Source of the DNA: Allomyces macrogynus ATCC 38327
Lineage: Eukaryota > Blastocladiomycota > Blastocladiomycetes > Blastocladiales > Blastocladiaceae
DNA length: 64,000 nucleotides
Assembly (NCBI GenBank): GCA_000151295.1
Contig: GG745339.1
Coordinates: 89,665-153,664, forward strand
Direction of reading: 5' to 3'
Position 1 is the stretch's first letter. Every line of letters begins with the position of its first letter. Both the position numbers and the translations under genes were made by a program. Below are positions 1-64,000 of the stretch, in pieces. Under the pieces are notes generated by a model. That model did not search any database. It worked only from the letters and a program-made list of their open reading frames with translations, and was not told the origin of the DNA.

Positions 1-2297
1 GCGGGGCCGCAGTAGCCACGCACCGGCGGCGTAAGTCCCTGACGGGTGTGCCGACTTTGGCACCTGCGAACGCGACGGGCGCGGTCGCACGCCCCAACGC
101 CCGTGCGCGTACGGCACGGACCAACGATTTCCGCAAGTCGATGGTGCGGCGTACGCGCGACTCGGCGCTGTCCAAGTTGACGCTGGCGCTGGTCGACACG
201 TACCGTCGCGTGAACCCGGCGTTTGCGTACACCCCACGGCACAACCCACGTCGGGTCCTGACCAAGCCGGCGAAACCGGTGCGCAACGACGGGTACGACA
301 ACGAGGACAATGATTATATCCTGTACGTGAACGACGTGCTCGGCGACGATCCGGCGCGCAGTTATGTGATTGTCGACTTGCTGGGTCAAGGCACGTTTGG
401 GCAAGTCGTGAAATGCCACCACGTGCAGACGCAAGAGGTGTCGGCGGTGAAAGTGATCAAGAACAAGCCGGCGTACTTCAACCAGTCGCTCATGGAAGTG
501 AACGTGCTCGAAGTTCTCAACAAGCAGTTTGACGCCGACGATACGCGGCACATTATTCGGCTGCGCGACTCGTTTGTGTATCGCCGCCACTTGTGTCTCG
601 TGTTTGAGCCGCTCTCGATCAACTTGTACGAACTGATCAAGCAGAACCAGTTCCGCGGGTTGTCGCTCAAGTTGGTGCGCACGTTCACGGCGCAGATCCT
701 CGACGCGCTCGCGTGCCTGGCCGACGCGAAATTGATTCACGCCGACTTGAAGCCCGAGAACGTGTTGCTGAAATCGGCGACGGGGACCGACTTGAAGGTG
801 ATTGATTTCGGGTCGGCGTGCCAAGAACACCAGACGGTCTACACGTATATCCAGTCGCGGTTCTACCGGTCACCCGAAGTCCTGCTCGGTCTGCCGTACA
901 ACACGGCGATCGATATGTGGAGTACCGGGTGTATCGCGGCCGAACTGTTTTTGGGGTTGCCGCTATTCCCGGGCACGTCCGAGTACAACCAAGTCTCGCG
1001 GATCGTCGACATGCTCGGCATGCCGCCGACGTATATGCTCGAAGTCGGCAAGAACGCCAAGACCTTCTTCCAGAAACTGTCGGACGCGCCGAATACCAAG
1101 TACCGTCTCAAGCCGCGCGACCAGTACGCGCGAGAGCGCAACACGACCGAACAGCCGTCGAAGCGGTACTTTGCCGGCACGACCTTGCGCGATGTTGTCA
1201 TGCAATACCCCGTGTCGCGCAAATTGCAGGGCGCCGACCTCGACCACGAAATGAACATGCGCGAGTGTTTGGTCGATTTCCTGTTGGGGATGCTGTGCTT
1301 TAACCCAATGGAACGGTGGTCCGCGCACCAGGCCAAGATGCACCCGTTTATTACCGGCGCGCCGTTCAAGGGGCCCTGGAGCCCGACGGCTGCGGTCGCG
1401 GCCGCTGCTGCCAAGACGAGCGCGACGATCTCACGCGTGGGGGCGGCAAGGGTCGGGAGTGTTCCGGCCACGTCCAGCTCGCCCGTCGCGTCGACGGCGT
1501 CGCCGGCCGCGTCGGCGCACACCGTGGCGACCCCCGCACCCGAATCGACTGCGGACCCGGTCCTCGCGCACGCGGTGGGCGGGTCGCCGACGAGTTTGCG
1601 CATGGGCCGGCGCCGCGCCAAGACGATCTCTGCGGGCGTGCCTGCACCCAATATGGGCACGGCGACGGCGGTCGCGGGCGCGGTCGATGCCGCGGCACTC
1701 ACGACGCAACTGATGCACTTGGCGGTGGCCGCGGGCGACGCGCCGGCGCACGCGCGGATGCGCCGCGCGTCCGGGATCGATGGCGCGCAACTGGCCGCCG
1801 CTGCGGCCGCCCCCACGTCGGCGGTGACGAACCAGCCGGTCGGTCGGATCCACGTCGTCGGTGCCCCACAGCAGCAACAGGTGCTGCAGCAGCCAACGGA
1901 CCTGCCCACGTGGAACCCGGCGTACCGCATGATCCCGTCCCACTTGGGGCTCTACTCAACGCTGTCGGGCGGCGCCGACGACGAGTTAGACGACGTTGAC
2001 GAATTTATCGACGACGCCGATGACGACGCGCGTGCGGCCTCGGCGACCGCACGGTCGCGTCGGCCGAGTCATGCCGCGCCACAGCGCGCGTCCGTCAAGA
2101 GCAGTACGGGGATGGCGCCTGCGGCCGAGGCCGATGCGCTGGCGATGTGGGCGGCAGCCGCGGCGCCGGCGATTGAGGGCGGGAGCGAAGTGAGTGCGAA
2201 TGGCACGGGCGTGGATTTGGAGTGGATGCAGGAACTGTTGCAGAATGCGCATGTGCGGCAGCGCGCGACGACGGGGCAGCCGCCGAGTGCCGAGTGA
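1..2297 (+). CDS. YAK1: Yak1-class DYRK protein kinase, 5' end cut by window
   Basis: Ser/Thr kinase of the dual-specificity DYRK group, Yak1 subclass, a growth and stress regulator that acts opposite to PKA signalling in yeasts (family knowledge). The reading frame is open from base 3, so the true start lies upstream; GTG at 48 is not a credible start. Visible kinase marks: glycine loop GQGTFGQVVK, catalytic lysine in AVKVIK, catalytic loop HADLKPENVLL, DFGSAC, and the DYRK activation-loop YxY motif in VYTYIQSRFYRSPEV. The N-terminal lead-in NDGYDNEDNDYILYVNDVLG is the Yak1-type DYRK box. After the kinase domain (ends near base 1360) comes a long Ala/Pro/Ser-rich tail with a short Gln run (QQQQVLQQ) and acidic patches, probably disordered. 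Just inside the window edge is RRRKS, a PKA-type site. Confidence 0.93.
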   Translation, partial: GAAVATHRRRKSLTGVPTLAPANATGAVARPNARARTARTNDFRKSMVRRTRDSALSKLTLALVDTYRRVNPAFAYTPRHNPRRVLTKPAKPVRNDGYDNEDNDYILYVNDVLGDDPARSYVIVDLLGQGTFGQVVKCHHVQTQEVSAVKVIKNKPAYFNQSLMEVNVLEVLNKQFDADDTRHIIRLRDSFVYRRHLCLVFEPLSINLYELIKQNQFRGLSLKLVRTFTAQILDALACLADAKLIHADLKPENVLLKSATGTDLKVIDFGSACQEHQTVYTYIQSRFYRSPEVLLGLPYNTAIDMWSTGCIAAELFLGLPLFPGTSEYNQVSRIVDMLGMPPTYMLEVGKNAKTFFQKLSDAPNTKYRLKPRDQYARERNTTEQPSKRYFAGTTLRDVVMQYPVSRKLQGADLDHEMNMRECLVDFLLGMLCFNPMERWSAHQAKMHPFITGAPFKGPWSPTAAVAAAAAKTSATISRVGAARVGSVPATSSSPVASTASPAASAHTVATPAPESTADPVLAHAVGGSPTSLRMGRRRAKTISAGVPAPNMGTATAVAGAVDAAALTTQLMHLAVAAGDAPAHARMRRASGIDGAQLAAAAAAPTSAVTNQPVGRIHVVGAPQQQQVLQQPTDLPTWNPAYRMIPSHLGLYSTLSGGADDELDDVDEFIDDADDDARAASATARSRRPSHAAPQRASVKSSTGMAPAAEADALAMWAAAAAPAIEGGSEVSANGTGVDLEWMQELLQNAHVRQRATTGQPPSAE

Positions 2298-3157
2298 TTC
2301 GAGGAATGCGGTGCGGAAGCTGGGATGTGGATAGAGAAGGGAAGATGATGCACGCGAAGGAGAGGTAATGGGTGGGAGCAAATTCCAGTAGTTTGTCGTG
2401 GATTCTGGATGGTCGGGAGGAGAGTGGGTTGAGAGAGACGCACGCGTCGACGTAAACGTGTCTCCAGAAACGGGGTAAATCGTCGGTCTGGCCAGGGCTG
2501 GGCACTTGGCCAACATCAAGTTCGTCATCACTGGTGGCGAAGGCACCACGTGCGTTGCCGGCAGCTGGGACCAACAGTGGCCAGTCCGATTCGCCTGCAT
2601 ACGCCTCGTCCCGCGCGCCTCCGTAACGGAAGCAGGAAATCATTTGATTGCGCGAGACGCCCAGGTGGTGCGTTGCGTCTGCCGAAAGACAGGAACGTGT
2701 CGACATGGCATGATGATGCACGGTGCCGCCGCAGTCTTGGCAGGCCGAACCATCGGCCGGGCGTGCCCGCTTCGGCGTCGTTGGCGTCGCCCTGGGAGTG
2801 GCTATTTGTAGGCGGGCGCCCCTGCCGACGGGTGGAGGGGCTCCTGCTCCCGTTGACCGTCTTGATTTGCTCTTTGGTCGCGCTGGCCGCGGCGTTGTTG
2901 CAGTCAACGACGACGAGCCACGAACTAGGCAGTAACTGAATACTTACGTGATGATGACTTCAGCGGCGCCGGTACGCCACTCTGCTTCTAGACCGATTCA
3001 CTTTTCGCCGTGCTTTCGCCGCCGCTGTGTGTCAGCGTCCCGCGGTCGATCACGCTTCGACATCGCCCATCGGGGGAAAAACACCGTTGAAAACCGCCCC
3101 TCCCCTGGTACCCCCTTCTAAATTCTCCCCCAACCCCCCCCAAAAACGGGAACATGG
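2298..3157. other. Gene-free stretch between YAK1 and the lipid synthase gene
   Basis: Holds the 3' flank of YAK1 and the 5' flank of the next gene. Open frames here lack ATG starts and recognisable domains. An open frame at 2506-2811 reads vaguely like a carbohydrate-binding module but begins with TTG. I see no RNA gene. Confidence 0.4.
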
Positions 3158-3181
3158 CCCCCCCCCCCCCCCCCCCCCCCC
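3158..3181 (+). repeat. 24-base poly-C homopolymer
   Basis: Uninterrupted run of 24 C bases ending 57 bases before the ATG of the lipid synthase gene, so probably in its 5' UTR or core promoter. The length may be imprecise because sequencers misread such runs. Confidence 0.9.
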
Positions 3182-3238
3182 ACCCGCCCGACTTGCTGCA
3201 CTCTACGCCGCACGCCCGCTCCGCCCATACCCCACACC

Positions 3239-5119
3239 ATGGCCGACACTCGTCTGCTGCACGCGCACCAACCGCCGACGCTTCCCGGCGCCGGCAGCCC
3301 GCCCACCCCGGCCGCATCTCCACCTGCCGTACCCGACGCGGTCCTGCTCGCTTCTTCGCCAACGGCATCCGCACCGGTCCCCACCCATGCCGCTGATCCG
3401 GTGCCAGCGCGACCCGGATCGGCACCTGCCGTGCCCACGACCGCCCCCAGGCCTACGGCAAGGACTGCCGCCACCACAGCCAACACGACTGCAGCCACGC
3501 TCCCACTCCCCAATTCTTTACCGCGCAGCATCTCGCGCGTCTCGGCCGCGCACGGCGGGAAGCCCTCGCACCGCGCGGCCGTCCGACAATGGCTGCGCAC
3601 GCGGTGGCCCTTTTGGCGGTCCTTTTACGATCTTCAGCTCACTCTCGGCGCGTTTGTGTTTATCGTGATCTGCACCTACATTACCTGTCTTGCCAACTCG
3701 ACCGTCGACCGCACCAACCCGAATAACTTGCTGCCCATCGACCAACGGCGGCCGCTCGACGATCCGGCGATGCACGCCACGTTCAAGCTCTATCGCGAGA
3801 CGGGACTGCCGCGCAACCTGTCTGACACGCTCGTGCAATTGGCGGCGGCGATGATTATTCTGCGCGGGGTGACCTATGGCCGGTATGGGTGCACGGTATT
3901 GAGGAGGGCGTTTTATGTCGGCGGGATCATTTACTTGCTGCGCGCGCCGACGGTGTTGAGTGCGTATTTGACTTCTACGGTTTGATGTCGTCGCGTCTTG
4001 CAAGCTTACTGTCGTGTCCGCGATTGATAGTGACGGTGCTGCCAAATCCGTTACTCGATGTGCGTTTTTCCGATTGGCATGCAGGGAGAGGGTGGAGAAG
4101 CACTGCAGGGGTCAGCAGTTCTGACTCGTACTGTGGCCGAATTTAGTGCGTGTCGCACCCGAACCAGAATCTCTTTGTGGACGCATTGCTTCTGCTTGTG
4201 CAGGCCCGGTACGTGTTCTGGCACTCCCCTGGACACGGATTTCACGAAAACTGACGCTCTAGGACGCCGAGGACAGTTACAGCTGCGGCGACGTGTTCTT
4301 CTCGGGTCATAGCATCTTCTACGTGGTTTGTGCACGAGTTTGGATCACCTACTGCGATTGGGTCGTCGTGAACGTCATTGCCCTCGTGTTCGGCTGCTTG
4401 GCCCTCTTCTCGCTCGTATTCACGTCTTATCACTACAGGCATGTCGCCCACTTTCTTCTCCACCGCGTTTTTCGGGTCATTGATCAATCACTGACCCCCC
4501 CCCCCCCCCCCCCTCCCACCTTCCACCTCCCATTTCCCCCCCTCCCCCCCAAACACAACCCGGATCCAAGTCTGGAACCCCCCCTTGATCATCCCCACCC
4601 CCCAAACGCTCTGGCACTGGACCGTCAAGTACAAGTCGGCCGGGACCGGTGGTGAGGAAGGCTCGTTCGCGCGCTCGACGGCCAAGAGGAACTCGACCGG
4701 CGCGAAACCATGGTCGCTGCGGTCGCTGCTCGTTCCACACGACCACGAGCACGTCATCTTCTGGCTCGAGGCCCCGTTCAACCACTGCCGCCGACCAATC
4801 CGAAGCCGACCCCGATACCGTGGTCGTCGTTGTGCCTGCCGCGCACGCGACGAACGAGTCGGGGTCTGCAGGTTGGTCGGGGACGCCGGCGGCGACCAAG
4901 ATGGTGCAGATTCCGGTGGCCTCGTCGGGGTCGCCGTTTGCCGCGCGGTCGCAACAGGGCGCGGGCGGCGGGTCGTCGTCGGCGGTCGTGGGCGGTGGGC
5001 CGCGCGCGACGTCCCCCGTGCGGCATCGTGCCATGTCGCCGAGTTCCGCGCGGAGTAGTGAGAAGCGCGGTGGTGGGCACGATGGTTCGATGCATGATTT
5101 GCAAGGCGGCGGCGCATGA
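3239..5119 (+). CDS. Sphingomyelin-synthase-like membrane protein (PAP2-C family), multi-exon
   Basis: Likely transfers a phospho-headgroup to ceramide in Golgi or plasma membrane. ATG 3239 sits in ACACCATGG. Exon 1 encodes a disordered Pro/Ala-rich lead of about 115 residues, then membrane segments: LTLGAFVFIVICTYITCLAN, a lumenal loop ending DQRRPLDDP, a second segment at LVQLAAAMIILRGVTYGRYG, and a third at FYVGGIIYLLRAPTVL. A GTGCGT donor at 3960 and TAG acceptor at 4030 join it to MTVLPNPLLD, matching the family's LPNP step. After further intron(s), with an acceptor at 4262, comes the catalytic block CGDVFFSGHS, then another membrane span and TSYHYR, the second His motif. The C-terminal part (LWHWTVKYKS, IFWLEAPF, then a Ser/Gly-rich tail to the stop at 5119) is less certain. 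Exon joins after 4059 are approximate, and a poly-C run at 4495 falls in a presumed intron. Family assignment rests on the order LLR..., LPNP, CGDxxFSGH, SxHY. Confidence 0.65.
4495..4513 (+). repeat. 19-base poly-C run in a presumed intron
   Basis: Homopolymer of 19 C followed by further C-rich sequence to about 4600, between two coding segments of the sphingomyelin-synthase-like gene. It could hide a length error that obscures the exon join. Confidence 0.85.
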
Positions 5120-5514
5120 GAATGGCTCGGGTGGTGGAGAAGGGAGAGAGGGACCCGGTGAGTAGGTATTGCTTTGCATGGATTGCTTTTGGTGGTCTGG
5201 TGTCAGTTTGGTTCATATCCGCGATGCTGTCGTTTGCAGCCAGGGCCCGCACCGTAACCCACTCGACGAACCGTTGCGATCGTGTCCGCCGCCCCTTCGA
5301 ACGCTTCCAGCGGGGACCAACGCGCTCACTTGTGGAATTTGATGCGTAGGAAATAGAGTGAGCGATAAATAGTTTTCCATATTATTTTGATGACGGATTA
5401 TACGCGATACGATAGCTCCACCCCCTTCCACTTCTCCACCCAACTTCAATCCGGTGTCGATGCACGCCAATCCGGTGCACTCGCGACCTCCTTTAGCTCC
5501 GGTTCTTGTTCCTT
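5120..5514. other. Convergent 3' flanks, no gene seen
   Basis: Lies between the end of the lipid synthase gene (plus) and the end of the GPI-type gene (minus). AT-rich at 5360-5400, consistent with 3' ends. No feature recognised. Confidence 0.4.
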
Positions 5515-6192
5515 CTAAAACGCCAACACAATGCCCGCAACCGCCGCTGCGCCGGCTGGCACCATGACCGCGTGCCACTGTCCGCCGAAACGTTTCAGAG
5601 CACCGGACCCGTCGGTCACACTCGGCGCCGGCGTAAACGAGACGGCCGTCGGCAACAGCGACGACGCGCGGCCGAGGAGCGACGCCGTATCCGTAGCGGC
5701 CGACAGGGTGGTCTTGGCCGCGACCCAGGTGGCCGAGGTCGATGGGACCGTGGCGCGCGTCGTTGAGCTCGAAGTCGACGAGGAAGAGGCACCGCGAGAC
5801 GATGTGGTCGATGTCTGCGGTTGCGAGGTCGACGAAGATACGGGCGGATCAGGCGCCGACGTCGTGACGGGCGGTTGCACGGCGGTACTCGACGTGGTCA
5901 CGGGCGGTGGTACCGCGGTGCTGGTCGTGACGGGCGGTGGGGCCGCGGTACTGGACGTGACGGGTGGCGGGGCCGCAGTACTGCTGCTGGCAGGGGGCGC
6001 GCTCGACGAGACGGCCGGGTCGGCGGCGACTTGCGCACGTGCGTGCGCGGCGAGGAGCGCGAGGATCAGAAGCGCGAGCAGGGCAAGGACGCGTGTTGGA
6101 GCACCGAGCGCCGAGCGCGCGCGAGACGCGGTGTCGGTGGTGGTGGTGCGGCGCGGTGCGCGCGTGGCGGCGATCGGATGATGCGGGATCAT
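5515..6192 (-). CDS. Ser/Thr/Pro-rich secreted protein with probable GPI anchor
   Basis: 225-residue single-exon protein; an upstream extension of the frame is discarded because ATG 6192 starts just before the signal sequence. Residues about 25-55 form a late signal-anchor or signal peptide: Arg-rich lead, then RVLALLALLILALLAAHARA with a plausible cut after ARA. The middle is almost entirely Ser, Thr, Pro, Val and Ala, with tandem units of the type PPPVTTST, giving dense O-mannosylation sites. The C-terminus ends in a hydrophobic tail, VPAGAAAVAGIVLAF, with small residues before it, typical of a GPI-addition signal. The likely role is cell-wall or cell-surface structure; no enzymatic domain is visible. 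The signal peptide starts unusually far from the Met, so a later start is possible. Confidence 0.7.
   Translation of the reverse strand: MIPHHPIAATRAPRRTTTTDTASRARSALGAPTRVLALLALLILALLAAHARAQVAADPAVSSSAPPASSSTAAPPPVTSSTAAPPPVTTSTAVPPPVTTSSTAVQPPVTTSAPDPPVSSSTSQPQTSTTSSRGASSSSTSSSTTRATVPSTSATWVAAKTTLSAATDTASLLGRASSLLPTAVSFTPAPSVTDGSGALKRFGGQWHAVMVPAGAAAVAGIVLAF
5862..5985 (-). repeat. Tandem codon repeats encoding PPPVTTST units
   Basis: About four imperfect units of about 27-30 bases sharing gtgacgggcggtgg on the plus strand. They form the mucin-like core of the surface protein; copy number could vary between strains. Confidence 0.75.
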
Positions 6193-6973
6193 CGTGACGG
6201 GGAGCGAGCGGGTGCGGATCCGGCGGCGGTGGCGAGAGGATGCAAAAAAGAGCGTGAGGCGCGGGGAACGGTGTGGGCGCGAGAGGCCTCGGTCGCGGTC
6301 GTGGTCGTGGAAGTGCGAGTCGGCAAGTCGCGTGCCAGGAGAGGAGCGAGCGAGCGGACCGAGAGAACGGGCCGACGTCCACGGTGGTGAGCCGCGAGAC
6401 ACGACGCGATCAAGCGCGTGTTTTCTGAGAGTGCGAGACAAACGCGTGGACTGCGCGTGACCGCGCATGGCCCGGCGCGCGAAATCCGGGTGCTTTTTGC
6501 GTGCTGCGTGGCCCGGCTTCTTTCATCTGGCGCCATCCATGGCCGCCGTTTGCTCCGCTTCGCTGGCGTGGCATGTCATTTACCGCTCCCCGTTAGCGGA
6601 AAAGCAGCAGCTCCCGTGGTCGTGATCTGATTTGATTTGCCGTGAATGGGATCGCGACCCCCCGTGGCCCACGTCCGTATCGCGCCGGGTAATGTTGGTC
6701 GTGCCGGTCGGCCCTGTTGTCGAGCTGACCTGGCTGCACCTTCATATCCAGCCCGCTCCCCACTCTCCCAAACGTCGCTTACCACCGGCAACTTGCTGCA
6801 ACTGCTCTCGCACCAGTGCTCGTCGCGACCGCATCCGCTCGCTCGTGCTGCTGCTGCAACCCGCCCGGTGTGAACGCTGTCTGCTACCAGCCAACCCGAC
6901 CCGAATCGGCTCGACCAGCACGCCAATTTCTGCCCTCACAAGCTCGACCGTCACCGCACCTCGACTCTCCACC
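6193..6973. other. Divergent promoter region between surface protein and FOL1
   Basis: Contains the upstream regions of two genes transcribed away from each other. The FOL1 frame stays open upstream to 6632, but the family-like start is ATG 6974. I see no clear TATA box or RNA gene. Confidence 0.35.
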
Positions 6974-9402
6974 ATGGCCGCGCGAGCTCCGGCAACGACC
7001 ACGCCAGCCGTCGCGCCAGCGCCGCTGACGAGCCCAGCAACCAGCACCAGCACCATCTCGCCGCGGTCCCCCTCGCCCGCGTTCCCAACCGGTCGCATCG
7101 GCCGTTCCTTGCCATGGGACGTGATCCACGTACGTGATCTGGTCGTGCGCAACCGCGTCGGCGTCGACTCGTGGGAGCGGTCCAAGCCGCAGCCGCTGAG
7201 CATCTCCGTGGCCGCGTATACCGACATTGACGCGGCGGGCGCACTCGACTCGCTGACGTCCTCGATCCACTACGGGACCATGACCACACTGGTCACGGAA
7301 TTTGCCGAGCGGCACGCATTCAAGTCGATGGAGGCCCTGGCCGTCGGGCTCGCGCGGATGTTGATCGACACGTTTGGTGGAGCCAAAGGACTGCGGCAGG
7401 TCGCAATTACCGTCGAGAAGCCGCGCGCGCTACTGCATGCCGCGTGCACGGGCGTGCATATCGTGCGCATCGAGGCCGACTTTGCCGCGGATGGTGCTGC
7501 TGCTGCTCCTCGCGCCGACCACCAAGACCGCATCTACATTCGCGACTTGTCGCTCTCGGCAGTCATCGGCGTGAACCCCTGGGAACGCGAGGAAAAGCAA
7601 CTCGTCGTGCTCAACCTCGACCTGGTCCCACCGACGTCGATCTCCAATGCCGACACGGTCCCGCGCGCCTACAACTACCGTCTCGTCGCAAACCTCGTGC
7701 AAGACTATGTCGAAAAGACGTCCTTCAAGACCATCGAGGCCCTCTGCCACCATGTCGCGCGGCACTGTCTCGACCGGTGCGGCATGCACCAACTGACCAT
7801 CAAGATTGAGAAACCCTCGGCGATCGTCTTTGCCAAATCGTCAGCGGTGGAAGTCACGCGCGACCTGGCCTGGCTGAACGCAATCAAGGCGCACGAGCGC
7901 GCTGCGTCAACCACCGCCACGTACCAGCGCACACGCCGGTCGTCCCTCTTGGTCCCTCCCCCTACGGCGAGCAACGTGGCCTATATTGCCCTTGGCAGCA
8001 ACCTCGGGAACCGTGCGGCGCATATCCACCGCGCGCTCGACGAAATGGTCTCGCGGTGCGGAGCCGTGATTGCCGATACGTCGTTCCTCTACGAGACGGA
8101 GCCCATGTACGTGACCGGCCAGCCGCGGTTCTTGAATGCCGCGTGCAAGATTTACACGCCCTTGGCACCCGTCGAGTTGCTCGACAAGCTCAAGGAGATT
8201 GAGGCCGAGTTGGGCCGGACGGATACGGGCCGCAATGGGCCGCGGCCGATTGATTTGGATATTTTGCTGTATAACCAAGTGGAGATGAAGACGGAACGGC
8301 TCGAGATTCCGCATCCGCGGATCCAGGAGCGCGAGTTTGTGTTGCGCCCGCTGGCCGAGTACGTCTCTGCCGTTACCTGATCCTGCATTCCGTTTCCAAG
8401 ACTCACAGCTCCGATCCGAATAGCATTGCCGCCAACGTCGAGCACCCGACCCAATTCCGCACCGTCGCCAAGATACTCGCGCTCCTGCAACACACGCAAC
8501 CCCAGGCCGAGCCCATGCACCGCGTCCTGCCCCTCTCGCGCGACGTTGTCTGGACCTGGGGCCGCAAGACCTACATCATGGGCATTCTCAACGTGACCCC
8601 GGACTCGTTCAGCGACGGCGGCAAGTACACGACGCTCGACTCCGCCCTCGCCCAGGCGCAGGCCATGGTCGATGCGGGCGCCGACATTCTCGATATCGGC
8701 GGGCAATCCACTCGTCCCGGGGCCGAGGATGTGGGCGAAGTCGAAGAAATCCGGCGCGTCGTCCCCGTGATCCAGCACCTGCGCAAACACTTGCCCGCGA
8801 GCGTACCCATCTCGATCGACACGTTCCGCGCCACCGTCGCGCAAGCTGCGCTCGATGCCGGCGCGGACCTCGTCAACGACGTGACCGGCGGCCAGGCCGA
8901 CCCGGCCATGCGCGCGCTCTGGGCTGCACGCCACGCGCCCGTCTGTATCATGCACATGCGCGGGACCCCCGCCACCATGCAATCCAAGACCGGATACACC
9001 GAAGCCGGCGGGATCGTGCGCGGCGTCGCGGTCGAACTCGGGACCCGGATCGACGCGGCGCTGGCGGCCGGCGTCCCGCGGTGGAACATTATCGCCGACC
9101 CAGGGATCGGGTTCGCGAAAGCGGGCGACCAGAATTTCGAGTTGTTGGCGCACTTGAAGGAGGTGGCGGTGCCAAGGGTGCCGTTGTTGGTCGGGCCGTC
9201 GAGGAAGCGGTTTATTGGGGATGCGATTGGACAGCCGGAGGCGGCAAGGCGCACGTGGGGGACGGCCGCGGCGGTCGCCGCGTGTGTCGCCGGAGGGGCG
9301 GATATTGTGCGCGTGCATGATGTGGGGGAGATGCGGGATGTGGTGCGGGTCGCGGATCAGGTGTGGCGGCGGCCGGTGGGGGAGGGCGAGGGGAAGAAGT
9401 AG
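6974..9402 (+). CDS. FOL1: Trifunctional folate synthesis protein: FolB-FolB-FolK-FolP
   Basis: Dihydroneopterin aldolase, HPPK and dihydropteroate synthase in one 787-residue chain, the fungal arrangement for making dihydropteroate from dihydroneopterin and p-aminobenzoate. ATG 6974 lies in CACCATGG. Two FolB-type domains occupy about residues 48-165 and 187-305 (each ends in an IEKP/VEKP motif). The HPPK domain starts at AYIALGSNLGNR with GRNGPRPIDLDILLYN and IPHPRI. Dihydropteroate synthase begins IMGILNVTPDSFSDGG, with DIGGQSTRPGA, ISIDTF, NDVTGG, MHMRGTP, DPGIGF, GPSRKRFIG and VRVHDV. A 65-nt intron (8359-8423, GTACGT...ATAG) separates HPPK from DHPS; joining it gives PLADIAANVEHP, the expected HPPK tail, and keeps frame. 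Without splicing the gene would look like two ORFs. All catalytic motifs look intact. It is the target of sulfonamides in fungi (family knowledge). Confidence 0.95.
8359..8423 (+). other. Intron inside FOL1
   Basis: GTACGT donor and GAATAG acceptor, phase 2. Splicing restores the conserved LADIAANV segment and joins two frames that otherwise end at a stop at 8378-8380. Confidence 0.9.
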
Positions 9403-10067
9403 GTGGATCGTCGTTGAAGTATTGTCGTAGTTACGTAGTTCACAGTATTGGTGGTAGAGGTCGTGGATTTGATGGTGTTGTCTTGGCCATGATTTGCTGA
9501 GTTGGATGCAGAGCTGTTGGTGTCCGGGCGGACCCGTTCGGGCGCAAGCTTTTTTGGCTGGGGAACTGGGCGTGTCCGCATATAAAACCGGCGAGGTGAC
9601 ACCATAAATAAGGCCCAAAGCTGTGCGCGCCTGGCCTAACGCCCAGCTTTTCCCTTTACGTTACAGACTGGGGCGCTCTGTTCAGCCTGGCCGATTCCTA
9701 TGTTATGGTCGTTCCAAGCAAGCTGGGTGTCACGTGTCCGGTCGCTCTGGTTGGATGGATGGACGGATGCTTTGATTAGACGGAACAAACGCGTTTGGTG
9801 CTGCTGCTGCCTCAGCGTGGGCCATGCTGGGCATGTGCGCCGCCGCTGGCCATGTTTGCCGCGGCCTCAACTGGAGAGTTTGAGCCCGTTTGGACCATCG
9901 ACAACGGCAATAAATACGTATAGCCTGACCGTCGCGAAGAGCAACAGCGTCAACGGCAGCAAGTTTTGAGCACCCCCGGACTTGTGGCAAAGTCCTCGCG
10001 TGCCAAGCATTGACCAGTCCATTTGTCAAGCCGCCCATCCACGATCCAAATTCGCGCGCGTGCCACC
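9403..10067. other. Intergenic region between FOL1 and ACR3
   Basis: No convincing gene. An ATATAAAA motif occurs near 9581 but is about 480 bases from the ACR3 start, too far for its TATA box. A 9700-9969 open frame has no recognisable features. Confidence 0.4.
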
Positions 10068-11372
10068 ATGGCCGATGAACCGAGCGTGGCCCGTCCGCGG
10101 TCTTCGCACCGCCGACCCGACTCACACGATGCGAGTAAGACGAGCCTCGACTGCCTTGTCAACGTGGATCCAAATGCCACTTTTCCTGCCGCGGCGGCTA
10201 CTGGCAACGATGACCACCACGACGACGACGTCAAGAATGCCGCGGCGCTGCTCAGCCCGCCCGCGCAAGACCGTAGCGCCGACACGGACGAGGTGGCGGC
10301 ACCGACGCTCAACATCTTCCAGCGGTTCCTGACCGTGTGGGTCCTGCTTGCCATGGTCATTGGCGTGCTCGTCGGGTACTACATTCCGGACGTGCCGAAA
10401 GCGCTCGACAAGGCGACAGTTGCCGACGTGTCGATCCCGATTGCCGTCCTGCTGTGGGGCATCATCTTGCCGATGATGCTCCAAATCGATTTCGCGGCAC
10501 TACGCAACGTGTTGCGACTACCCAAGGCTATTGTCTTGACGACACTCGTCAACTACGCCATACAGCCGTTCACCATGTACCTGCTCGCGTGGCTCTTCTT
10601 CAAGGTGATTTTCGCGTCCTATCTCGGCACGACGCGTGCCAACGAGTACCTCGTCGGTTCCCTCCTCCTCGGCGGCGCGCCGTGCACAGCCATGGTCTTT
10701 GTCTGGTCGACGTTGATGCACGGCGACGCGGCGTACACGCTCGCGCAAGTCGCCGTCAACGATTTGGTCTTGCTCGTCTTGTACTCGCCGACCGTCAAGC
10801 TGCTCGCGGGCACCGCCGATATCCCGCTCCCGTGGGCGACGCTTCTCGCGTCGGTCGGGTTCTTTGTGCTGATCCCGCTCGTACTGGGCGTCGCGATTCG
10901 CGCGGCCTTGATGCACACGGCTTCGGGCCGCACGTGGCTCGAAACGAAGCTGATCCCGTGGCTCAACAGTCTCTCGGCCGTGTTTCTCGTCCTGATGGTC
11001 GTACTGCTGTTCATGACGCAGGCCACCGCCGTCACGACCAAAATCATCGACATTCTCGTCATTGCCGTGCCGCTGACGCTGCAAACCGTGCTGATTTGGG
11101 GCATCACTTACGCGGCAGCCCTGTGGCTGCGGATTCCGTACGAAGTCGCCGGACCGGCCACGTTGATCGCGTGCTCGAATTTCTTTGAAATGGCCGTGGC
11201 TGTCGCGGTCGCGCTGTACGGGCCCGCGTCGGGCGCGGCATTGGCGACGGTGGTGGGGGTCTTGATTGAAGTGCCGCTGATGCTCGCGCTCGTGGCCGTG
11301 AATAATCGGACCCGAGGGGTGTTTGATCGGCGGTGTGCGGTGGTGGTGCAGGATGGAGAGCATGTGGAGTGA
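10068..11372 (+). CDS. ACR3: Arsenite efflux transporter, ACR3 family
   Basis: Plasma-membrane (or vacuolar) carrier exporting As(III). The ATG at 10068 sits in CCACCATGG and is preferred over the upstream TTG in the same frame; this gives 434 residues, about the usual length plus a hydrophilic lead of about 80 residues. About ten hydrophobic segments are visible, starting at FLTVWVLLAMVIGVLVGYY. Family marks: LLWGIILPMMLQIDF, the cysteine motif GGAPCTAMVFVWS whose Cys is the conserved metalloid-binding residue in ACR3, AQVAVNDLVLLVLYSP, and CSNFFEMAVAVAVALYGP near the end. No ArsC or arsenic-regulator gene lies beside it, so an operon-like arsenic cluster is not seen. Confidence 0.95.
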   Translation: MADEPSVARPRSSHRRPDSHDASKTSLDCLVNVDPNATFPAAAATGNDDHHDDDVKNAAALLSPPAQDRSADTDEVAAPTLNIFQRFLTVWVLLAMVIGVLVGYYIPDVPKALDKATVADVSIPIAVLLWGIILPMMLQIDFAALRNVLRLPKAIVLTTLVNYAIQPFTMYLLAWLFFKVIFASYLGTTRANEYLVGSLLLGGAPCTAMVFVWSTLMHGDAAYTLAQVAVNDLVLLVLYSPTVKLLAGTADIPLPWATLLASVGFFVLIPLVLGVAIRAALMHTASGRTWLETKLIPWLNSLSAVFLVLMVVLLFMTQATAVTTKIIDILVIAVPLTLQTVLIWGITYAAALWLRIPYEVAGPATLIACSNFFEMAVAVAVALYGPASGAALATVVGVLIEVPLMLALVAVNNRTRGVFDRRCAVVVQDGEHVE

Positions 11373-12847
11373 ACGAGTGGATGGAGTTCGATCCAAAGAG
11401 AAGGAGGAACAGAGAGGGTGAATCATTGAATTAAGTATTCGGTTGAGTTATGATTTGAATGGACTTTGTTGTCCGTGTCGACGCTCTCACGGAGGGGAGC
11501 ATGTGCGAATGTGAATGGGAAGCAACAAACCGTGAACTGATCACGGCGATGCTCCTATCATTGCTGGGCTTTGAGCATGTGGAATGGATGACGACTAGGC
11601 TGGTTGTTGTTCTGCCCGGACTTGTTGAGCCACAAAAAAGTGTCAGAGCATCGATCTCGCCAATGTTGTGACAGAGCATCATGCAACAGTCAGCAACTTC
11701 ATTTACCCACACGGATGCGTCGCTCTCTGAAAGTCTGGCAATTGCATCCACTTGACCGCTGCACCACATCAGGACTTTGTTGAAAGCTGCAAAATGCACA
11801 TCCACGCAGCCAGAATGTGGTTGTGATCCACAGTAATTGACCGGGATTGTACCGGGTTTGGTGGAAGGAATCTGCCGGACCGCACTGGCGCGGAGCCTGG
11901 CCATTTATATGAGAGCGACAAGAGGGTCAACACCAACGAAAAGACTAGAGAAGCGGATAGAATGGACGGGAATGGTCTCGCAAGCGCACTTGGAAGCAAG
12001 CCGATCGTGACGTGGCACGCCGGTGCTACAAGAATGGATGTGCGACCACATCAGTGATGCTTGGGAATTACTCCATTGTTGTCGTGATGGACTCACAATC
12101 AAGTCTCAAGTCACATCAGCGACTGCCATTTGGTCGTGCGTATACACAAATCGCGTTCCCAAAATCCAAACCAGGCGAAACAGCCGCGGCATCCACCGAA
12201 AACATCCTGAGCTGTCGCTGCAACGACCATCACATCATGCAGTCCCCGCCAATTTCAGCAACTGGCTACCCTCACCCGGTCTTGGCCACACACGGAGCGC
12301 AATGAAGAGCCGCGATTGATGCCATGCGCATCGACCATGGCCGCCCCATCATCGCGGATGATGCCTCCTGGGACTCGAAATGTATTAGGCGGCGTGGAGT
12401 GGCTCGATCCACTCGTCTCGTGGGGGCCATCACAAGCAAAAGTTCCAGTTCAGACGGGCGAGAAACGTCAATACAAAAGCATGTACCTCACAGGGCGCCG
12501 TTGCGCTCATCACCAGTCCTGGCGCAGGGAACATTGGCGTTGTCGGAGCAGAGGTACTTGTGGCAGGAAGCGTCACATTGGCATGAACTTGCGAAAAGAC
12601 GCGCTCGTGGACGCTGTTCCAAGTGTCCAACTTTGGTGGGGGTGCAGTTGGCCACTGGCCATGGTAGCAGATAGTGACGAAGCTCAGGCCGCTGTGCAAC
12701 TTGACAGTCAAGCTCTTGTGCTACTGACCCAGCAAATGAAACCGAAAACAGTCGCGCGACGCAAGAAATACTGGGATGTTCAACAAAGCCTCGTTCACCC
12801 TTGTTTACAAGCACACTCTCAAAAATCAATCCGCTCTTGCGGGTTTC
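11373..12847. other. 1.5-kb stretch with no supported gene
   Basis: Frames up to about 190 codons occur on both strands, but none shows a domain, codon pattern or splice structure I can support. A TATAAATGG motif on the minus strand at 11901-11909 abuts an ATG. This is the left end of the accessory region and may hold decayed sequence. Confidence 0.4.
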
Positions 12848-14400
12848 TCAACCATCTGCCCTCCCCCCCACCACGAGGTGCTTGAGGTCCGGATCGGCCA
12901 ACGCAAAAGACGTGCACAGCTGATACGTGTTTTCGCTGCGCTGGAAAAACTGATCGGGGTCCGTGATCTGCGTCAACTGGTGGGCAACAACACGCGCAAG
13001 CGCGCAGGACGTCAGTCGTTGCCAGATCAACCGGATCCTAGTTGACAGACGGAACAGAACCGTACCCGCATCTTGCACCCAAACGCCGTCTTGCCATCGA
13101 GTTCTAAGAACGCCGTGGTCGCCTTGCTCGACCGCATCTCATTCGTCACAAACATGTACCGCAAATTGGTTCCGGGCACCGGTTCAAATGACCGGTCCAA
13201 GAAGGGCCACGTGCCGTTCACGGCAAAGTGCCGCGTCAAGTCGTTGGCACTGACCTTCGGGAACGGGGGGTTAATGACGACCAAGTAAATCTCCAATGCG
13301 TTCTTTCGCGAGCCCATTTTCGCCGCAAACGACTTGGACACGGGATCCAGGGGCTCGACGCAGGCCACCGACAATGAATCCGTTGCGGCTCAAGGCGTGG
13401 TCGACGACACGCCGAGGATCGGCCAATGGCATCAGCGCCAGGACCATGGTACCCGTCTTCAAAGTCGATCCGGGCCGAAACGCGGCGGGGACATCGCGCG
13501 ACTCGAACAGGGACTCGAGACGATTCACGCCACGGCCAAGACCCCAGTAGGGGACGTTGGTGACGCGGAACTAGAGCATCGTCGGCCGCGCCAAGTCCAG
13601 CGGGATTAGGGGAGAAATCACGGGCGCGAGCGACCGTGCTGGAGGAGACCGCGGCCGGCGCGCGCGTGGGGAGCGGGATCTCGACCGGAACGGGGAGCGC
13701 GAGAATGTTGGCGGTGCGAACGACGCGACGATGGTGGGCTTCTCGAACGAGCGGTCTTAGCATGCCGCTCGAGCGTGAGCGCGAGCGTGAGCGGGGCCAC
13801 GACCGGGGCGAGCGAGACCGGGATCGTCGCCGAGACGGCAAGGATTTTATGTCACGGCAGTCACGACGAGATCGTGAGCGACTGCGTGGGCGCGATTTGG
13901 GCGACCGCGACCGCTTGGATCGCGGCGGCGAGCGGGACCGTGAGCGGGATTGAGAGCGAGATAAGCGGTGCGAATTCCGCGTTTCCTCGGAAGGCACAGG
14001 CACCACCGAGGGCGCCGTCGTGGGTGCCAATTGAGGTGCGGCCGCGAGGTTCAATTGTCCGTGGCTCGCAGCAGGCGCGGGAGGAAGAGCAGCTGCAGCA
14101 TTCGATGGCGGCACGGCAGCAGCACCGTTCGTGGCGGCAAAGTGGTGGGCAGGCAGCAACGGCATTCATATAGCCTGCAGAACCGGCTGGGACAAGCGTG
14201 CGTCCAAGGTGCGCGTGCTGCTGCTGTTGCTGCTGCTGCAGGGTCAACAGGAGCATCTGGGCCAGTTCCGGCTTGTCCTGCGCGAGCGTACAGAAGATCG
14301 GATTGGTCGCCAAGTCAGCGACGCTCACTGGCACGCTCGTAGGTGGTTGAGGAGCCGATGCGGCACTGTGCGGCGCGACATACGGTCTGTGTTGTGCAGC
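12848..14400 (-). pseudogene. RS/RRM-like family member, copy 1, disrupted
   Basis: Minus-strand paralog of the intact gene at 14642-16392. Order visible: an ADLATNPIFCTLAQ...LAQMLLL segment (copy 2 has ALATNPIMQSLAQ...LTQLMLA), a Gln run, an Arg/Ser-rich region (SRSRSRSPPRSKRSRSP), RRM-like domain 1 (VNRLESLFESRDVPAAFRP), RRM-like domain 2 (ALEIYLVVINPPFPKV, TWPFLDRSFEPVPGT) and a C-terminal helix (ITDPDQFFQRSENTYQL). Lesions: an in-frame TAG at 13571-13573 where copy 2 has Glu in VLEF; a frame change between RRM-like 1 and 2 near 13355-13375; and another frame change near 14165-14200. An 89-nt intron at 12977-13065 (GTACGG...CCAG) still splices in frame. The 5' part is not found past an acceptor at 14401. 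A non-functional relic is my inference; sequencing errors are less likely given several independent lesions. Confidence 0.7.
14217..14245 (-). repeat. CAG/CAA repeat encoding polyglutamine
   Basis: Short trinucleotide run within copy 1, read as QQQQQQQ on the minus strand. Confidence 0.7.
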
Positions 14401-14641
14401 CTGCAAGAGCAATCGCTGCCTTCACTAACAACGAGCAAGCTCGATCAAACTCGTCGCTGCTCTCGCTCAAGTCAACATCGGGCCAACGTCCTTTGGAAAT
14501 CCTCACGCTTGCTGCAACGCTTTGGACGGCGGCACCTGGTTCCCTGTGAGCTGCAACGACGACTTCCTTGCTTTGAGCTGCGACGGACAACGACGATTGC
14601 CTTGCCCTGACGAGAGCCTGGCGGACGGACGCTTTGGCACA

Positions 14642-16392
14642 ATGAATGCTTACGGCGGCGCACCTCCCTTGAACGGCCCGGCGCCCACGATGCCCACTTC
14701 GGCACCGATACCCAATTCGGCACCGATGCCCGCGACAGAACTGGTGCCCATGCATGGAGCCATGCCCACCGCACCGACGCGCCATGACGCTGGGGTATGT
14801 TCGTCGTCATGCGATGCGTTGAGGACGACCAGGGCCACGCAAACTGACCATGGACGGCTCTCTTTGATTAGTTTACCATCAACATCCAGTTGCGCTACTT
14901 GCCGACGACGAATACGGGCGAGCGTGCGCGCATTGAAATGCACGACCCCATGGTCACGGTTGCCACGGATCCGCCGGGCACTTCTCTTTCCGTTTCGCAA
15001 GCTCTAGTCCGCACCGACGTTGCTTGGCCGTCATTTGTGCAGGTTCTTCTCCAACAGCTTGTCCAGTTGCCGGCGAGTGTCGAGCAGTCGGTGCGCATGG
15101 CTGGCGGCATGTACTTGCACACCGTGCCTCCTCTCCCTTCTCCCGTTGCTCCAGCACTGGCCCCGCAACGGCAACCGGCATCGGCTGCTCTGAATGCGCT
15201 CGGCGCACTGGCGACAAATCCGATCATGCAGTCGCTTGCGCAATCGAACCCAGTCCTCACGCAGTTGATGCTTGCTCAGGTGGCCCGCAGTTCAGTGTCT
15301 TCAGGATCGTTGCCCGCTCATTCTGTTCCGGGTTGCGGCGATCGCCGTCGTGGGCGCAGCCGGTCGCGGTCGCCATCCCACGGCCGTGGTCGTCGTCGCA
15401 GTAACACACGCTCGCGGTCCCCACTTCGCCGCAGTCATTCCGGCCGCCGGTCCCCGTCACCTCCCGCTCGCATGCGCCGCGGCAGCCCTCCTCGGCGTGG
15501 GAGTCCTCTTCCTCTTCTGGGGCGCGGCAGCTTCCACGGCCGCAGCGGCAGTCGCACGCGCAGCCGGAGTCCCTTCGACCGGCGTGGTCCGGCGTCGTCG
15601 TCGGGTTCGAATTCCCCTGGCGTGCTGGAATTCAAGGTGGTCAATTTACCCAGTTGGAAAGCGTCGTTCAATGGCCGCATCGAGCCCTTTTTTGAGCATA
15701 CAGGGGCGCGCGCGCGCTTTGAGCCGACGGGACTCGGGACAGGGATTGTGTGGCTCGAATTTGATCCGGCCGCGCTCGATGTCGAGACGGTCGTGCGCCG
15801 CACGTTGGCACGGTCGTGGACGGTTTTTGGTGGACGGCCCTTGATTATTGAGCCGGTGGATCCGAAATGGCGTGGGTTGTTGCGCGAGACGCCGAAACCG
15901 GAGATTTATGTCGTGATCAATACGCCGGGACAGCACGAGGCGCCGCTCAAGGACGTGACACGGCACTTTGATGTCGACAAGGTGCGCCGTGAATTGTTGG
16001 CGTCGGATGTGCAGGCACACACCGCGTCGTTATTTCATTTTAGCACGCTTGCTCACTCCACGTCTGTGCTCCGATTGTTTTAGGTGTGGCCCTACCTCGA
16101 CCGTGCACCGGCCTACATTCCCGGCACGACCTTGTCCTACACGTTCATGACCGTCGAGAACCCGCCGCGGCCCAACCTGTTGATGGACCGCGACGGGATC
16201 ATGGTGCTTGGCCACAAAGTGCGTGTGAAACGCATCGAGGACCCAGTCTCGTTTTTCCGTACGCCCTACCAGTTGCACGACATGTGCATGCAAATGGCGC
16301 GCGCCGACCCCGAGTTGAACAAGCTCGTGGAACATGCGGTCAAGTCAGGGCACTTTGGCGACGGCGGACCGGGACCACGCGGCCGGTCCTAG
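14642..16392 (+). CDS. Intact member of a lineage-specific RS/RRM-like protein family (copy 2)
   Basis: Three exons (14642-14794, 14872-15981, 16084-16392) give 523 residues in frame; introns are GTATGT...TTAG and GTGCGC...TTTTAG. Order: a short Pro/Met-rich lead (APIPNSAPMP), an N-terminal domain beginning FTINIQLRYLP and ending VEQSVRMAGGMYLHTVPP, a conserved ALATNPIMQSLAQ helix, an Arg/Ser-rich region with GRSRSRSPSHGRGR and SRTRSRSPF (SR-protein-like), then RRM-like 1 (VLEFKVVNLPSWKASF to WTVFGGRPLIIEPV), RRM-like 2 (PEIYVVINTPGQHE to GIMVLGHKVRVKRI) and a C-terminal helix (FFRTPYQLHDMCMQMA). RNA binding or splicing-speckle localisation is inferred from the RS plus beta-alpha-beta-like layout; canonical RNP aromatic residues are not evident. 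It is the only copy in the window without a lesion. I do not recognise a named family. Confidence 0.75.
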
Positions 16393-17002
16393 TTGGTGTA
16401 CTTTGGCCGGGGCCATGTCGCTTAGTCGAGTTGAGAGCGGTTCTGCTCATGTGCAATGCGGTTGCTACATCGTGGACCGCTTCCAGCTGGTGAAGAAGCA
16501 TGCGCTCGATCGACTTGTCGTCTTCCCAAGTTGAATGTTGTTTGTTGCTGATGCTGTCGTTCCTTGTTTTTTTCGGGTCGTGTTGGTGAGTTGTCTTAGT
16601 TTTTGGTCGTGCTATTGCGTTGTCTCTTTTGATCGTCACCTTTCTAAGGCCTCGTTTCACTTTTCTCGTTCGTTTCACTGTCGGAAAATGAATGCGTTGT
16701 TCATGCTCCAGCTAACATGTGTGAGTGAGCACACTGTCGTGCGCGGACGCACATTTGGGCGAGCAAGCGTTGATCGTTGTCCTCAAGGTGACGATTTCTT
16801 CGTGGATCTGTTTCTTGCACCTCGCCACGGACCCGATTGAATACTTTTGACTGCCCCCCTCCCCCTCGGTTTGTTACGTCGTCTCGTTTTGGTCATGCAG
16901 TTGATGCCCGAGACATTGTTTCGCTGGCTCACGTGTGATCCCTCTCGTTCATTCCAGTTGTCCCAAAACAATCACGAGCACAATCGTGATATTGACCTCT
17001 CT
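16393..17002. other. T-rich flank between family copies
   Basis: Plus-strand T-rich sequence (16540-16700) suits the 3' UTR of copy 2. No gene recognised. Confidence 0.4.
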
Positions 17003-17296
17003 TCATGCATCATTGAGCGCCGCCAATCGCTCGCAGACCCCACGCTCGAGCGCCTCCTTGCTGGCAAACATCGTCTTTGGGTCGTCGATCGGGACAACCT
17101 ATGTGGAGAACCGTAGCACGTCAGCGTCATCAATCAATCCTCCTCCTCCTCCTTGTCCCCAACGCGAATCCACATCGCCACCAAACGGAGCTGCAACCAA
17201 CGTCCCTTGAGCGTGCGACACTTGTACTCGAACCCGTCGAGGCACTTGCCATTCCGAAGAATCATCGCCTTGGTCGTCATGGAGCGCTGGGCGCGT
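17003..17296 (-). pseudogene. C-terminal fragment of an RS/RRM-like family member (copy F)
   Basis: Reads MTTKAMILRNGKCLDGFEYK, like the end of RRM-like 2 in copy 1 (ATTAFLELDGKTAFGCKM). After a possible intron ending CACATAG it continues VVPIDDPKTMFASKEALERG, the family C-terminal helix, to a TGA at 17003-17005. A TGA lies directly upstream of the first segment. On the same strand near 17640-17765, INIYLSTTPISII resembles the family N-terminal domain, so a gutted copy may span 17.0-17.8 kb. This rests on short similarities. Confidence 0.45.
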
Positions 17297-17949
17297 CAGA
17301 GTGCGCGTCGAGAGGTTATGGCCAAATTGGGCATGTTTGGAGCACATCGAGGTGTGACAGCTGTGCGGTCGAGCCAGGGGCAGGACGGGCGTCGCGTGCG
17401 TGGAAAATGCACGGTGTGCACGGCCATGTACGCGACGCGTGCGAGGCAAAAGAATCGTGGCGCGTGGCGCGCACGGCCATGTACGTGACGCGTGCGCGGC
17501 AAAGGAATCGTGGAGCGTGGCCCCTGCTTAGACGCGCGCGTGTCATGTGCCCACCGATCAGCGTGAGCGGGCGTGCGAGCAGTGCGTGGAGAATGCACGA
17601 TGATTGGCCGCACGACAGTTCGAGCACAATGCGACTTCGGCGTCGCATTGCTGGATCCAGAGAGCGTGGTCGGCACCGTAGCGCATCGGCAGTGATGAGC
17701 GAAAGACGCGGGTCGGATCGTATAATCGAAATCGGCGTAGTGGAGAGGTAGATATTGATTGGAAGCGTCTCGGGTAGAGCACGAGCGGTGGAAAGTCCTT
17801 CTGGCGCGCGTAGTGCAGCTGTTGGAGACGATGACGATTGCGGTGTGTTGTCCGGCGCGTTCAAGTCGTGGGTGCGAGAGGATGTGCCCCGACGGCGGGA
17901 GTCGATAAATGGCAGAGCACTGGACGTGGATGCAGCAACTTTGTGGTTG
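17297..17949. other. Repeat-bearing remnant region
   Basis: Between the C-terminal fragment and the MITE-like element. Contains the 52-base direct repeat and a possible N-terminal-domain remnant on the minus strand; no intact gene. Confidence 0.4.
17419..17520. repeat. Two-unit direct repeat, 52-base period
   Basis: Units at 17419-17467 and 17471-17520 share gcacggccatgtacg, gacgcgtgcg, ggcaaa and gaatcgtgg, with only a few mismatches. A recent local duplication in non-coding or decayed sequence. Confidence 0.85.
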
Positions 17950-18237
17950 ATCACTCCCCCCATACTTTCCACCCCACGACCACGCGAGACACCACTCGCA
18001 ACAGAGAATAGTAGATGTAGAATAACTTGTGCTGAAATGCCATGTTTCTTGGCTCGGTGGAAGTTTGCCATGGATGGGGTGCTCTAGTTGCAAGAATAGC
18101 ATGGCGACCCTGTCCACTGTGCAACTTCCACCAAACCAACTTCGGCGGCAATTTGACCCAAAACATTTTACACCCCCGATTCTTGATTGCAGGTGGTAGC
18201 TTGCGCGGTCATGGGGCGGAAAGTATGGGAGGGTGAT
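17950..18237. mobile_element. MITE-like element with about 44-bp terminal inverted repeats
   Basis: The left end (17950-17993, atcactccccccatactttc onward) and the reverse complement of the right end (18192-18237, atcaccctcccatactttcc onward) match at roughly 37 of 44 positions. Total length is about 288 bp with no transposase, so it would be non-autonomous. Flanks read TTGA at 17947-17950 and TTAA at 18237-18240, hinting at a TTAA-type target duplication with one mismatch; the exact boundary is uncertain. It sits just upstream of the NTPase/nuclease gene and beside a broken RS-family copy. Confidence 0.7.
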
Positions 18238-18600
18238 TAAAATTTATTCAGTATTGCATTATCGTGACAGCCACTTTAGTGAGAGACATTGGGAGACATC
18301 TTGCGATCAACGGGCCAAGTGCCAGCCGCAACACCGTCCTGCATCGCACAGTCGGACCATCGTCGCCCACGACTGCCCACGACGCAATTCTGCTCTGCAA
18401 ACGAGGACTACCCGCAATCGTCTCATTTGATCAGTATCAGCGATTCGCGCCAACTCGACAGCCACACACGCCGGCTCAACCTTCACCACAATTGCCGACC
18501 GCGCAACTGGACCTTGCCGTCCCGCTCGCACCTCGCACGACAGTGCGGCACGCAATTCGCCAACGCTGGTATCCATCGGCTTGAACATGCTGTTTCGAAA
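18238..18600. other. 5' flank of the NTPase/nuclease gene
   Basis: No independent gene is supported. Open frames on both strands lack domains or good starts. Confidence 0.35.
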
Positions 18601-21600
18601 ATGTCAACGAACACATGCTGCAATCAAAACGTAGAAACAGACCACGGACCGGACCTTTGTGCGATGGCCAAGTCGACTATTTTACCAACGGACGTCAGCG
18701 ACATGAAACCTGGTTTGTTGACTTGTCAAGGATGTGCTGCATGGCCACCCCTCACCTGGCTTGTTCCTTTCCTCAGACGAGGTGCTGTTCACCCTTGCAG
18801 CTGCAGTTGCGGTGTTTTTGCGCAAGCGCAAGCGGCACGAAGAGTTCATCACGAACTGCAAGTATATCATCAATGCCCTCAACGCCGACGATACTGCCAA
18901 GCTGCTCGCGCTTGCTACCGCCGAGCTGTTACCTGCCGATGCAGAGCGCCAACTTGACGACTTTTTTCGGTTGTTTCCTGGCCCTCTCAAGTCAAACAGC
19001 GGGTTTGGCGAAGAGACTGACCAGCCAGAGGTCAAAAAACTACTGGGTGAGCTCCTTGGTTCTTTCGAACAGTTATTCGATGCCGAAGTTGTCGACCCGC
19101 CAGTCAAGGGCTGCGACACCACGGTTTTTCGTGATTTCGCTGCAAAGATTGGCAAGCTTGCCTGTCAGTCCAATCCGAGCCAGATTTACTTTCCCGGTGC
19201 GACGTATTCATGTTGCTGTTGGGTGGACGTTCGAGCACTGACATTTTTTCTTCTTTTTTGGCTAGGCACAGCAGTCATCCAGAGCTCGGGCTTTGGTAAG
19301 AGCCGCATCTCAACACAAGCCCTTACCAACGCGGGCACTTTCACGCTATACTTGAACATGAACAAGAACGATTCGACCGGGTATCCTCGTCCAACTCCTG
19401 GGGGCATTCTCCGTTTTGTCCGTCCTTTGCGATTTTTGGGTTGTGCCTTGACTCAGTTGCTTGCTAACATTGCTGGTTTCTTGATTTTGTTTTTTTGCGT
19501 GTAGCTGCACGGCTCGCCCGACGACCAACTCCGGCCCATGATCCTGATCACGATACTCCTTCACGCAGCAGCAGTTGCTGAGAAGGTTGGCGTGCCGCCG
19601 AGCCGGTTTCTCGAGCTCCAAGTCGTCCGTGCAACCCGACACGACGATTTGACAGCAAGGTTCTTTGAACTCGTCGAGGCTGCCGCCAAGCAGCTCTTGA
19701 CCCTCTCGCTCAAGAGCACGAACAAGGCGACGAGTGTGCTCAACTATCTTGGCCACGTCTTTGGCCATGCGCAGCGCACCAAGGACAACATGGACGAAAA
19801 GGGGTACGAGGAGATTGCTGTCGTGACAAAGCAGATCAACGACAGCGACATTTCGCCGTCGTCGCCATCTTCCTCGTTGCCCCCGCCGTCCTCGCCATCG
19901 TCATTGCCCAGTCTTGGTTCGGCTACCCCGAAAAGAACGGCCACTGCCGGTCGGGACCAAACGTTCCAGGAATCGGCGACGTGGGTGGACCTGTTTGCAC
20001 TGTTCGAAGATCGCATTCGCAATGATGTGTTTGCCAAGGTCGAGCGGCAGCAGCCGAGCGAGCGCCTGCAGCCGCAGTTGCGCTTTGCGTTTGTGCTCGA
20101 CGAGGCGCGCTCGCTCTACGAGGGCAACACGTTCCACGCCGTCCGCCGCTGCTTCCGCACCGCTGCCGTTTACCTGAAGTCGCTCAATACGCCCTTGGCG
20201 TCTGGTGCAGGACGCACGTCGGGCGCGGAACCCAATGCGGCTGGATACGTTTCGCCGTTTTTCGTGCTGTTCCTGGATACGGTGAGCCGGATTGGACACT
20301 TTACTCCCATTCCGCGCAATGACCCGTCGGCTCGCGTCGCAAGGCTGGACTTGCCGACCCATGGTCCAATTTTCTACATTGCGCTTGCCGACGCGCTCGC
20401 CTACAAGTGGGCCGACGCCGACGTGGTCAACATGGCCCAAGCATTTGTCCCGGGAATACTTTTCCGGTACGTACCAAGTGCATTGATGGCATTGAGCGAC
20501 AAATGGACAATGTTGACGCATTTTTTTTCCCCCGTAGTTTCGGTCGCCCACTTTGGGCGATCGCGAGACGAGAGGCGTCCAACTGCATTTGTCTTGCTGC
20601 CGTCAAGCTGCTCGGGACGGCGAGTCTGGCCACGCTGCAAAAGTTCCAGGAAAAGCCGACTTTAGTGGACCTGATTTCCGATACCGCCGCACTTGCGCTC
20701 GTCCGGCACCGGCTTCCGTTCCACGTTCACGACACTCAATTGGCCGAAGACATGGTCGCGACGCGCATGGCGGTGTGCACGCGTATCAGCGCCAACCGGT
20801 CGATCATGCACATTACGGCGTTGAGCGAGCCGGTCCTGGCCGAGGCGATTGCGTGGATTTGGTCCGACTACAAGGCCTGCGTGCAGACAGTCGAGCAGTT
20901 TGCCAAAATGTCGCTTCGGGGTGCACAGATCAGCGTCGGCAACGCGGGCGAGATTGCGGCGATGCTGCTCCTGCTCTTGGCCCACGACCACGCGGCCATG
21001 CAATACGGGCCAAACGCGCGAGCTGTTGGCGGTCTAGAACTGCGGGCCAACGGCAACCCGCAGAACCTCAACTGGGTCGAGCTCGACGGGTACGTCAACA
21101 TGGTCAAGGAACTGCCGGCATTTTTCGCAACGCCCGTCCCGGTCGCCGTTCTGTTCCGCGCGCTGTGGGGCACCGCGTTTGACGGCCTGCGCGTCGAGCT
21201 GGGACCGTCGTCGGCATCGGCCCAGGTTCTCGATCGCGGCATGGTTTCCATGACCCATTTTGTCGAGCTGGATTATGTCCCTGAGCCGCGGCACATGCTG
21301 GCCAACTTTTGCCGCGCATGCGCCGTCAAGTGCAAGGCCAACAACGCCGGCTACGACTTGCTGATTCCGGTTCTGATGCCGCAGGAGGACGGGCGGTACG
21401 AGGTTCACGTCGACGCGATCACGTTTCTCGCGATCCAGGTCAAGAACCACGCCAAGCACCCGTTCATGGCCACCGACGAAAAGCGCAGCAAGCTCAACAG
21501 TACGCTCGACTCGTTCTACGGCAACTGGCCCGCGTTCCCGACGCACCCGTACGTGGCCGTGTACCTCGTGCTGCAGAAAGCTGAACAAGAGCGGACCGTG

Positions 21601-21963
21601 CTCCACGTCTACAACAACCCGACCGACGAGGATGCCGACGTCTCCATTGCCGAATTTTGCGCCGAGGTCGAGGGCAACATGGGCCTGCTCAGCGCGGGAG
21701 GGCAGATTGTCCGAACGACTCCAGACGCAGCCGGCATGAAGCTGTCGGTCCAACAGGAGGCCCGTGCGCGCGACGTTTGGAACGCGCTGCAGCCCCTCTG
21801 GACCGACCCGGCGGTTCCCGCGACCGCGGCCGCGCATCTCGTCAAGAGCAAGGGCGGCACGAGCGAGGGCAGCCGCGCGCAGCCGGCGCCTACGAACACG
21901 GCTGCACGCGCGAGTTCGGCCGAGTCGGCGGCGCCATCGTCGCTGCCAACTGGCCAAGAACGG

Positions 21964-21999
<36 letters not shown>

Positions 22000-22401
22000 G
22001 GGGCAGGAGCAGCGGCGGCGACCGCTGCAGCTGCACCGCCGCCCGCAAGTGAAGCGCGGTTTGTCGAGGCGCTGCGGATGTCGGTTCGGAAGCGGCGCCA
22101 GGTCGCGATTGCGGCGATTGGCTTCTCGATTCAGGGGTACCCCGTTCTCCGTGAGAAGTGGTACGAGCCCAGCACCACCGCGGCCGATTCTCTCGCTGCG
22201 CATGACCTGGCCAAGCAATTTGACCTGCTGCTGAACGGCGCGCGCACGCCCTTGACCGAAGACGAGTATGGCAACTTGGCGGTGCCGGCCAAGCTTGCTG
22301 CTTACGACGCAGTCATCGACCAGACGTACTCGGACACGATGATGACGAGCCGTGAGCGCGTGCGGTCGCAGCGCCGTCGGCGGGACCAGGACGACGAGTA
22401 G
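18601..22401 (+). CDS. P-loop NTPase fused to PD-(D/E)XK-like nuclease (Crinkler/transposon-type)
   Basis: Five exons (18601-18712, 18777-19196, 19266-19417, 19505-20466, 20538-22401) join in frame to 1169 residues. The P-loop is split from its preceding helix by an intron and reads VIQSSGFGKSR near residue 180-191, followed by YLNMNKNDSTGYPRPTP, as in the fungal NTPases linked to Crinkler-type effectors. Later comes GRPLWAIAR (about 550) and a helical segment EIAAMLLLLLAHD. Near residues 820-850, YDLLIPVLMPQEDGRYE and ITFLAIQVKNHAK fit the D...QxK core of a restriction-endonuclease-like fold. A poly-Ser tract (about 1024-1036) and a basic tail SQRRRRDQDDE follow. I see no signal peptide and no LFLAK header, so secretion is unsupported. 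The family is thought to derive from transposon nucleases (Zhang, Burroughs and Aravind's proposal). The role could be a selfish-element remnant, inter-organism effector or nuclear defence protein. No frameshift or stop is seen. Confidence 0.7.
21966..21999 (+). repeat. (TCG)n microsatellite encoding poly-Ser
   Basis: About eleven TCG units inside exon 5 of the NTPase/nuclease gene, forming a flexible serine linker between the nuclease-like domain and the C-terminal region. Confidence 0.9.
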
Positions 22402-23193
22402 CCGTGCTTATCCTGGTGGCCGTTGGTGCTTGGCGCCTTGCGGGACCAGTTTGAGTTGGAGCTCAGCGGGATTTGGGGAACCGCGTTTGTGGTTCGGCGC
22501 TCCTGTGGTCGGGCACCAAGTTCGTTTCGGCTGTCGGTTCGTGACATTATATATTATCTTATCGCGTTCGTGTCCGTCAGCAAGAGTTCGTTCCGGCGAT
22601 CTATGGGTCTGGTTTTTCCTATGTCTTTGACCCCATGTTGGTCTTGATCGCTGTTTTTGAGAGTCAGCCCGACAGAACCGCTTCCAGTGGGGTAGTTGCG
22701 GGCGGCGCAACAAGCACCCGCTGGCGGCCTCACGGTCTTTTGCATTCGCACCGCCATGCGCTTGCCGTCGCCCAGGGAGCACATGAAAACAAATGATGGA
22801 CACCGTCGGTGCCGTGGGCGTCGCGAGGGCCTGTGGCGATGGCGGCCGTGAACCGCTTCAGCGTGGTGTCGGCGGTGCGCGCAGAGGTGTCGAGCTGACG
22901 GCCGTGACCAGGTTGGCCGAGGAGTGGGGTTAATTCCCGTCGCCGCGGTTGGTCGAGAAGGCTTGAAGGGCGTTAGGGAGTGGAGGAAGGAGAGGGTGGG
23001 GGATTATGATGCCTGGCCATAATCCATTGTGCACCAATTCTGACTTTTCAAAGGCGGTCGTTCTCGCGGCCACAGATATACAACGTCCGCAAGGATTTTT
23101 TGATATTTCGACAAAGCGTGGGACAAATACGACGCAGTCACGACGATTCTTGGCCTGCCGCATTCTTGGCCTGGAAGGGCGGCATGTTGTTGA
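22402..23193. other. Convergent 3' flanks, no gene seen
   Basis: Between the ends of the NTPase/nuclease gene (plus) and the ATP-grasp gene (minus). Short frames only; no RNA gene recognised. Confidence 0.4.
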
Positions 23194-24816
23194 TTAATGC
23201 TGGCTGCTCCCATTGCAGCTGCTGGTGCCGTTCATTCTCTCGCCCTTCTTTTCTCCCTCCTTGCTCTTGCCCTTGCCTTCGCTCAGGGGCTCGTACACAA
23301 TCTGGCTCGCAAACCACCGCTCGGCCTCAACCAGCCTGGCCGTCATGTCCTCGACCGACATGTCCCCACGCGCCACCATCCGCGCGACCGAGGGCTTGGT
23401 GTCGATCGTGTACGTGCCGTACTCGAGCCCGTCCTCGGCGATTGGAACGTACTGCACGCCCTGCCGCTTCAAATCCACCGGGAACGCCGCCGCCCTAGGC
23501 ATGTACACAATGCGCGCGTGCCGCCGCGGCGGGATCAGGAGATCCCCCACGCGCGATGCCGCGAGCTCCGCCGCAGACCGCGCCGGGAGCGAATAAGCCA
23601 GGCCCGCCGAGAACCGGAACTCGAGTTGGTCAAACGAGCCGCCGATATGCGCAGCGATCATGGCGGGCAACGATGCGCTCGGCGGGCGCGCCCCCAGTTC
23701 GCAGAGCACGTAGCACGACTGGTCGGGTGCACCCACAGGCGCGTTCTCGAGCTGGTGCCGCGCGGCTGCGACCGACGGGACACGGAACATTTCAAGATGG
23801 AACGCGAACCGCGACGGCAGGTCGTAGCACTTGAGCAGGCGCGTCGTCGCCTCAATGATCGGCACGTACTCGGCGTCGCCCGGGACCAGCGTCAGGGACC
23901 CGGCGGCGACGCCCTGCGCCAGGTCGAGGTACGACCGCACGCACTGGAACGGCCAGACGGCGACCAGTTTGCCTTGATCGACCAGGCCGTTCACGTGGGT
24001 CATGGTCGCGTTCTCCAGGTAGGCTTCGGCAATCAGTTGACCAGCCATGTCAAACTGGCCTGCTTCCGACGTGAGCGAGGTGCGCAGAAACGCGAAAAAG
24101 TCGGTGCGCAAGTACTTGGTGACGTCGGCAATGGTGCGTAGGATCCGCACGCCAAACGACGCGCACCCGAGCGTCGGCTTGACGATCACGGGCAGCCCCA
24201 CGCGATCGATAAACGAGAGCAGGCACGACGGCGAGTAGATGCGCTGGAATTTGGGGACCGGGAAGTGCGAAGCCACGGCGCGCTTCTTCATGGCCACCTT
24301 GTCGCGGAACGTGACCTATGCCGACCAAGATCCAGAATGATGCCCGCGCCTGTCAACTTCTCTTTCCCTCAAAGGCAACGTCTGATCCGCGAGCTCGTCT
24401 GATCGCGAGTAAACGAAGAATTCCACCCGTACCGTATTTTCTGGCTGCAGGCCCTCCTTGACGCCGAGCATCTTGCGCAAATTCGCGATCCGCAACAGGA
24501 ACTCCTCGTGTTTGCAGTAAATAATATCGATCCCGTGCTTTTTGTGCCAGTCGCGCACAATCATTTCCAGCGACCCGTCAAAGAACGGGTCCTTAATTTC
24601 GAGCGAGGCGACCGTGCGCTTCTTAGCCGCGGTCGACAGTGGGGCCTCGTGGTCGGTGATCACAAACAGATTCGCATCGACACCCGGGTTGATAAAGGCC
24701 GTGATGCCCATGTCGTGGTCGTGGTCGACGGAAGCGCCAGCGTCATCCGTGACGAGGTGCACGTCGGGCTCGTCGATGACCAGGATGTTGAGTGGGCGAT
24801 TGGGCTTGGCGGTCAT
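23194..24816 (-). CDS. ATP-grasp family ligase-like protein
   Basis: 501 residues from two exons (24816-24433 and 24315-23194); the 117-nt intron (GTACGG...ATAG) rejoins PENT to VTFRDKVAMKKRAV, the typical ATP-grasp entry. ATG 24816 is chosen because an in-frame extension upstream is low-complexity. N-terminal part (NILVIDEPD, IIYCKHEEFLLRIANLRKML) is the pre-ATP-grasp domain. The central part has LPVIVKPTLGCASFGVRIL (ATP lysine and glycine loop), LIAEAYLENATMTHVNGLVD (metal/phosphate strand) and RFAFHLEMFRV (metal-binding Glu). The C-terminus is a Lys/Glu/Ser-rich tail. Such enzymes make an acyl-phosphate and join it to an amine or thiol. The substrate is unknown; L-amino-acid-ligase or carnosine-synthase-like activity is only a guess. 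No biosynthetic partner genes are adjacent. Confidence 0.75.
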
Positions 24817-25559
24817 TGTTGGGCGTCGTCGGGCAGGGTTGGAAGCGATCAGGAAGCGCGCAGGACGTGGTGAGCTTGATGAGAGCGTCAAGGCCACCGC
24901 GCCGGGTCGTAGGGAGGAAGGATCGGGGAGGGAGAGAAAGGGAGAGAGAGGGAGCGAGGAGGGACAGCTGCCGCGATTAAATACGGAGCAGGCAAGTTCA
25001 GGGAGCCGAGTGATCAGAGAAGCTTCCATAGAGAAAGAAGACAGAGAAGACTCGAGCGCGGTCACTGTCACCGGCTGCGGCGCTCAAGCTCCCAGGCACA
25101 GCCGATGTTGACAGGGGTTCTATCTTCAGGTCTTGGCGTGAGCAGAGCGACTGCGCCAAAGCGGCATGACGTGGATGCACGTGGCGCAGGGCGAGGAAGG
25201 GCTGGCGCGGGTGCGGTTTCTGGTACGACGCTTGTCGCTGCTGTTACTGGGCATGGTGGTGGACGTGGTTGTTGTTGTCGTTGGCATGCCGTCGATGGCG
25301 GTCGCACGCGAGGTAGTGCAGCCCGGAGCGCTCTGACGGCCAAGTCCACAGAGCAAACCCTGACACCCGGAAACCCTGATGTAAGACGTCGCGCAAGACA
25401 ACAAGGATCATTTCTTGATTCTGCTGTGGGCCAGTCGTTTCAGCAAATGGCACGCGACCATCACCAGCCGCAATTCGCGCCGCCCTCCCCTGATATAAAT
25501 GCAGGAGAGTTCCACACCATCCTTCCGCGTCCACGGCGCTCACGCATTGTCGCGCGCAG
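24817..25559. other. Divergent promoter region
   Basis: Upstream regions of the ATP-grasp gene (minus) and RS-family copy A (plus). Contains purine-rich 24900-24960 and the TATA motif listed separately. Confidence 0.4.
25493..25500 (+). promoter_or_regulatory. TATA box of RS-family copy A
   Basis: ATATAAAT, 60 bases upstream of the ATG at 25560, at a normal core-promoter distance. Confidence 0.6.
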
Positions 25560-26611
25560 ATGACCGTCACTTTTGCCGTGCGCGTGTCGGGCGGCGCGCA
25601 AGCCGGCACGCACGCGCGTCCCGTGCAAGTATGCGAGCCTGTCGTGCTTGCCCAGTATGACTTGACGGGCACGACGACGGCGCGATCTCTCATGGACGCG
25701 CTCATGCTCCATTCGGGCCTGGCGCTCCCGTTTGTGCGCGCCATGGTCGGCGTCGCGCCCAAGCTCGCCGACTCTGTCCGTGCGACGGGTGGAGCCGTCA
25801 CGCTCGTGCCGAACACGACGGGTTGGTACCAGGACGTTATGGGCCAGTGCGTTGTGATTTGCGCGATGAGCAGCGTTTCGCGATTGGTTGGCTGATGTTA
25901 CAGTCGTCCAACACCTCAGGTTGCATCCGCCGCCACCAGCGGTTCAGCCGGAACTGGATTTGAGCTTGCGCTCGCGATCTCCGGATTATGAGCGAGACCG
26001 ACGAAGCCATCGACGCTCACGTTCTTCACGCGACCGGCTCAGCGTGCCTGAGCGCGACGCATCGCACGACCGGTTCCGACATGCTCGAACCAGCAGGTCG
26101 CGGGACCGCTCACCATCGTACTGGCGCTCATCACAATTGAGGTCCAGCGGCCGCCAGGACCGCCAAGCAGTCGGTGTCCTCAACAAGTGGCACAACCGCG
26201 ACCCAACTGACACGCGCTCCGACCGGTGGGAACCCATCACCGCGTCTCCTGCTCCTGATCCGGCTGTGACACCGTCCATGGTCCATTTTTCTCGGCAAAT
26301 TGAGCGGCGCGTCGGCTGCCGACATGGTACGCCGTGCGCTCCGGTGGAGACGGCCGCTCGACCAGGTGTTGGTGCGGTGCGGCGTGCCGCAGTACGTGCA
26401 CTGATCGCGTCTTCATCAACGGAAAGAGAATGCGGGTCCGTATTGTCCATGTTTGGCTGAAATTGTCTGCGTTCTTGATTTACGTGTCGATTGACTGTTT
26501 CGTGGTAGCGGCAGGTTTGTCCCGTTGCATAACGCCAAGGCTGTGTTTGCTGACCCTGATCGTTTGCAGCAGGAGGTTTGGAAGATTGCCGAGCAGGTTA
26601 TATATCGATGA
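25560..26611 (+). pseudogene. RS/RRM-like family member, copy A, probably disrupted
   Basis: Begins MTVTFAVRVSG...ARPVQVCEPVVLAQYD, then ARSLMDALMLHSGLALPF and VRATGGAVTLVPNTTGW, the family N-terminal domain. After an intron ending GTTACAG (about 25904) comes an RS region (YERDRRSHRRSRSSRDR, TSRSRDRSPSYW). RRM-like 1 is not recognisable and only the end of RRM-like 2 remains (TDRVFINGKRMR). An intron with donor GTCCGT at 26436 falls where copies 1 and D have theirs, then FVPLHNAKAVFADPDRLQQE and TGA at 26609-26611. The reading phase across this last intron does not match, suggesting a one-base indel. It could instead be a shorter functional variant with altered splicing. The N-terminal half and TATA box look intact, so transcription is plausible. 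Confidence 0.6.
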
Positions 26612-26907
26612 ATCTCTTATTTGGTCCCCAGTTTCCCCAGCCGGCCCTCTGTCGTTTTGAGAAATCAAATCGTCACAGTTGTTCATGGCTCGTCAAATCT
26701 TTACCGACTTGTTACATGCAGATTTCTCTCTCGTGTGGCGATCACTGGCCACAACTGCAGCGGTCTTGCCGCTCGCATGTACATAGCAAAGCATGAACAA
26801 GAAGTGCTTGCCATGCCGCCACGTTCAGGTCGCTGCACATATGGACATCGCGTCGCATACGGGCCCAACCAGGTGGAGAACGAGGAGAATGGAAAAAAAA
26901 AAAAACG

Positions 26908-27431
26908 TCATTTGACCGCTTCAATCTGAGTTTTGGGCAAACCGAAGAAAGAAACCAGATTTGAGCGTCTCAAGAGCCGGCCCATCAAGCGAAATCCGTC
27001 AGCTTGATCACCACGAATAGCCACCACAACAGTGTTCATGGTGAAGTTGGCTTTGATTGGTCTTGGTCGTCATGGGCGGCTTGATGGTGGTGACTGATGT
27101 CCCCCATCACGTAGCCGATTGCAGCTCGCTTGCGTTCCCGTTCGATCATGTCGAAGAAAATGTTAAACCGGAAGCGCGATCCAAGGCCGTGCTTGCCAAA
27201 CCTGTCTGCCAGCGTCAGGAGCATGTCTGCTTTGAGAGGAACAATGTATTGATTGCTTTGTCCACCCGGCCCACCCTCTTTCGCACGAAAGCATGATTGC
27301 GATGCCCTGACGCACTCGCAGCGCAACTCTGCCTCGACACGCTCCGCCAGGCCTTCAAGTTCCTTGACCAGCCGATCTGGGTTGCGGAAGCATGGTCCCC
27401 ACTTTTTCAACCCGATCCTCTTTCGCATCAA
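26908..27431 (-). pseudogene. RS/RRM-like family fragment, copy E
   Basis: Segments in order on the minus strand: CFRNPDRLVKELEGLAERVE (family C-terminal-helix-like), SRFRFNIFFDMIERERKRAA (RRM-like 1), then TMNTVVVAIRGDQADGFRLM (RRM-like 2 start, compare RDVYVILHSPHHDSFHMM in copy B) to a TGA at 26908-26910. No N-terminal domain or RS region precedes it, and the gene ends before the second half of RRM-like 2. A truncated relic lying directly downstream of copy D. Confidence 0.55.
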
Positions 27432-27512
27432 AGAGAATTCGTCAGTGGAATCACGTCCTACACAGCACGCAAACCAACTCCATGGAAACCGGCGTTGTAT
27501 TGTTGTTTGAAT

Positions 27513-28245
27513 TCAGGCCGTTTCCTCGGCGCGCTCCACCATCTCATCGAGTACTTTGGCGATCCGGCCGGGGTCGGCGGACATGGCCTTGGGATCGGGC
27601 AGGGGAAAGACCTACCAGCACGTCGGCCGCATCTTGATTCAGCCAGACGGACCCACATCACACCACACCACGCCAAAACGAAAATGAATGACCATACCCT
27701 CATTCGGAACCCGGCCAAATCAATTCAGTCGAGGCACTGGGCCGCGTCCCTCCGCGGGCTCGACGGCGCCAGCGTGAGGCACCCATATCTGTTGGACGTG
27801 AGACTGGCCAATCGAATGACCGTGCTGAAGATCAATGTCGTCGACCAGATCGGCGTGCTACATGGCCTTGACGAGCGTATCGAACCGGGAGGCCGGCATT
27901 AACAGCAGGACAAAAACGGGCCGGCCGGGCGGAACCATGAGAGTCGGCGGGCTCAAACTACGCGTTCGGGAGGCCAACGAGGGTCGAGTATGTGAAGGCA
28001 TATTGTGGCTGAGAGCGAAAAAGCACGCTTCGTACCTCCACTCGGGATCCGCCAATAATTATGCCGGAATGGCGCATCATGTCGCCTACAATACTGCAAA
28101 AAGGGTGGAGTCGAGCAAGTCGTCGTCCGGCAGCTGGCGGTCTCCAAGCCGTGGAATTGATATTGTCCTGCGGGCAGCCCATTTGCAGCGAGCGTGAGGT
28201 CCTTGCAAAAGCACTGCTGTGACAACAAAAAGTTGTCAATCAACT
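27513..28245 (-). pseudogene. RS/RRM-like family fragment, copy D, with stop codon
   Basis: Contains the end of RRM-like 1 (SIVGDMMRHSGIIIGGSRVE), RRM-like 2 starting GRPVFVLLLMPASRFDTLVK, and after a GTATGG...GGTAG intron the helix VFPLPDPKAMSADPGRIAKV ending at TGA 27513-27515. An in-frame TAG at 27858-27860 interrupts RRM-like 2, and reading continues in the same frame beyond it (HADLVDDIDLQHG). The exon before the last intron ends FRMR, matching KMR in copy 1 and KRMR in copy A. No N-terminal or RS part is found. Confidence 0.65.
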
Positions 28246-28596
28246 CACGATGTGTGGTTGGCCGAAGTGGAAAGGTTGTGACAAGATGGAATGAACGGCC
28301 CTACGCGTCTGATCTCTGGCATTGAGAACGCTGCAGATCAATCTGGAGTCAGCGTTTAAATCCTTTTCCATCCGCCCGCCGTTTCCTCTTCGCGACAGGG
28401 AAACCGCACGTTAATAGACATGGAGCTGGGCCAGTTGAAAAATGACCTGGCGCGCATGCTCACCAAATCATTGCCCCCTTGGCAACGAACAGGCTGCACT
28501 TGATTGATTTGATGTTGCGGTGCAGAATCTCAACACTTTCTGTCGCCTGTTTGATGAGCGCGAGCCTTTTTAAGCGTGGAATCGATACATGACATG

Positions 28597-31208
28597 CTAT
28601 GACGTGGCCCACAGCGAAGAAACAACAGACCGCGCCCAGATCGCCTCAAGCTCGTTTTCGAGTCGCCTAGGATGAGCGAACACGGCCTTGGCCTCATCCA
28701 ACTTGAACACCTGTGGAGCAAATCCGTCAGCATAAGGCTCGGGAGGCGAGCCATACCGTAGCTGCTGGCCGTCAACCCAATGCTTGTCAAGGTCCTCGAC
28801 GCAGCCCGTATTGTGCAACGGCACGGTCAAGATTGCAAATCTAGCCACGAATACGAAACGTGCCGTCAGCGTCATGCCTCACGAATCCGTGCATAAGGTC
28901 GTCGTACTCGATTTTCGAGCCGAGCACCGTCCGGGCCATCATGTCGAGATCGCCGGTAATGTTGCGCTCGCGCAACGCCTGAACCATCATGTGGAACGAG
29001 TCGTGGTGCGGCGAGTGCAGGATCACATAAACGTCGCGGTCCAGCGGGTGCTCGCCGGGTAAGGGCGCATCGTTCGGATCGGCCGGCTCAAACTACGTGC
29101 ATGGACGAGCATAGGCCTCGTTCAGTCAATATCGCGAACCTTGGAAGGGGCTCGACCCGTCTCGATTCCGTCAAAACGTACATCGCAGCGAGTACAGCCG
29201 ATCACGACGCCAGACTGGCGCATCACGTCCGCAACCACTCTCGCCAAGCACAAGTCAAGTGGAAAACCGGGCCAAAGCGGGTCAGTTCCCCCGCTCCCCC
29301 AGCGACACCAAAAAACAGGCATCTCAAAACGTACTCGTCAGACGCCGACCGAGGGACCCAAAACGTGAGCTCATTGCGCGCCTCATCAGCAAACACGTGC
29401 TGCGGCGGGCACACGTCCCGAAACGCCAAGTTCAGCCGGCCAAACCAGTTGGGATGGCTCATCGTGTCCTTGAGCGTGCCGCCGCTCAGCTCGGCGACAA
29501 TCTTGATCATGGACTTGACCAGCTCGGCTTCAGGTGGAGGAGCGGCCGCACGACGGCCAGAATCGTCGCGCCACAGCACTGGCGACGCGGATCGACGGCG
29601 ACGGCGTGCGTCACGGTCACGACTTGGGGTTCGAGCCCGTGGCCGATCCGACGGCCGACGTGCCCGCTCGTCGCTACGACAGCGCGTGCGACTGCGACAG
29701 CGCGTGCGACTACGACTACGGCTCGCCCTGCGTGAGCGCGGTTTGGTACCGATCCGGCCTCGTGCGGACCGGCACTGCGGTGAGCGCGATCGCGACCGAC
29801 CGCGCACAGGACGGGACCGGCGCTGCCGTGACCGTGACCTCGACCGACTGCGGGCCAAACCAGACCGGCGCGGGCGCGGGTGCGACCTCGACCGTGACTG
29901 TGACCGTGACCGAGACGTTGCGCGGCAGCGGGTAGACCTGCGCTGCCGCGACCGCGACCACGACCGCGAAGCGCTTCAGCGGCGATGACGCTCACGACGT
30001 GAAGGGTGCAATTGCCGCGACCTGGAACGCGACCTGTACCGCGATTTCGACCGCAAAATGGGCCGAGACTTCCGCACCGGCGAGCGACTTCGGTCATGAC
30101 GAGATCTGCTGCGATCCATCCATCGATCGCGAGCGAGCGCGGGGTCGAGATGATGCCAGGTTGAGCGACTGCTCGCGGCAATGCGGGATGCTGCGCGTTG
30201 GTAGGCTTGCAGGGGCACTGAGCGGCGACTGGATGGGTGCGGGCAAGGCCTGAGCGGGTACGGGTGGTGTTTGGATGGGTGCGGACGGGGCATGGACAGG
30301 CACCGGCATGGATGGCGTCGCAGCAGGTGCAGAAATGGCCACTGTATCGCCGAGGCTGCAGGAAATGCAGGGAGCCAGAAGGATGAGCATAGATTCGATC
30401 CTCCCAGGTGGCGAGCTCACCCATACGCGGCCGGGTGCAAGGCGCGGTGCCACTGCGTTGCGGCCGGCACCAACATGGGCACGCCGCCCGACACGCGCAC
30501 GATCTCGACCGTCTTACCAGTCACGCTGATCAAACTCTTGACGAGCGAGCTGGTGGGGTCCGACATCGGGAGCATCTTACGCGCTTCCATGAGAGCCTCG
30601 ACGAGCGAGCGCGCTGCGGTCCTGGTTCTGGCCCACGAGCACGACTGGTTCGCAAACACGCGCCGCAAATGCATGCGCACCGGCCGGCTTGATTGGCGCG
30701 CGAACGGCAAAGAGAATGGCCATCTGCGAGCCGAATCGCGGCGATGTGGTGAGCCACGCCGTGCGCCAGATTCTGGTCGCAATCGTGTATATACCTCGTC
30801 TCCGGCAGCATGACCATCAGCGTGAACAGGGGAAGAATGAGATGGAAGCACTTAAAATGGCCCCGGCACGGCAGCCTTAGTCGTGGTGGACCAGGTCAAG
30901 GAAGGAGCAAGACAATTGGCCGGGTACGACGCTTTGTTGTCAGAAACGGAGATGGAGGGCGGAATCGCAGCAGGCGCGACTTGGTGCTGAATCAATGGCA
31001 TGGCCGGCGTGGAACTGATGTGCACGTTGTTGCGGGCTTGGAACGCGGCGAGGCCGGCTTGTGCAACAGGTGTAGCGTGGGCCGGCGCGAGCCGAATATG
31101 GTTGGTGCTGGGTGCCGCGCGTGCTGCTGTTGTTGGCAGTCGCCATGCCATGCGCGGGAAAAGCGTCGCATTCAACGGCGTGTCGTCGTTGGCCAAGCGC
31201 GCGTCCAT
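28597..31208 (-). pseudogene. RS/RRM-like family member, copy B, near full length but disrupted
   Basis: N-terminal domain: QMAILFAVRAPIKPAG and VCEPVVLVGQNQ, then in another frame ARSLVEALMEARKMLPMSDP and VEIVRVSGGVPMLVPAATQW. The RS region is rich in RSRSRSR and SPQCRSARG. RRM-like 1 has FGRLNLAFRDVCPPQHVF and VVADVMRQSGVVIGCTRCDV. RRM-like 2 has RDVYVILHSPHHDSFHMM and LTVPLHNTGCVEDLDKHW. The C-terminal helix is AVFAHPRRLENELEAIW, with the stop at 28597. Lesions: a one-base frame change near 30611-30625 and an in-frame TGA at 29976-29978 inside the RS region. A Pro/Ala-rich frame upstream (to 31208) may be the first exon. Copies B and C are close in sequence, pointing to recent duplication followed by decay. 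Confidence 0.7.
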
Positions 31209-31396
31209 TTGCGACGAGTTGTGGTCAGTGAACAGTCGGTGGTCAGATTGTTGGGCTCCATGGACGTCGACGCAAACAGCTCCTCTTCAGAATTGATGGT
31301 TTGGTTCATGACGCAACAAGGGCAAGCAGCGTCACATCAGTGAGACACTTCCATTGTTTTCCCCACACTCAACCGTCGACACATTTATCGCACAAA

Positions 31397-31411
31397 CCCC
31401 CCCCCCCCCCC
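31397..31411 (+). repeat. 15-base poly-C run
   Basis: Homopolymer between copies B and C; third such run in the window. Confidence 0.85.
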
Positions 31412-31936
31412 ACTAAAAGATCGAAATAACAGCGCACCCTTGCGCGGCCATGATTACCATCCCTGCAAGAACCATGCAGGCTGTCACGCTGCGCGGGATC
31501 TTGTGCGATCCGAACGCAGATAGGGTGCTGCAAACCCAGACATCAATCAATTCAAACAGGATCCAGGATCCTGTCGTTGGTGAACAAGCTGGCCGCGTCG
31601 GTCGTCTTCAGGATTGCACCGCCGAGAACACGCAGTTACAGCAGAGGGTTCATACAAAGCAACACGCGCATGGGCATCAACTGGACATCGTGATGCGCGC
31701 TTATTCATTATCTCACTCGCAACAATTATGATGATGTCATGATGATCATTAGCCGCCTGGAAAGTTCTTTGATTGGTGCTTGGACATACATTCGAGTTTG
31801 GATAGATGCAGGGCCCCATCTTCCGTTATGGCACTCTCACTCTTGGCAACAAGCACGCAGCTTTGAAAATGGCCAGGGCACAAAAAATGCTCATTTTAAC
31901 ACGAGAAGACCACACTCTCAAAGGCTTTTCCGTTGG

Positions 31937-34201
31937 CTCAAAGCGACCCGTCAACGTACCACTTCAGCATGATCTCCAATTCGGCTGCGAGCCGTGTTGG
32001 GTCCGAAAACGCAGCCTTGGGGTCGTTAATTTGAACAACTACATCTAAAACGGCATAGCCAACCAGATCAGTCGAAGTGCGCTCATCCAGGGAACGTGTC
32101 TCGTCAACCTCAGCAAGGCCGAGTCAAAGCGACCAAGACCAGCGCGTGGAGAACCGGATGTACCCGGAGCTGTTTGCCGACCACCCAACACTGGTCAACC
32201 TCCATGACGTTACCCGTGTTAATCGACGGCACGGTCAACACCGCGTACCTCGAACGCAACACTCGTTGTCAGTCCGAGTGAGTTTAACGAACCCGGCTTC
32301 AGCCGTGCAGGAAAACGAGTACGTACTGAATGGACATGCCCGGGACCGAGCAACCAACCACGTCGAGATCGCCCGCAATGCTTCGCGCGCGCATTGCTTG
32401 GACCAAAATAAGGAACTGGTGGTTCTGCGGCGTGTGCAGAACGACACACACGTCGCGCTGCGGTGGGTGCTCGTCGGGTGGGAGCACATCGCTCGGATCG
32501 GATGGTTCAAACTATGTTCGGTGGAAGCTGGTCAATTTCGCACATCAAAAGTACCCCGCCGTTGGGAAGACGGCATTGCTTCAACGCAAAGGAACGGACA
32601 TCGATACGGGTGGCCCCAACGACGACTCTATTTTGCTGCATCACGTCGGCAACGATCCTTGTTGACCACACATTGAGTCAGAGAAAGCGTGTCCAAGCGA
32701 ATCAATCGCGTCCCCTGCACGTGCCGCTAAACGAACTAACACGCACCCGGCATAGCGCAGCACCCAAAACGTCAGCATGTGCTGCACCTTATCGACCGAT
32801 ACGTGCCGCGGCGTGCACAAATCCTTGAACACAAAGTTAAATCGACCCATCCTCTGCGGGTGCCTCGTTAAGTGGTGCTCATTTCCGCCGGTCTACTTTC
32901 CGATAAACTTGGCCATTTTCTTGGCGAGCTCGTGCGGTGGAGAAGGTGTGTGACCATCGAGAACGGCGTGCCACGTCATGGGCGATGCTGACCGGCGCCG
33001 ACTGCGGCTGCGGCTGCGGCCGCGAATCTTATCGCTCGCGTGCGACGCTGAGCGGCTGCGGTTCCGACTGCGACTGCGCTGGCGCGATTGGGACCGCGAC
33101 TTGCTGCGACTCCGGCGTGTCAATCGCGACCGTGAGTGTGACCGAGAGTGGTCGCGTTTCCGCGAGGACGCATGATGGCGCGACCGCAACCGCGACCATA
33201 CCCGCACGCGGGACCTGCTGCGGCTCCACTAATGTTCACGGCGTGAAAGATGCTGCGGCGACCTCGACCGCGACGAGCGTGCCGGTGAGCGGGTCCGGGA
33301 TTGACGAGATAGATGGCGGTCCCTTGACGGCGTTTGCGGGCGCCCGTCGCGGTGCCTGATGAGGCCACGCGATTCTGGGTTCGCAACGGCTGTCGGAGCT
33401 GGTGCGGGCACAAACAACGTTAGTGTAGGTGAAGGTGCGGGAAAGGGGTTGCAGGGGCTGCTGAAAACAAGGCAGGCACGATGGAAATGGTGTTATAACG
33501 TCCGTTTAGCGGAGTCAAAGACGTACTCGATCGAGGACGAGTGGAGGCGCCACTGCTTCGCGGCCGGCACCGACATGGGCACGCCTCCCGACACGCGCAC
33601 CATTTCGGTCACCTTGGCCGTCACGCTGATCAAACCTTGACGAGCGAGCTGGTGGAAACCGACAGCGGGAGCGCCGTGCGCGCGTCCATGAGCGCCTGGA
33701 CGAGCGAACGCGCTGGTCGACCCTGGTCCCGGTCCCGACTGGCGAGTACAACGGGCTCGCACACTTGGACCGCGTACGGATGCGGGCCGGTGGGCATGGT
33801 TGGTGCGCGGATGGCAAAGAGAATGGCGAGCTGCGACCCAGCCGTAGTGAGATACTTCAACCAACGAATACCAACACCATGCCAGGAAGCGACAAGCGTG
33901 TATGTACCTCGTCATCACCAGCTGCGGCATCAACAGCGGCGTGAACGGGTGCAGGAGGCGCCGGAAGTATCGGCGACGGGTCATGAGCAGAAGCCCCCGC
34001 CAGAGCAGGGACCACGGTCGCGCTTGTTGGTGGTTGCATGTTGTGCGCGAATACAGCGCCGCATTCGAGGGCACGTTGCTGTTGGCCGTGAGCGGATTCA
34101 TGTGCAGCGAGTTGGCCCAGTTCGGTCAAGATTCTGCGCTGTGAATTCCACTCGCTCGCGTTGTGGGTGATGTGATCGGCATGAAGGGAGTCAAGTGTCA
34201 A
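31937..34201 (-). pseudogene. RS/RRM-like family member, copy C, near full length but disrupted
   Basis: N-terminal exon, then an intron (GTACAT...GAAG) before SQLAILFAIRAPTMPTG, VQVCEPVVLASRDRDQG, ARSLVQALMDARTALPLSVS and VTEMVRVSGGVPMSVPAAKQ. The RS region contains RSRSRNRSRSASHASD. RRM-like 1 has RFNFVFKDLCTPRHVSVDKV and RIVADVMQQNRVVVGATRI. RRM-like 2 has RDVCVVLHTPQNHQFLILVQ and VLTVPSINTGNVMEVDQCW. The C-terminal helix is AFSDPTRLAAELEIMLKWY, with TGA at 31937-31939. Lesions: a one-base deletion at 33631-33640 relative to copy B (caaac-cttgacg against caaactcttgacg) that breaks the N-terminal domain, and an in-frame TAG at 32893-32895. Confidence 0.7.
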
Positions 34202-34296
34202 ATCATAAAAAGGTCACACCTACATTGTTTTCACACACGCAAAAGAAATCTATCACAAAATCCAACAGCACGACTGAACGGACAACGCATTCATCA

Positions 34297-35397
34297 TTAT
34301 GCACCCGCAACCTCGAACAAGACGAGACTCGCAGCCATAATCGCCATCCCGGCAAAGACCATGACCGCCACGTCGCGAGGGTTCTTGTGGTGCGATAAGG
34401 CCGTTGGGATCAACTCGGCAATGGCGATATACGTCATAATGCCTGAGATCAGCCCAAAAAGGACGCCGTAAACGGTGGACAAGTTGGCCGCGTCGGTCGA
34501 CTTCAAGATCGCATAGCCGAGCACAGCGCCAACAGGCTCCGACACGCCCGTGATCGTGCCCCACATGAACGCCTTCCACTTGGACCCGGTCGCGTAGAGA
34601 ATCGGAACGGCGACGCAAATGCCCTCGGGAATGTTGTGCACGGCAATGGCGACGGCAAGCGGCAGACCCGACGCGACACTGGAGCACATTGAGATGAACG
34701 TGGCCAGGCCTTCCGGGATGTTGTGGATCGTGAGCGCGATCCCAGTGACCATGGCCGTGCGCAGCAGACTCGCGCGGTCCTCGGCCGACATGACTTGCTC
34801 GGCCGTCAGCGCCGCGTCGCCCGCATCGCTATCGCGCGGCTTGTCCTTGATGGCCGATGTCACGGCCGCCTCCGGGTCCGGGCTCGACGATGCAGGACGC
34901 GATGGCGGGCGAGCGCCCGACGTGCCGCGACGCAGCAGCCGCGACTCGAGCCAATTGACGCCGGCCTCCATGCCGACTGCGAGCAATGCGCCGGCAAAGA
35001 ACATGCCCGTCGCGGCAATGTAGGCGTGCTTCTTGCCGGTTTCGCTTGGCCACGCCTCTTCGAACGAGGCCTTGGACTCCATCCAGATGTCCAAGAGACT
35101 CACATATAACCTATCGCCAGTTCAGCAGGGGTCAGTCAGCGATGGTGCGCTTCCAAGCGAGCGTATTCTTGCTTCTCACAAGCTTGAAACCTAGCAGGCC
35201 ATTGAGGATGCAGCGAGAATTCATGCGTACATCACACCGCCTGCGAGTGCCATGCCCGTGGCCAGGAAACGTGGTGATTGCAGCGAGCCAAACTTGACGG
35301 ATGCGGCCCCAAAGGCCGTCGACAGGCCCGCGCCAATGGCCACGGCAAATGCGAGGCCGTAGTTGGGTTCGGCCGCCGTTTCGTGTGATCCAGTCAT
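34297..35397 (-). CDS. ZIP-family divalent metal transporter
   Basis: 326 residues from two exons (35397-35231 and 35110-34297). The 120-nt intron (GTACGC...GATAG) splits a Met codon; joining gives GGVMLYVSLLDIWMESKASF, the usual second membrane span and its metal-site region. ATG 35397 is preferred over upstream frame. Two HNIPEG motifs (IALTIHNIPEGLATF and AIAVHNIPEGICVAVPI) are the metal-binding helices of ZIP carriers. About eight hydrophobic spans surround a charged cytosolic loop (KDKPRDSDAGD). Closest in pattern to the ZupT/GufA-like ZIP subgroup that moves Zn, Fe or Mn into the cytosol. Membrane location and exact metal are not determined by sequence. Confidence 0.92.
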
Positions 35398-36800
35398 GGT
35401 GCGCGGCGGATTTGTTGGGACTTGGGGTCGAACGGCGGGGCGACAAAGGGTGAGGTTTGCGTCGAGATCAAGTGCCGGTGGGATTGTTGCTCGGGTGCCA
35501 TGGCATCGCACAAGTATATATGGACGCCAGGATGGGGAGGCCGCGCCGAAATGATGGTTATCTTGATCGGGACCGTTGGATGCTGGAGCTGCTGACCACT
35601 GCTGGTACACAAGCCAGGAGCGGTCGGCGCCGAGAACTTCGAGCCGTCTGCTGCCGTTGTTCGGATGGAGCGTTTGTTGGCCGCATGTTGTCGGGGAGAG
35701 CGGCCTTCGGGGAGCAGTGCAAGCGCGTTCTCTATCCATGGTTCATCCACGCGCCCCCAGAACAACAGAGAGGCGTTCCGGGAAGAAACGAAAAGTGGCG
35801 TGGAGTTTCGAGTTCAGCCGCAGCAGCAGGCTGAACATTCTTTCGAGCCCCTTTTGAAAATACTGGGCCAAAGTGGTTCCAGAACAAGAGGGCGCGTCAC
35901 ATTATCCCCGTAGAGACAGTCGTGTTCCAACTATCCATGCAAAGTGCAGGAGAAGAGTTAAAGGCCAAGCAGCATCGCTAGTCGCAATGCCGGCGGCCTT
36001 GGATATCTGATCCAAGGTTGGTCCAGCTTGACGACAGGCCAGGGCCGGCCGCGCGCATCCTTGCATACAGTTTGGCATGGGAACTGGAATGGTCGAGGAC
36101 GTGGGATATGCGCGGCAAGGAGGATGGTCGAGAATGGGCAGGCGGTTCCAAGCGGCATGTGCATGACGTGGTTGTCTCGCCGCGATGATTTTTATTTTGC
36201 TTGGGTGAGCAACGAAGGGCAACGAAAGGTCGAGAGCAGGGCCGACTTGATGAGCGATTCTAGCCCAAAACGTCCACCAACGTTTCGCCGACCGCCCCAT
36301 TTTCTTCACTTCCTCGTCCGCATTGGCCCATGGTCGCAAGCAGAAGTATGGTTCGAGCGGTACTGATCGTGTGCGGTGCAGCAGATGCAGGAGCTGGTCT
36401 GCTGTTCGGCAACGATAAAGTGATCGTGTGTGCGGACCTCCATCAATACATGGAAATTCATGGAAATTACGTTTGTTCTCTCTCAACACCTCAACGAAAT
36501 GGATTTCTGGCCAGCACAACTGACAGCTCTCCCACCCATCCAAGAATGCACCAAAAGACAACAGCCGTGTTTTCCCCCTTACCATAGCGGATCCAGATGC
36601 GACGAGATCTACAGATCACAAACGGCGATATCAAACGGCATAAAGCGCAACAAGATCAGCGAAACGCGCCGGGCGCCCAGCGGACGCGCGCCGGCGCGCA
36701 ACGCGCAAAGTTGAATGGTTTTCTCTCCCGAGACGCCAAAAAAGAATTAGTTGCCCTTGTCGACTACAGCGACTGGCAGAATGCGCGCGCCACGCCGTCG
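35398..36800. other. Gene-poor stretch upstream of the ZIP gene
   Basis: ZIP promoter plus the 3' flank of the disordered-protein gene. A 227-codon minus-strand frame with an ATG (36585-35902) exists but shows no domain, so I do not call it a gene. Confidence 0.4.
35515..35521 (-). promoter_or_regulatory. TATA-like motif upstream of the ZIP gene
   Basis: ATATATA on the minus strand about 118 bases before the ATG at 35397. Confidence 0.45.
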
Positions 36801-39800
36801 TTATGCGTCGCGTCCGTGCATTGGCGCGGCACCCGCCGCGCGCCGAGGGTCTTGCGGCCTCGACGGTACCATCAGCGACGCAGGCACCGTTCCCGGCCCA
36901 AACCCGTGCGGCGTCGACGGCCCGACGGGCGGTTTGGCCGGCGGCGACGTGGCCATCGACGCGCGAACCCCCTGCATGATCGCCGACGATCCAAACGACA
37001 GAGGTGGTGGCGGAGGTGGTGGTGCCGTCGTGCCAAGACTGGCCCCCGACACGCGCCGATCATTCGCGAGCGGGCGTGGGCCATTGCGGGCAGGACGGTC
37101 GTCGCGGCGAGTCGACCGACTGCGTGTGCGCGATTGGTTGCGGTGTTCTGGAACGTACCGGTCCGTGTTGCGCGCACATTCCCGGATGCCAACCGCGTAG
37201 TCGCGATCTCGGCCCATGGTGCGTTTCGGCGAGCGGGGGCGAGAGCGGCCGCTCCAGCCGCGATCGAGAGAACGCGCTTGCGGGTCGTCGTGGATGCACG
37301 TGTTGGGGTAGGGCCCGGCCGAGTCCCGGCGGTCGTGCGGCGCGATGGTGTCACGACGGTCGTGGAGCGCGATTGCATCCCACCGCTCGTGGGCGGGCAC
37401 GACCGGGTCCTGCCGCTCGTTGGGCGTCGCCGGGCCATGGCGGTCGTTGGGCACGGTCAGATCCTGCGGACGGTCGAGCTCGACAATCGAGATAACGCGC
37501 GGCGGCCGTGCTGGCGCGTCAGCAGCGCCAATACTACGCCGCACGCGCGTGCGAGCACCGTTACTGGCCGCGTTCGTCAGCACATCCACGGGGTGATTCG
37601 GTGCAGCGCCTGCCGCGGGTTTGCTTGGCGAGGGCGGGGTCGACGTAGGCACGAGCCGGACGGGCGAGAGCGGCGCAGCGATGAGATTTGTGGGCGAAAC
37701 TGGTCGGGTCGCGCGCACTTGATTCGACGCCGTGGTCGGTATGGGTCTCGTCTGCGCCGTGGCCTCCCCGGGTTCGCGGTCGTGCTGAGCCAGCGTCGGC
37801 GACTTGGGCAAGAACCCCATCTCCGTCCATGCAGGTAACGCGGCAAATCCCTTGTTCCTCGGCGGCTTAGTCAGACTGCGCAACGGCGTCGGTGTCTTGG
37901 CCGCACTCGCCTTACTGAGCGGCGTCGGTGCCGACGTCGGCGACTCCACCCACGTGGTCTCCTCGACGAGGGGCGGTGATTGCACACGCGAACGCGAGGG
38001 AACCAGCGCAGCAGCTGGTTTTGAGACGGCCGGTGCTGCCCTTGCCACAGTGTTCGGAACGAAAACGCGCGGCCGTCTGTCAATCCGGACCTCCACGGAA
38101 CTTGCGGGGCGCACCCAGACCGTGCCGCCGCGCGTCGCGGGAGTCTCCGGGTTCGGATCGCTTTTGGGATGGACTGGACGTGTTGCTGGCGCGATGATAT
38201 TGCCGGGCGCAGACGCAGGCGTAGGCGCAAGTCGCGCGAGACGAGGATCACGTGCAACCTTGGTTGGGAGGTCCTTGCTCGGCACCGCCGTCGACTCGAG
38301 CGACGCCGGTTCCGGGAACAAGAGCTCGGTGAGCTCTGGCGTCGACAATCTCACGTCGGCTGTCGCGTCGGCCGGGCTCGACCAGTCCATTGGCTCGGCC
38401 TCGCCCTGCTCCGACGACTTGCCGTGGCGATGCGACGATGCTGCCAAGTTGACGGGCGAGAACTGCTCGTTCGTGATCTTCAGCGGGCTGGGCGCGGCCG
38501 AGCAGACAGCGGACCCGAGCGGCGTGAAGTCGTCGTTGCCAAGCGAAACGGCCGAGTCCATGGAGACGAGCGGCGCGTGCGAGGTCGGCGATTTCGCACG
38601 ACCGTGGGTGGTGCGTGACATGGTAGAGCGCGTAGAGGACGTGCCGGGAACGCTGTTTGCCAAGGTCGGACGCGGGCTCGACACGGCCGTAGGCGGCACG
38701 GCGGCAGGCAATGTGGTAGTGGGCGACGCAGCACAGGAGTCCTGCGCCGATTCTGCCCCGGATCCCGTCGCCTCCTGGTGACCGAGCTTTCCCAGCACGG
38801 AGAGGAGCGCCCACGCCGCGTCGTGCTCATTCTGGTTATGGTTGGAGTTAATGGGCATGTCGCCATCGAGCGACAGTGGGAGCATGGGCTCTACGGTCTG
38901 GCCGGGAGCGGTCTTGGGCGGCTGCGGGAGCTCAGTCGGGACCGTCGTGGGCGAGGAAGCTGGGCTCGGGTACTCGCACTCGTCGAGGTCAATGACATTG
39001 GATGATGACGATCGGCGTGGCGTGACTGGCGGCGCAGCAGGACCGGGAACGGGCGAGGCGACGGTGGAAGCAGTAACCGACTTGATGGTGGTCGATGGCG
39101 GGCGCGGCGATGGGCCTGTACGATCCATGACTGGCGACCACGCTGTCACAAATTTGGATCAATCCTCGTCGCAGCTGGGAAGAAAGCATCAAGAGACAAA
39201 ACACGCACCAAACGTTTCCTCAACGTCTGACATGACGTGGTCGTCTGGTACGACAGCAGCAGTCGCGTCAAGTTGATTGTTTTCCGCGATCGGTGCCGGC
39301 AATGGTTCCTTGTTCTTGCCATCGCTCGCCGTCGAGGACGAGTGCGGCGACGGCGTATCAACGTCCATCGACTCGACGCCCACTGTCTTGTCAACGTCCA
39401 TCGACTTGACGCCCGTCGTCTTGTCGACATCCATCGACTCGGCGCCCATCGTCTTTTCGACTAGGACGCGCACGAGCTCCTCGCCCGTGACGAGCGGCGC
39501 GATCCCACGCGTCTTGACAATCGCGTCGCACATCTTTTGCGGCACTTGCAGCAGCTCGCGCAAAATCGAGAGCATCGGGCCGCCCATCGAGTAGTTGAGG
39601 TCCTTGAACAGGTCGACAATCAACTTTTCCTCGTGGCCCGACGCATGCACAATCTTGGCGACCGGGTCAGGGATCTGCAAGATGGACATGGCCGCCTGCT
39701 GGGCGGGCGTCGACTTGGGCGAAGCCGAGGGCAGCGGGTGAATCCTGTGTCGGACCGTGAAATTGAGGTCAAACTGCCGCCCAACTTTTGTGATCAGTAA

Positions 39801-39974
39801 GGGAGCAAGACTCGGGAGCGGCAAAGTGGAGTGGATTGATCGACTCACCTCAAAGTCGGCCAAGGCGCCGTTGGTCGTGCCCGCCATCCAAAATGCGTTG
39901 AGCAAACCAGGTCGATTAACGGCTGAAACGCCGCTGCGCAGACCACCGGCAGGGGTCGTCGACATGGTAGACAT
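36801..39974 (-). CDS. 1010-residue mostly disordered protein with MDVD repeats
   Basis: Three exons (39974-39849, 39773-39209, 39142-36801) sum to an exact coding length; introns are GTGAGT...GGCAG (75 nt) and GTGCGT...GACAG (66 nt). The first about 150 residues look folded: FDLNFTVRHRIHPLPS, LQIPDPVAKIVHASGHEEKL and LFKDLNYSMGGPMLSILREL. Then come three near-identical units ESMDVDKT/KSMDVDKT/ESMDVDTP (residues about 175-210), followed by about 800 residues rich in Pro, Ser, Thr and Ala. Notable short elements are an acidic VIDLDECEYPSP, a hydrophobic AAWALLSVLGKLG, an Arg-rich stretch with RDRDYAVG and SRTRSRSTRRDD, and PPPPPPP. A nuclear or transcription-linked role is a guess from composition. 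I do not recognise the family. Confidence 0.7.
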
Positions 39975-40556
39975 GCTGGTGCCGTTGGGTCGGGTATCGT
40001 TGAACAACAGATGGTCGGGAGATGAGCGCGAGATGCGCGGAAGGACTTCGTCTCAGACCGTGAAACTGGTCCGAGCGTGGGAGAGACAAGCGTCCAAATC
40101 GGCAGGGAGAAACGAGCCGACGCCCGGGCGGTCGGGCGGGCGGGCGGGCAGGACGAGACGAAGTCGGTCTAGGAACAACGGGGCAACGGCGGCAGTGGAG
40201 GGAGAGTGTGGAGCACGGGCGCGGGGCGGGCACGCTGCCGCCATTTATGGGTAACGTAGAACAAGGAACTAACGGCGCGCCAGATCCATTCGTACGTTGG
40301 GGGACTTACCGACCTGCCGACTTGGTGGTACCGCTCGGCGGGCCAAACAGATGATCGTCGCAGTCAAGGCCGTGGCAGCCCAAGTCGCTCCTGTGCACTG
40401 TCTCGCATCGCATCATCACGCGTTTGTCTCCCACGTGACCCTGCAAAGCAGTCTTGATGTTCGTGGCAGCTGCGCGGTTTCTGCCCAGGGAAACGGCGTT
40501 TGTCGCAGTTTGCCAACGCCAGTTGCACCTCCTTCTCACCAATCGACGTCGACGAG
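39975..40556. other. Divergent promoter region between disordered protein and RPL39
   Basis: Upstream DNA for two outward-facing genes; no further gene seen. Open frames in this region are unsupported. Confidence 0.4.
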
Positions 40557-41309
40557 ATGGTGCGTGGCCACCACCCGCCACCATGATGCTGCAAGCACCA
40601 CCACCACCACCACCACCGACCCCAGCGAAACACCGTCGCCATCGCCGAAACCCAACCGGAAATGGTGGCCTCGACGACCTACGATGCTGACCGAGCGTCC
40701 CCACTGCCCCACTCGCTCGGCGGCCCGCGCTACGCCCCCGTCACCGACCGTGACCACGCGCATCCATCCGTTGCGCCAATCGTCTTTTCGCGGGCCCAAT
40801 TCGCCTATTCTAGCCGTCCAACAAGACTTTCCGTGTCAAGCGCATCCTCGGCAAGAAGGAGCGCCAGAACCGCCCGATCCCCTCGTGGATTCGCCTGCGG
40901 ACCGACAACTCCATCCGGTAATGATCCATTTCGTCTCGGCTCGTCTCGCTGCGCCGTTCTCTTTCCGTGCGCACCGGCGCTGGAAACGGGTTTTAAGGGC
41001 GGAAGGGCACTCGCGCAGGCGCTGGAATTGGCCGTTTTCTCGTTTTCGAGACAACCGTTGTGCGGTCACTCGGGACCCACGAAGCTCTCCTTTTTCGGAG
41101 CGGCGGTCGTTTTTTGAGCGGAGACGAAACGTCGAAATTCCGGTTGATTCTATGCCCCGCTGCCCTCCTGCCCACTACCGGCCCGTGAACGAACGCTCTG
41201 CTCGACCTGCTTTTATTTCTCCCTAGCATGAGTCTAACATCGCGATTTTCCCCGCCTTAGCTACAACGCCAAGCGCCGTCACTGGCGCCGCACCAAGCTC
41301 AACCTGTAA
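40557..41309 (+). CDS. RPL39: 60S ribosomal protein eL39
   Basis: Three exons: 40557-40559 (only the ATG), 40814-40917 and 41261-41309, total 156 bases, 51 residues, exactly the family length. The protein reads [20 protein letters not shown] at its start, has [12 protein letters not shown] in the middle and ends [14 protein letters not shown], an essentially canonical eL39 that lines the ribosomal exit tunnel. Introns are 254 nt (ATG directly followed by GTGCGT, acceptor TTCTAG) and 343 nt (GTAATG...CCTTAG), several times longer than others in the window, as is common for ribosomal protein genes. The ATG-only first exon is inferred from the donor motif and the precise phase; ATG at 40665 followed by GTGGCC is a weaker alternative. 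Confidence 0.92.
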
Positions 41310-41806
41310 AATGGTCGAGCTTTTGGTCGATGGTGTGGTCGTTTCCTGGTGCTGTTGACGTGGCGCCTCGCTCGCCGTCAGCGCTCTCTCGTTGCCTTCG
41401 TTGCAGGTCCCTGATTTCGCCCCGGTTTGGTGGCCGCGGCGTGCTGCGTGGGGAGTGGCGATGGCAGTCGTGTCGTGATTCAGTAACAAGGGAATGCCAT
41501 TGTGTATTTTTTCCTTGGAAATCCGTTCTGCGTCGCCTGCTCCTGGATTCAAAGCGAGAAATTGCCACTTCAAAGCGTTGCTGCCGTTGTGAAGCGATTA
41601 CTTGTCGTCCCAAATGCGTGGCTTGAGCCCGAATCATTTTTGCTTGTTGCGATGCGACTCTGAATGCGCTCAGCCGTGATCTCTTCAACCGCGGGGCGGT
41701 GCTCCTCGCGGGTGTTAACGTTCAAAACGAACAATTTTGCTGGGAGTCTGCAACAGAACTTGACTTATCAAAACCGTCTCGCTTCGACTCTTATCCACGA
41801 CATGCA
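41310..41806. other. Convergent 3' flanks of RPL39 and HSCB
   Basis: No gene seen; short frames without features. Confidence 0.4.
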
Positions 41807-42777
41807 TCACTCGAGTTCAGCCCTCCTGTCGGCAATCGCCTCCATGATATTGTAGAAATACCGCAGCTTGATGACCTGGTCGCGAATCGCGGCCAGTCCC
41901 GGATCGTCGGCCGCTAAGGGCTCAAAATCGGGCGCGAACGGGCTTGGCACCTCGGCAAACGCGTCGTCGAGCGCACCGACCGCGGCCCCGATTTCCTCTA
42001 ACAGCCCAACCGTCGCGTTAGTCCCGAGAACGAGAACAAGATCGAACGGGAGAAACGGTCGGTACCTTGCACTGCGGTCGCCAATTCGTCGAGCTCCTCG
42101 AGCGACTGTGCGTCGTCGACCTGCTCGCGCGTCTCCATGACAAACATGAGCAAGTCCGGGTCGGTCGCGGGCTCGCTCTCGGTCACGTCAGCATCGTACA
42201 GGTGCAGCTACCACCACCTCACACGCGTCAGTCCCTGACTCCATAAAGTCGTGTCGCGGATCCAACATCAACGTACGCAGTGCTTGGCCCTGGCCAACTC
42301 ATCCTTCAAACATGCCCACGCCTTATTCATCACGGCCGCCTGCATCTCGGCATCCGCCGCATCGTTCCCCTGCACGTCCGGGTGCACGATCCGCTGCAAC
42401 TGCAAAAACCGCGTGCGCGCTTGGGGTAAATCCACGCGCCAGATGGTCGCGCCCGTGGCCCCCGATTCCCGCGCGGGTTCGTCGACGCCCAGGATCTCGT
42501 GGTAGGTCGTGGACGGATCGAGCGGCTGCACGCGCGAGCAAATGGGGCAGGCCGGGACGACAGTCGGGATCGGGGTGCCGCAGCCGGCGCACGGGTGGGA
42601 GCGGGGGGCGGGGATAGGGGTGGAGAGGGATCGCGTCGCGTGGAGGAGGCGGGTTGGGGCGGGCAGACGGGTACAGAGCGTGGTGGTGCGGGCCAGGGTA
42701 GATGTAGTGGCCAGGATCGCGGTTGAGCGCGCTGTCTGTCGCAATGCAACGCGTGCAGCTGGGATTATTGCGGACAT
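41807..42777 (-). CDS. HSCB: Mitochondrial iron-sulfur co-chaperone HscB/Jac1
   Basis: J-protein that hands the Fe-S scaffold (ISCU) to the mitochondrial Hsp70. Three exons (42777-42277, 42207-42066, 41997-41807) give 277 residues; introns are 69 nt (GTACGT...GGTAG) and 68 nt (GTACCG...GTTAG). The first 50 residues are Arg/Ser/Thr/Ala-rich with no acids, a mitochondrial presequence. A tetracysteine motif CAGC...CPIC follows, as in animal HSCB zinc fingers. The J domain carries the HPD triplet in IVHPDVQGND. The C-terminal three-helix domain that binds scaffold reads DPDLLMFVMETREQVDDA and FYNIMEAIADRRAELE. No lesions seen. Confidence 0.93.
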
Positions 42778-43139
42778 GAACTGGATCACCGTGTTGCGGG
42801 CAGCTGTTGGGTTTTTGTCGGCTCGTGGTTGGCAAAGTAATGGTTGTTGACGACGTCAATGGAGCGTGGTGAGCAAACCGCGAGCAACGACCAGCAAAAG
42901 GTGGAGCGGCAAGAAAGGCAGGGCAAGCACGTGCGACGAGCTGAGCCACCTGCTGCCAGTCACGCATCGATCTGAAAGACGAGGTGCGAGGCAACCACTG
43001 CTTCAGCCAGCTGCGGTCGGTAGCAAGATGAACCAGTGCCGCCAATATCCTTCTTCTTTTGTCACATAACGGCTCGACCAGTGCAAACCATGCTTCAGAG
43101 CCTCTCGACGCTGTAACCACAGAGGTTTAACGTTCAACG
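42778..43139. other. Divergent upstream region of HSCB and the taspase-like gene
   Basis: Short intergenic stretch; nothing recognised. Confidence 0.35.
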
Positions 43140-44067
43140 ATGAGCGATACCGTTGGATCCCGACCACTGCACGTGATTGTTGTCATTCACATTGGCGCTG
43201 GTCAGCATAAACCGGCCCGTATCACTCAGTACTGCAAGTCGTGCCAGAGCGCATGCAACGCTGCTGCTCGAGCGCTCGGATCGCTCGAAGACACGGATTC
43301 ACGTGCTTCTCCACGACCGTCAGGGGCAGCACGGGCCGTTCGAATTGCTATAGCGTGCTTGGAGGTGTGCTTCCGCGCTCTCCAACAATCTTTGATTTGA
43401 TACGGCGCTCAAGCCTCGGTCACCGCATAGAACAATGTGAACATGAACGCGGGAACCGGGTCGAACCTGACCTGGAACGGGACCATCGAGTGCGACGCGT
43501 CCATCATGGATGGCGAGCCACGGCGATGGGGTGCCGTCAGCGCCGTTCCTGGTTTACTGAGCCGGCCCGAGAGCGAGGTGGAGAATGGTGTGGAACAGAT
43601 TCGGCGCGTCTTGCTTGGTGTGGAAGGCGCGTTGTGCTCGTCGATGACGGACGGCGCATCGTGTGCTCATTGTAGGGATATGTTGGTAGAGCTCGTGCCC
43701 GAACCAAGTGTTGGCTTGATTGCGCTGACGGCTCGAGACGGTGCGGTTTCCTGAATTGTCGCCATGCTGTTCTCTGAACTAACGCGTCGATTGGGTCGCG
43801 GTTTCGATTGATTGGACAGAGTACGCTGTGCCGTCTCCCGCGTTCGTCCTGGTGATGCCGCTCCACTGACGCTGGACTGCTAGAGTTCACGTCGCACACA
43901 CGTCGCCGACCATGGGTATCGCCGTCTGGCGGACCGACACCAACACGATGCAGTTTCATTTGTCGCAGCTCCCTCCAGGCCACTTCATGAACCCACCAAA
44001 TGTGGTCCGTGTAATAAAATGGGCACGGGAGTGCGCTGGTTTTGGTGAAGAGCAATTCAAAGTGTAG
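43140..44067 (+). pseudogene. TASP1: Taspase (threonine aspartase) gene, apparently decayed
   Basis: N-terminal half of an Ntn-hydrolase of the asparaginase-2 family: HVIVVIHIGAGQHKPARITQ, SCQSACNAAARALG, AARAVRIAIACLE, a 66-nt intron (43365-43430, GTGTGC...CATAG), then NAGTGSNLTWNGTIECDASI and RRWGAVSAVPG. The end of the family is also present (VHVAHTSPTMGIAVWRTD, MQFHLSQLPPG, stop 44067). The middle is badly shortened: where taspases have D-T-V-G with the Thr nucleophile, this reads EPSVGLIALTARDG, so Ser sits at the Thr position. A stop at 43752-43754 follows directly. The SSGG...GRVG segment is reduced to AVSRVRPGDAAP in another frame. About 150-200 residues are missing relative to the family. 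An unusual intron pattern could explain part of this, but not the lost length. Confidence 0.6.
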
Positions 44068-44182
44068 AAAATCCATGGTTTGCTGCAAAAGGGCGCGATA
44101 CAGTGCCATTTCTCCTTCCATCCAGTCCGACCCAAGTCTCCCCACTGATCATCGACACTCGGTCATTCGGTTCGCTCATGGC

Positions 44183-45450
44183 TTAGCGGACCACTTTCCA
44201 CGCGACCGACCCGATCCCATGAAACGTTGACTTGAGCGCCTTCGGGTTCGCCCACGCCGAGTTGAGGTAGGCGTCGTCCTCGTCCTCTTCCAAGCGCTAC
44301 ATAGGCCCCACCGACATGCCGCGTCAGCATCCCTATCCCCAGTCGCCGCTTGCAGCCTCGCCTGCGTACCTTGAGCTCCTCCTGCTTCTTGTGGTAATAG
44401 GCCATGAGCTCGCGCTGCCCGCGCTCGTCGAGCGGCGGCTCGCGCATCGGCGCGCCGGTCCCCTTGCGTTGCAACTTGGCAATAATCGTCGTCTTGTCGT
44501 TACGCCCCACAAAGTCGCTCAGGAGCTTGCCGCGCTTGAGTTCCTTGCCGGCCCACCAGAGCGTCGCCGTGTTCGGGTCCAGCACCGTCTTGGCGTGCTA
44601 TCCGCGAAGCATGAGCGTGAATATGGGACCGCGTTGAGGACGAGGCGAAAAGTACGTACGACGGTCGCGCCAATGTCCTCGGTATCATCCAAGATTTCCT
44701 GGACCGGGTCGAATTCAGGCAAGCCCATGGGGTAGGCGATCGTAACGGCGCCCTTGAAGTTGGCCAGGATCTTGTCGAGGGACTCGCGCGTGAGTTTGAC
44801 CTTGAGCTGCACATTTTTCTGGAAAGCAAACGGCCGCCGTCAACGTGAGCTTCCCAGTGTTCCGCCACAGAAATCGAGCAACCGGTGGGTACCTTGGAAA
44901 TCGCCTCTTGCGCCTCGGTAATCGCTGCATACATCATGTCGTGGATTGATTGCAGCGGAGCTTCACCGAGTCCCACGCGTCAGAAGGCAGTACGCTCGGT
45001 CGAGAATCCCACGCACGACGTCCAACGACAACGTACCAAAGCCGTTGCGCCGTCCCGTTGGGTCTGGCCGGTGCAAGTACTCGCGACCCTCATGCATGAC
45101 GACGGGACACGGCGCGTCTTCAGCGGGCGCACTACTGCTACCGTTGGCGTCCTCCTTGGCAAACTTGGCGAGATCCTCGTCCGTATACCCGTGGTTGCTG
45201 ATGGGCTTGTAGGCGCCGTACTTGGCGAGGTCGTCGACGGCTGACAATTGCAAGAGACCCGTCAGCATTTCCGGTCGTAGCGCACAGATGGAGATTAACG
45301 TGAGGTCGTACCCGTGCACAGCCGCTCGATGCGCAGCCGCGTGTTGTGCAAGTGCACGAGGTCGGCAATGACCGCGTCGGTCGGTGTCGCGGCGGGGACT
45401 TCGGCGAGGAACAGCGACTCGTCGTTGGACTTAAGGTGGACCAGGACCAT
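44183..45450 (-). CDS. CFAP298: Cilia- and flagella-associated protein CFAP298
   Basis: Axonemal-dynein assembly/cilium polarity protein (C21orf59/Kurly in animals), a marker for motile flagella. Six exons (45450-45312, 45240-45013, 44960-44893, 44818-44660, 44597-44370, 44296-44183) total 936 bases, 311 residues; human is about 290. Conserved blocks: start MVLVHLKSNDESLFLAEVP, RLRIERLC, DPTGRRNGFG, AAITEAQEAISK, VTIAYPMGLPEFDP, ATLWWAGKELKRGKLLSDFV, IIAKLQRKGTGAPMREPP, LMAYYHKKQEELK and the end DDAYLNSAWANPKALK, ending at TAA 44183-44185. Introns are 52-74 nt. The exon 2/3 join (GTGGGA donor at 45012) is the least certain; the others use strong signals. It ends tail-to-tail with the taspase-like gene. 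Confidence 0.93.
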
Positions 45451-45807
45451 GGTGCAGCGAGTCTCGGGTGGTGGTGGCTGGGTTGCAGACTGTGGGGAGA
45501 GGATGGATCACTGACGTTGTGACTTGAGGATTTGAGCGTGCGAAGTCGGTCGTCGACGAACAAGAAGAAGCCGATCGACGCGGCACCGTGACCGAATCCA
45601 AGTCGCTTGCTCACTTCTTTGTGCCGCCATGTTCTCTACCGCTCCTGCTCGTTCGATTCCCGCTGCTTTCAGCTTGAGCGGGCTGTCGCGCAAGATCAGG
45701 AGCGAGCAAAAACAGAGGCGCGCGGTATAATAAATGAATTCAATTCATCTACCTCCTTCGTGCCCGACGCACGCGTGCGCCCTTTACGCCCATCCCGCGC
45801 GCCATCT
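45451..45807. other. Region between CFAP298 start and UBA3 end
   Basis: Promoter of CFAP298 and 3' flank of UBA3, both minus strand; no separate gene seen. Confidence 0.4.
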
Positions 45808-47527
45808 TTACTTGTAGTGCACCGTGGCCCGCAAACTCAGCGGAAGGCTCGCGTCCGTGACCGTCATGGTCTCGCCGTCGTCGACAAACTCGCGCAGCGG
45901 CTTGGCCAGGTTGGGCCGCGTCGCCTGCTCGAGCGACTTGGGGTTCTGCATGTAGAGCGTCTTGCTCGCCGTCCGCAGCGACGGCCGCTTGAGTTGCCTG
46001 TTGGAAGAACGCAAAAGAAACGTGAGCCTTTGGCACAAGGTGGAGAAGCAAGAACCAAACCAACAACACGTACAAGTCGACGCGCTCCTGCAGCAGCTCA
46101 ATCACCTCCCCAACCGTTGTGTCCCTGCCAACCGTCACCGTCGTCTTGCCCGACCCACACACGGGGCAATCGGGCTTGCGCTCCAACTCAAAAGTGTAGG
46201 TGTAAACCCCCGCGTCGCCTGTGTACATCATGTAGTTGTTGAGCACCGGCTGGCAATTGGTCGCGAGCTTGACGGCCTCGAGCACGCACGCTGCCGCCAC
46301 GACCGCATTCGTCGACGCAATCGCCGGAATAATGTTCTTGACGACCCCTTGCGCGAGCGAATAGGTCACGCCGCGAATCCCGTACTGCTGCGCACGGGCC
46401 AGCGCCTGATCGTAGACCCACGTGATATGGTCCGGGTTATCGCCGTCGAGCCGGTGGTCTTCGCCAAATTCTTTGGGCCATTGCAAAAGCGACGCCCAGG
46501 CGACGCAGTGTTCGGGGAGCCGCGGCGTGTGCGCGATTGTGCAGATGGGGAACGCCGTCTGCTTGGTGATCATGTCGAGCGAGCACTCGTAGCACGCGCT
46601 GATGCGAGGCAAAATCACGCGCGCTTGGCCCTTGAAGCCTAAGTCGAGGAAGAACGCGTACACGGTCAGTCTTTTTGGTTCTGGAACAGTGGACAGGACG
46701 TAAAACCGCGCGGCAAACAACCATACCTTCGGTACCGCCATCAATCAAGGGCTTGAGCGTCGACGGGTCGTCCTCGTCGTACATGTTGACGAGCGTCGCG
46801 TTCATCCAGCGGCGCGCCTCGATCGAGTCGAGGCCCGTGATGACAATGTTGAAGTCGCTGTAGAAATCCGTATCCTTGTCCTGGATCTTACAGAAATGAC
46901 TGGTGGCGTGGTAGAGACAGCCGAGACAGAGAGTGAGCCTCAAACGCGTCCAGCCCTCGCATGATCAGGAAAAGAACACGTACGGCGTCACCTTGACGTG
47001 CGGAATCCGCGCGTTGATAAACTCGGCCGCGACAATAGCCTTGGGGCGACCGATATCCTTTTGCCTGCCGCCGACACACGTGTCATCCACGCCAAGTCAA
47101 CAGTCCGTCCCTCCAACTCGTCGCACCATGTCACTGCCGCGCACACGTCGCGTCTGTAACGTCCGTACCGGAACAAAAACTGGCGGTTCAAATTACTCAA
47201 GTCGATCGTGTCCATGTCGATGACGTGAATGTCCGAGAACCCGGACAGCGCGAGCGCCTTGAGCAACTCGCACCCGAGCCCGCCCGCACCAATCACGAGT
47301 ACTTTACAGTCGTCGCGCAAAAACTCCTTGATCCCCTCGCCTGGCTCGAACATGGACTCGTCGGTGAAGGGGCCCGCGCGGTCGAGGAATCGGTCCATGT
47401 GCGCGTGGATTCCTTCGGGCACCGGGAGCGTCGCGGTTGCGTCGTCGGTCGTCGGGGTCGCCTCGGCGGGCGGGTGCGGCGCGTCGACGACCATGGCGTC
47501 AGCGGGTGCGGCCGAGTCGGGGAGCAT
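45808..47527 (-). CDS. UBA3: NEDD8-activating enzyme E1 catalytic subunit
   Basis: Activates NEDD8 with an APP-BP1/ULA1 partner and passes it to UBC12 for cullin neddylation. Five exons (47527-47169, 47064-46984, 46899-46727, 46638-46074, 45997-45808) sum to 1368 bases, 455 residues, close to the usual 460. Adenylation marks: [37 protein letters not shown] joined across intron 1 to [22 protein letters not shown], and [16 protein letters not shown] joined across intron 3. Zinc cysteines CYEC and CPVC are present. The catalytic cysteine lies in [16 protein letters not shown]. The ubiquitin-fold domain (E2-recruiting) closes the protein: [18 protein letters not shown] to a TAA at 45808-45810. 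Introns are 76-104 nt with GTACGN or GTATGG donors. Confidence 0.96.
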
Positions 47528-47951
47528 GGTGTCAGAGAGGCTGGGAGCGTGCGGAAAGGAGTGGTTGAATTGGGCGCGCGTGCTGTGCAGCCGTTGCGTG
47601 AGGATTCGATTGAGCCAGACGCAGAAGGGAGAAAAGCAAGAGCGACCGCGCGACTCGAGCGACGGCCATGGGCGAACCACGTCCTGCCAGCGTGCCATCG
47701 AGTCACTCGCCATGACCGCGTCGTCGCCACTGCGCCGCACGTCGCTAACCACACGCCCACGGACAAGGCCCAAAATCATCCGGAACTTGCAGCAAACGCA
47801 GCACCAGCACCAGGGATAATGCGGGATGCGTGGGGTGGGCGACCTGGAGGCGTTGAAATGGCGAGGGGAGGTGATCGGCCACTTCAACTCCTCCCGTCAA
47901 ACTTGACCACCAGCTTCACCACACGAACATCAAGTCAACGACGCCAGCGCC
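47528..47951. other. Divergent promoter region UBA3/LOR1
   Basis: 424 bases between two outward-facing ATGs; probably a shared promoter. No TATA box stands out. Confidence 0.4.
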
Positions 47952-48641
47952 ATGGGCGGCACCTCGTCCAAGTACGACCGCTGGCGTGTCCGCGACGACG
48001 CGCTGAGTGGCACGCGCTACGACCAGATTGTCCTCGTCGACGACCGCTATGTCCTGCCCGTCGACGAACCCATGCGCAAATATACCCTCCAGCACATCTC
48101 TGGCCTCTCGCTGTCGGGCTACTATCTCGTTTTCGACGCGCAGTCGCGCAAGCTTGTCTTCTCGACTAAAGGCCGCGTATTTGGCCTCAAAGAGTTTGAA
48201 GTTGTCGACGTACGCCGCAACAACACGCCTGTTGTCGACGTCTATGCGGAACCCTCGACCGCGCTCGGGCTCACCAGCAAGTTCGAGTTTCGGCGCCCCT
48301 GCGCCGCCATTGCGCCAGATCGAGAGGAGAGCCGGGGCGAAACCTTGGCCACAATCCGGATTGACGGGCGTTTGGCGTTCAACCTGGATATGACCATGTC
48401 GTGCCAAGTGACCCGGCCGGATTGCCCAGCGAATATCACGCTCAAGATCAAGGGTGAGTCCTACTCGGTGTTTCTCGGCCACCCAATGGATCGGAAGGCT
48501 GTATTGCTTGCGCGTGCCACAGTGGACCGCAAGCTGCTCACGGGGGACACGATGGAGTTGACGATCGCACCAGGCATCGATGCAGCCGGGATGGTCGCGC
48601 TGTGCGTGCTCGCGGACGAGGCACAACGGCAGTTGCGCTAG
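47952..48641 (+). CDS. LURP-one-related (LOR, Tubby-C-like) protein, copy 1
   Basis: Single-exon gene of 229 residues. It starts MGGTSSKYDRW, where Gly2 and Ser6 fit the N-myristoylation consensus, so attachment to membranes is likely. The body fits the LOR barrel: DQIVLVDDRYVLPVDEPM, LSLSGYYLVFDAQSRKLVFS, VFGLKEFEVVDV, ITLKIKGESYSVFLGHPMDR, LLARATVDRKLLTGDTMEL and the buried C-terminal helix AAGMVALCVLADEAQR. LOR proteins resemble phospholipid scramblases and Tubby domains and occur in plants, fungi and bacteria; molecular function is mostly unknown. It heads a tandem array of three paralogs. Confidence 0.8.
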   Translation: MGGTSSKYDRWRVRDDALSGTRYDQIVLVDDRYVLPVDEPMRKYTLQHISGLSLSGYYLVFDAQSRKLVFSTKGRVFGLKEFEVVDVRRNNTPVVDVYAEPSTALGLTSKFEFRRPCAAIAPDREESRGETLATIRIDGRLAFNLDMTMSCQVTRPDCPANITLKIKGESYSVFLGHPMDRKAVLLARATVDRKLLTGDTMELTIAPGIDAAGMVALCVLADEAQRQLR

Positions 48642-49204
48642 ACCATGAAGAGCGCTTGGGGTGTGCATGGCTGAGAGTGGTGTGGGGCGGACAGGCGGTG
48701 GCCACTACAAGTGCAGGCTCTGTCAGGGCGGGCGCGCCACGCGCTGCAAACGAGGAAGTCATAGAGAAAGAGTAAAAGGGAACGAGTTTTGATCTGTAAT
48801 TGGATTTCTTTCAGAACGAACAGTCTCGCTGAAGACAATGAGTTGCGTCTTCGTTTTGGCACAGAAGATACCGATAACATGGCATCTGCACGCCCTTCTC
48901 GCTCGGCGGGCGTCGCGTGTCGGTGCTCCTCTCGATCAATGGTAGCGTGCGCAGTCATTCTCTGGACCTCTCTTGTCCGTTGCCACACCGCTACACAATC
49001 TAATCACGCATGAACATGGCCCAAAATCGCCCACCAGGCTTGCTGCAAAATGCGAAATGCGTGAGCTGGGCGACGAGGGGCGTTGGAATGGCGAGAGGAT
49101 GTGATTCAGCATGATCCGGCGCCTGCAACAGCCTCCTCCCGCCGAACTTGATCTTTGACCAAGCACCAGCTTCACTACACCACACGAACACCAAGCCAAC
49201 TGCA
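48642..49204. other. Spacer between LOR copies 1 and 2
   Basis: 3' flank of copy 1 and promoter of copy 2. Sequence before the copy 2 ATG resembles that before copy 1 (both have a lead with accagcttcac and acacgaac), so the duplication included upstream DNA. Confidence 0.6.
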
Positions 49205-49903
49205 ATGGGAGGCACCTCGTCCAAGTACGACGGCTGGCATGTCAGCAACAACGCGCTGCGCGGCACGCGCTACGACCAGATTGTGCTTGTCGACGACGCC
49301 TACGTCCTCCCCGACGACGAGCCCATGCGCCATTTCCTCCTCGAGCACCGCGCGGGACTCTCTCTGTCGGGCTACTACAACGTCCTCGACGCCGAATCGC
49401 GCACGCTTGTCTTCTCGACCGAAGGCCGCGCATTTGGCCAAAAAGAGTTTGAAGTCGTCGACGTGCGCACCAACACACCCGTCGTCAACGTCTACGAGGA
49501 GCTCTTCACGTTCGGCTACGTCTACAAGTACGAGTTGCGCCGCCCACGCGCGATCGCACCCGGTTTGGAGGGACGCGCGCGCGAAACATTGGCCTCGATC
49601 CAGATTGAGGGCCATTCGCCGCGCGGGACCTTCAACCCAAACATGACGATGCGGTGCCAAGTAACGCGCCCGGATTTGACCGCGACCATCACGCTCAAGG
49701 TCAAGGGCGGCGCCTACTTTGTGTTTCTCGGGCACCCGATGGATCAAGGGGCCGTGCTGCTCGCGCGCGCCGCCATGGACCGCAAGTTTTTTGAGGGCGA
49801 CACGATGAAGTTGACAGTCGCGCCGGGCGTGGATGTCGTCGGGATGGTCGCTCTGTGCGTCCTCGCCGACGAGGCGCAACGGCGGTGGCGTAAGAATGAT
49901 TGA
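49205..49903 (+). CDS. LURP-one-related (LOR, Tubby-C-like) protein, copy 2
   Basis: 232-residue single-exon paralog of copy 1. ATG 49205 is chosen over a longer frame because MGGTSSKYDGW matches copy 1 exactly in the myristoylation motif. Conserved blocks: DQIVLVDDAYVLPDDEPM, LSLSGYYNVLDAESRTLVFS, FGQKEFEVVDV, ITLKVKGGAYFVFLGHPMDQ, FFEGDTMKLTV and VGMVALCVLADEAQRR. Divergence from copy 1 is spread over the protein while the frame stays open, consistent with selection on both copies. Confidence 0.8.
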   Translation: MGGTSSKYDGWHVSNNALRGTRYDQIVLVDDAYVLPDDEPMRHFLLEHRAGLSLSGYYNVLDAESRTLVFSTEGRAFGQKEFEVVDVRTNTPVVNVYEELFTFGYVYKYELRRPRAIAPGLEGRARETLASIQIEGHSPRGTFNPNMTMRCQVTRPDLTATITLKVKGGAYFVFLGHPMDQGAVLLARAAMDRKFFEGDTMKLTVAPGVDVVGMVALCVLADEAQRRWRKND

Positions 49904-50313
49904 GAGAGTGAATGGACGTTGTCAGTGGAGGAGGGCGTTGTCCTGCGCACGGACCACGCCCAGCAAACGGGAAACGTTCGAGAAGGTGTGCACAGGTGAC
50001 AAGAAGTAAAGAGGACACTTTGGTTGCAATTGCATCTGGGCCAGTGGCTGGTCTGCAGAAATCGCCGCCCACAATCGATGTGAAACGTCCTGGTGTTGGT
50101 CAGCGTTGGTGGTCGGTGCACCTGGCTGGTTTCGCCGCTTCGTTGTCTTGTTGCAAGCACGCGCGCACGAGGGCCTGAGACAGACCGGCGTCCAATATAA
50201 TATATTGCGTCCATCGTTCTGTTCGCTCCCCCTTTGCGCAAGCCCGCCTTTCCTCTTCGCGAGACTATCGAACGCTTACGCTTAAACGATATCGTAGATA
50301 CGACACTCACGAC
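49904..50313. other. Spacer between LOR copies 2 and 3
   Basis: Contains an AT-rich TATAATATATT motif at about 50204-50214, roughly 100 bases before the copy 3 ATG, a candidate TATA element. Confidence 0.4.
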
Positions 50314-50992
50314 ATGGGCGGCACGCAATCCAAGTACCAACACCATCAAGTGACCGACGACGCGATGCGAATGCAAATACGCGCCGATCGTCGTCGTGGG
50401 CGAGTCCTATCTGGTCCCGCTTGACCAGCCCGCGCGCACTATACCCATCAACGAAACAAAGTGGCGCCCCTGCTCGGCCGACAAGGACATTCTCGACGCT
50501 GAAACCAAGGAAAGGCTGTTTGTCACGTCCGCTAATCTCCTTGGCTTCGAAACTTTCGAGCTACTCGACCTGGCGCTGCGCAAGTCCATTCTCGTCTGCC
50601 ACTCGAATGTTCCCATCCTCAACTCGGTCTTTTCGTTCCGCCGGCTGCCACTGCCAGACGGGACTAAGGGCGACTGGCTCACCTCCACTGGGATTGACGA
50701 ACATGAAAGCCACATGACCGTCTTTAGCAAGCTCTCGGGCGAGCGGTACAAGGATATGCCCGATATTTACGTCAAGGCCGCCAGTGATGCTACGTACTTG
50801 TTCCTCGGATACCCAAAGGAACCAAGCTTGATTTTGTTGGCGCGCATGGACGCGACACGCAAGCCGTTCGAGCCGGACACGATGGAGCTCAAGATTGCGC
50901 CGGGCGTCGCTATGGCGCTGGTTGCGTCGCTGTGCGTGCTTGCCGACTACGTGCGTCGGCACCAGGCAGCAAATGCGGCGGCGGCATCGTAG
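50314..50992 (+). pseudogene. LURP-one-related protein, copy 3, with N-terminal frameshift
   Basis: Starts MGGTQSKYQHHQVTDDAM, the same myristoylation-type start as copies 1 and 2. At the AAA run 50375-50377 the frame must slip by one base to reach YAPIVVVGESYLVPLDQP and the rest of the LOR domain (LFVTSANLLGFETFELLDLA, YLFLGYPKEPSLILLARM, FEPDTMELKIAPGVAMAL). Downstream of the slip the frame is open for about 200 codons to TAG 50992. Either a young pseudogene, a sequencing error at the A run, or a programmed shift; it is also the most diverged copy. Confidence 0.7.
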
Positions 50993-51586
50993 CAAGCTAG
51001 CGTATATGCGAGTTGTGAGAAACGTCGCGCGAGGCCCGCTTCTTGTCGGTCTGCAGGGTGAACGTGGACGAGTGGAACATGGCGCATACCGAGCTGGTCC
51101 GCTGAGACTGCTGGGACGTGGTGGTCGTCCATATTTTTTGGGAAAATTTGGGACAATTTGTGAAAGCGTTGCTGGTCGTTGTTGCCCTTCTGTCGCAAAT
51201 GACTCTTGGGCGTCGTTTGGCCCAGGTTCTTTCCTGCTGCAGTCGACGTGAAGCCAGGCGATTTCCGCCATGGGTGCCGCCTGCGGCCATTTTGAGGATC
51301 GACCTGGGCGACTTGGGCCACTCGCTGCCACTTTGGCAGCCGCGACCTTGGCCGGCGCGGCACCACCCACCGTCCTCGCGCTCCCTCACGTCGCGCCCGC
51401 CACATGCTGCAACACTCCAGCGCACCATGGATCCGATGACCGGATGGCGAGCATGCTCCGGCTGCTGCAGCGGCTGCGGGCCTGGTGAGTTCCTTCTCTC
51501 CACCTGTGCAAGCACACCCCTTTCGATCAACACCAAGAGACGACCATCAGCCAAACCAGCAACCTTGCACCACCACCAATACCACC
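50993..51586. other. Upstream region of the 1038-residue protein gene
   Basis: A possible short leader exon (ATG 51427 to a GTGAGT donor at 51485) exists but does not join in frame to the main ORF. No other gene. Confidence 0.4.
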
Positions 51587-53926
51587 ATGGACGGGACGAC
51601 CATCGCCGCGTCGGACGCGGGCACCATGCCGTCGCTTTCTCCACCGTCCAGCGCACGCTCGCGGCGACACGACACCTCGACCATTACCGCCCTCTCGCGC
51701 GCACTCGCGGCCGCGCGCGACGGATCCGAAGTCTCTCTCTCGTCGTCGCGCCGCACGTCCAAGGTCGCTGAAAGTATCCACGACGCGGTCCTGGAACTCG
51801 CGCACGTGCTCAACTCGCCGACCGTCCTGTCCTCCTCGACGCGCGAACTCGACCGGCCCGCCGCCGTGGGCACCGATATGGTGGGGCCCGCTCTCGCCGT
51901 GCTCCAGGGGCTTGTCGAGCAGTGTGTCATGACGATCGAGGACTCGGTCCAAGTCATCGCGCGGCTCGAGGACGAGGTCGGGCGCCTGCATTCGCAAGTC
52001 GCGGAACTACAGGCGGCCAAGGCGAACCGGAAGCGCATCTGTGATTGCACCAGCGATGACCACCCTGAAACTGGGTCGGACGGTGGAGAGGACGGATCGC
52101 CTCACGACGAGTCGACGGGCGCAGCGGTAGCTGCGGAGCAGACGGCACTCGCCCCGCGCCGTGGCGCGACTCCTGCAACAGCAGCAGCTGCCCCGATCCC
52201 AGATGAAATCTACACGCGGCTCGCGTTCCTCGAGCGCACGTGCGACTTTCTCCTGCGTCGCGGGTCCGCTGCGTCAGTCCCGCGCAGTATGCTGCCGCGG
52301 CGCACGACCATTGTCACTGCGACCATGGATGCCGACGCACTCCCGTGGCCGCCGACGTTACTCGCCGGAACGACCCGCGCTGGTCGCGGGACCGCGGGGC
52401 CGCATCAGGCACGCATCACCATGACCACGACCACGACCGGATCGGCCGCGGTCGATCCCGGCGAGGATCCTATGCGCACGCGACATGCGTCCGTTCGCCG
52501 TCCACCACGCCGGTCGAGTGAGACAGCATCGTCATCGTCGCCACGGCCGACGGCGGTCGCGCCGCATCCAACGACGCCGCCGCGCGCACCGCGCATGTCG
52601 GCTGGGGTGCGGTCGTCGGCCACGACCGTGTTTGACGGGCGGCTCTCGCAGTACCTTCTTCTTGCACCCGCGGGACCGAGCGCTTTTGCAAGTGTTTCCC
52701 CGCCGCACCGGAAATGGTTGCTTGAGCAGAAGCGGTTGGCTGAGGCGGGCGCGTTTTCGCCCGTGGATGTGGGCACACCCCGGTCAACGGTGCAGGCGAA
52801 GGGTCGGATTGCTGAGATTTTGGACCAGGACGAGATGGATGTGATTTCGCCGCATTCGTCGAGCTCGCAGCCGAAAGCACGCAAGATGGCGGATTTGACG
52901 GTATGTAGGCGCGTTTCGCGTTTGGTTGGAGCCTGGCAATGGGAGGTGGACTGATGTGAGGTGGGTGCGTGCTTGTAGCCTGAGGAAATGAAGATTGTGA
53001 TGACGCTCTCGTCCAATGAGCACCTCAAGCAGCCGATCTTGCCGCCATCCCGCAATTCGAGCCGATACGATTCCATGGCGCGCGGCAGCAGGAGTATGTT
53101 TGTGCGCTAACCGATTTGCGCTGCGCTCTTCACGAATTGACGGCCGTTTAATCGACCAACAGAGCAGTCGCCCGCATCAAGTGATCATGATGAGCATGAA
53201 AGGCCCGGTCCCGTAACACCACCGCTCGAGCAGGAGGACCCGCCCAAGCCGGAGCTGCCGTCGCGTCGCAACCAGGTCGATCTCGACTCGAGGCTATTCG
53301 AAACGATGGAGGCCATCATGCCACATATCATCCACAATGAGGGCGGTCAAGGTGTGCGCGTTTTTGTTATCTCTTCTAATTCGCTATCACTAACGAAAGA
53401 CTGTGTTTTCAGCAGCATCAACTCCACCATCAGCCCCTGCCGCACACGCAGATGCTCTCGCGCCCCCACCAGCACCCAAGCCGATTGGCCCTTCGCCGGA
53501 AGCCACATCCATGGACCTGTTCCACTCGAGCTCGAGCGATGAGCACACGGTGATCCGGCTGAGCACCTTGTTCACCGACACCGCGCCCGCGGATCTCGTC
53601 TCGATTCGCGACCCGTCATTGTCGCTCCCACGCGGAGTGACACCACTCGATTCTCTCCCGCGTGGCGGAGGGACCGTGACCCCGTTCGACTCGCTTCAAC
53701 GCGGTGGAGTCGGAACCGCGACACCGTACGACTCGCTCGAACGGCCCGCGCCAGTCGTGCACGAGCCCGTGGATTCAGATCGTGCCACGGCGACGAGTCC
53801 GACGATTCACTGCCATCTCCCAACGACGCACCGGAAACCGAGCACCAAGAGCACTTCCACGCGCAGCTCACGAAGCGGTGGACTGCTCGGCCGACTGCTG
53901 TCCCGGCGTGGATCACGACCCCACAA

Positions 53927-53960
<34 letters not shown>

Positions 53961-54911
53961 ACTGACGTGGCGGCAGACCAGCCGGTCCAGACCGACCTCC
54001 CCGACGACGGCACCGACGTAGGCGATCCGCTCCCGCTCGCCGACACGGTACAGCTCGTGGCCACCTACTTCACGAACCTCTTTGACGACGCCGTGGCACT
54101 CTTCGAGCACCACTACGGGACGAGCGACGAAAAGTACACGTTTGTCGCATTGATTCTTTTCGACACGCTCCTACGCATCCAAGCCGACGCGCCCCCACCC
54201 ACGCACCGGCGCTCCGTCGCCATGGTCGCGCGCCTCGCTGACCCAAGCGACGGAATGCACACGTCGCTGTTTTGCCCACCGGACGTGGCCGACACGCCGT
54301 GCATGGCGCTCGAACGGCGGTACCCGCGGCTTGCGGGGAACGCCGAGACAGATACACCCCCATCGGCCGGGTCCGCGACCGTGGCCGCGGCCGCGAACAT
54401 GTCGCCCGTCGCGATGCTCGTGCACCGGCTGTACACGCTCGCGGTGATGGTCGATGGGCACCGTAATTTGGCATTTGGGTTCCCGCCGACGTGGGACCCG
54501 AACGAATGCGTTGCGCTGAACGCGATGCCGCCGGCCGTGCTTGCGGCTGTCGGCGGGGTGGGGTCGCGCCGTGGGAGTGCCGGCCGGGTCGTGGCCGCGG
54601 CTGCCGCCGTCGCGTCGCCGATGCGCGTTGCGTGCCCGCCGGCCCTTTTGCCGCCGTCGCGTCGCGGTGGGGCCGATGCGGGCGGCGTGCGCGTGCAGAT
54701 TGTCGCGCCGGGACTGCATGTGGTTGGTGGCCGGCTTCCTGAACACGATGCGGGCGCGGCAAGGTCGCACGGGTTCCTGGCGCGCGCTTTCCGGTCGGCG
54801 GTTGGTGCGGATCGCAAGACAAGTGCTGCGTCGTTGTCGCGCAGTACTGCTGCGGTCACAGACGAAGCGCGGGTCGCTGTCAAGGCCAAGGTGCTCTTCC
54901 CGACTGCATGA
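51587..54911 (+). CDS. 1038-residue protein with coiled coil and low-complexity regions, family unknown
   Basis: Four exons (51587-52900, 52979-53093, 53163-53351, 53413-54911) give an exact coding length; introns are 78, 69 and 61 nt with donors GTATGT, GTATGT, GTGTGC. ATG 51587 in ACCACCATGG. Residues about 60-160 are helical with a coiled coil (SVQVIARLEDEVGRLHSQVA). A Ser/Thr/Pro-rich middle includes repeated LPRG/LQRG units (GVTPLDSLPRGGG, TVTPFDSLQRGGV, TATPYDSLERPA). A poly-Ala tract follows, then a hydrophobic C-terminal domain: DTVQLVATYFTNLFDDAVAL, KYTFVALILFDTLLRIQ, AMLVHRLYTLAVMVDGHRNL, FGFPPTWDP. No known domain recognised. Confidence 0.7.
53928..53957 (+). repeat. (GCT)10 microsatellite encoding poly-Ala
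   Basis: Ten GCT units within exon 4 of the 1038-residue protein gene; likely length-variable. Confidence 0.9.
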
Positions 54912-55142
54912 TCGCGCACGTGTCGCGTTTGGGATCGAGCCAATGTGGTCCAAGGAAATTGTAAACGAGGAACCTGTGTTTCTGAGCTTGAAAAGAGAAA
55001 CGATGCTGACGTCGAGCCATGATAATAAACGATGAATGCGCTCTATCGTCTATCCCGCACCCCAGTCCCACGGCCGTCCATTTGCCAGAGTGCAACCCGA
55101 CCGGACGAGTCCCCCGCCGTTTCACGCGTCCCCCTCCCATCC

Positions 55143-57311
55143 CTACCCGCCACCCCATCGCTTCTTCTTTTTCTTGGCCTCAGCCGCTGCCGCCGCTGCC
55201 GCCGCTGCCTCGGCCTCCTGCTTGGCAAGCTCCTCCTCGGCGCGCCGCTGCCGCTCCTTCTCGCGCTCCTCGGCTTCGCGCTGCAACCGTGCCTCGTTCT
55301 CGGCCTCTTGCTTTTTCCGCTCCTCTTCGAGTCGTGCGAGTTCCTCTTCTTGCCGTTTGCGCGCGGTCTCGGCCTCTTGCCTCTCCTGCTCGATGCGCTG
55401 CATTTCGAGGTTCTTGGCCTCGTCGGCAGCGGCCTTGGTGGGCTTGCGGCTGCCACGGGCGCCTGCGCCAGCGGCCGGGTGCGCAGCGGCGTGCCCGGCT
55501 TCCTCGGATTTCTTCTTGACCCAGGCCTCGTACTCGAATGCGAGCCGTGCTTGCTTCATGGCGTCGTCTACGGCAGATCGTTTTGAATAGTCAATCGTGA
55601 GCCGCAAAAAAAGCACAAAGCTCACTCATCAATCGCACGCACCTTCTCCACCCGGCGGTATCGGCGACAACGCCAGCGGAACCGCCGCCGCGGCGGCCGC
55701 CGGAGCCTTCTTGCGCTCGGTTCTCGGCGACGTCGTGGCCGCCTCCAAGTCCTCGATCGGCACGGCATTGACCACGTCCGAGTAATCAATCATCAAGCTG
55801 TCGAGCTTATCGCGCAACCCGGCATTCTGGTGCTCAATCGCGATCCTCAGCCTTGCGGCCGCCTCGAGCCGGCGCTCCAATTCGCGCACGCGGTCGTCCA
55901 CCGCCGCTTTCGCTTTAGCCATCTCCCCCATGGCCGCCTCCAATTTCGTCCGGTCCCGGGTATACTTGTTCCGTGTCGACTCGAGCTCGCGCTCCAACTT
56001 CTCGCACCGCCGCACTTCGTTCTCGGCCGTCACCGTCTTGGCATGTAACAACTCGTCCATTTTCTTGCGCTCGAGCACAAGTTCCTTGTTGCGTTTCGTG
56101 AGCACCACGATCATATTCGTTTGCCGCAAGACCGACTCTTCCTCGGGCGGCGGATCGGACCCACGAAGCGCGGCACCCACACGCTTTTGCGCCTCGTACG
56201 CGCGAATCTTGCCCGCCGCGCGGTGCAGCTGCGCCTCAAGTTTCGCGTACTGCTCGTCGTTCTTGCGCACGCGTTGCCGCGCACCTTTCGCGCCGGTCGC
56301 GGCAGCGACGTCGCCGTTGGCGCCGTTGGCGGGTCCGGCACGAGTGGGCGACGTGGCACCGCCGCCGGGTTTACTCGGAGGGCCGGCGGTACCGCCGAGC
56401 AGCTCGTCGGACGTGGCCAAATCCGGATCGATGCCCGTGACGGTCGCGAGCTTGGCCTTCAAGTCGTTGACCTGGTCGCGAAGCGCGCGGTTGGCTTCCT
56501 CGTACCGGATGCGTTGGCCGAAATCGGCCTGCCATTTTTTCTACACATTCATGCATCGTCAGTCGCCCTCCCCCTCCCTTCACCCCGGGGAGAACATCGC
56601 GTACCTTGATCTCCTGTAACAACTTATCCTTCTCGTCGGCCTTTAAATTCTCCGGGATCGTGACTTCGTTTGGGTTGAAACTGCGCATCGGCTTGGCTTT
56701 CGACTTGTACGGCACGCGCCGGTCTTTCATGACCATGGCCTGCGTCACTTGCTCGTAGTGCTTGAGCTCGGCAGCGGCCGCGGGCGGCTTGCCGTTACTG
56801 ACGGCGGTGGGAACGGCGACCGTGAGCGTCATTTTGGCGGAGGGGACGGGCAGACCGGACGGCGGCAGGTGCACGGCGCCCGTGACGTGCGCGGCCGCCG
56901 CGGGCTGCGGGTGCGCGGCAGTGGCGGCGGGAAGCGGTACGGGTGCGGGTGCGGGTGCATGTGCGGGCGCTGGAGCTGCAGCGGGTACGACATGGTCGGG
57001 TTTCACTGCGACGGGTTCCGTAGCAGGTGCTGGCGCAGGAGCGGCCGCTACAGTCGTGCAGCGGATGCGTGCGCGTCAGCCGCGTCGGATCTGAGACCCA
57101 GGTCGTTTCTGGGTAGTCCCCGGCGCCGACAAGGGCATGCAGCGGTCTGTCGGGTTGCTGCAGCGTATGCGCGGGCGGGTTGTTGGCTCATCTCGCGAGC
57201 CGGTGCGCGACATGGCATACCGGCGGGCTTTGGCGGCGCCGCCGCAGTGTCTGCAGCAAGTGCCGCGGCCTTGGCTGCTGGTGGTGCTGGTTTCTTGCCG
57301 AGGGGACCCAT
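55143..57311 (-). CDS. 618-residue coiled-coil protein
   Basis: Four exons (57311-57221, 57047-56605, 56540-55643, 55567-55143) with introns of 173, 64 and 75 nt (donors GTATGC, GTACGC, GTGCGT) give an exact length. Start MGPLGKKPAPPAAKAAALAA. The first about 100 residues are Ala/Pro-rich. A conserved-looking block follows: MKDRRVPYKSKAKPMRSFNP and ENLKADEKDKLLQEIKKWQA. Then long heptad regions: RYEEANRALRDQVNDLKAKL, IVVLTKRNKELVLERKKMDE, AENEVRRCEKLERELESTRN and a second coil rich in Glu/Arg/Gln (RQEEELARLEEERKKQEAE). It ends KKKKKRWGGG. A cytoskeletal or axonemal part is a guess encouraged by CFAP298 nearby; family not recognised. Confidence 0.7.
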
Positions 57312-58172
57312 GGTTGGCGAGCGTTGGTGCCGGCTGCTGGTCGCTGCTAACGTGGAAGAAGGACGATCACTGGGCTGTATCAAAGTCAGGTGACCGCGTC
57401 TTGTTTTGCGCCTGTCAAAGGCCTTTCGAACGAGTGTTGCCGCGCCAATCCGCTTCAAATTTGCTCACGGTGGTTTGCAAATTCTCAATCAAAGAGTGCT
57501 GGTCGGGCCGCAGTTGTCGCGCAAGTCAGCGTATTCGACTCCACCCGGCAGCATCCCACGAAGGTCGCCCACGAGGACGACTCCTGCACCGTGATCAGCT
57601 TCCACACATCCCAAGCTCCGTGCACGATCATGCTGCACGATGGTGGCGCCTCGCTGAGTTTTAGGCTCCTTTTGCCAGCTGCACGGGATGCAGGCCGAGG
57701 ACCAACCGGGTCCGGTTTGCAGTGAGGTTACGCGCGCCACGCACAAGTCGAGCATCGGCCGGGGCCAGCAGCATGATACGTGGATAACCGATCAATCGAC
57801 GGAATATCGTCGGCAGCCTTGGTGGTCCTGTTTGCGCAAGCCACGAACCCTCTCATGCATCACGAACAATGCCCGAGGTCGTTCCCCGCAATCTTGGGCG
57901 CACGGCGTCGAGGTCGTTGTGCGCGTCGCGTGGACAAGCTGTTGCCTTGCGCCTTTTCGGCGTGCGTGGACGCGCGCGGCCTCGGTCGAGGTGCCTGGGC
58001 AATCAGGAAACTGAAAGTGCCACCAGCGCGCATCGTCGCCCATATTTGAGGAGTCGGTCTCCCCCGCTCGGCCGCGCCAGCGTTCGCGGTCTTTTCTCTC
58101 CCGCCCGATTCGAGCACGACCCCACTGTCCTCGTTCAATCGTCCTCGACCACGAATCCGACCCCTCTCCATC
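57312..58172. other. Divergent upstream region
   Basis: Between the coiled-coil gene start (minus) and the small gene at 58173 (plus). Open frames lack support. Confidence 0.35.
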
Positions 58173-58409
58173 ATGGCCAAGATCGCGTATAACCGGTGCA
58201 GCCGCGGCCTTGGCATGCTCGACCAGGACCTCGACTACCTGAGCGAACCCAAGCCGACGAACCCTGAGACCGATAACGGTGCGCGTGCGGCGACCACCAC
58301 CACCACCACCACTCAGTCTTTCAAGTCGTCGTCGCCATCGCCGTCCGCCAAGCGATCCTTGATTTCGCGCATACTGTTTGGGTCGTCCAAGGGCAAGTCG
58401 TCGCGGTAG
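58173..58409 (+). CDS. Small hypothetical protein, 78 residues
   Basis: Starts MAKIAYNRCSRGLGMLDQDL at an ATG in TCATCATGG, followed by an acidic stretch, a run of seven Thr from ACC repeats, and a basic tail (SAKRSLISRILFGSSKGKSS). The first 30 residues look structured; the rest is low-complexity. No family recognised. Support is a good start context and codon use like the neighbours; it could still be a chance frame. Confidence 0.45.
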   Translation: MAKIAYNRCSRGLGMLDQDLDYLSEPKPTNPETDNGARAATTTTTTTQSFKSSSPSPSAKRSLISRILFGSSKGKSSR

Positions 58410-59220
58410 TTTTGCCAAGAGCCAAGACCAGGGAAGACAAGGCTCACGCAACGAAGACCGCGCGTGCGGCGGCAAGGGGCCGGCATCGCATCCGCATCAA
58501 ATTACAAGCCAGCAGCGGGGGACCGCCAAGCTCGCGGCGGCCAAGTTCGAGGGCGCGCCGGCCGTCAAAGTCGCCGAAGCCGGGCGTGTACATTGTATCA
58601 TAGTTAGATCCTAGGGAGAATACCAGTGTGTCTATAGTTTTTTTTTTCGGATTGGAATGATTGGGCGGTGCGAGCGATGATCGCCGGCCACACCTCGCGG
58701 TCACCGCCAGGAGTCTTGCTCAGCAAACACGCCCGCAACACGCCGTCTTATCGGTCCGGCCGGCCCTGGCCCATCATTTTCCACCATTTTCCTTGCGAGC
58801 TGGTGCGCTCGGCAAGCGAGACTGGCGAGGCGATTTTCCACAGCCAACGACGACTGACGGGCAGCTCGCTCGCAAGGCCAGCCCATCTCTGCACGTGATG
58901 GGGCCGCGAGGCAGCGCGAGACAAGCGCTGCCACGCCCATCCATCGAAGGGAGGGGCCAAGGCGCGAAGCGCGCCGCCGCCATCGACCATCGTCGCCCTC
59001 GACAAGGTGCCCAACGGCACACTGCATCGACCTTCAAGCAGTCCCGCTCTCCCAAGCTCTCGCAACCACCCGGCCCCCGCCGCGCACTCCCGTCGCGCAG
59101 CACCTGCAGCACCTCGACCTCCGCGCACGCCGCCAACCGCTGCCAGCTCGTCCAAGACTCGCTCGCGGCTCCGACCTACGCACGCGCACCAACCCGCCTC
59201 GCCACCTCACCGACCCGACC
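58410..59220. other. Upstream region of the SNARE gene
   Basis: Pyrimidine-rich leader near 59050-59220 fits a 5' UTR. No gene recognised. Confidence 0.4.
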
Positions 59221-60520
59221 ATGAGCTACAACTCCGGCTACCCGGCGCCGCGCGCACGGTCGCGCTCCCGCGGCCCCGCCGAGGACCGGTACTATGGCGG
59301 TGCGCCCTCGCCATCGAGCGCGCAACCGCCGCGCGCCGACTCGGGTTACATGGACCCGAACGCGCGCGGGCGCGGATACGGTGACCAGGGCGGGCGTGGT
59401 GGGTACCAGGGCGGGCAAGGCGGATACGGCAGCCAAGGCGGGTACCAGAGCCAGTACCAGGGCGGGTACCAGAGCCAGTATCAAGGCAGCAGCAGCTATG
59501 CCACATCTTCCTCGTCATCCGCCGTCGCGCAACGCGGGCAGTACTACCCGCCCGCTCCCGCGGACGCGCGCGCCGAGTTGTTCCAAGGGTCCGGGTACGA
59601 CCCGCGTGCCGGCGGTGGCCGCGGTGGTCCCGCGCCGCCACCTGCTGGCGCTCCCGCACCGGGCGAGTACGAGCGGCGGCACCATCCGCAGGAGGCTGAG
59701 GGCGTGTTTTATTCAGCCGAGGACGAGGAGCGGGCCTACCAGGACACGTATGCCGAGATTCAGCAGGTCAAGGGCGAGTCGGTGCAGACGTCCCGCTCGG
59801 CGTTGCGTAAGATTCGTGAGACCGAGGAGGTGGCCGCGTCGTCGATGCGCCGGTTGCAGGAGCAGAACGGTACGCTGTTGTTACTTTGAGATCTGAGCGT
59901 GAGACCCCCGATGGCGAGAAGACTGACCCTCACCGCTCCCGACACCACCAACAGACAAGCTCACGCACGTCGAGGAACGCATGACGCAAGCCGAGTACCA
60001 CGCGCACAAGGCCGAGAACAAGACGCAGGACCTGCAAAAGCTCAACAAGAATTTCATCCTCTCAACGTTTTCCTTCTCCAACCCGTTCACGCGGTCGAAG
60101 CGCAAGGAAGAGAAGTTGCGCAAGGAACTCGAGGCCAAGAACAAGCTCGCGGCCGAAAAGGAGGCGCTGCGCAAGGAAAACCAGGCGCAGCAGCGTAACC
60201 TCGAGACGTCGTTGAACGACGCTGAGGGCAAGCACACGCCGGGCCACTACCCGGGGGCCTCGTCGAGCTCGGCGGCGCCACAACGGTCGCGCGCAGATTA
60301 TTTGCCGGAAGAGGAGAACTGCGAAATGGAGCGCGAGATTGACTCGAACTTGGACGAGATTTCGTCGGGGCTCGGGCGGCTCAAGATGATGGGGCTGGCC
60401 ATGGGCGACGCGATTGATCAGTCGAACGAGCAACTCGGCCGGATTGATCGGCGTACGGACCAGGTGCACGATCGCGTGCAGCGCACGGGCGCCAAGTTGC
60501 ACCAGATGGCGCGCAAGTAG
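59221..60520 (+). CDS. SEC9: SNAP-25/Sec9-type Qb,Qc-SNARE
   Basis: 404 residues from two exons (59221-59869, 59955-60520), intron 85 nt (GTACGC...ACAG, phase 1). Two SNARE helices: helix 1 around YAEIQQVKGESVQTSRSALR, RRLQEQNDKLTHVEERMT (crossing the splice), helix 2 around CEMEREIDSNLDEISSGLGR and GDAIDQSNEQLGRIDRRTDQ, ending VQRTGAKLHQMARK. The NPF motif before the linker (FSNPFTRSKRKEEK) is typical of Sec9/Snap29-type proteins. There is no Cys-rich palmitoylation loop and no membrane anchor, as in yeast Sec9. The N-terminal 150 residues are Gly/Tyr/Gln-rich with repeats GGYQSQYQ. It acts in exocytic fusion with a syntaxin and synaptobrevin (family knowledge). Confidence 0.88.
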
Positions 60521-60693
60521 GGCGTGCCGTTGTAGATTTTTTTTTTTTTGTTTGTTCGTTGTTGGTTAAAATCGTGTAATTGGTAATTCTTGTCGTGGCG
60601 GGCCCTTGACCGCCGCGGACCGTAATGGGACGGAAATTTTCCTCATCATCTTTGCACCGGTCTCGCTCCAATCGAAAAGAACACGGTCCATAT

Positions 60694-61878
60694 TTATTTC
60701 TCCCCCGCCGTTCGCCGCGGCGCTATCACGGCCCCACCATCCGGCGACATGACATACCCCACCCGCCCTCCCCCACCACCCGTCCCACCACCACGGCGCG
60801 GATCCATGGCCATCGGCGGCGGCGCGACCACCGCCGGTCCCGGCCCGACATGCATGTACCGCACGACATCGTCCAACCGGCGCGCCAACTCGACCGGCGG
60901 CATCTCCGTGCGCACGGCCCGGCGACGCGCACTTCCGCGACGACGTCGCGCGACCACCGCGCCATCATCCGACGCAGCGTCCGAATCGTGTCCGGCCGTG
61001 GGCGTCGGCGTCGGCGGGAGATCCATGTAGAGCGCGCGCACGCGGCGCAGGTACTCGCCGGGTTCGTTGCGGCCGCGGCGTGCGCGGCTGACGAGGCCCG
61101 TGGCCCGCCCCTTTGCGGCACCTTCGTCCTCGTCGTCGTTCTCGGCGTCGGCATCGGCACCACCTTCCCCGTCGCTATCGCTTTCCGTGCCGCGAATGTA
61201 ATCGACCGTCACGTTCACGAGCCGGTCATGGTGCTTGATTTCCAGATCGAGTCGTGCCTGCATTGCGACCACCGGATCGTCGGCGGCCGCACGTGGGGCG
61301 ACCGGTTGCACGGGGACCGCTGGTGCGTCGGATGTTGTTGCCGCAGCCGTGGCCAGCGCCGCAGCTAACCCACGACGTGCGCGTTTCGCTGGCGGTCCTC
61401 CGAGCAACTCCTCCCCGCCACCCGCAGTTCTCCCCGTCCCCGCACTCGCTGCGGCCTCGGCAACACGCTTCACCCTCTCCTTCTCCCGCTCCACCATCTC
61501 CCGTTCCCGATCTGCCAACGGCGGTCCGGGGCGGGACCGTAACCACTCGGGCGCGTGCGCCGCGTGCGGGCGGGTGGCAGGTGTCGCAAACGGTAACACG
61601 AGAAAGTCTTTCAATGCGGCGGCGGGCATCGCGTGCGCGAGTGCGGCCATGCGCGCGGTCACGACTTGCAAGCGCGTGAGCAGGGCCGGGTAGGGTAGGT
61701 GCGGCGCGTGGTGCCGTAAATCGTGCGCGGCCGCGAGAAGGCCGTCGAGGTGTCGCGCGACGGCATCGAGGTGTGCGTGCGCGTCGGTCGTGGGTGGGCG
61801 GGGTGGGGCGGGAGCGGCGTTGGTGAAGGGGGCGAGGTTGCCGCCGGATGGGCCGGTTGGAGGGGGTGGGGCGGCCAT
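60694..61878 (-). CDS. MED8: Mediator complex subunit 8-like protein
   Basis: Single exon, 394 residues from ATG 61878 (an upstream extension is rejected as basic low complexity). The N-terminal helical region fits Med8: LDAVARHLDGLLAAAHDLRH, YPALLTRLQVVTARMAALAH and LKDFLVLPFATPATRP, followed by APEWLRSRPGPPLADRERE, where Med8 proteins carry the LRxKxxP-E link. The later half is acidic (SDSDGEGGADADAENDDEDE) then Arg-rich (ARRRRGSARRRAV) and Gly/Pro-rich. Part of the RNA polymerase II Mediator head module, if the assignment is right. Similarity is confined to the first about 150 residues. Confidence 0.7.
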   Translation of the reverse strand: MAAPPPPTGPSGGNLAPFTNAAPAPPRPPTTDAHAHLDAVARHLDGLLAAAHDLRHHAPHLPYPALLTRLQVVTARMAALAHAMPAAALKDFLVLPFATPATRPHAAHAPEWLRSRPGPPLADREREMVEREKERVKRVAEAAASAGTGRTAGGGEELLGGPPAKRARRGLAAALATAAATTSDAPAVPVQPVAPRAAADDPVVAMQARLDLEIKHHDRLVNVTVDYIRGTESDSDGEGGADADAENDDEDEGAAKGRATGLVSRARRGRNEPGEYLRRVRALYMDLPPTPTPTAGHDSDAASDDGAVVARRRRGSARRRAVRTEMPPVELARRLDDVVRYMHVGPGPAVVAPPPMAMDPRRGGGTGGGGGRVGYVMSPDGGAVIAPRRTAGEK

Positions 61879-62378
61879 GGTTCGGGGCCGGGACGAGGTC
61901 GTGGTGCGGATCAGGGGCGGAAATGAGCGCGTGGACGCGCGGTTGCAGCAAGTGGTTGGCGTCTTGGCGGCGCGTCGGCGTGCAGGACACGCAGGTCGAC
62001 GACGAGGACGACGGCAGCAATGATACGACCGGGACGGGGACGCTTGCACAAGCGACGTGGACGGTCGATGCAATGCGGCGCGGGACGCCATCGCACGTGC
62101 AACACACGAGATGCGCACGCTCGGTCGCCACGAGACATCCTGTTTCGGTTTCGGTGATGGCCTTTCTGCCCCAGCTGCGCCACACGCCGGCCTTGGGCGG
62201 ACGCCCAGCTTGACGTGAAATTTCGTGCCCCGCGTCGACTGGGGACAGAGTCCTCACGCGCGCGCCGCCAACACCGACACGCGCCTGGACTGGACTATAA
62301 AGCGACAGCGCGCCCGCCTAGAGCGCGACCCGGTTCTGCAGCTCTCTCTCTCCACGACCAACCACAACAACCAACACC
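61879..62378. other. Divergent promoter region MED8/ACBP
   Basis: 500 bases between outward-facing starts; contains the ACBP TATA box. Confidence 0.5.
62296..62301 (+). promoter_or_regulatory. TATA box of the ACBP gene
   Basis: TATAAA 83 bases before the ATG at 62379; a CT-rich initiator-like stretch (ctctctctctccacgacca) follows at 62343. Confidence 0.75.
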
Positions 62379-62892
62379 ATGCCCAGCGTACGTTCATGGA
62401 CCAGGCAAGACCGAGTAAGACCGAGTAAGACCGAGCACGCTCGGAGCTGAGCACGCAGCAAGTCGCGTCGCGCGCTCGACCCACGACGCACGCCCGGCCA
62501 GAGTCCGCGCTCGTGCGCGTATACTGCACGCGCTGCTGCTGCTGTCTCAGGCGCTCCTGCTGCTGCTGCTCCGCGCTCCTCATCCTGTTCTCAACTTGGC
62601 CTCACGATCTCGCGACTGACCCACGCGCTTCGTCCCCGCTCTCCAGGACGCGTTCACCCAGGCCGCCGAAGAAGTCAAGTCGCTCGCTTACCAGCCGTCG
62701 AACGACGAGCTGCTCGAGCTCTACGCGCTCTTCAAGCAGGCGACCGTGGGCGACAACACGACCGCGCGCCCGGGCATGTTCGACCTCAAGGGCAAGGCCA
62801 AGTGGGACGCGTGGGCCGCCAAGAAGGGTCTGGCCTCGGACGAGGCCGAGGCAAAGTACATTGCCCTCGTCGAGGAGTTCAAGAAGAAGTAA
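62379..62892 (+). CDS. ACB1: Acyl-CoA-binding protein
   Basis: Small cytosolic carrier of long-chain acyl-CoA. Exon 1 is only 9 bases (ATG CCC AGC, 62379-62387), then a 259-nt intron (GTACGT...CTCCAG) and exon 2 at 62647-62892; 84 residues, the normal size. Signature residues: FTQAAEEVKSLAYQPSNDEL, ALFKQATVGDN (acyl-CoA phosphate/adenine site), GMFDLKGKAKWDAWAAKKGL and AKYIALVEEFKKK. The intron is rich in CTG repeats and holds three tandem aagaccgagt units near its 5' end. Confidence 0.95.
62407..62435 (+). repeat. Three tandem aagaccgagt units in the ACBP intron
   Basis: Ten-base unit repeated three times in a row just inside the first intron of the ACBP gene. Confidence 0.85.
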
Positions 62893-63123
62893 AGCAGCAC
62901 CACCAAGTAGAGCATGCCGCGCTCGACGTGTCGCGCGGGTTGCGGCGGAGTCGGCCGGACCAAAGCGCGCGTGTGCGACGCGCGCGTCGTTCTGAAGGCC
63001 GACACCGTGCGTGCTCGTCGCGCCGCTGGTTGTCATGATTGTACCATATCTATCACCAAAACAGAAATCTGGATTTTTGGACCCTCTCCTGTCTCGCTCG
63101 TATCGCCACCGTCCAAGTCTCGC

Positions 63124-64000
63124 TCAGGTGCCAGTCTGCTCCACGACCACCGGTCTCACCACGTTCCACACGGCCGACCCGACCCAGTCCTGCCACACGG
63201 CCCGTAAAACGCGTGCCAACACGACCGCCACGACCGCGCCGATCCACCACCTCCACCCACCCAAGATCCCGCCGTCACGCGTACGCGCCTTGGCGCGCGT
63301 GCTGCCGTCCGCCGGCCCCAGCGCCACCGGCTCGCTTGTCGAACCCACGACCTCATCAACCACACACAACAGCGCGCCGTCGTCCTCTTGCTTTCCCTGC
63401 CCCCGCTGCCGACGACGTCCGTGCCTGCCCTCCCCATCCGGCTCCACATCGACCGCTGTTGCCGTGTGCCCGCCGTACACGACCAAACTCTCCGCCAACG
63501 TGAACGCATCCGCATTCGCAGGCACCAAATGCCGAATCCTCGCCTGTTCTGCCCACTGCCAAAGCGTCGCGACGGGTACCGCCTCGAGCTCCGCCACGGT
63601 CCATTCCCCGTCCGGCATACGAGGCGGTGCACCGCCCGCGGGCAGAAGCGCGCTCCGCGGGGCCGCAGGCATCCGCCACGGGAAGACTTGCGCGTACCCC
63701 CTATCCCTGGCCCCCTCCATGGGCCCACGGTACACGGTCCCTTCCACGGACGGACACAAGTAACACAGTCGCCTTACAAGCGCATAGAGTTCGTCAAAGT
63801 ACCCGACGATATAATGCCGCGGTGAGGTTCGCAGGTGGCGCGTGACGCGGTCCGAATCCGCGGCATCCGTAGGCCGCAATCCGCCAACGGCCAAGGGAGG
63901 GCGCGTGAGTTCGAGCACGAGCACGCCGCGGCCGACAATGTCCCGAAACAGCGCGATCTTGGCGATCGACGAGAGCGGCACGTGGATGTGCGTGCGCTGC
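63124..64000 (-). CDS. C-terminal part of an unknown protein with a tail-side membrane helix
   Basis: The frame is open through the window edge, so the N-terminus is missing; at least 292 residues are seen. It opens with IHVPLSSIAKIALFRDIVGR and VLVLELTRPPLAVGG, a strand-rich stretch that could be part of a PH/GRAM-like fold, followed by RHLRTSPRHYIVGYFDELYA. A Pro/Ala-rich and then basic region (GRHGRRRQRGQGKQ) precedes one hydrophobic helix, WWIGAVVAVVLARVLRAVW, near the C-terminus, compatible with a single-pass or tail anchor. I do not recognise the family. Confidence 0.6.
   Translation of the reverse strand, partial: QRTHIHVPLSSIAKIALFRDIVGRGVLVLELTRPPLAVGGLRPTDAADSDRVTRHLRTSPRHYIVGYFDELYALVRRLCYLCPSVEGTVYRGPMEGARDRGYAQVFPWRMPAAPRSALLPAGGAPPRMPDGEWTVAELEAVPVATLWQWAEQARIRHLVPANADAFTLAESLVVYGGHTATAVDVEPDGEGRHGRRRQRGQGKQEDDGALLCVVDEVVGSTSEPVALGPADGSTRAKARTRDGGILGGWRWWIGAVVAVVLARVLRAVWQDWVGSAVWNVVRPVVVEQTGT

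What the first reader, a model, noticed from the sequence alone, without database searches (positions are those of the whole stretch)
12848..34201. Lineage-specific RS-domain/RRM-like protein family expanded in one cluster
At least seven copies on both strands share one architecture I cannot match to a named family: a beta-rich N-terminal domain (INIQL..., VCEPVVL, ARSLxxALM, VRVSGGVPMLVP), an Arg/Ser-rich region like SR splicing factors, two degenerate RRM-like domains (YVVIN/YVILHSP starts), and a C-terminal helix (DPxxLxxELE). Copy-to-copy similarity is visible by eye at protein level, and B and C match at DNA level. This is the best candidate for an undescribed family in the window.
Basis: partly seen in the sequence, partly recalled or inferred. 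Interest (0 to 1): 0.85.

Follow-up and report, generated by a model that had tools for sequence, protein, structure and literature searches.

The report
Expanded RNA-binding RS protein family
A water mould carries clusters of dozens of related genes and gene remnants for proteins that look like RNA-binding splicing helpers with an unknown front domain; most copies in this stretch are decayed, but the one intact copy has been kept by selection.

Summary
The window lies in Allomyces macrogynus ATCC 38327: copy 2 is AMAG_07103 and equals my three-exon model. The family is real. Seven C-terminal exons lie at 12.9-32.0 kb, but only 3 of 7 copies show all four modules and only copy 2 has no frame break that I found. 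Both fold as RRMs in the model. RRM2 also matches solved RRMs by profile, E 6e-6 from cluster copies alone. RRM1 does not, so it rests on the fold. RRM2 keeps the RNP1 aromatics in most aligned members. The N-terminal domain gave no match above a cut-off, and its fold is unresolved. "One cluster" is wrong: four contig regions, two homeologous pairs, hold 43 mechanically grouped loci, plus 3 elsewhere. A whole-genome Pfam RRM_1 scan lists none of the four regions. dN/dS is 0.08-0.30 for copy 2 against its homeolog. Best reading: a fast-duplicating SR-related RNA-binding family with an unplaced N-domain, found so far only in Allomyces. Function is inferred; no experiment exists here.

The parts
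14642..14794 (+). Copy 2 (AMAG_07103), exon 1: N-terminus, low-confidence in the model
   Evidence: spliced model equals database protein P0002
14872..15981 (+). Copy 2, exon 2: N-domain, helical linker, RS region, RRM1, start of RRM2
16084..16392 (+). Copy 2, exon 3: rest of RRM2, C-terminal helices, stop codon
14872..15129 (+). N-terminal domain of copy 2 (residues 52-137), no known family found
   Evidence: N profile E 4.8e-28 (this sequence was among the seeds); no Pfam match above cut-off, best PDB sequence E 0.43; pLDDT 49-74 per block over residues 51-130, 33 for 131-140
15181..15297 (+). Helical stretch with NPIMQSLAQSNPVLTQLML (residues 155-193), a weak lead to the Pfam XPC-binding family
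   Evidence: Pfam E 0.16 here, 0.015 in P0003, 0.1 in P0004, all below cut-off; helices predicted at low confidence
15334..15612 (+). Arg/Ser-rich region
   Evidence: 19 RS/SR dipeptides in the protein, shuffle mean 10.2, maximum 20 in 1000 shuffles
15616..15858 (+). RRM1 (residues 300-380), degenerate RNP1
15898..16230 (+). RRM2 (residues 394-470), split by the second intron, keeps the RNP1 aromatics (SYTFMTV)
   Evidence: (pLDDT 62-88 per block)
16231..16344 (+). C-terminal helices (residues 471-508)
12899..14385 (-). Copy A: helical linker, RS region, RRM1, RRM2, C-terminus; N-domain missing; frame changes and a stop
17045..17098 (-). Copy G: C-terminal exon remnant
   Evidence: E 8.8e-7
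25560..26590 (+). Copy C: N-domain (25560-25808) and C-terminus (26516-26590); RRMs not detected
27537..28119 (-). Copy D: RRM1 piece (28024-28119) and weak C-terminal exon (27537-27611, E 0.011)
28636..30717 (-). Copy E: all modules, frame change in the N-domain and in-frame stops; its counterpart at C62:134355-136413 is open from the N-domain into RRM1
31965..33824 (-). Copy F: all modules, frame change in the N-domain and stops
31579..31630 (.). 52-bp piece matching the neighbouring ZIP gene, lying between copies E and F
   Evidence: 84.6% to 34474-34525; a second ZIP-like piece (77.3%, 75 bp) lies at C62:137206-137280
39492..39707 (-).
   Evidence: E 1.7e-13; relative in C62

Best explanation
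A tandemly duplicating family of SR-related RNA-binding proteins, seen so far only in Allomyces. Supported by computation: an uncharacterised N-terminal domain of about 80 residues, an Arg/Ser-rich segment, two RRM folds and a short C-terminal helical motif; purifying selection; segmental duplication before the homeologous regions separated, then decay of many copies. Inferred only: the proteins are nuclear; the RS segment is phosphorylated by SRPK/CLK-type kinases and recruits other RS proteins; RRM2 binds single-stranded RNA through its RNP1 aromatics; RRM1, which lacks them, is a spacer or protein-binding RRM; the N-domain is a partner-binding or self-association module. Copies would thus act as diversified adaptors in pre-mRNA splicing or mRNP assembly.
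Against: No expression, localisation or binding data. RRM1 has no sequence support from cluster copies alone: one PDB hit, Nup159, E 2.3; with founders only E 0.05. The second C30 RRM cut out alone scores just below the RRM_1 cut-off (19.6 and 20.6 bits). The Foldseek tandem alignments have rmsd 8.5-17 over both domains, so they do not fix the domain arrangement, and other ferredoxin-like proteins appear lower in the lists. RS/SR counts in P0002 (19, maximum 20) and P0006 (13, maximum 14) lie within the shuffle range; the annotated A. arbusculus P0003 lacks the RS region (4, mean 3.9), perhaps an annotation error. RNP1 counts for RRM1 rest on 13 of 32 segments. Confidence lowered from 0.62 to 0.60 after the control.
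Confidence: 0.6

Rival explanations
1. Protein-protein adaptors: both RRMs are pseudo-RRMs of UHM or DBHS type and the proteins bind other RNP components, not RNA.
For: RRM1 shows no Y/F at RNP1 positions 3 and 5 in 13 aligned segments (one W). Structure matches include UHMs of SPF45 and CAPERalpha and DBHS proteins NONO/SFPQ/PSPC1. The RRM1 profile with founders hits PSPC1 first, E 0.049.
Against: RRM2 keeps a near-canonical RNP1 in most aligned segments, and its profile matches are mostly proteins named as RNA-binding or splicing factors.
Confidence: 0.23
2. A decaying cluster: in the window the family is mostly pseudogenes and any role is carried by copies elsewhere.
For: Copies A, C, D, E, F and G are broken or partial, while AMAG_08002, AMAG_08004 and the E counterpart on C62 are open over their main exon.
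Against: Copy 2 is intact with dN/dS 0.08-0.30; low dN/dS between E, F and their counterparts (0.15-0.31) suggests that they were constrained until recently.
Confidence: 0.1
3. A genome-conflict or self-recognition family (RNA-level defence, sex or strain recognition) shaped by birth and death of copies.
For: Many tandem loci, most of them incomplete (29 of 46 groups lack a module); restriction to Allomyces in the searches made.
Against: No sign of positive selection: dN/dS 0.01-0.51 in all 16 comparisons, though site-wise tests were not run; no nuclease or other effector domain in the proteins scanned.
Confidence: 0.06

Closest known systems
SR-related splicing factors with an RS region before tandem RRMs (U2AF65, RBM39/CAPERalpha)
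   Same: Order RS then RRM then RRM (for the known proteins recalled); structure matches include U2AF65 RRMs and RBM39
   Different: The NCBIfam models U2AF_lg and SF-CC1 score far below cut-off (6.3 against 310 bits in P0005, 8.4 against 232 in P0006); an additional N-domain of unknown type; no third RRM detected in the window copies; tandem expansion
Classical SR proteins (SRSF1 type)
   Same: RRM and RS modules; the RRM2 profile with founders finds PfSR1 and SRSF1 at E 0.0006 and 0.002
   Different: Classical SR proteins have one or two N-terminal RRMs and a C-terminal RS domain (PMC3173450, passages seen); here RS precedes the RRMs
PTB-type multi-RRM proteins
   Same: The founder-type C30 gene has further RRM-like stretches, read by eye, and its RRM pair finds PTBP2 at E 0.004
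   Different: PTB has no RS region or this N-domain (recalled); the match is weak
UBL/STI1 (XPC-binding) adaptors
   Same: Short NP..Q.LAQ.NP.L.Q motif after the N-domain
   Different: Pfam E 0.015-0.16 in 3 of 5 proteins, all below cut-off; a lead only

Membership tests
RRM superfamily | beta-alpha-beta-beta-alpha-beta fold | tested here: met
   RRM1 and RRM2 in the model; Foldseek matches; VIA covers residues 299-383, that is RRM1, only. Predicted, not solved
RRM superfamily | Score above the Pfam RRM_1 cut-off | tested here: not met
   No RRM_1 hit for P0002-P0006; RRM2 set A5: 2 of 15 members match RRM_1 at E<=1, best 20.6 bits against 20.7. The C30 founder-type protein passes as a whole (23.5-26.8 bits)
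RRM superfamily | RRM2: profile match to solved RRMs | tested here: met
   E 5.1e-9 with founders, 6.3e-6 without; that the top hit, plastid ribosomal protein cS22, holds RRMs is recalled; the RRM of PfSR1 is named in the row, E 0.0006 and 0.013
RRM superfamily | RRM1: profile match to solved RRMs | tested here: not met
   cluster copies alone: one hit, Nup159, E 2.3; with founders best E 0.049
Classical SR proteins | N-terminal RRM(s) followed by a C-terminal RS domain | tested here: not met
   RS lies before the RRMs in P0002, P0004, P0005, P0006
SR-related proteins (RS plus RRM) | RS region and RRM in one protein | tested here: met
   RS absent in the annotated P0003
SR-related proteins (RS plus RRM) | Nuclear location, RS phosphorylation, RNA binding | not testable with these tools
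   needs experiments
U2AF65 / RBM39 family | Match to the curated family model above cut-off | tested here: not met
   far below cut-off
XPC-binding / STI1 domain | Score above the Pfam cut-off | tested here: not met
   best 15.4 against 26.4 bits
N-terminal domain, any known fold | Match to a known fold | tested here: inconclusive
   pLDDT too low; the fold searches were filled by RRM1

The most novel reading that the evidence does not exclude
Allomyces evolved a new RNA-regulator superfamily: a new N-terminal domain joined to RS and RRM modules, multiplied to dozens of loci in four regions that the standard Pfam RRM model does not list, with turnover like that of recognition or conflict genes, acting in RNA-level self-recognition, sexual differentiation or control of mobile elements rather than in general splicing.
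Probability: 0.12. Interest if true: 0.78.

Novelty: new variant of a known kind. Interest (0 to 1): 0.52.

Why it matters
Tandem arrays of RS/RRM genes are unexpected: RNA-processing regulators are usually few and slow-evolving (general knowledge, not tested here). Here 43 mechanically grouped loci in four regions carry pieces of the family, and a whole-genome Pfam RRM_1 scan (150 of 194 candidates scored) lists none of them, so routine annotation is likely to miss most of the expansion, although UniRef calls one member RRM-containing. It gives a fungus with a long experimental history a testable set of diversifying RNA-binding proteins, slow founder-type genes to compare with, and an N-terminal domain without a found relative.

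Tried and rejected
Considered and rejected: chance low-complexity similarity (against it: N and RRM profile E-values and dN/dS); a named enzyme or other Pfam family (no match above cut-off); membership in U2AF or CC1 families; an XPC-binding/STI1 domain (below cut-off). A single-sequence fold of P0002 was poor outside RRM1, where blocks were 50-87. A control profile of RRM1 without founder sequences found no RRM in the PDB; the same control for RRM2 still did. Literature: Allomyces + SR protein + RRM gave 0 papers; Allomyces + RNA-binding protein + tandem duplication gave 0; other listings showed no title on this family; passages were seen in PMC8778642, PMC8476143, PMC5913265 and PMC3173450, with nothing on it. 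Subscription papers and bioRxiv are mostly not held. The grouping is mechanical; it merges some neighbours (for example C22:141230 and 141634, and AMAG_08004 with a remnant at C62:126256) and may split others, so 43 is approximate. The C26 gene holds an assembly gap and was not modelled.

Full report
Source. The spliced copy 2 model (14642-14794, 14872-15981, 16084-16392) equals AMAG_07103 of Allomyces macrogynus ATCC 38327 over 523 residues. The assembly G000 is 54.0 Mb in 75 contigs and the window is C64:89665-153664.

Observation. Profiles for the N-domain, RRM1, RRM2 and C-terminal exon, iterated on six-frame ORFs of the fetched regions, find seven copies between 12.9 and 32.0 kb: A (-), 2 (+), G (-, remnant), C (+), D (-, weak), E (-), F (-). 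Copies 2, E and F have all four modules. Copy A lacks the N-domain: window 14385 and 14412 flank a stretch present as C62:121805-122742. Copies A, C, E and F change frame or hold stops. Only copy 2 reads through. E and F are similar at DNA level. A 52-bp piece of the neighbouring ZIP transporter lies between E and F, and a ZIP-like piece lies at C62:137206-137280. Copies 2, A, E and F all have counterparts on C62. I read this as segmental tandem duplication before the homeologous regions separated.

Not one cluster. The window region aligns with C62 at 67-84% and C22 with C61 at 70-82%. Grouping gives 46 loci: C64 9, C62 18, C22 12, C61 4, and one each on C70, C30 and C49; 17 of 46 groups hold all four modules (mechanical grouping). 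The 9 on C64 include an N-domain 5.3 kb before the window and the one at 39.5 kb. A further N-domain match lies on C26. A Pfam RRM_1 scan of the whole genome lists 133 matches at E<=0.001 from 150 scored of 194 candidates; none falls in the four cluster intervals, nor on the C70/C30 gene. Since 44 candidates were not scored and introns split domains, this is not proof of absence. UniRef names AMAG_08002 RRM domain-containing.

Origin. The C70/C30 pair is a slow founder-type gene: N-domain, an RRM-like stretch, RS, RRM, RRM and a further RRM-like stretch (these two stretches were read by eye, and the first gave no Pfam match). The C30 protein scores 23.5-26.8 bits for RRM_1 against a cut-off of 20.7; its second RRM cut out alone scores 19.6-20.6, just below. 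P0006 of A. arbusculus has the same order of modules as copy 2 and a counterpart on C49, 85-97% identical by piece. An N-domain tree joins copy 2 with AMAG_08004 (support 0.88) and C22 with C61 copies (0.99, 0.97); the C62 counterpart of E joins F of the window (0.98), E of the window being too short to enter (short domain, modest support).

Selection. dN/dS (NG86): copy 2 against AMAG_08004: N 0.17, linker 0.15, RS 0.30, RRM1 0.08, RRM2 end plus C-terminus 0.21; C70/C30 0.01 and 0.06; E64/E62 0.26-0.31; F64/F62 0.15; A64/A62 RRM2 0.19, RRM1 0.51; E62/F62 0.28; E64/F64 0.51. All 16 comparisons are below 1.

Distribution. Three searches of 5.8 billion proteins returned P0002-P0006, all Allomyces, as the only strong hits; two marginal hits had E 0.26 (unnamed source) and 0.30 (an RRM protein of Meristemomyces). 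The search needs shared five-residue words and scored only the candidates sharing most words, so distant relatives may be missed; the C70/C30 gene itself was not searched there.

Mechanism. Best reading: SR-related nuclear RNA-binding adaptors, diversified by tandem duplication. Supported by computation: fold, constraint, duplication history. Inferred: nuclear location, RS phosphorylation, RNA binding by RRM2, partner binding by RRM1 and the N-domain. A whole-genome duplication in A. macrogynus is mentioned in PMC5913265 (passage); I found no paper on this family in the searches named.

Noticed in passing
window 18722-22401 (+): A multi-exon gene with a stretch that looks by eye like a P-loop (GFGKS), perhaps Crinkler-like (recalled resemblance); Pfam gave only weak matches for two of three pieces.
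   Followed up: partly
window 34253-35400 (-): ZIP zinc transporter gene (PF02535, E 1.3e-31 for 34300-35121), the neighbour of which a piece was copied into the cluster.
   Followed up: yes
window 36804-40052 (-): ORF with a distant copy of the family's N-domain (39192-40052), followed by a long ORF with some RS-like stretches; no Pfam match for either.
   Followed up: partly
window 17947-18240: Imperfect palindrome of about 300 bp (66% to its own reverse complement), perhaps a MITE-like element.
   Followed up: no
window 6626-8380 and 10014-11372 (+): Folate biosynthesis gene (FolB and HPPK domains) and a sodium/bile-acid symporter family gene; both also lie in the aligned C62 region.
   Followed up: partly
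G000:C26:128634-133115: Another N-domain gene broken by an assembly gap, with an RRM-like stretch, read by eye, after the gap.
   Followed up: partly
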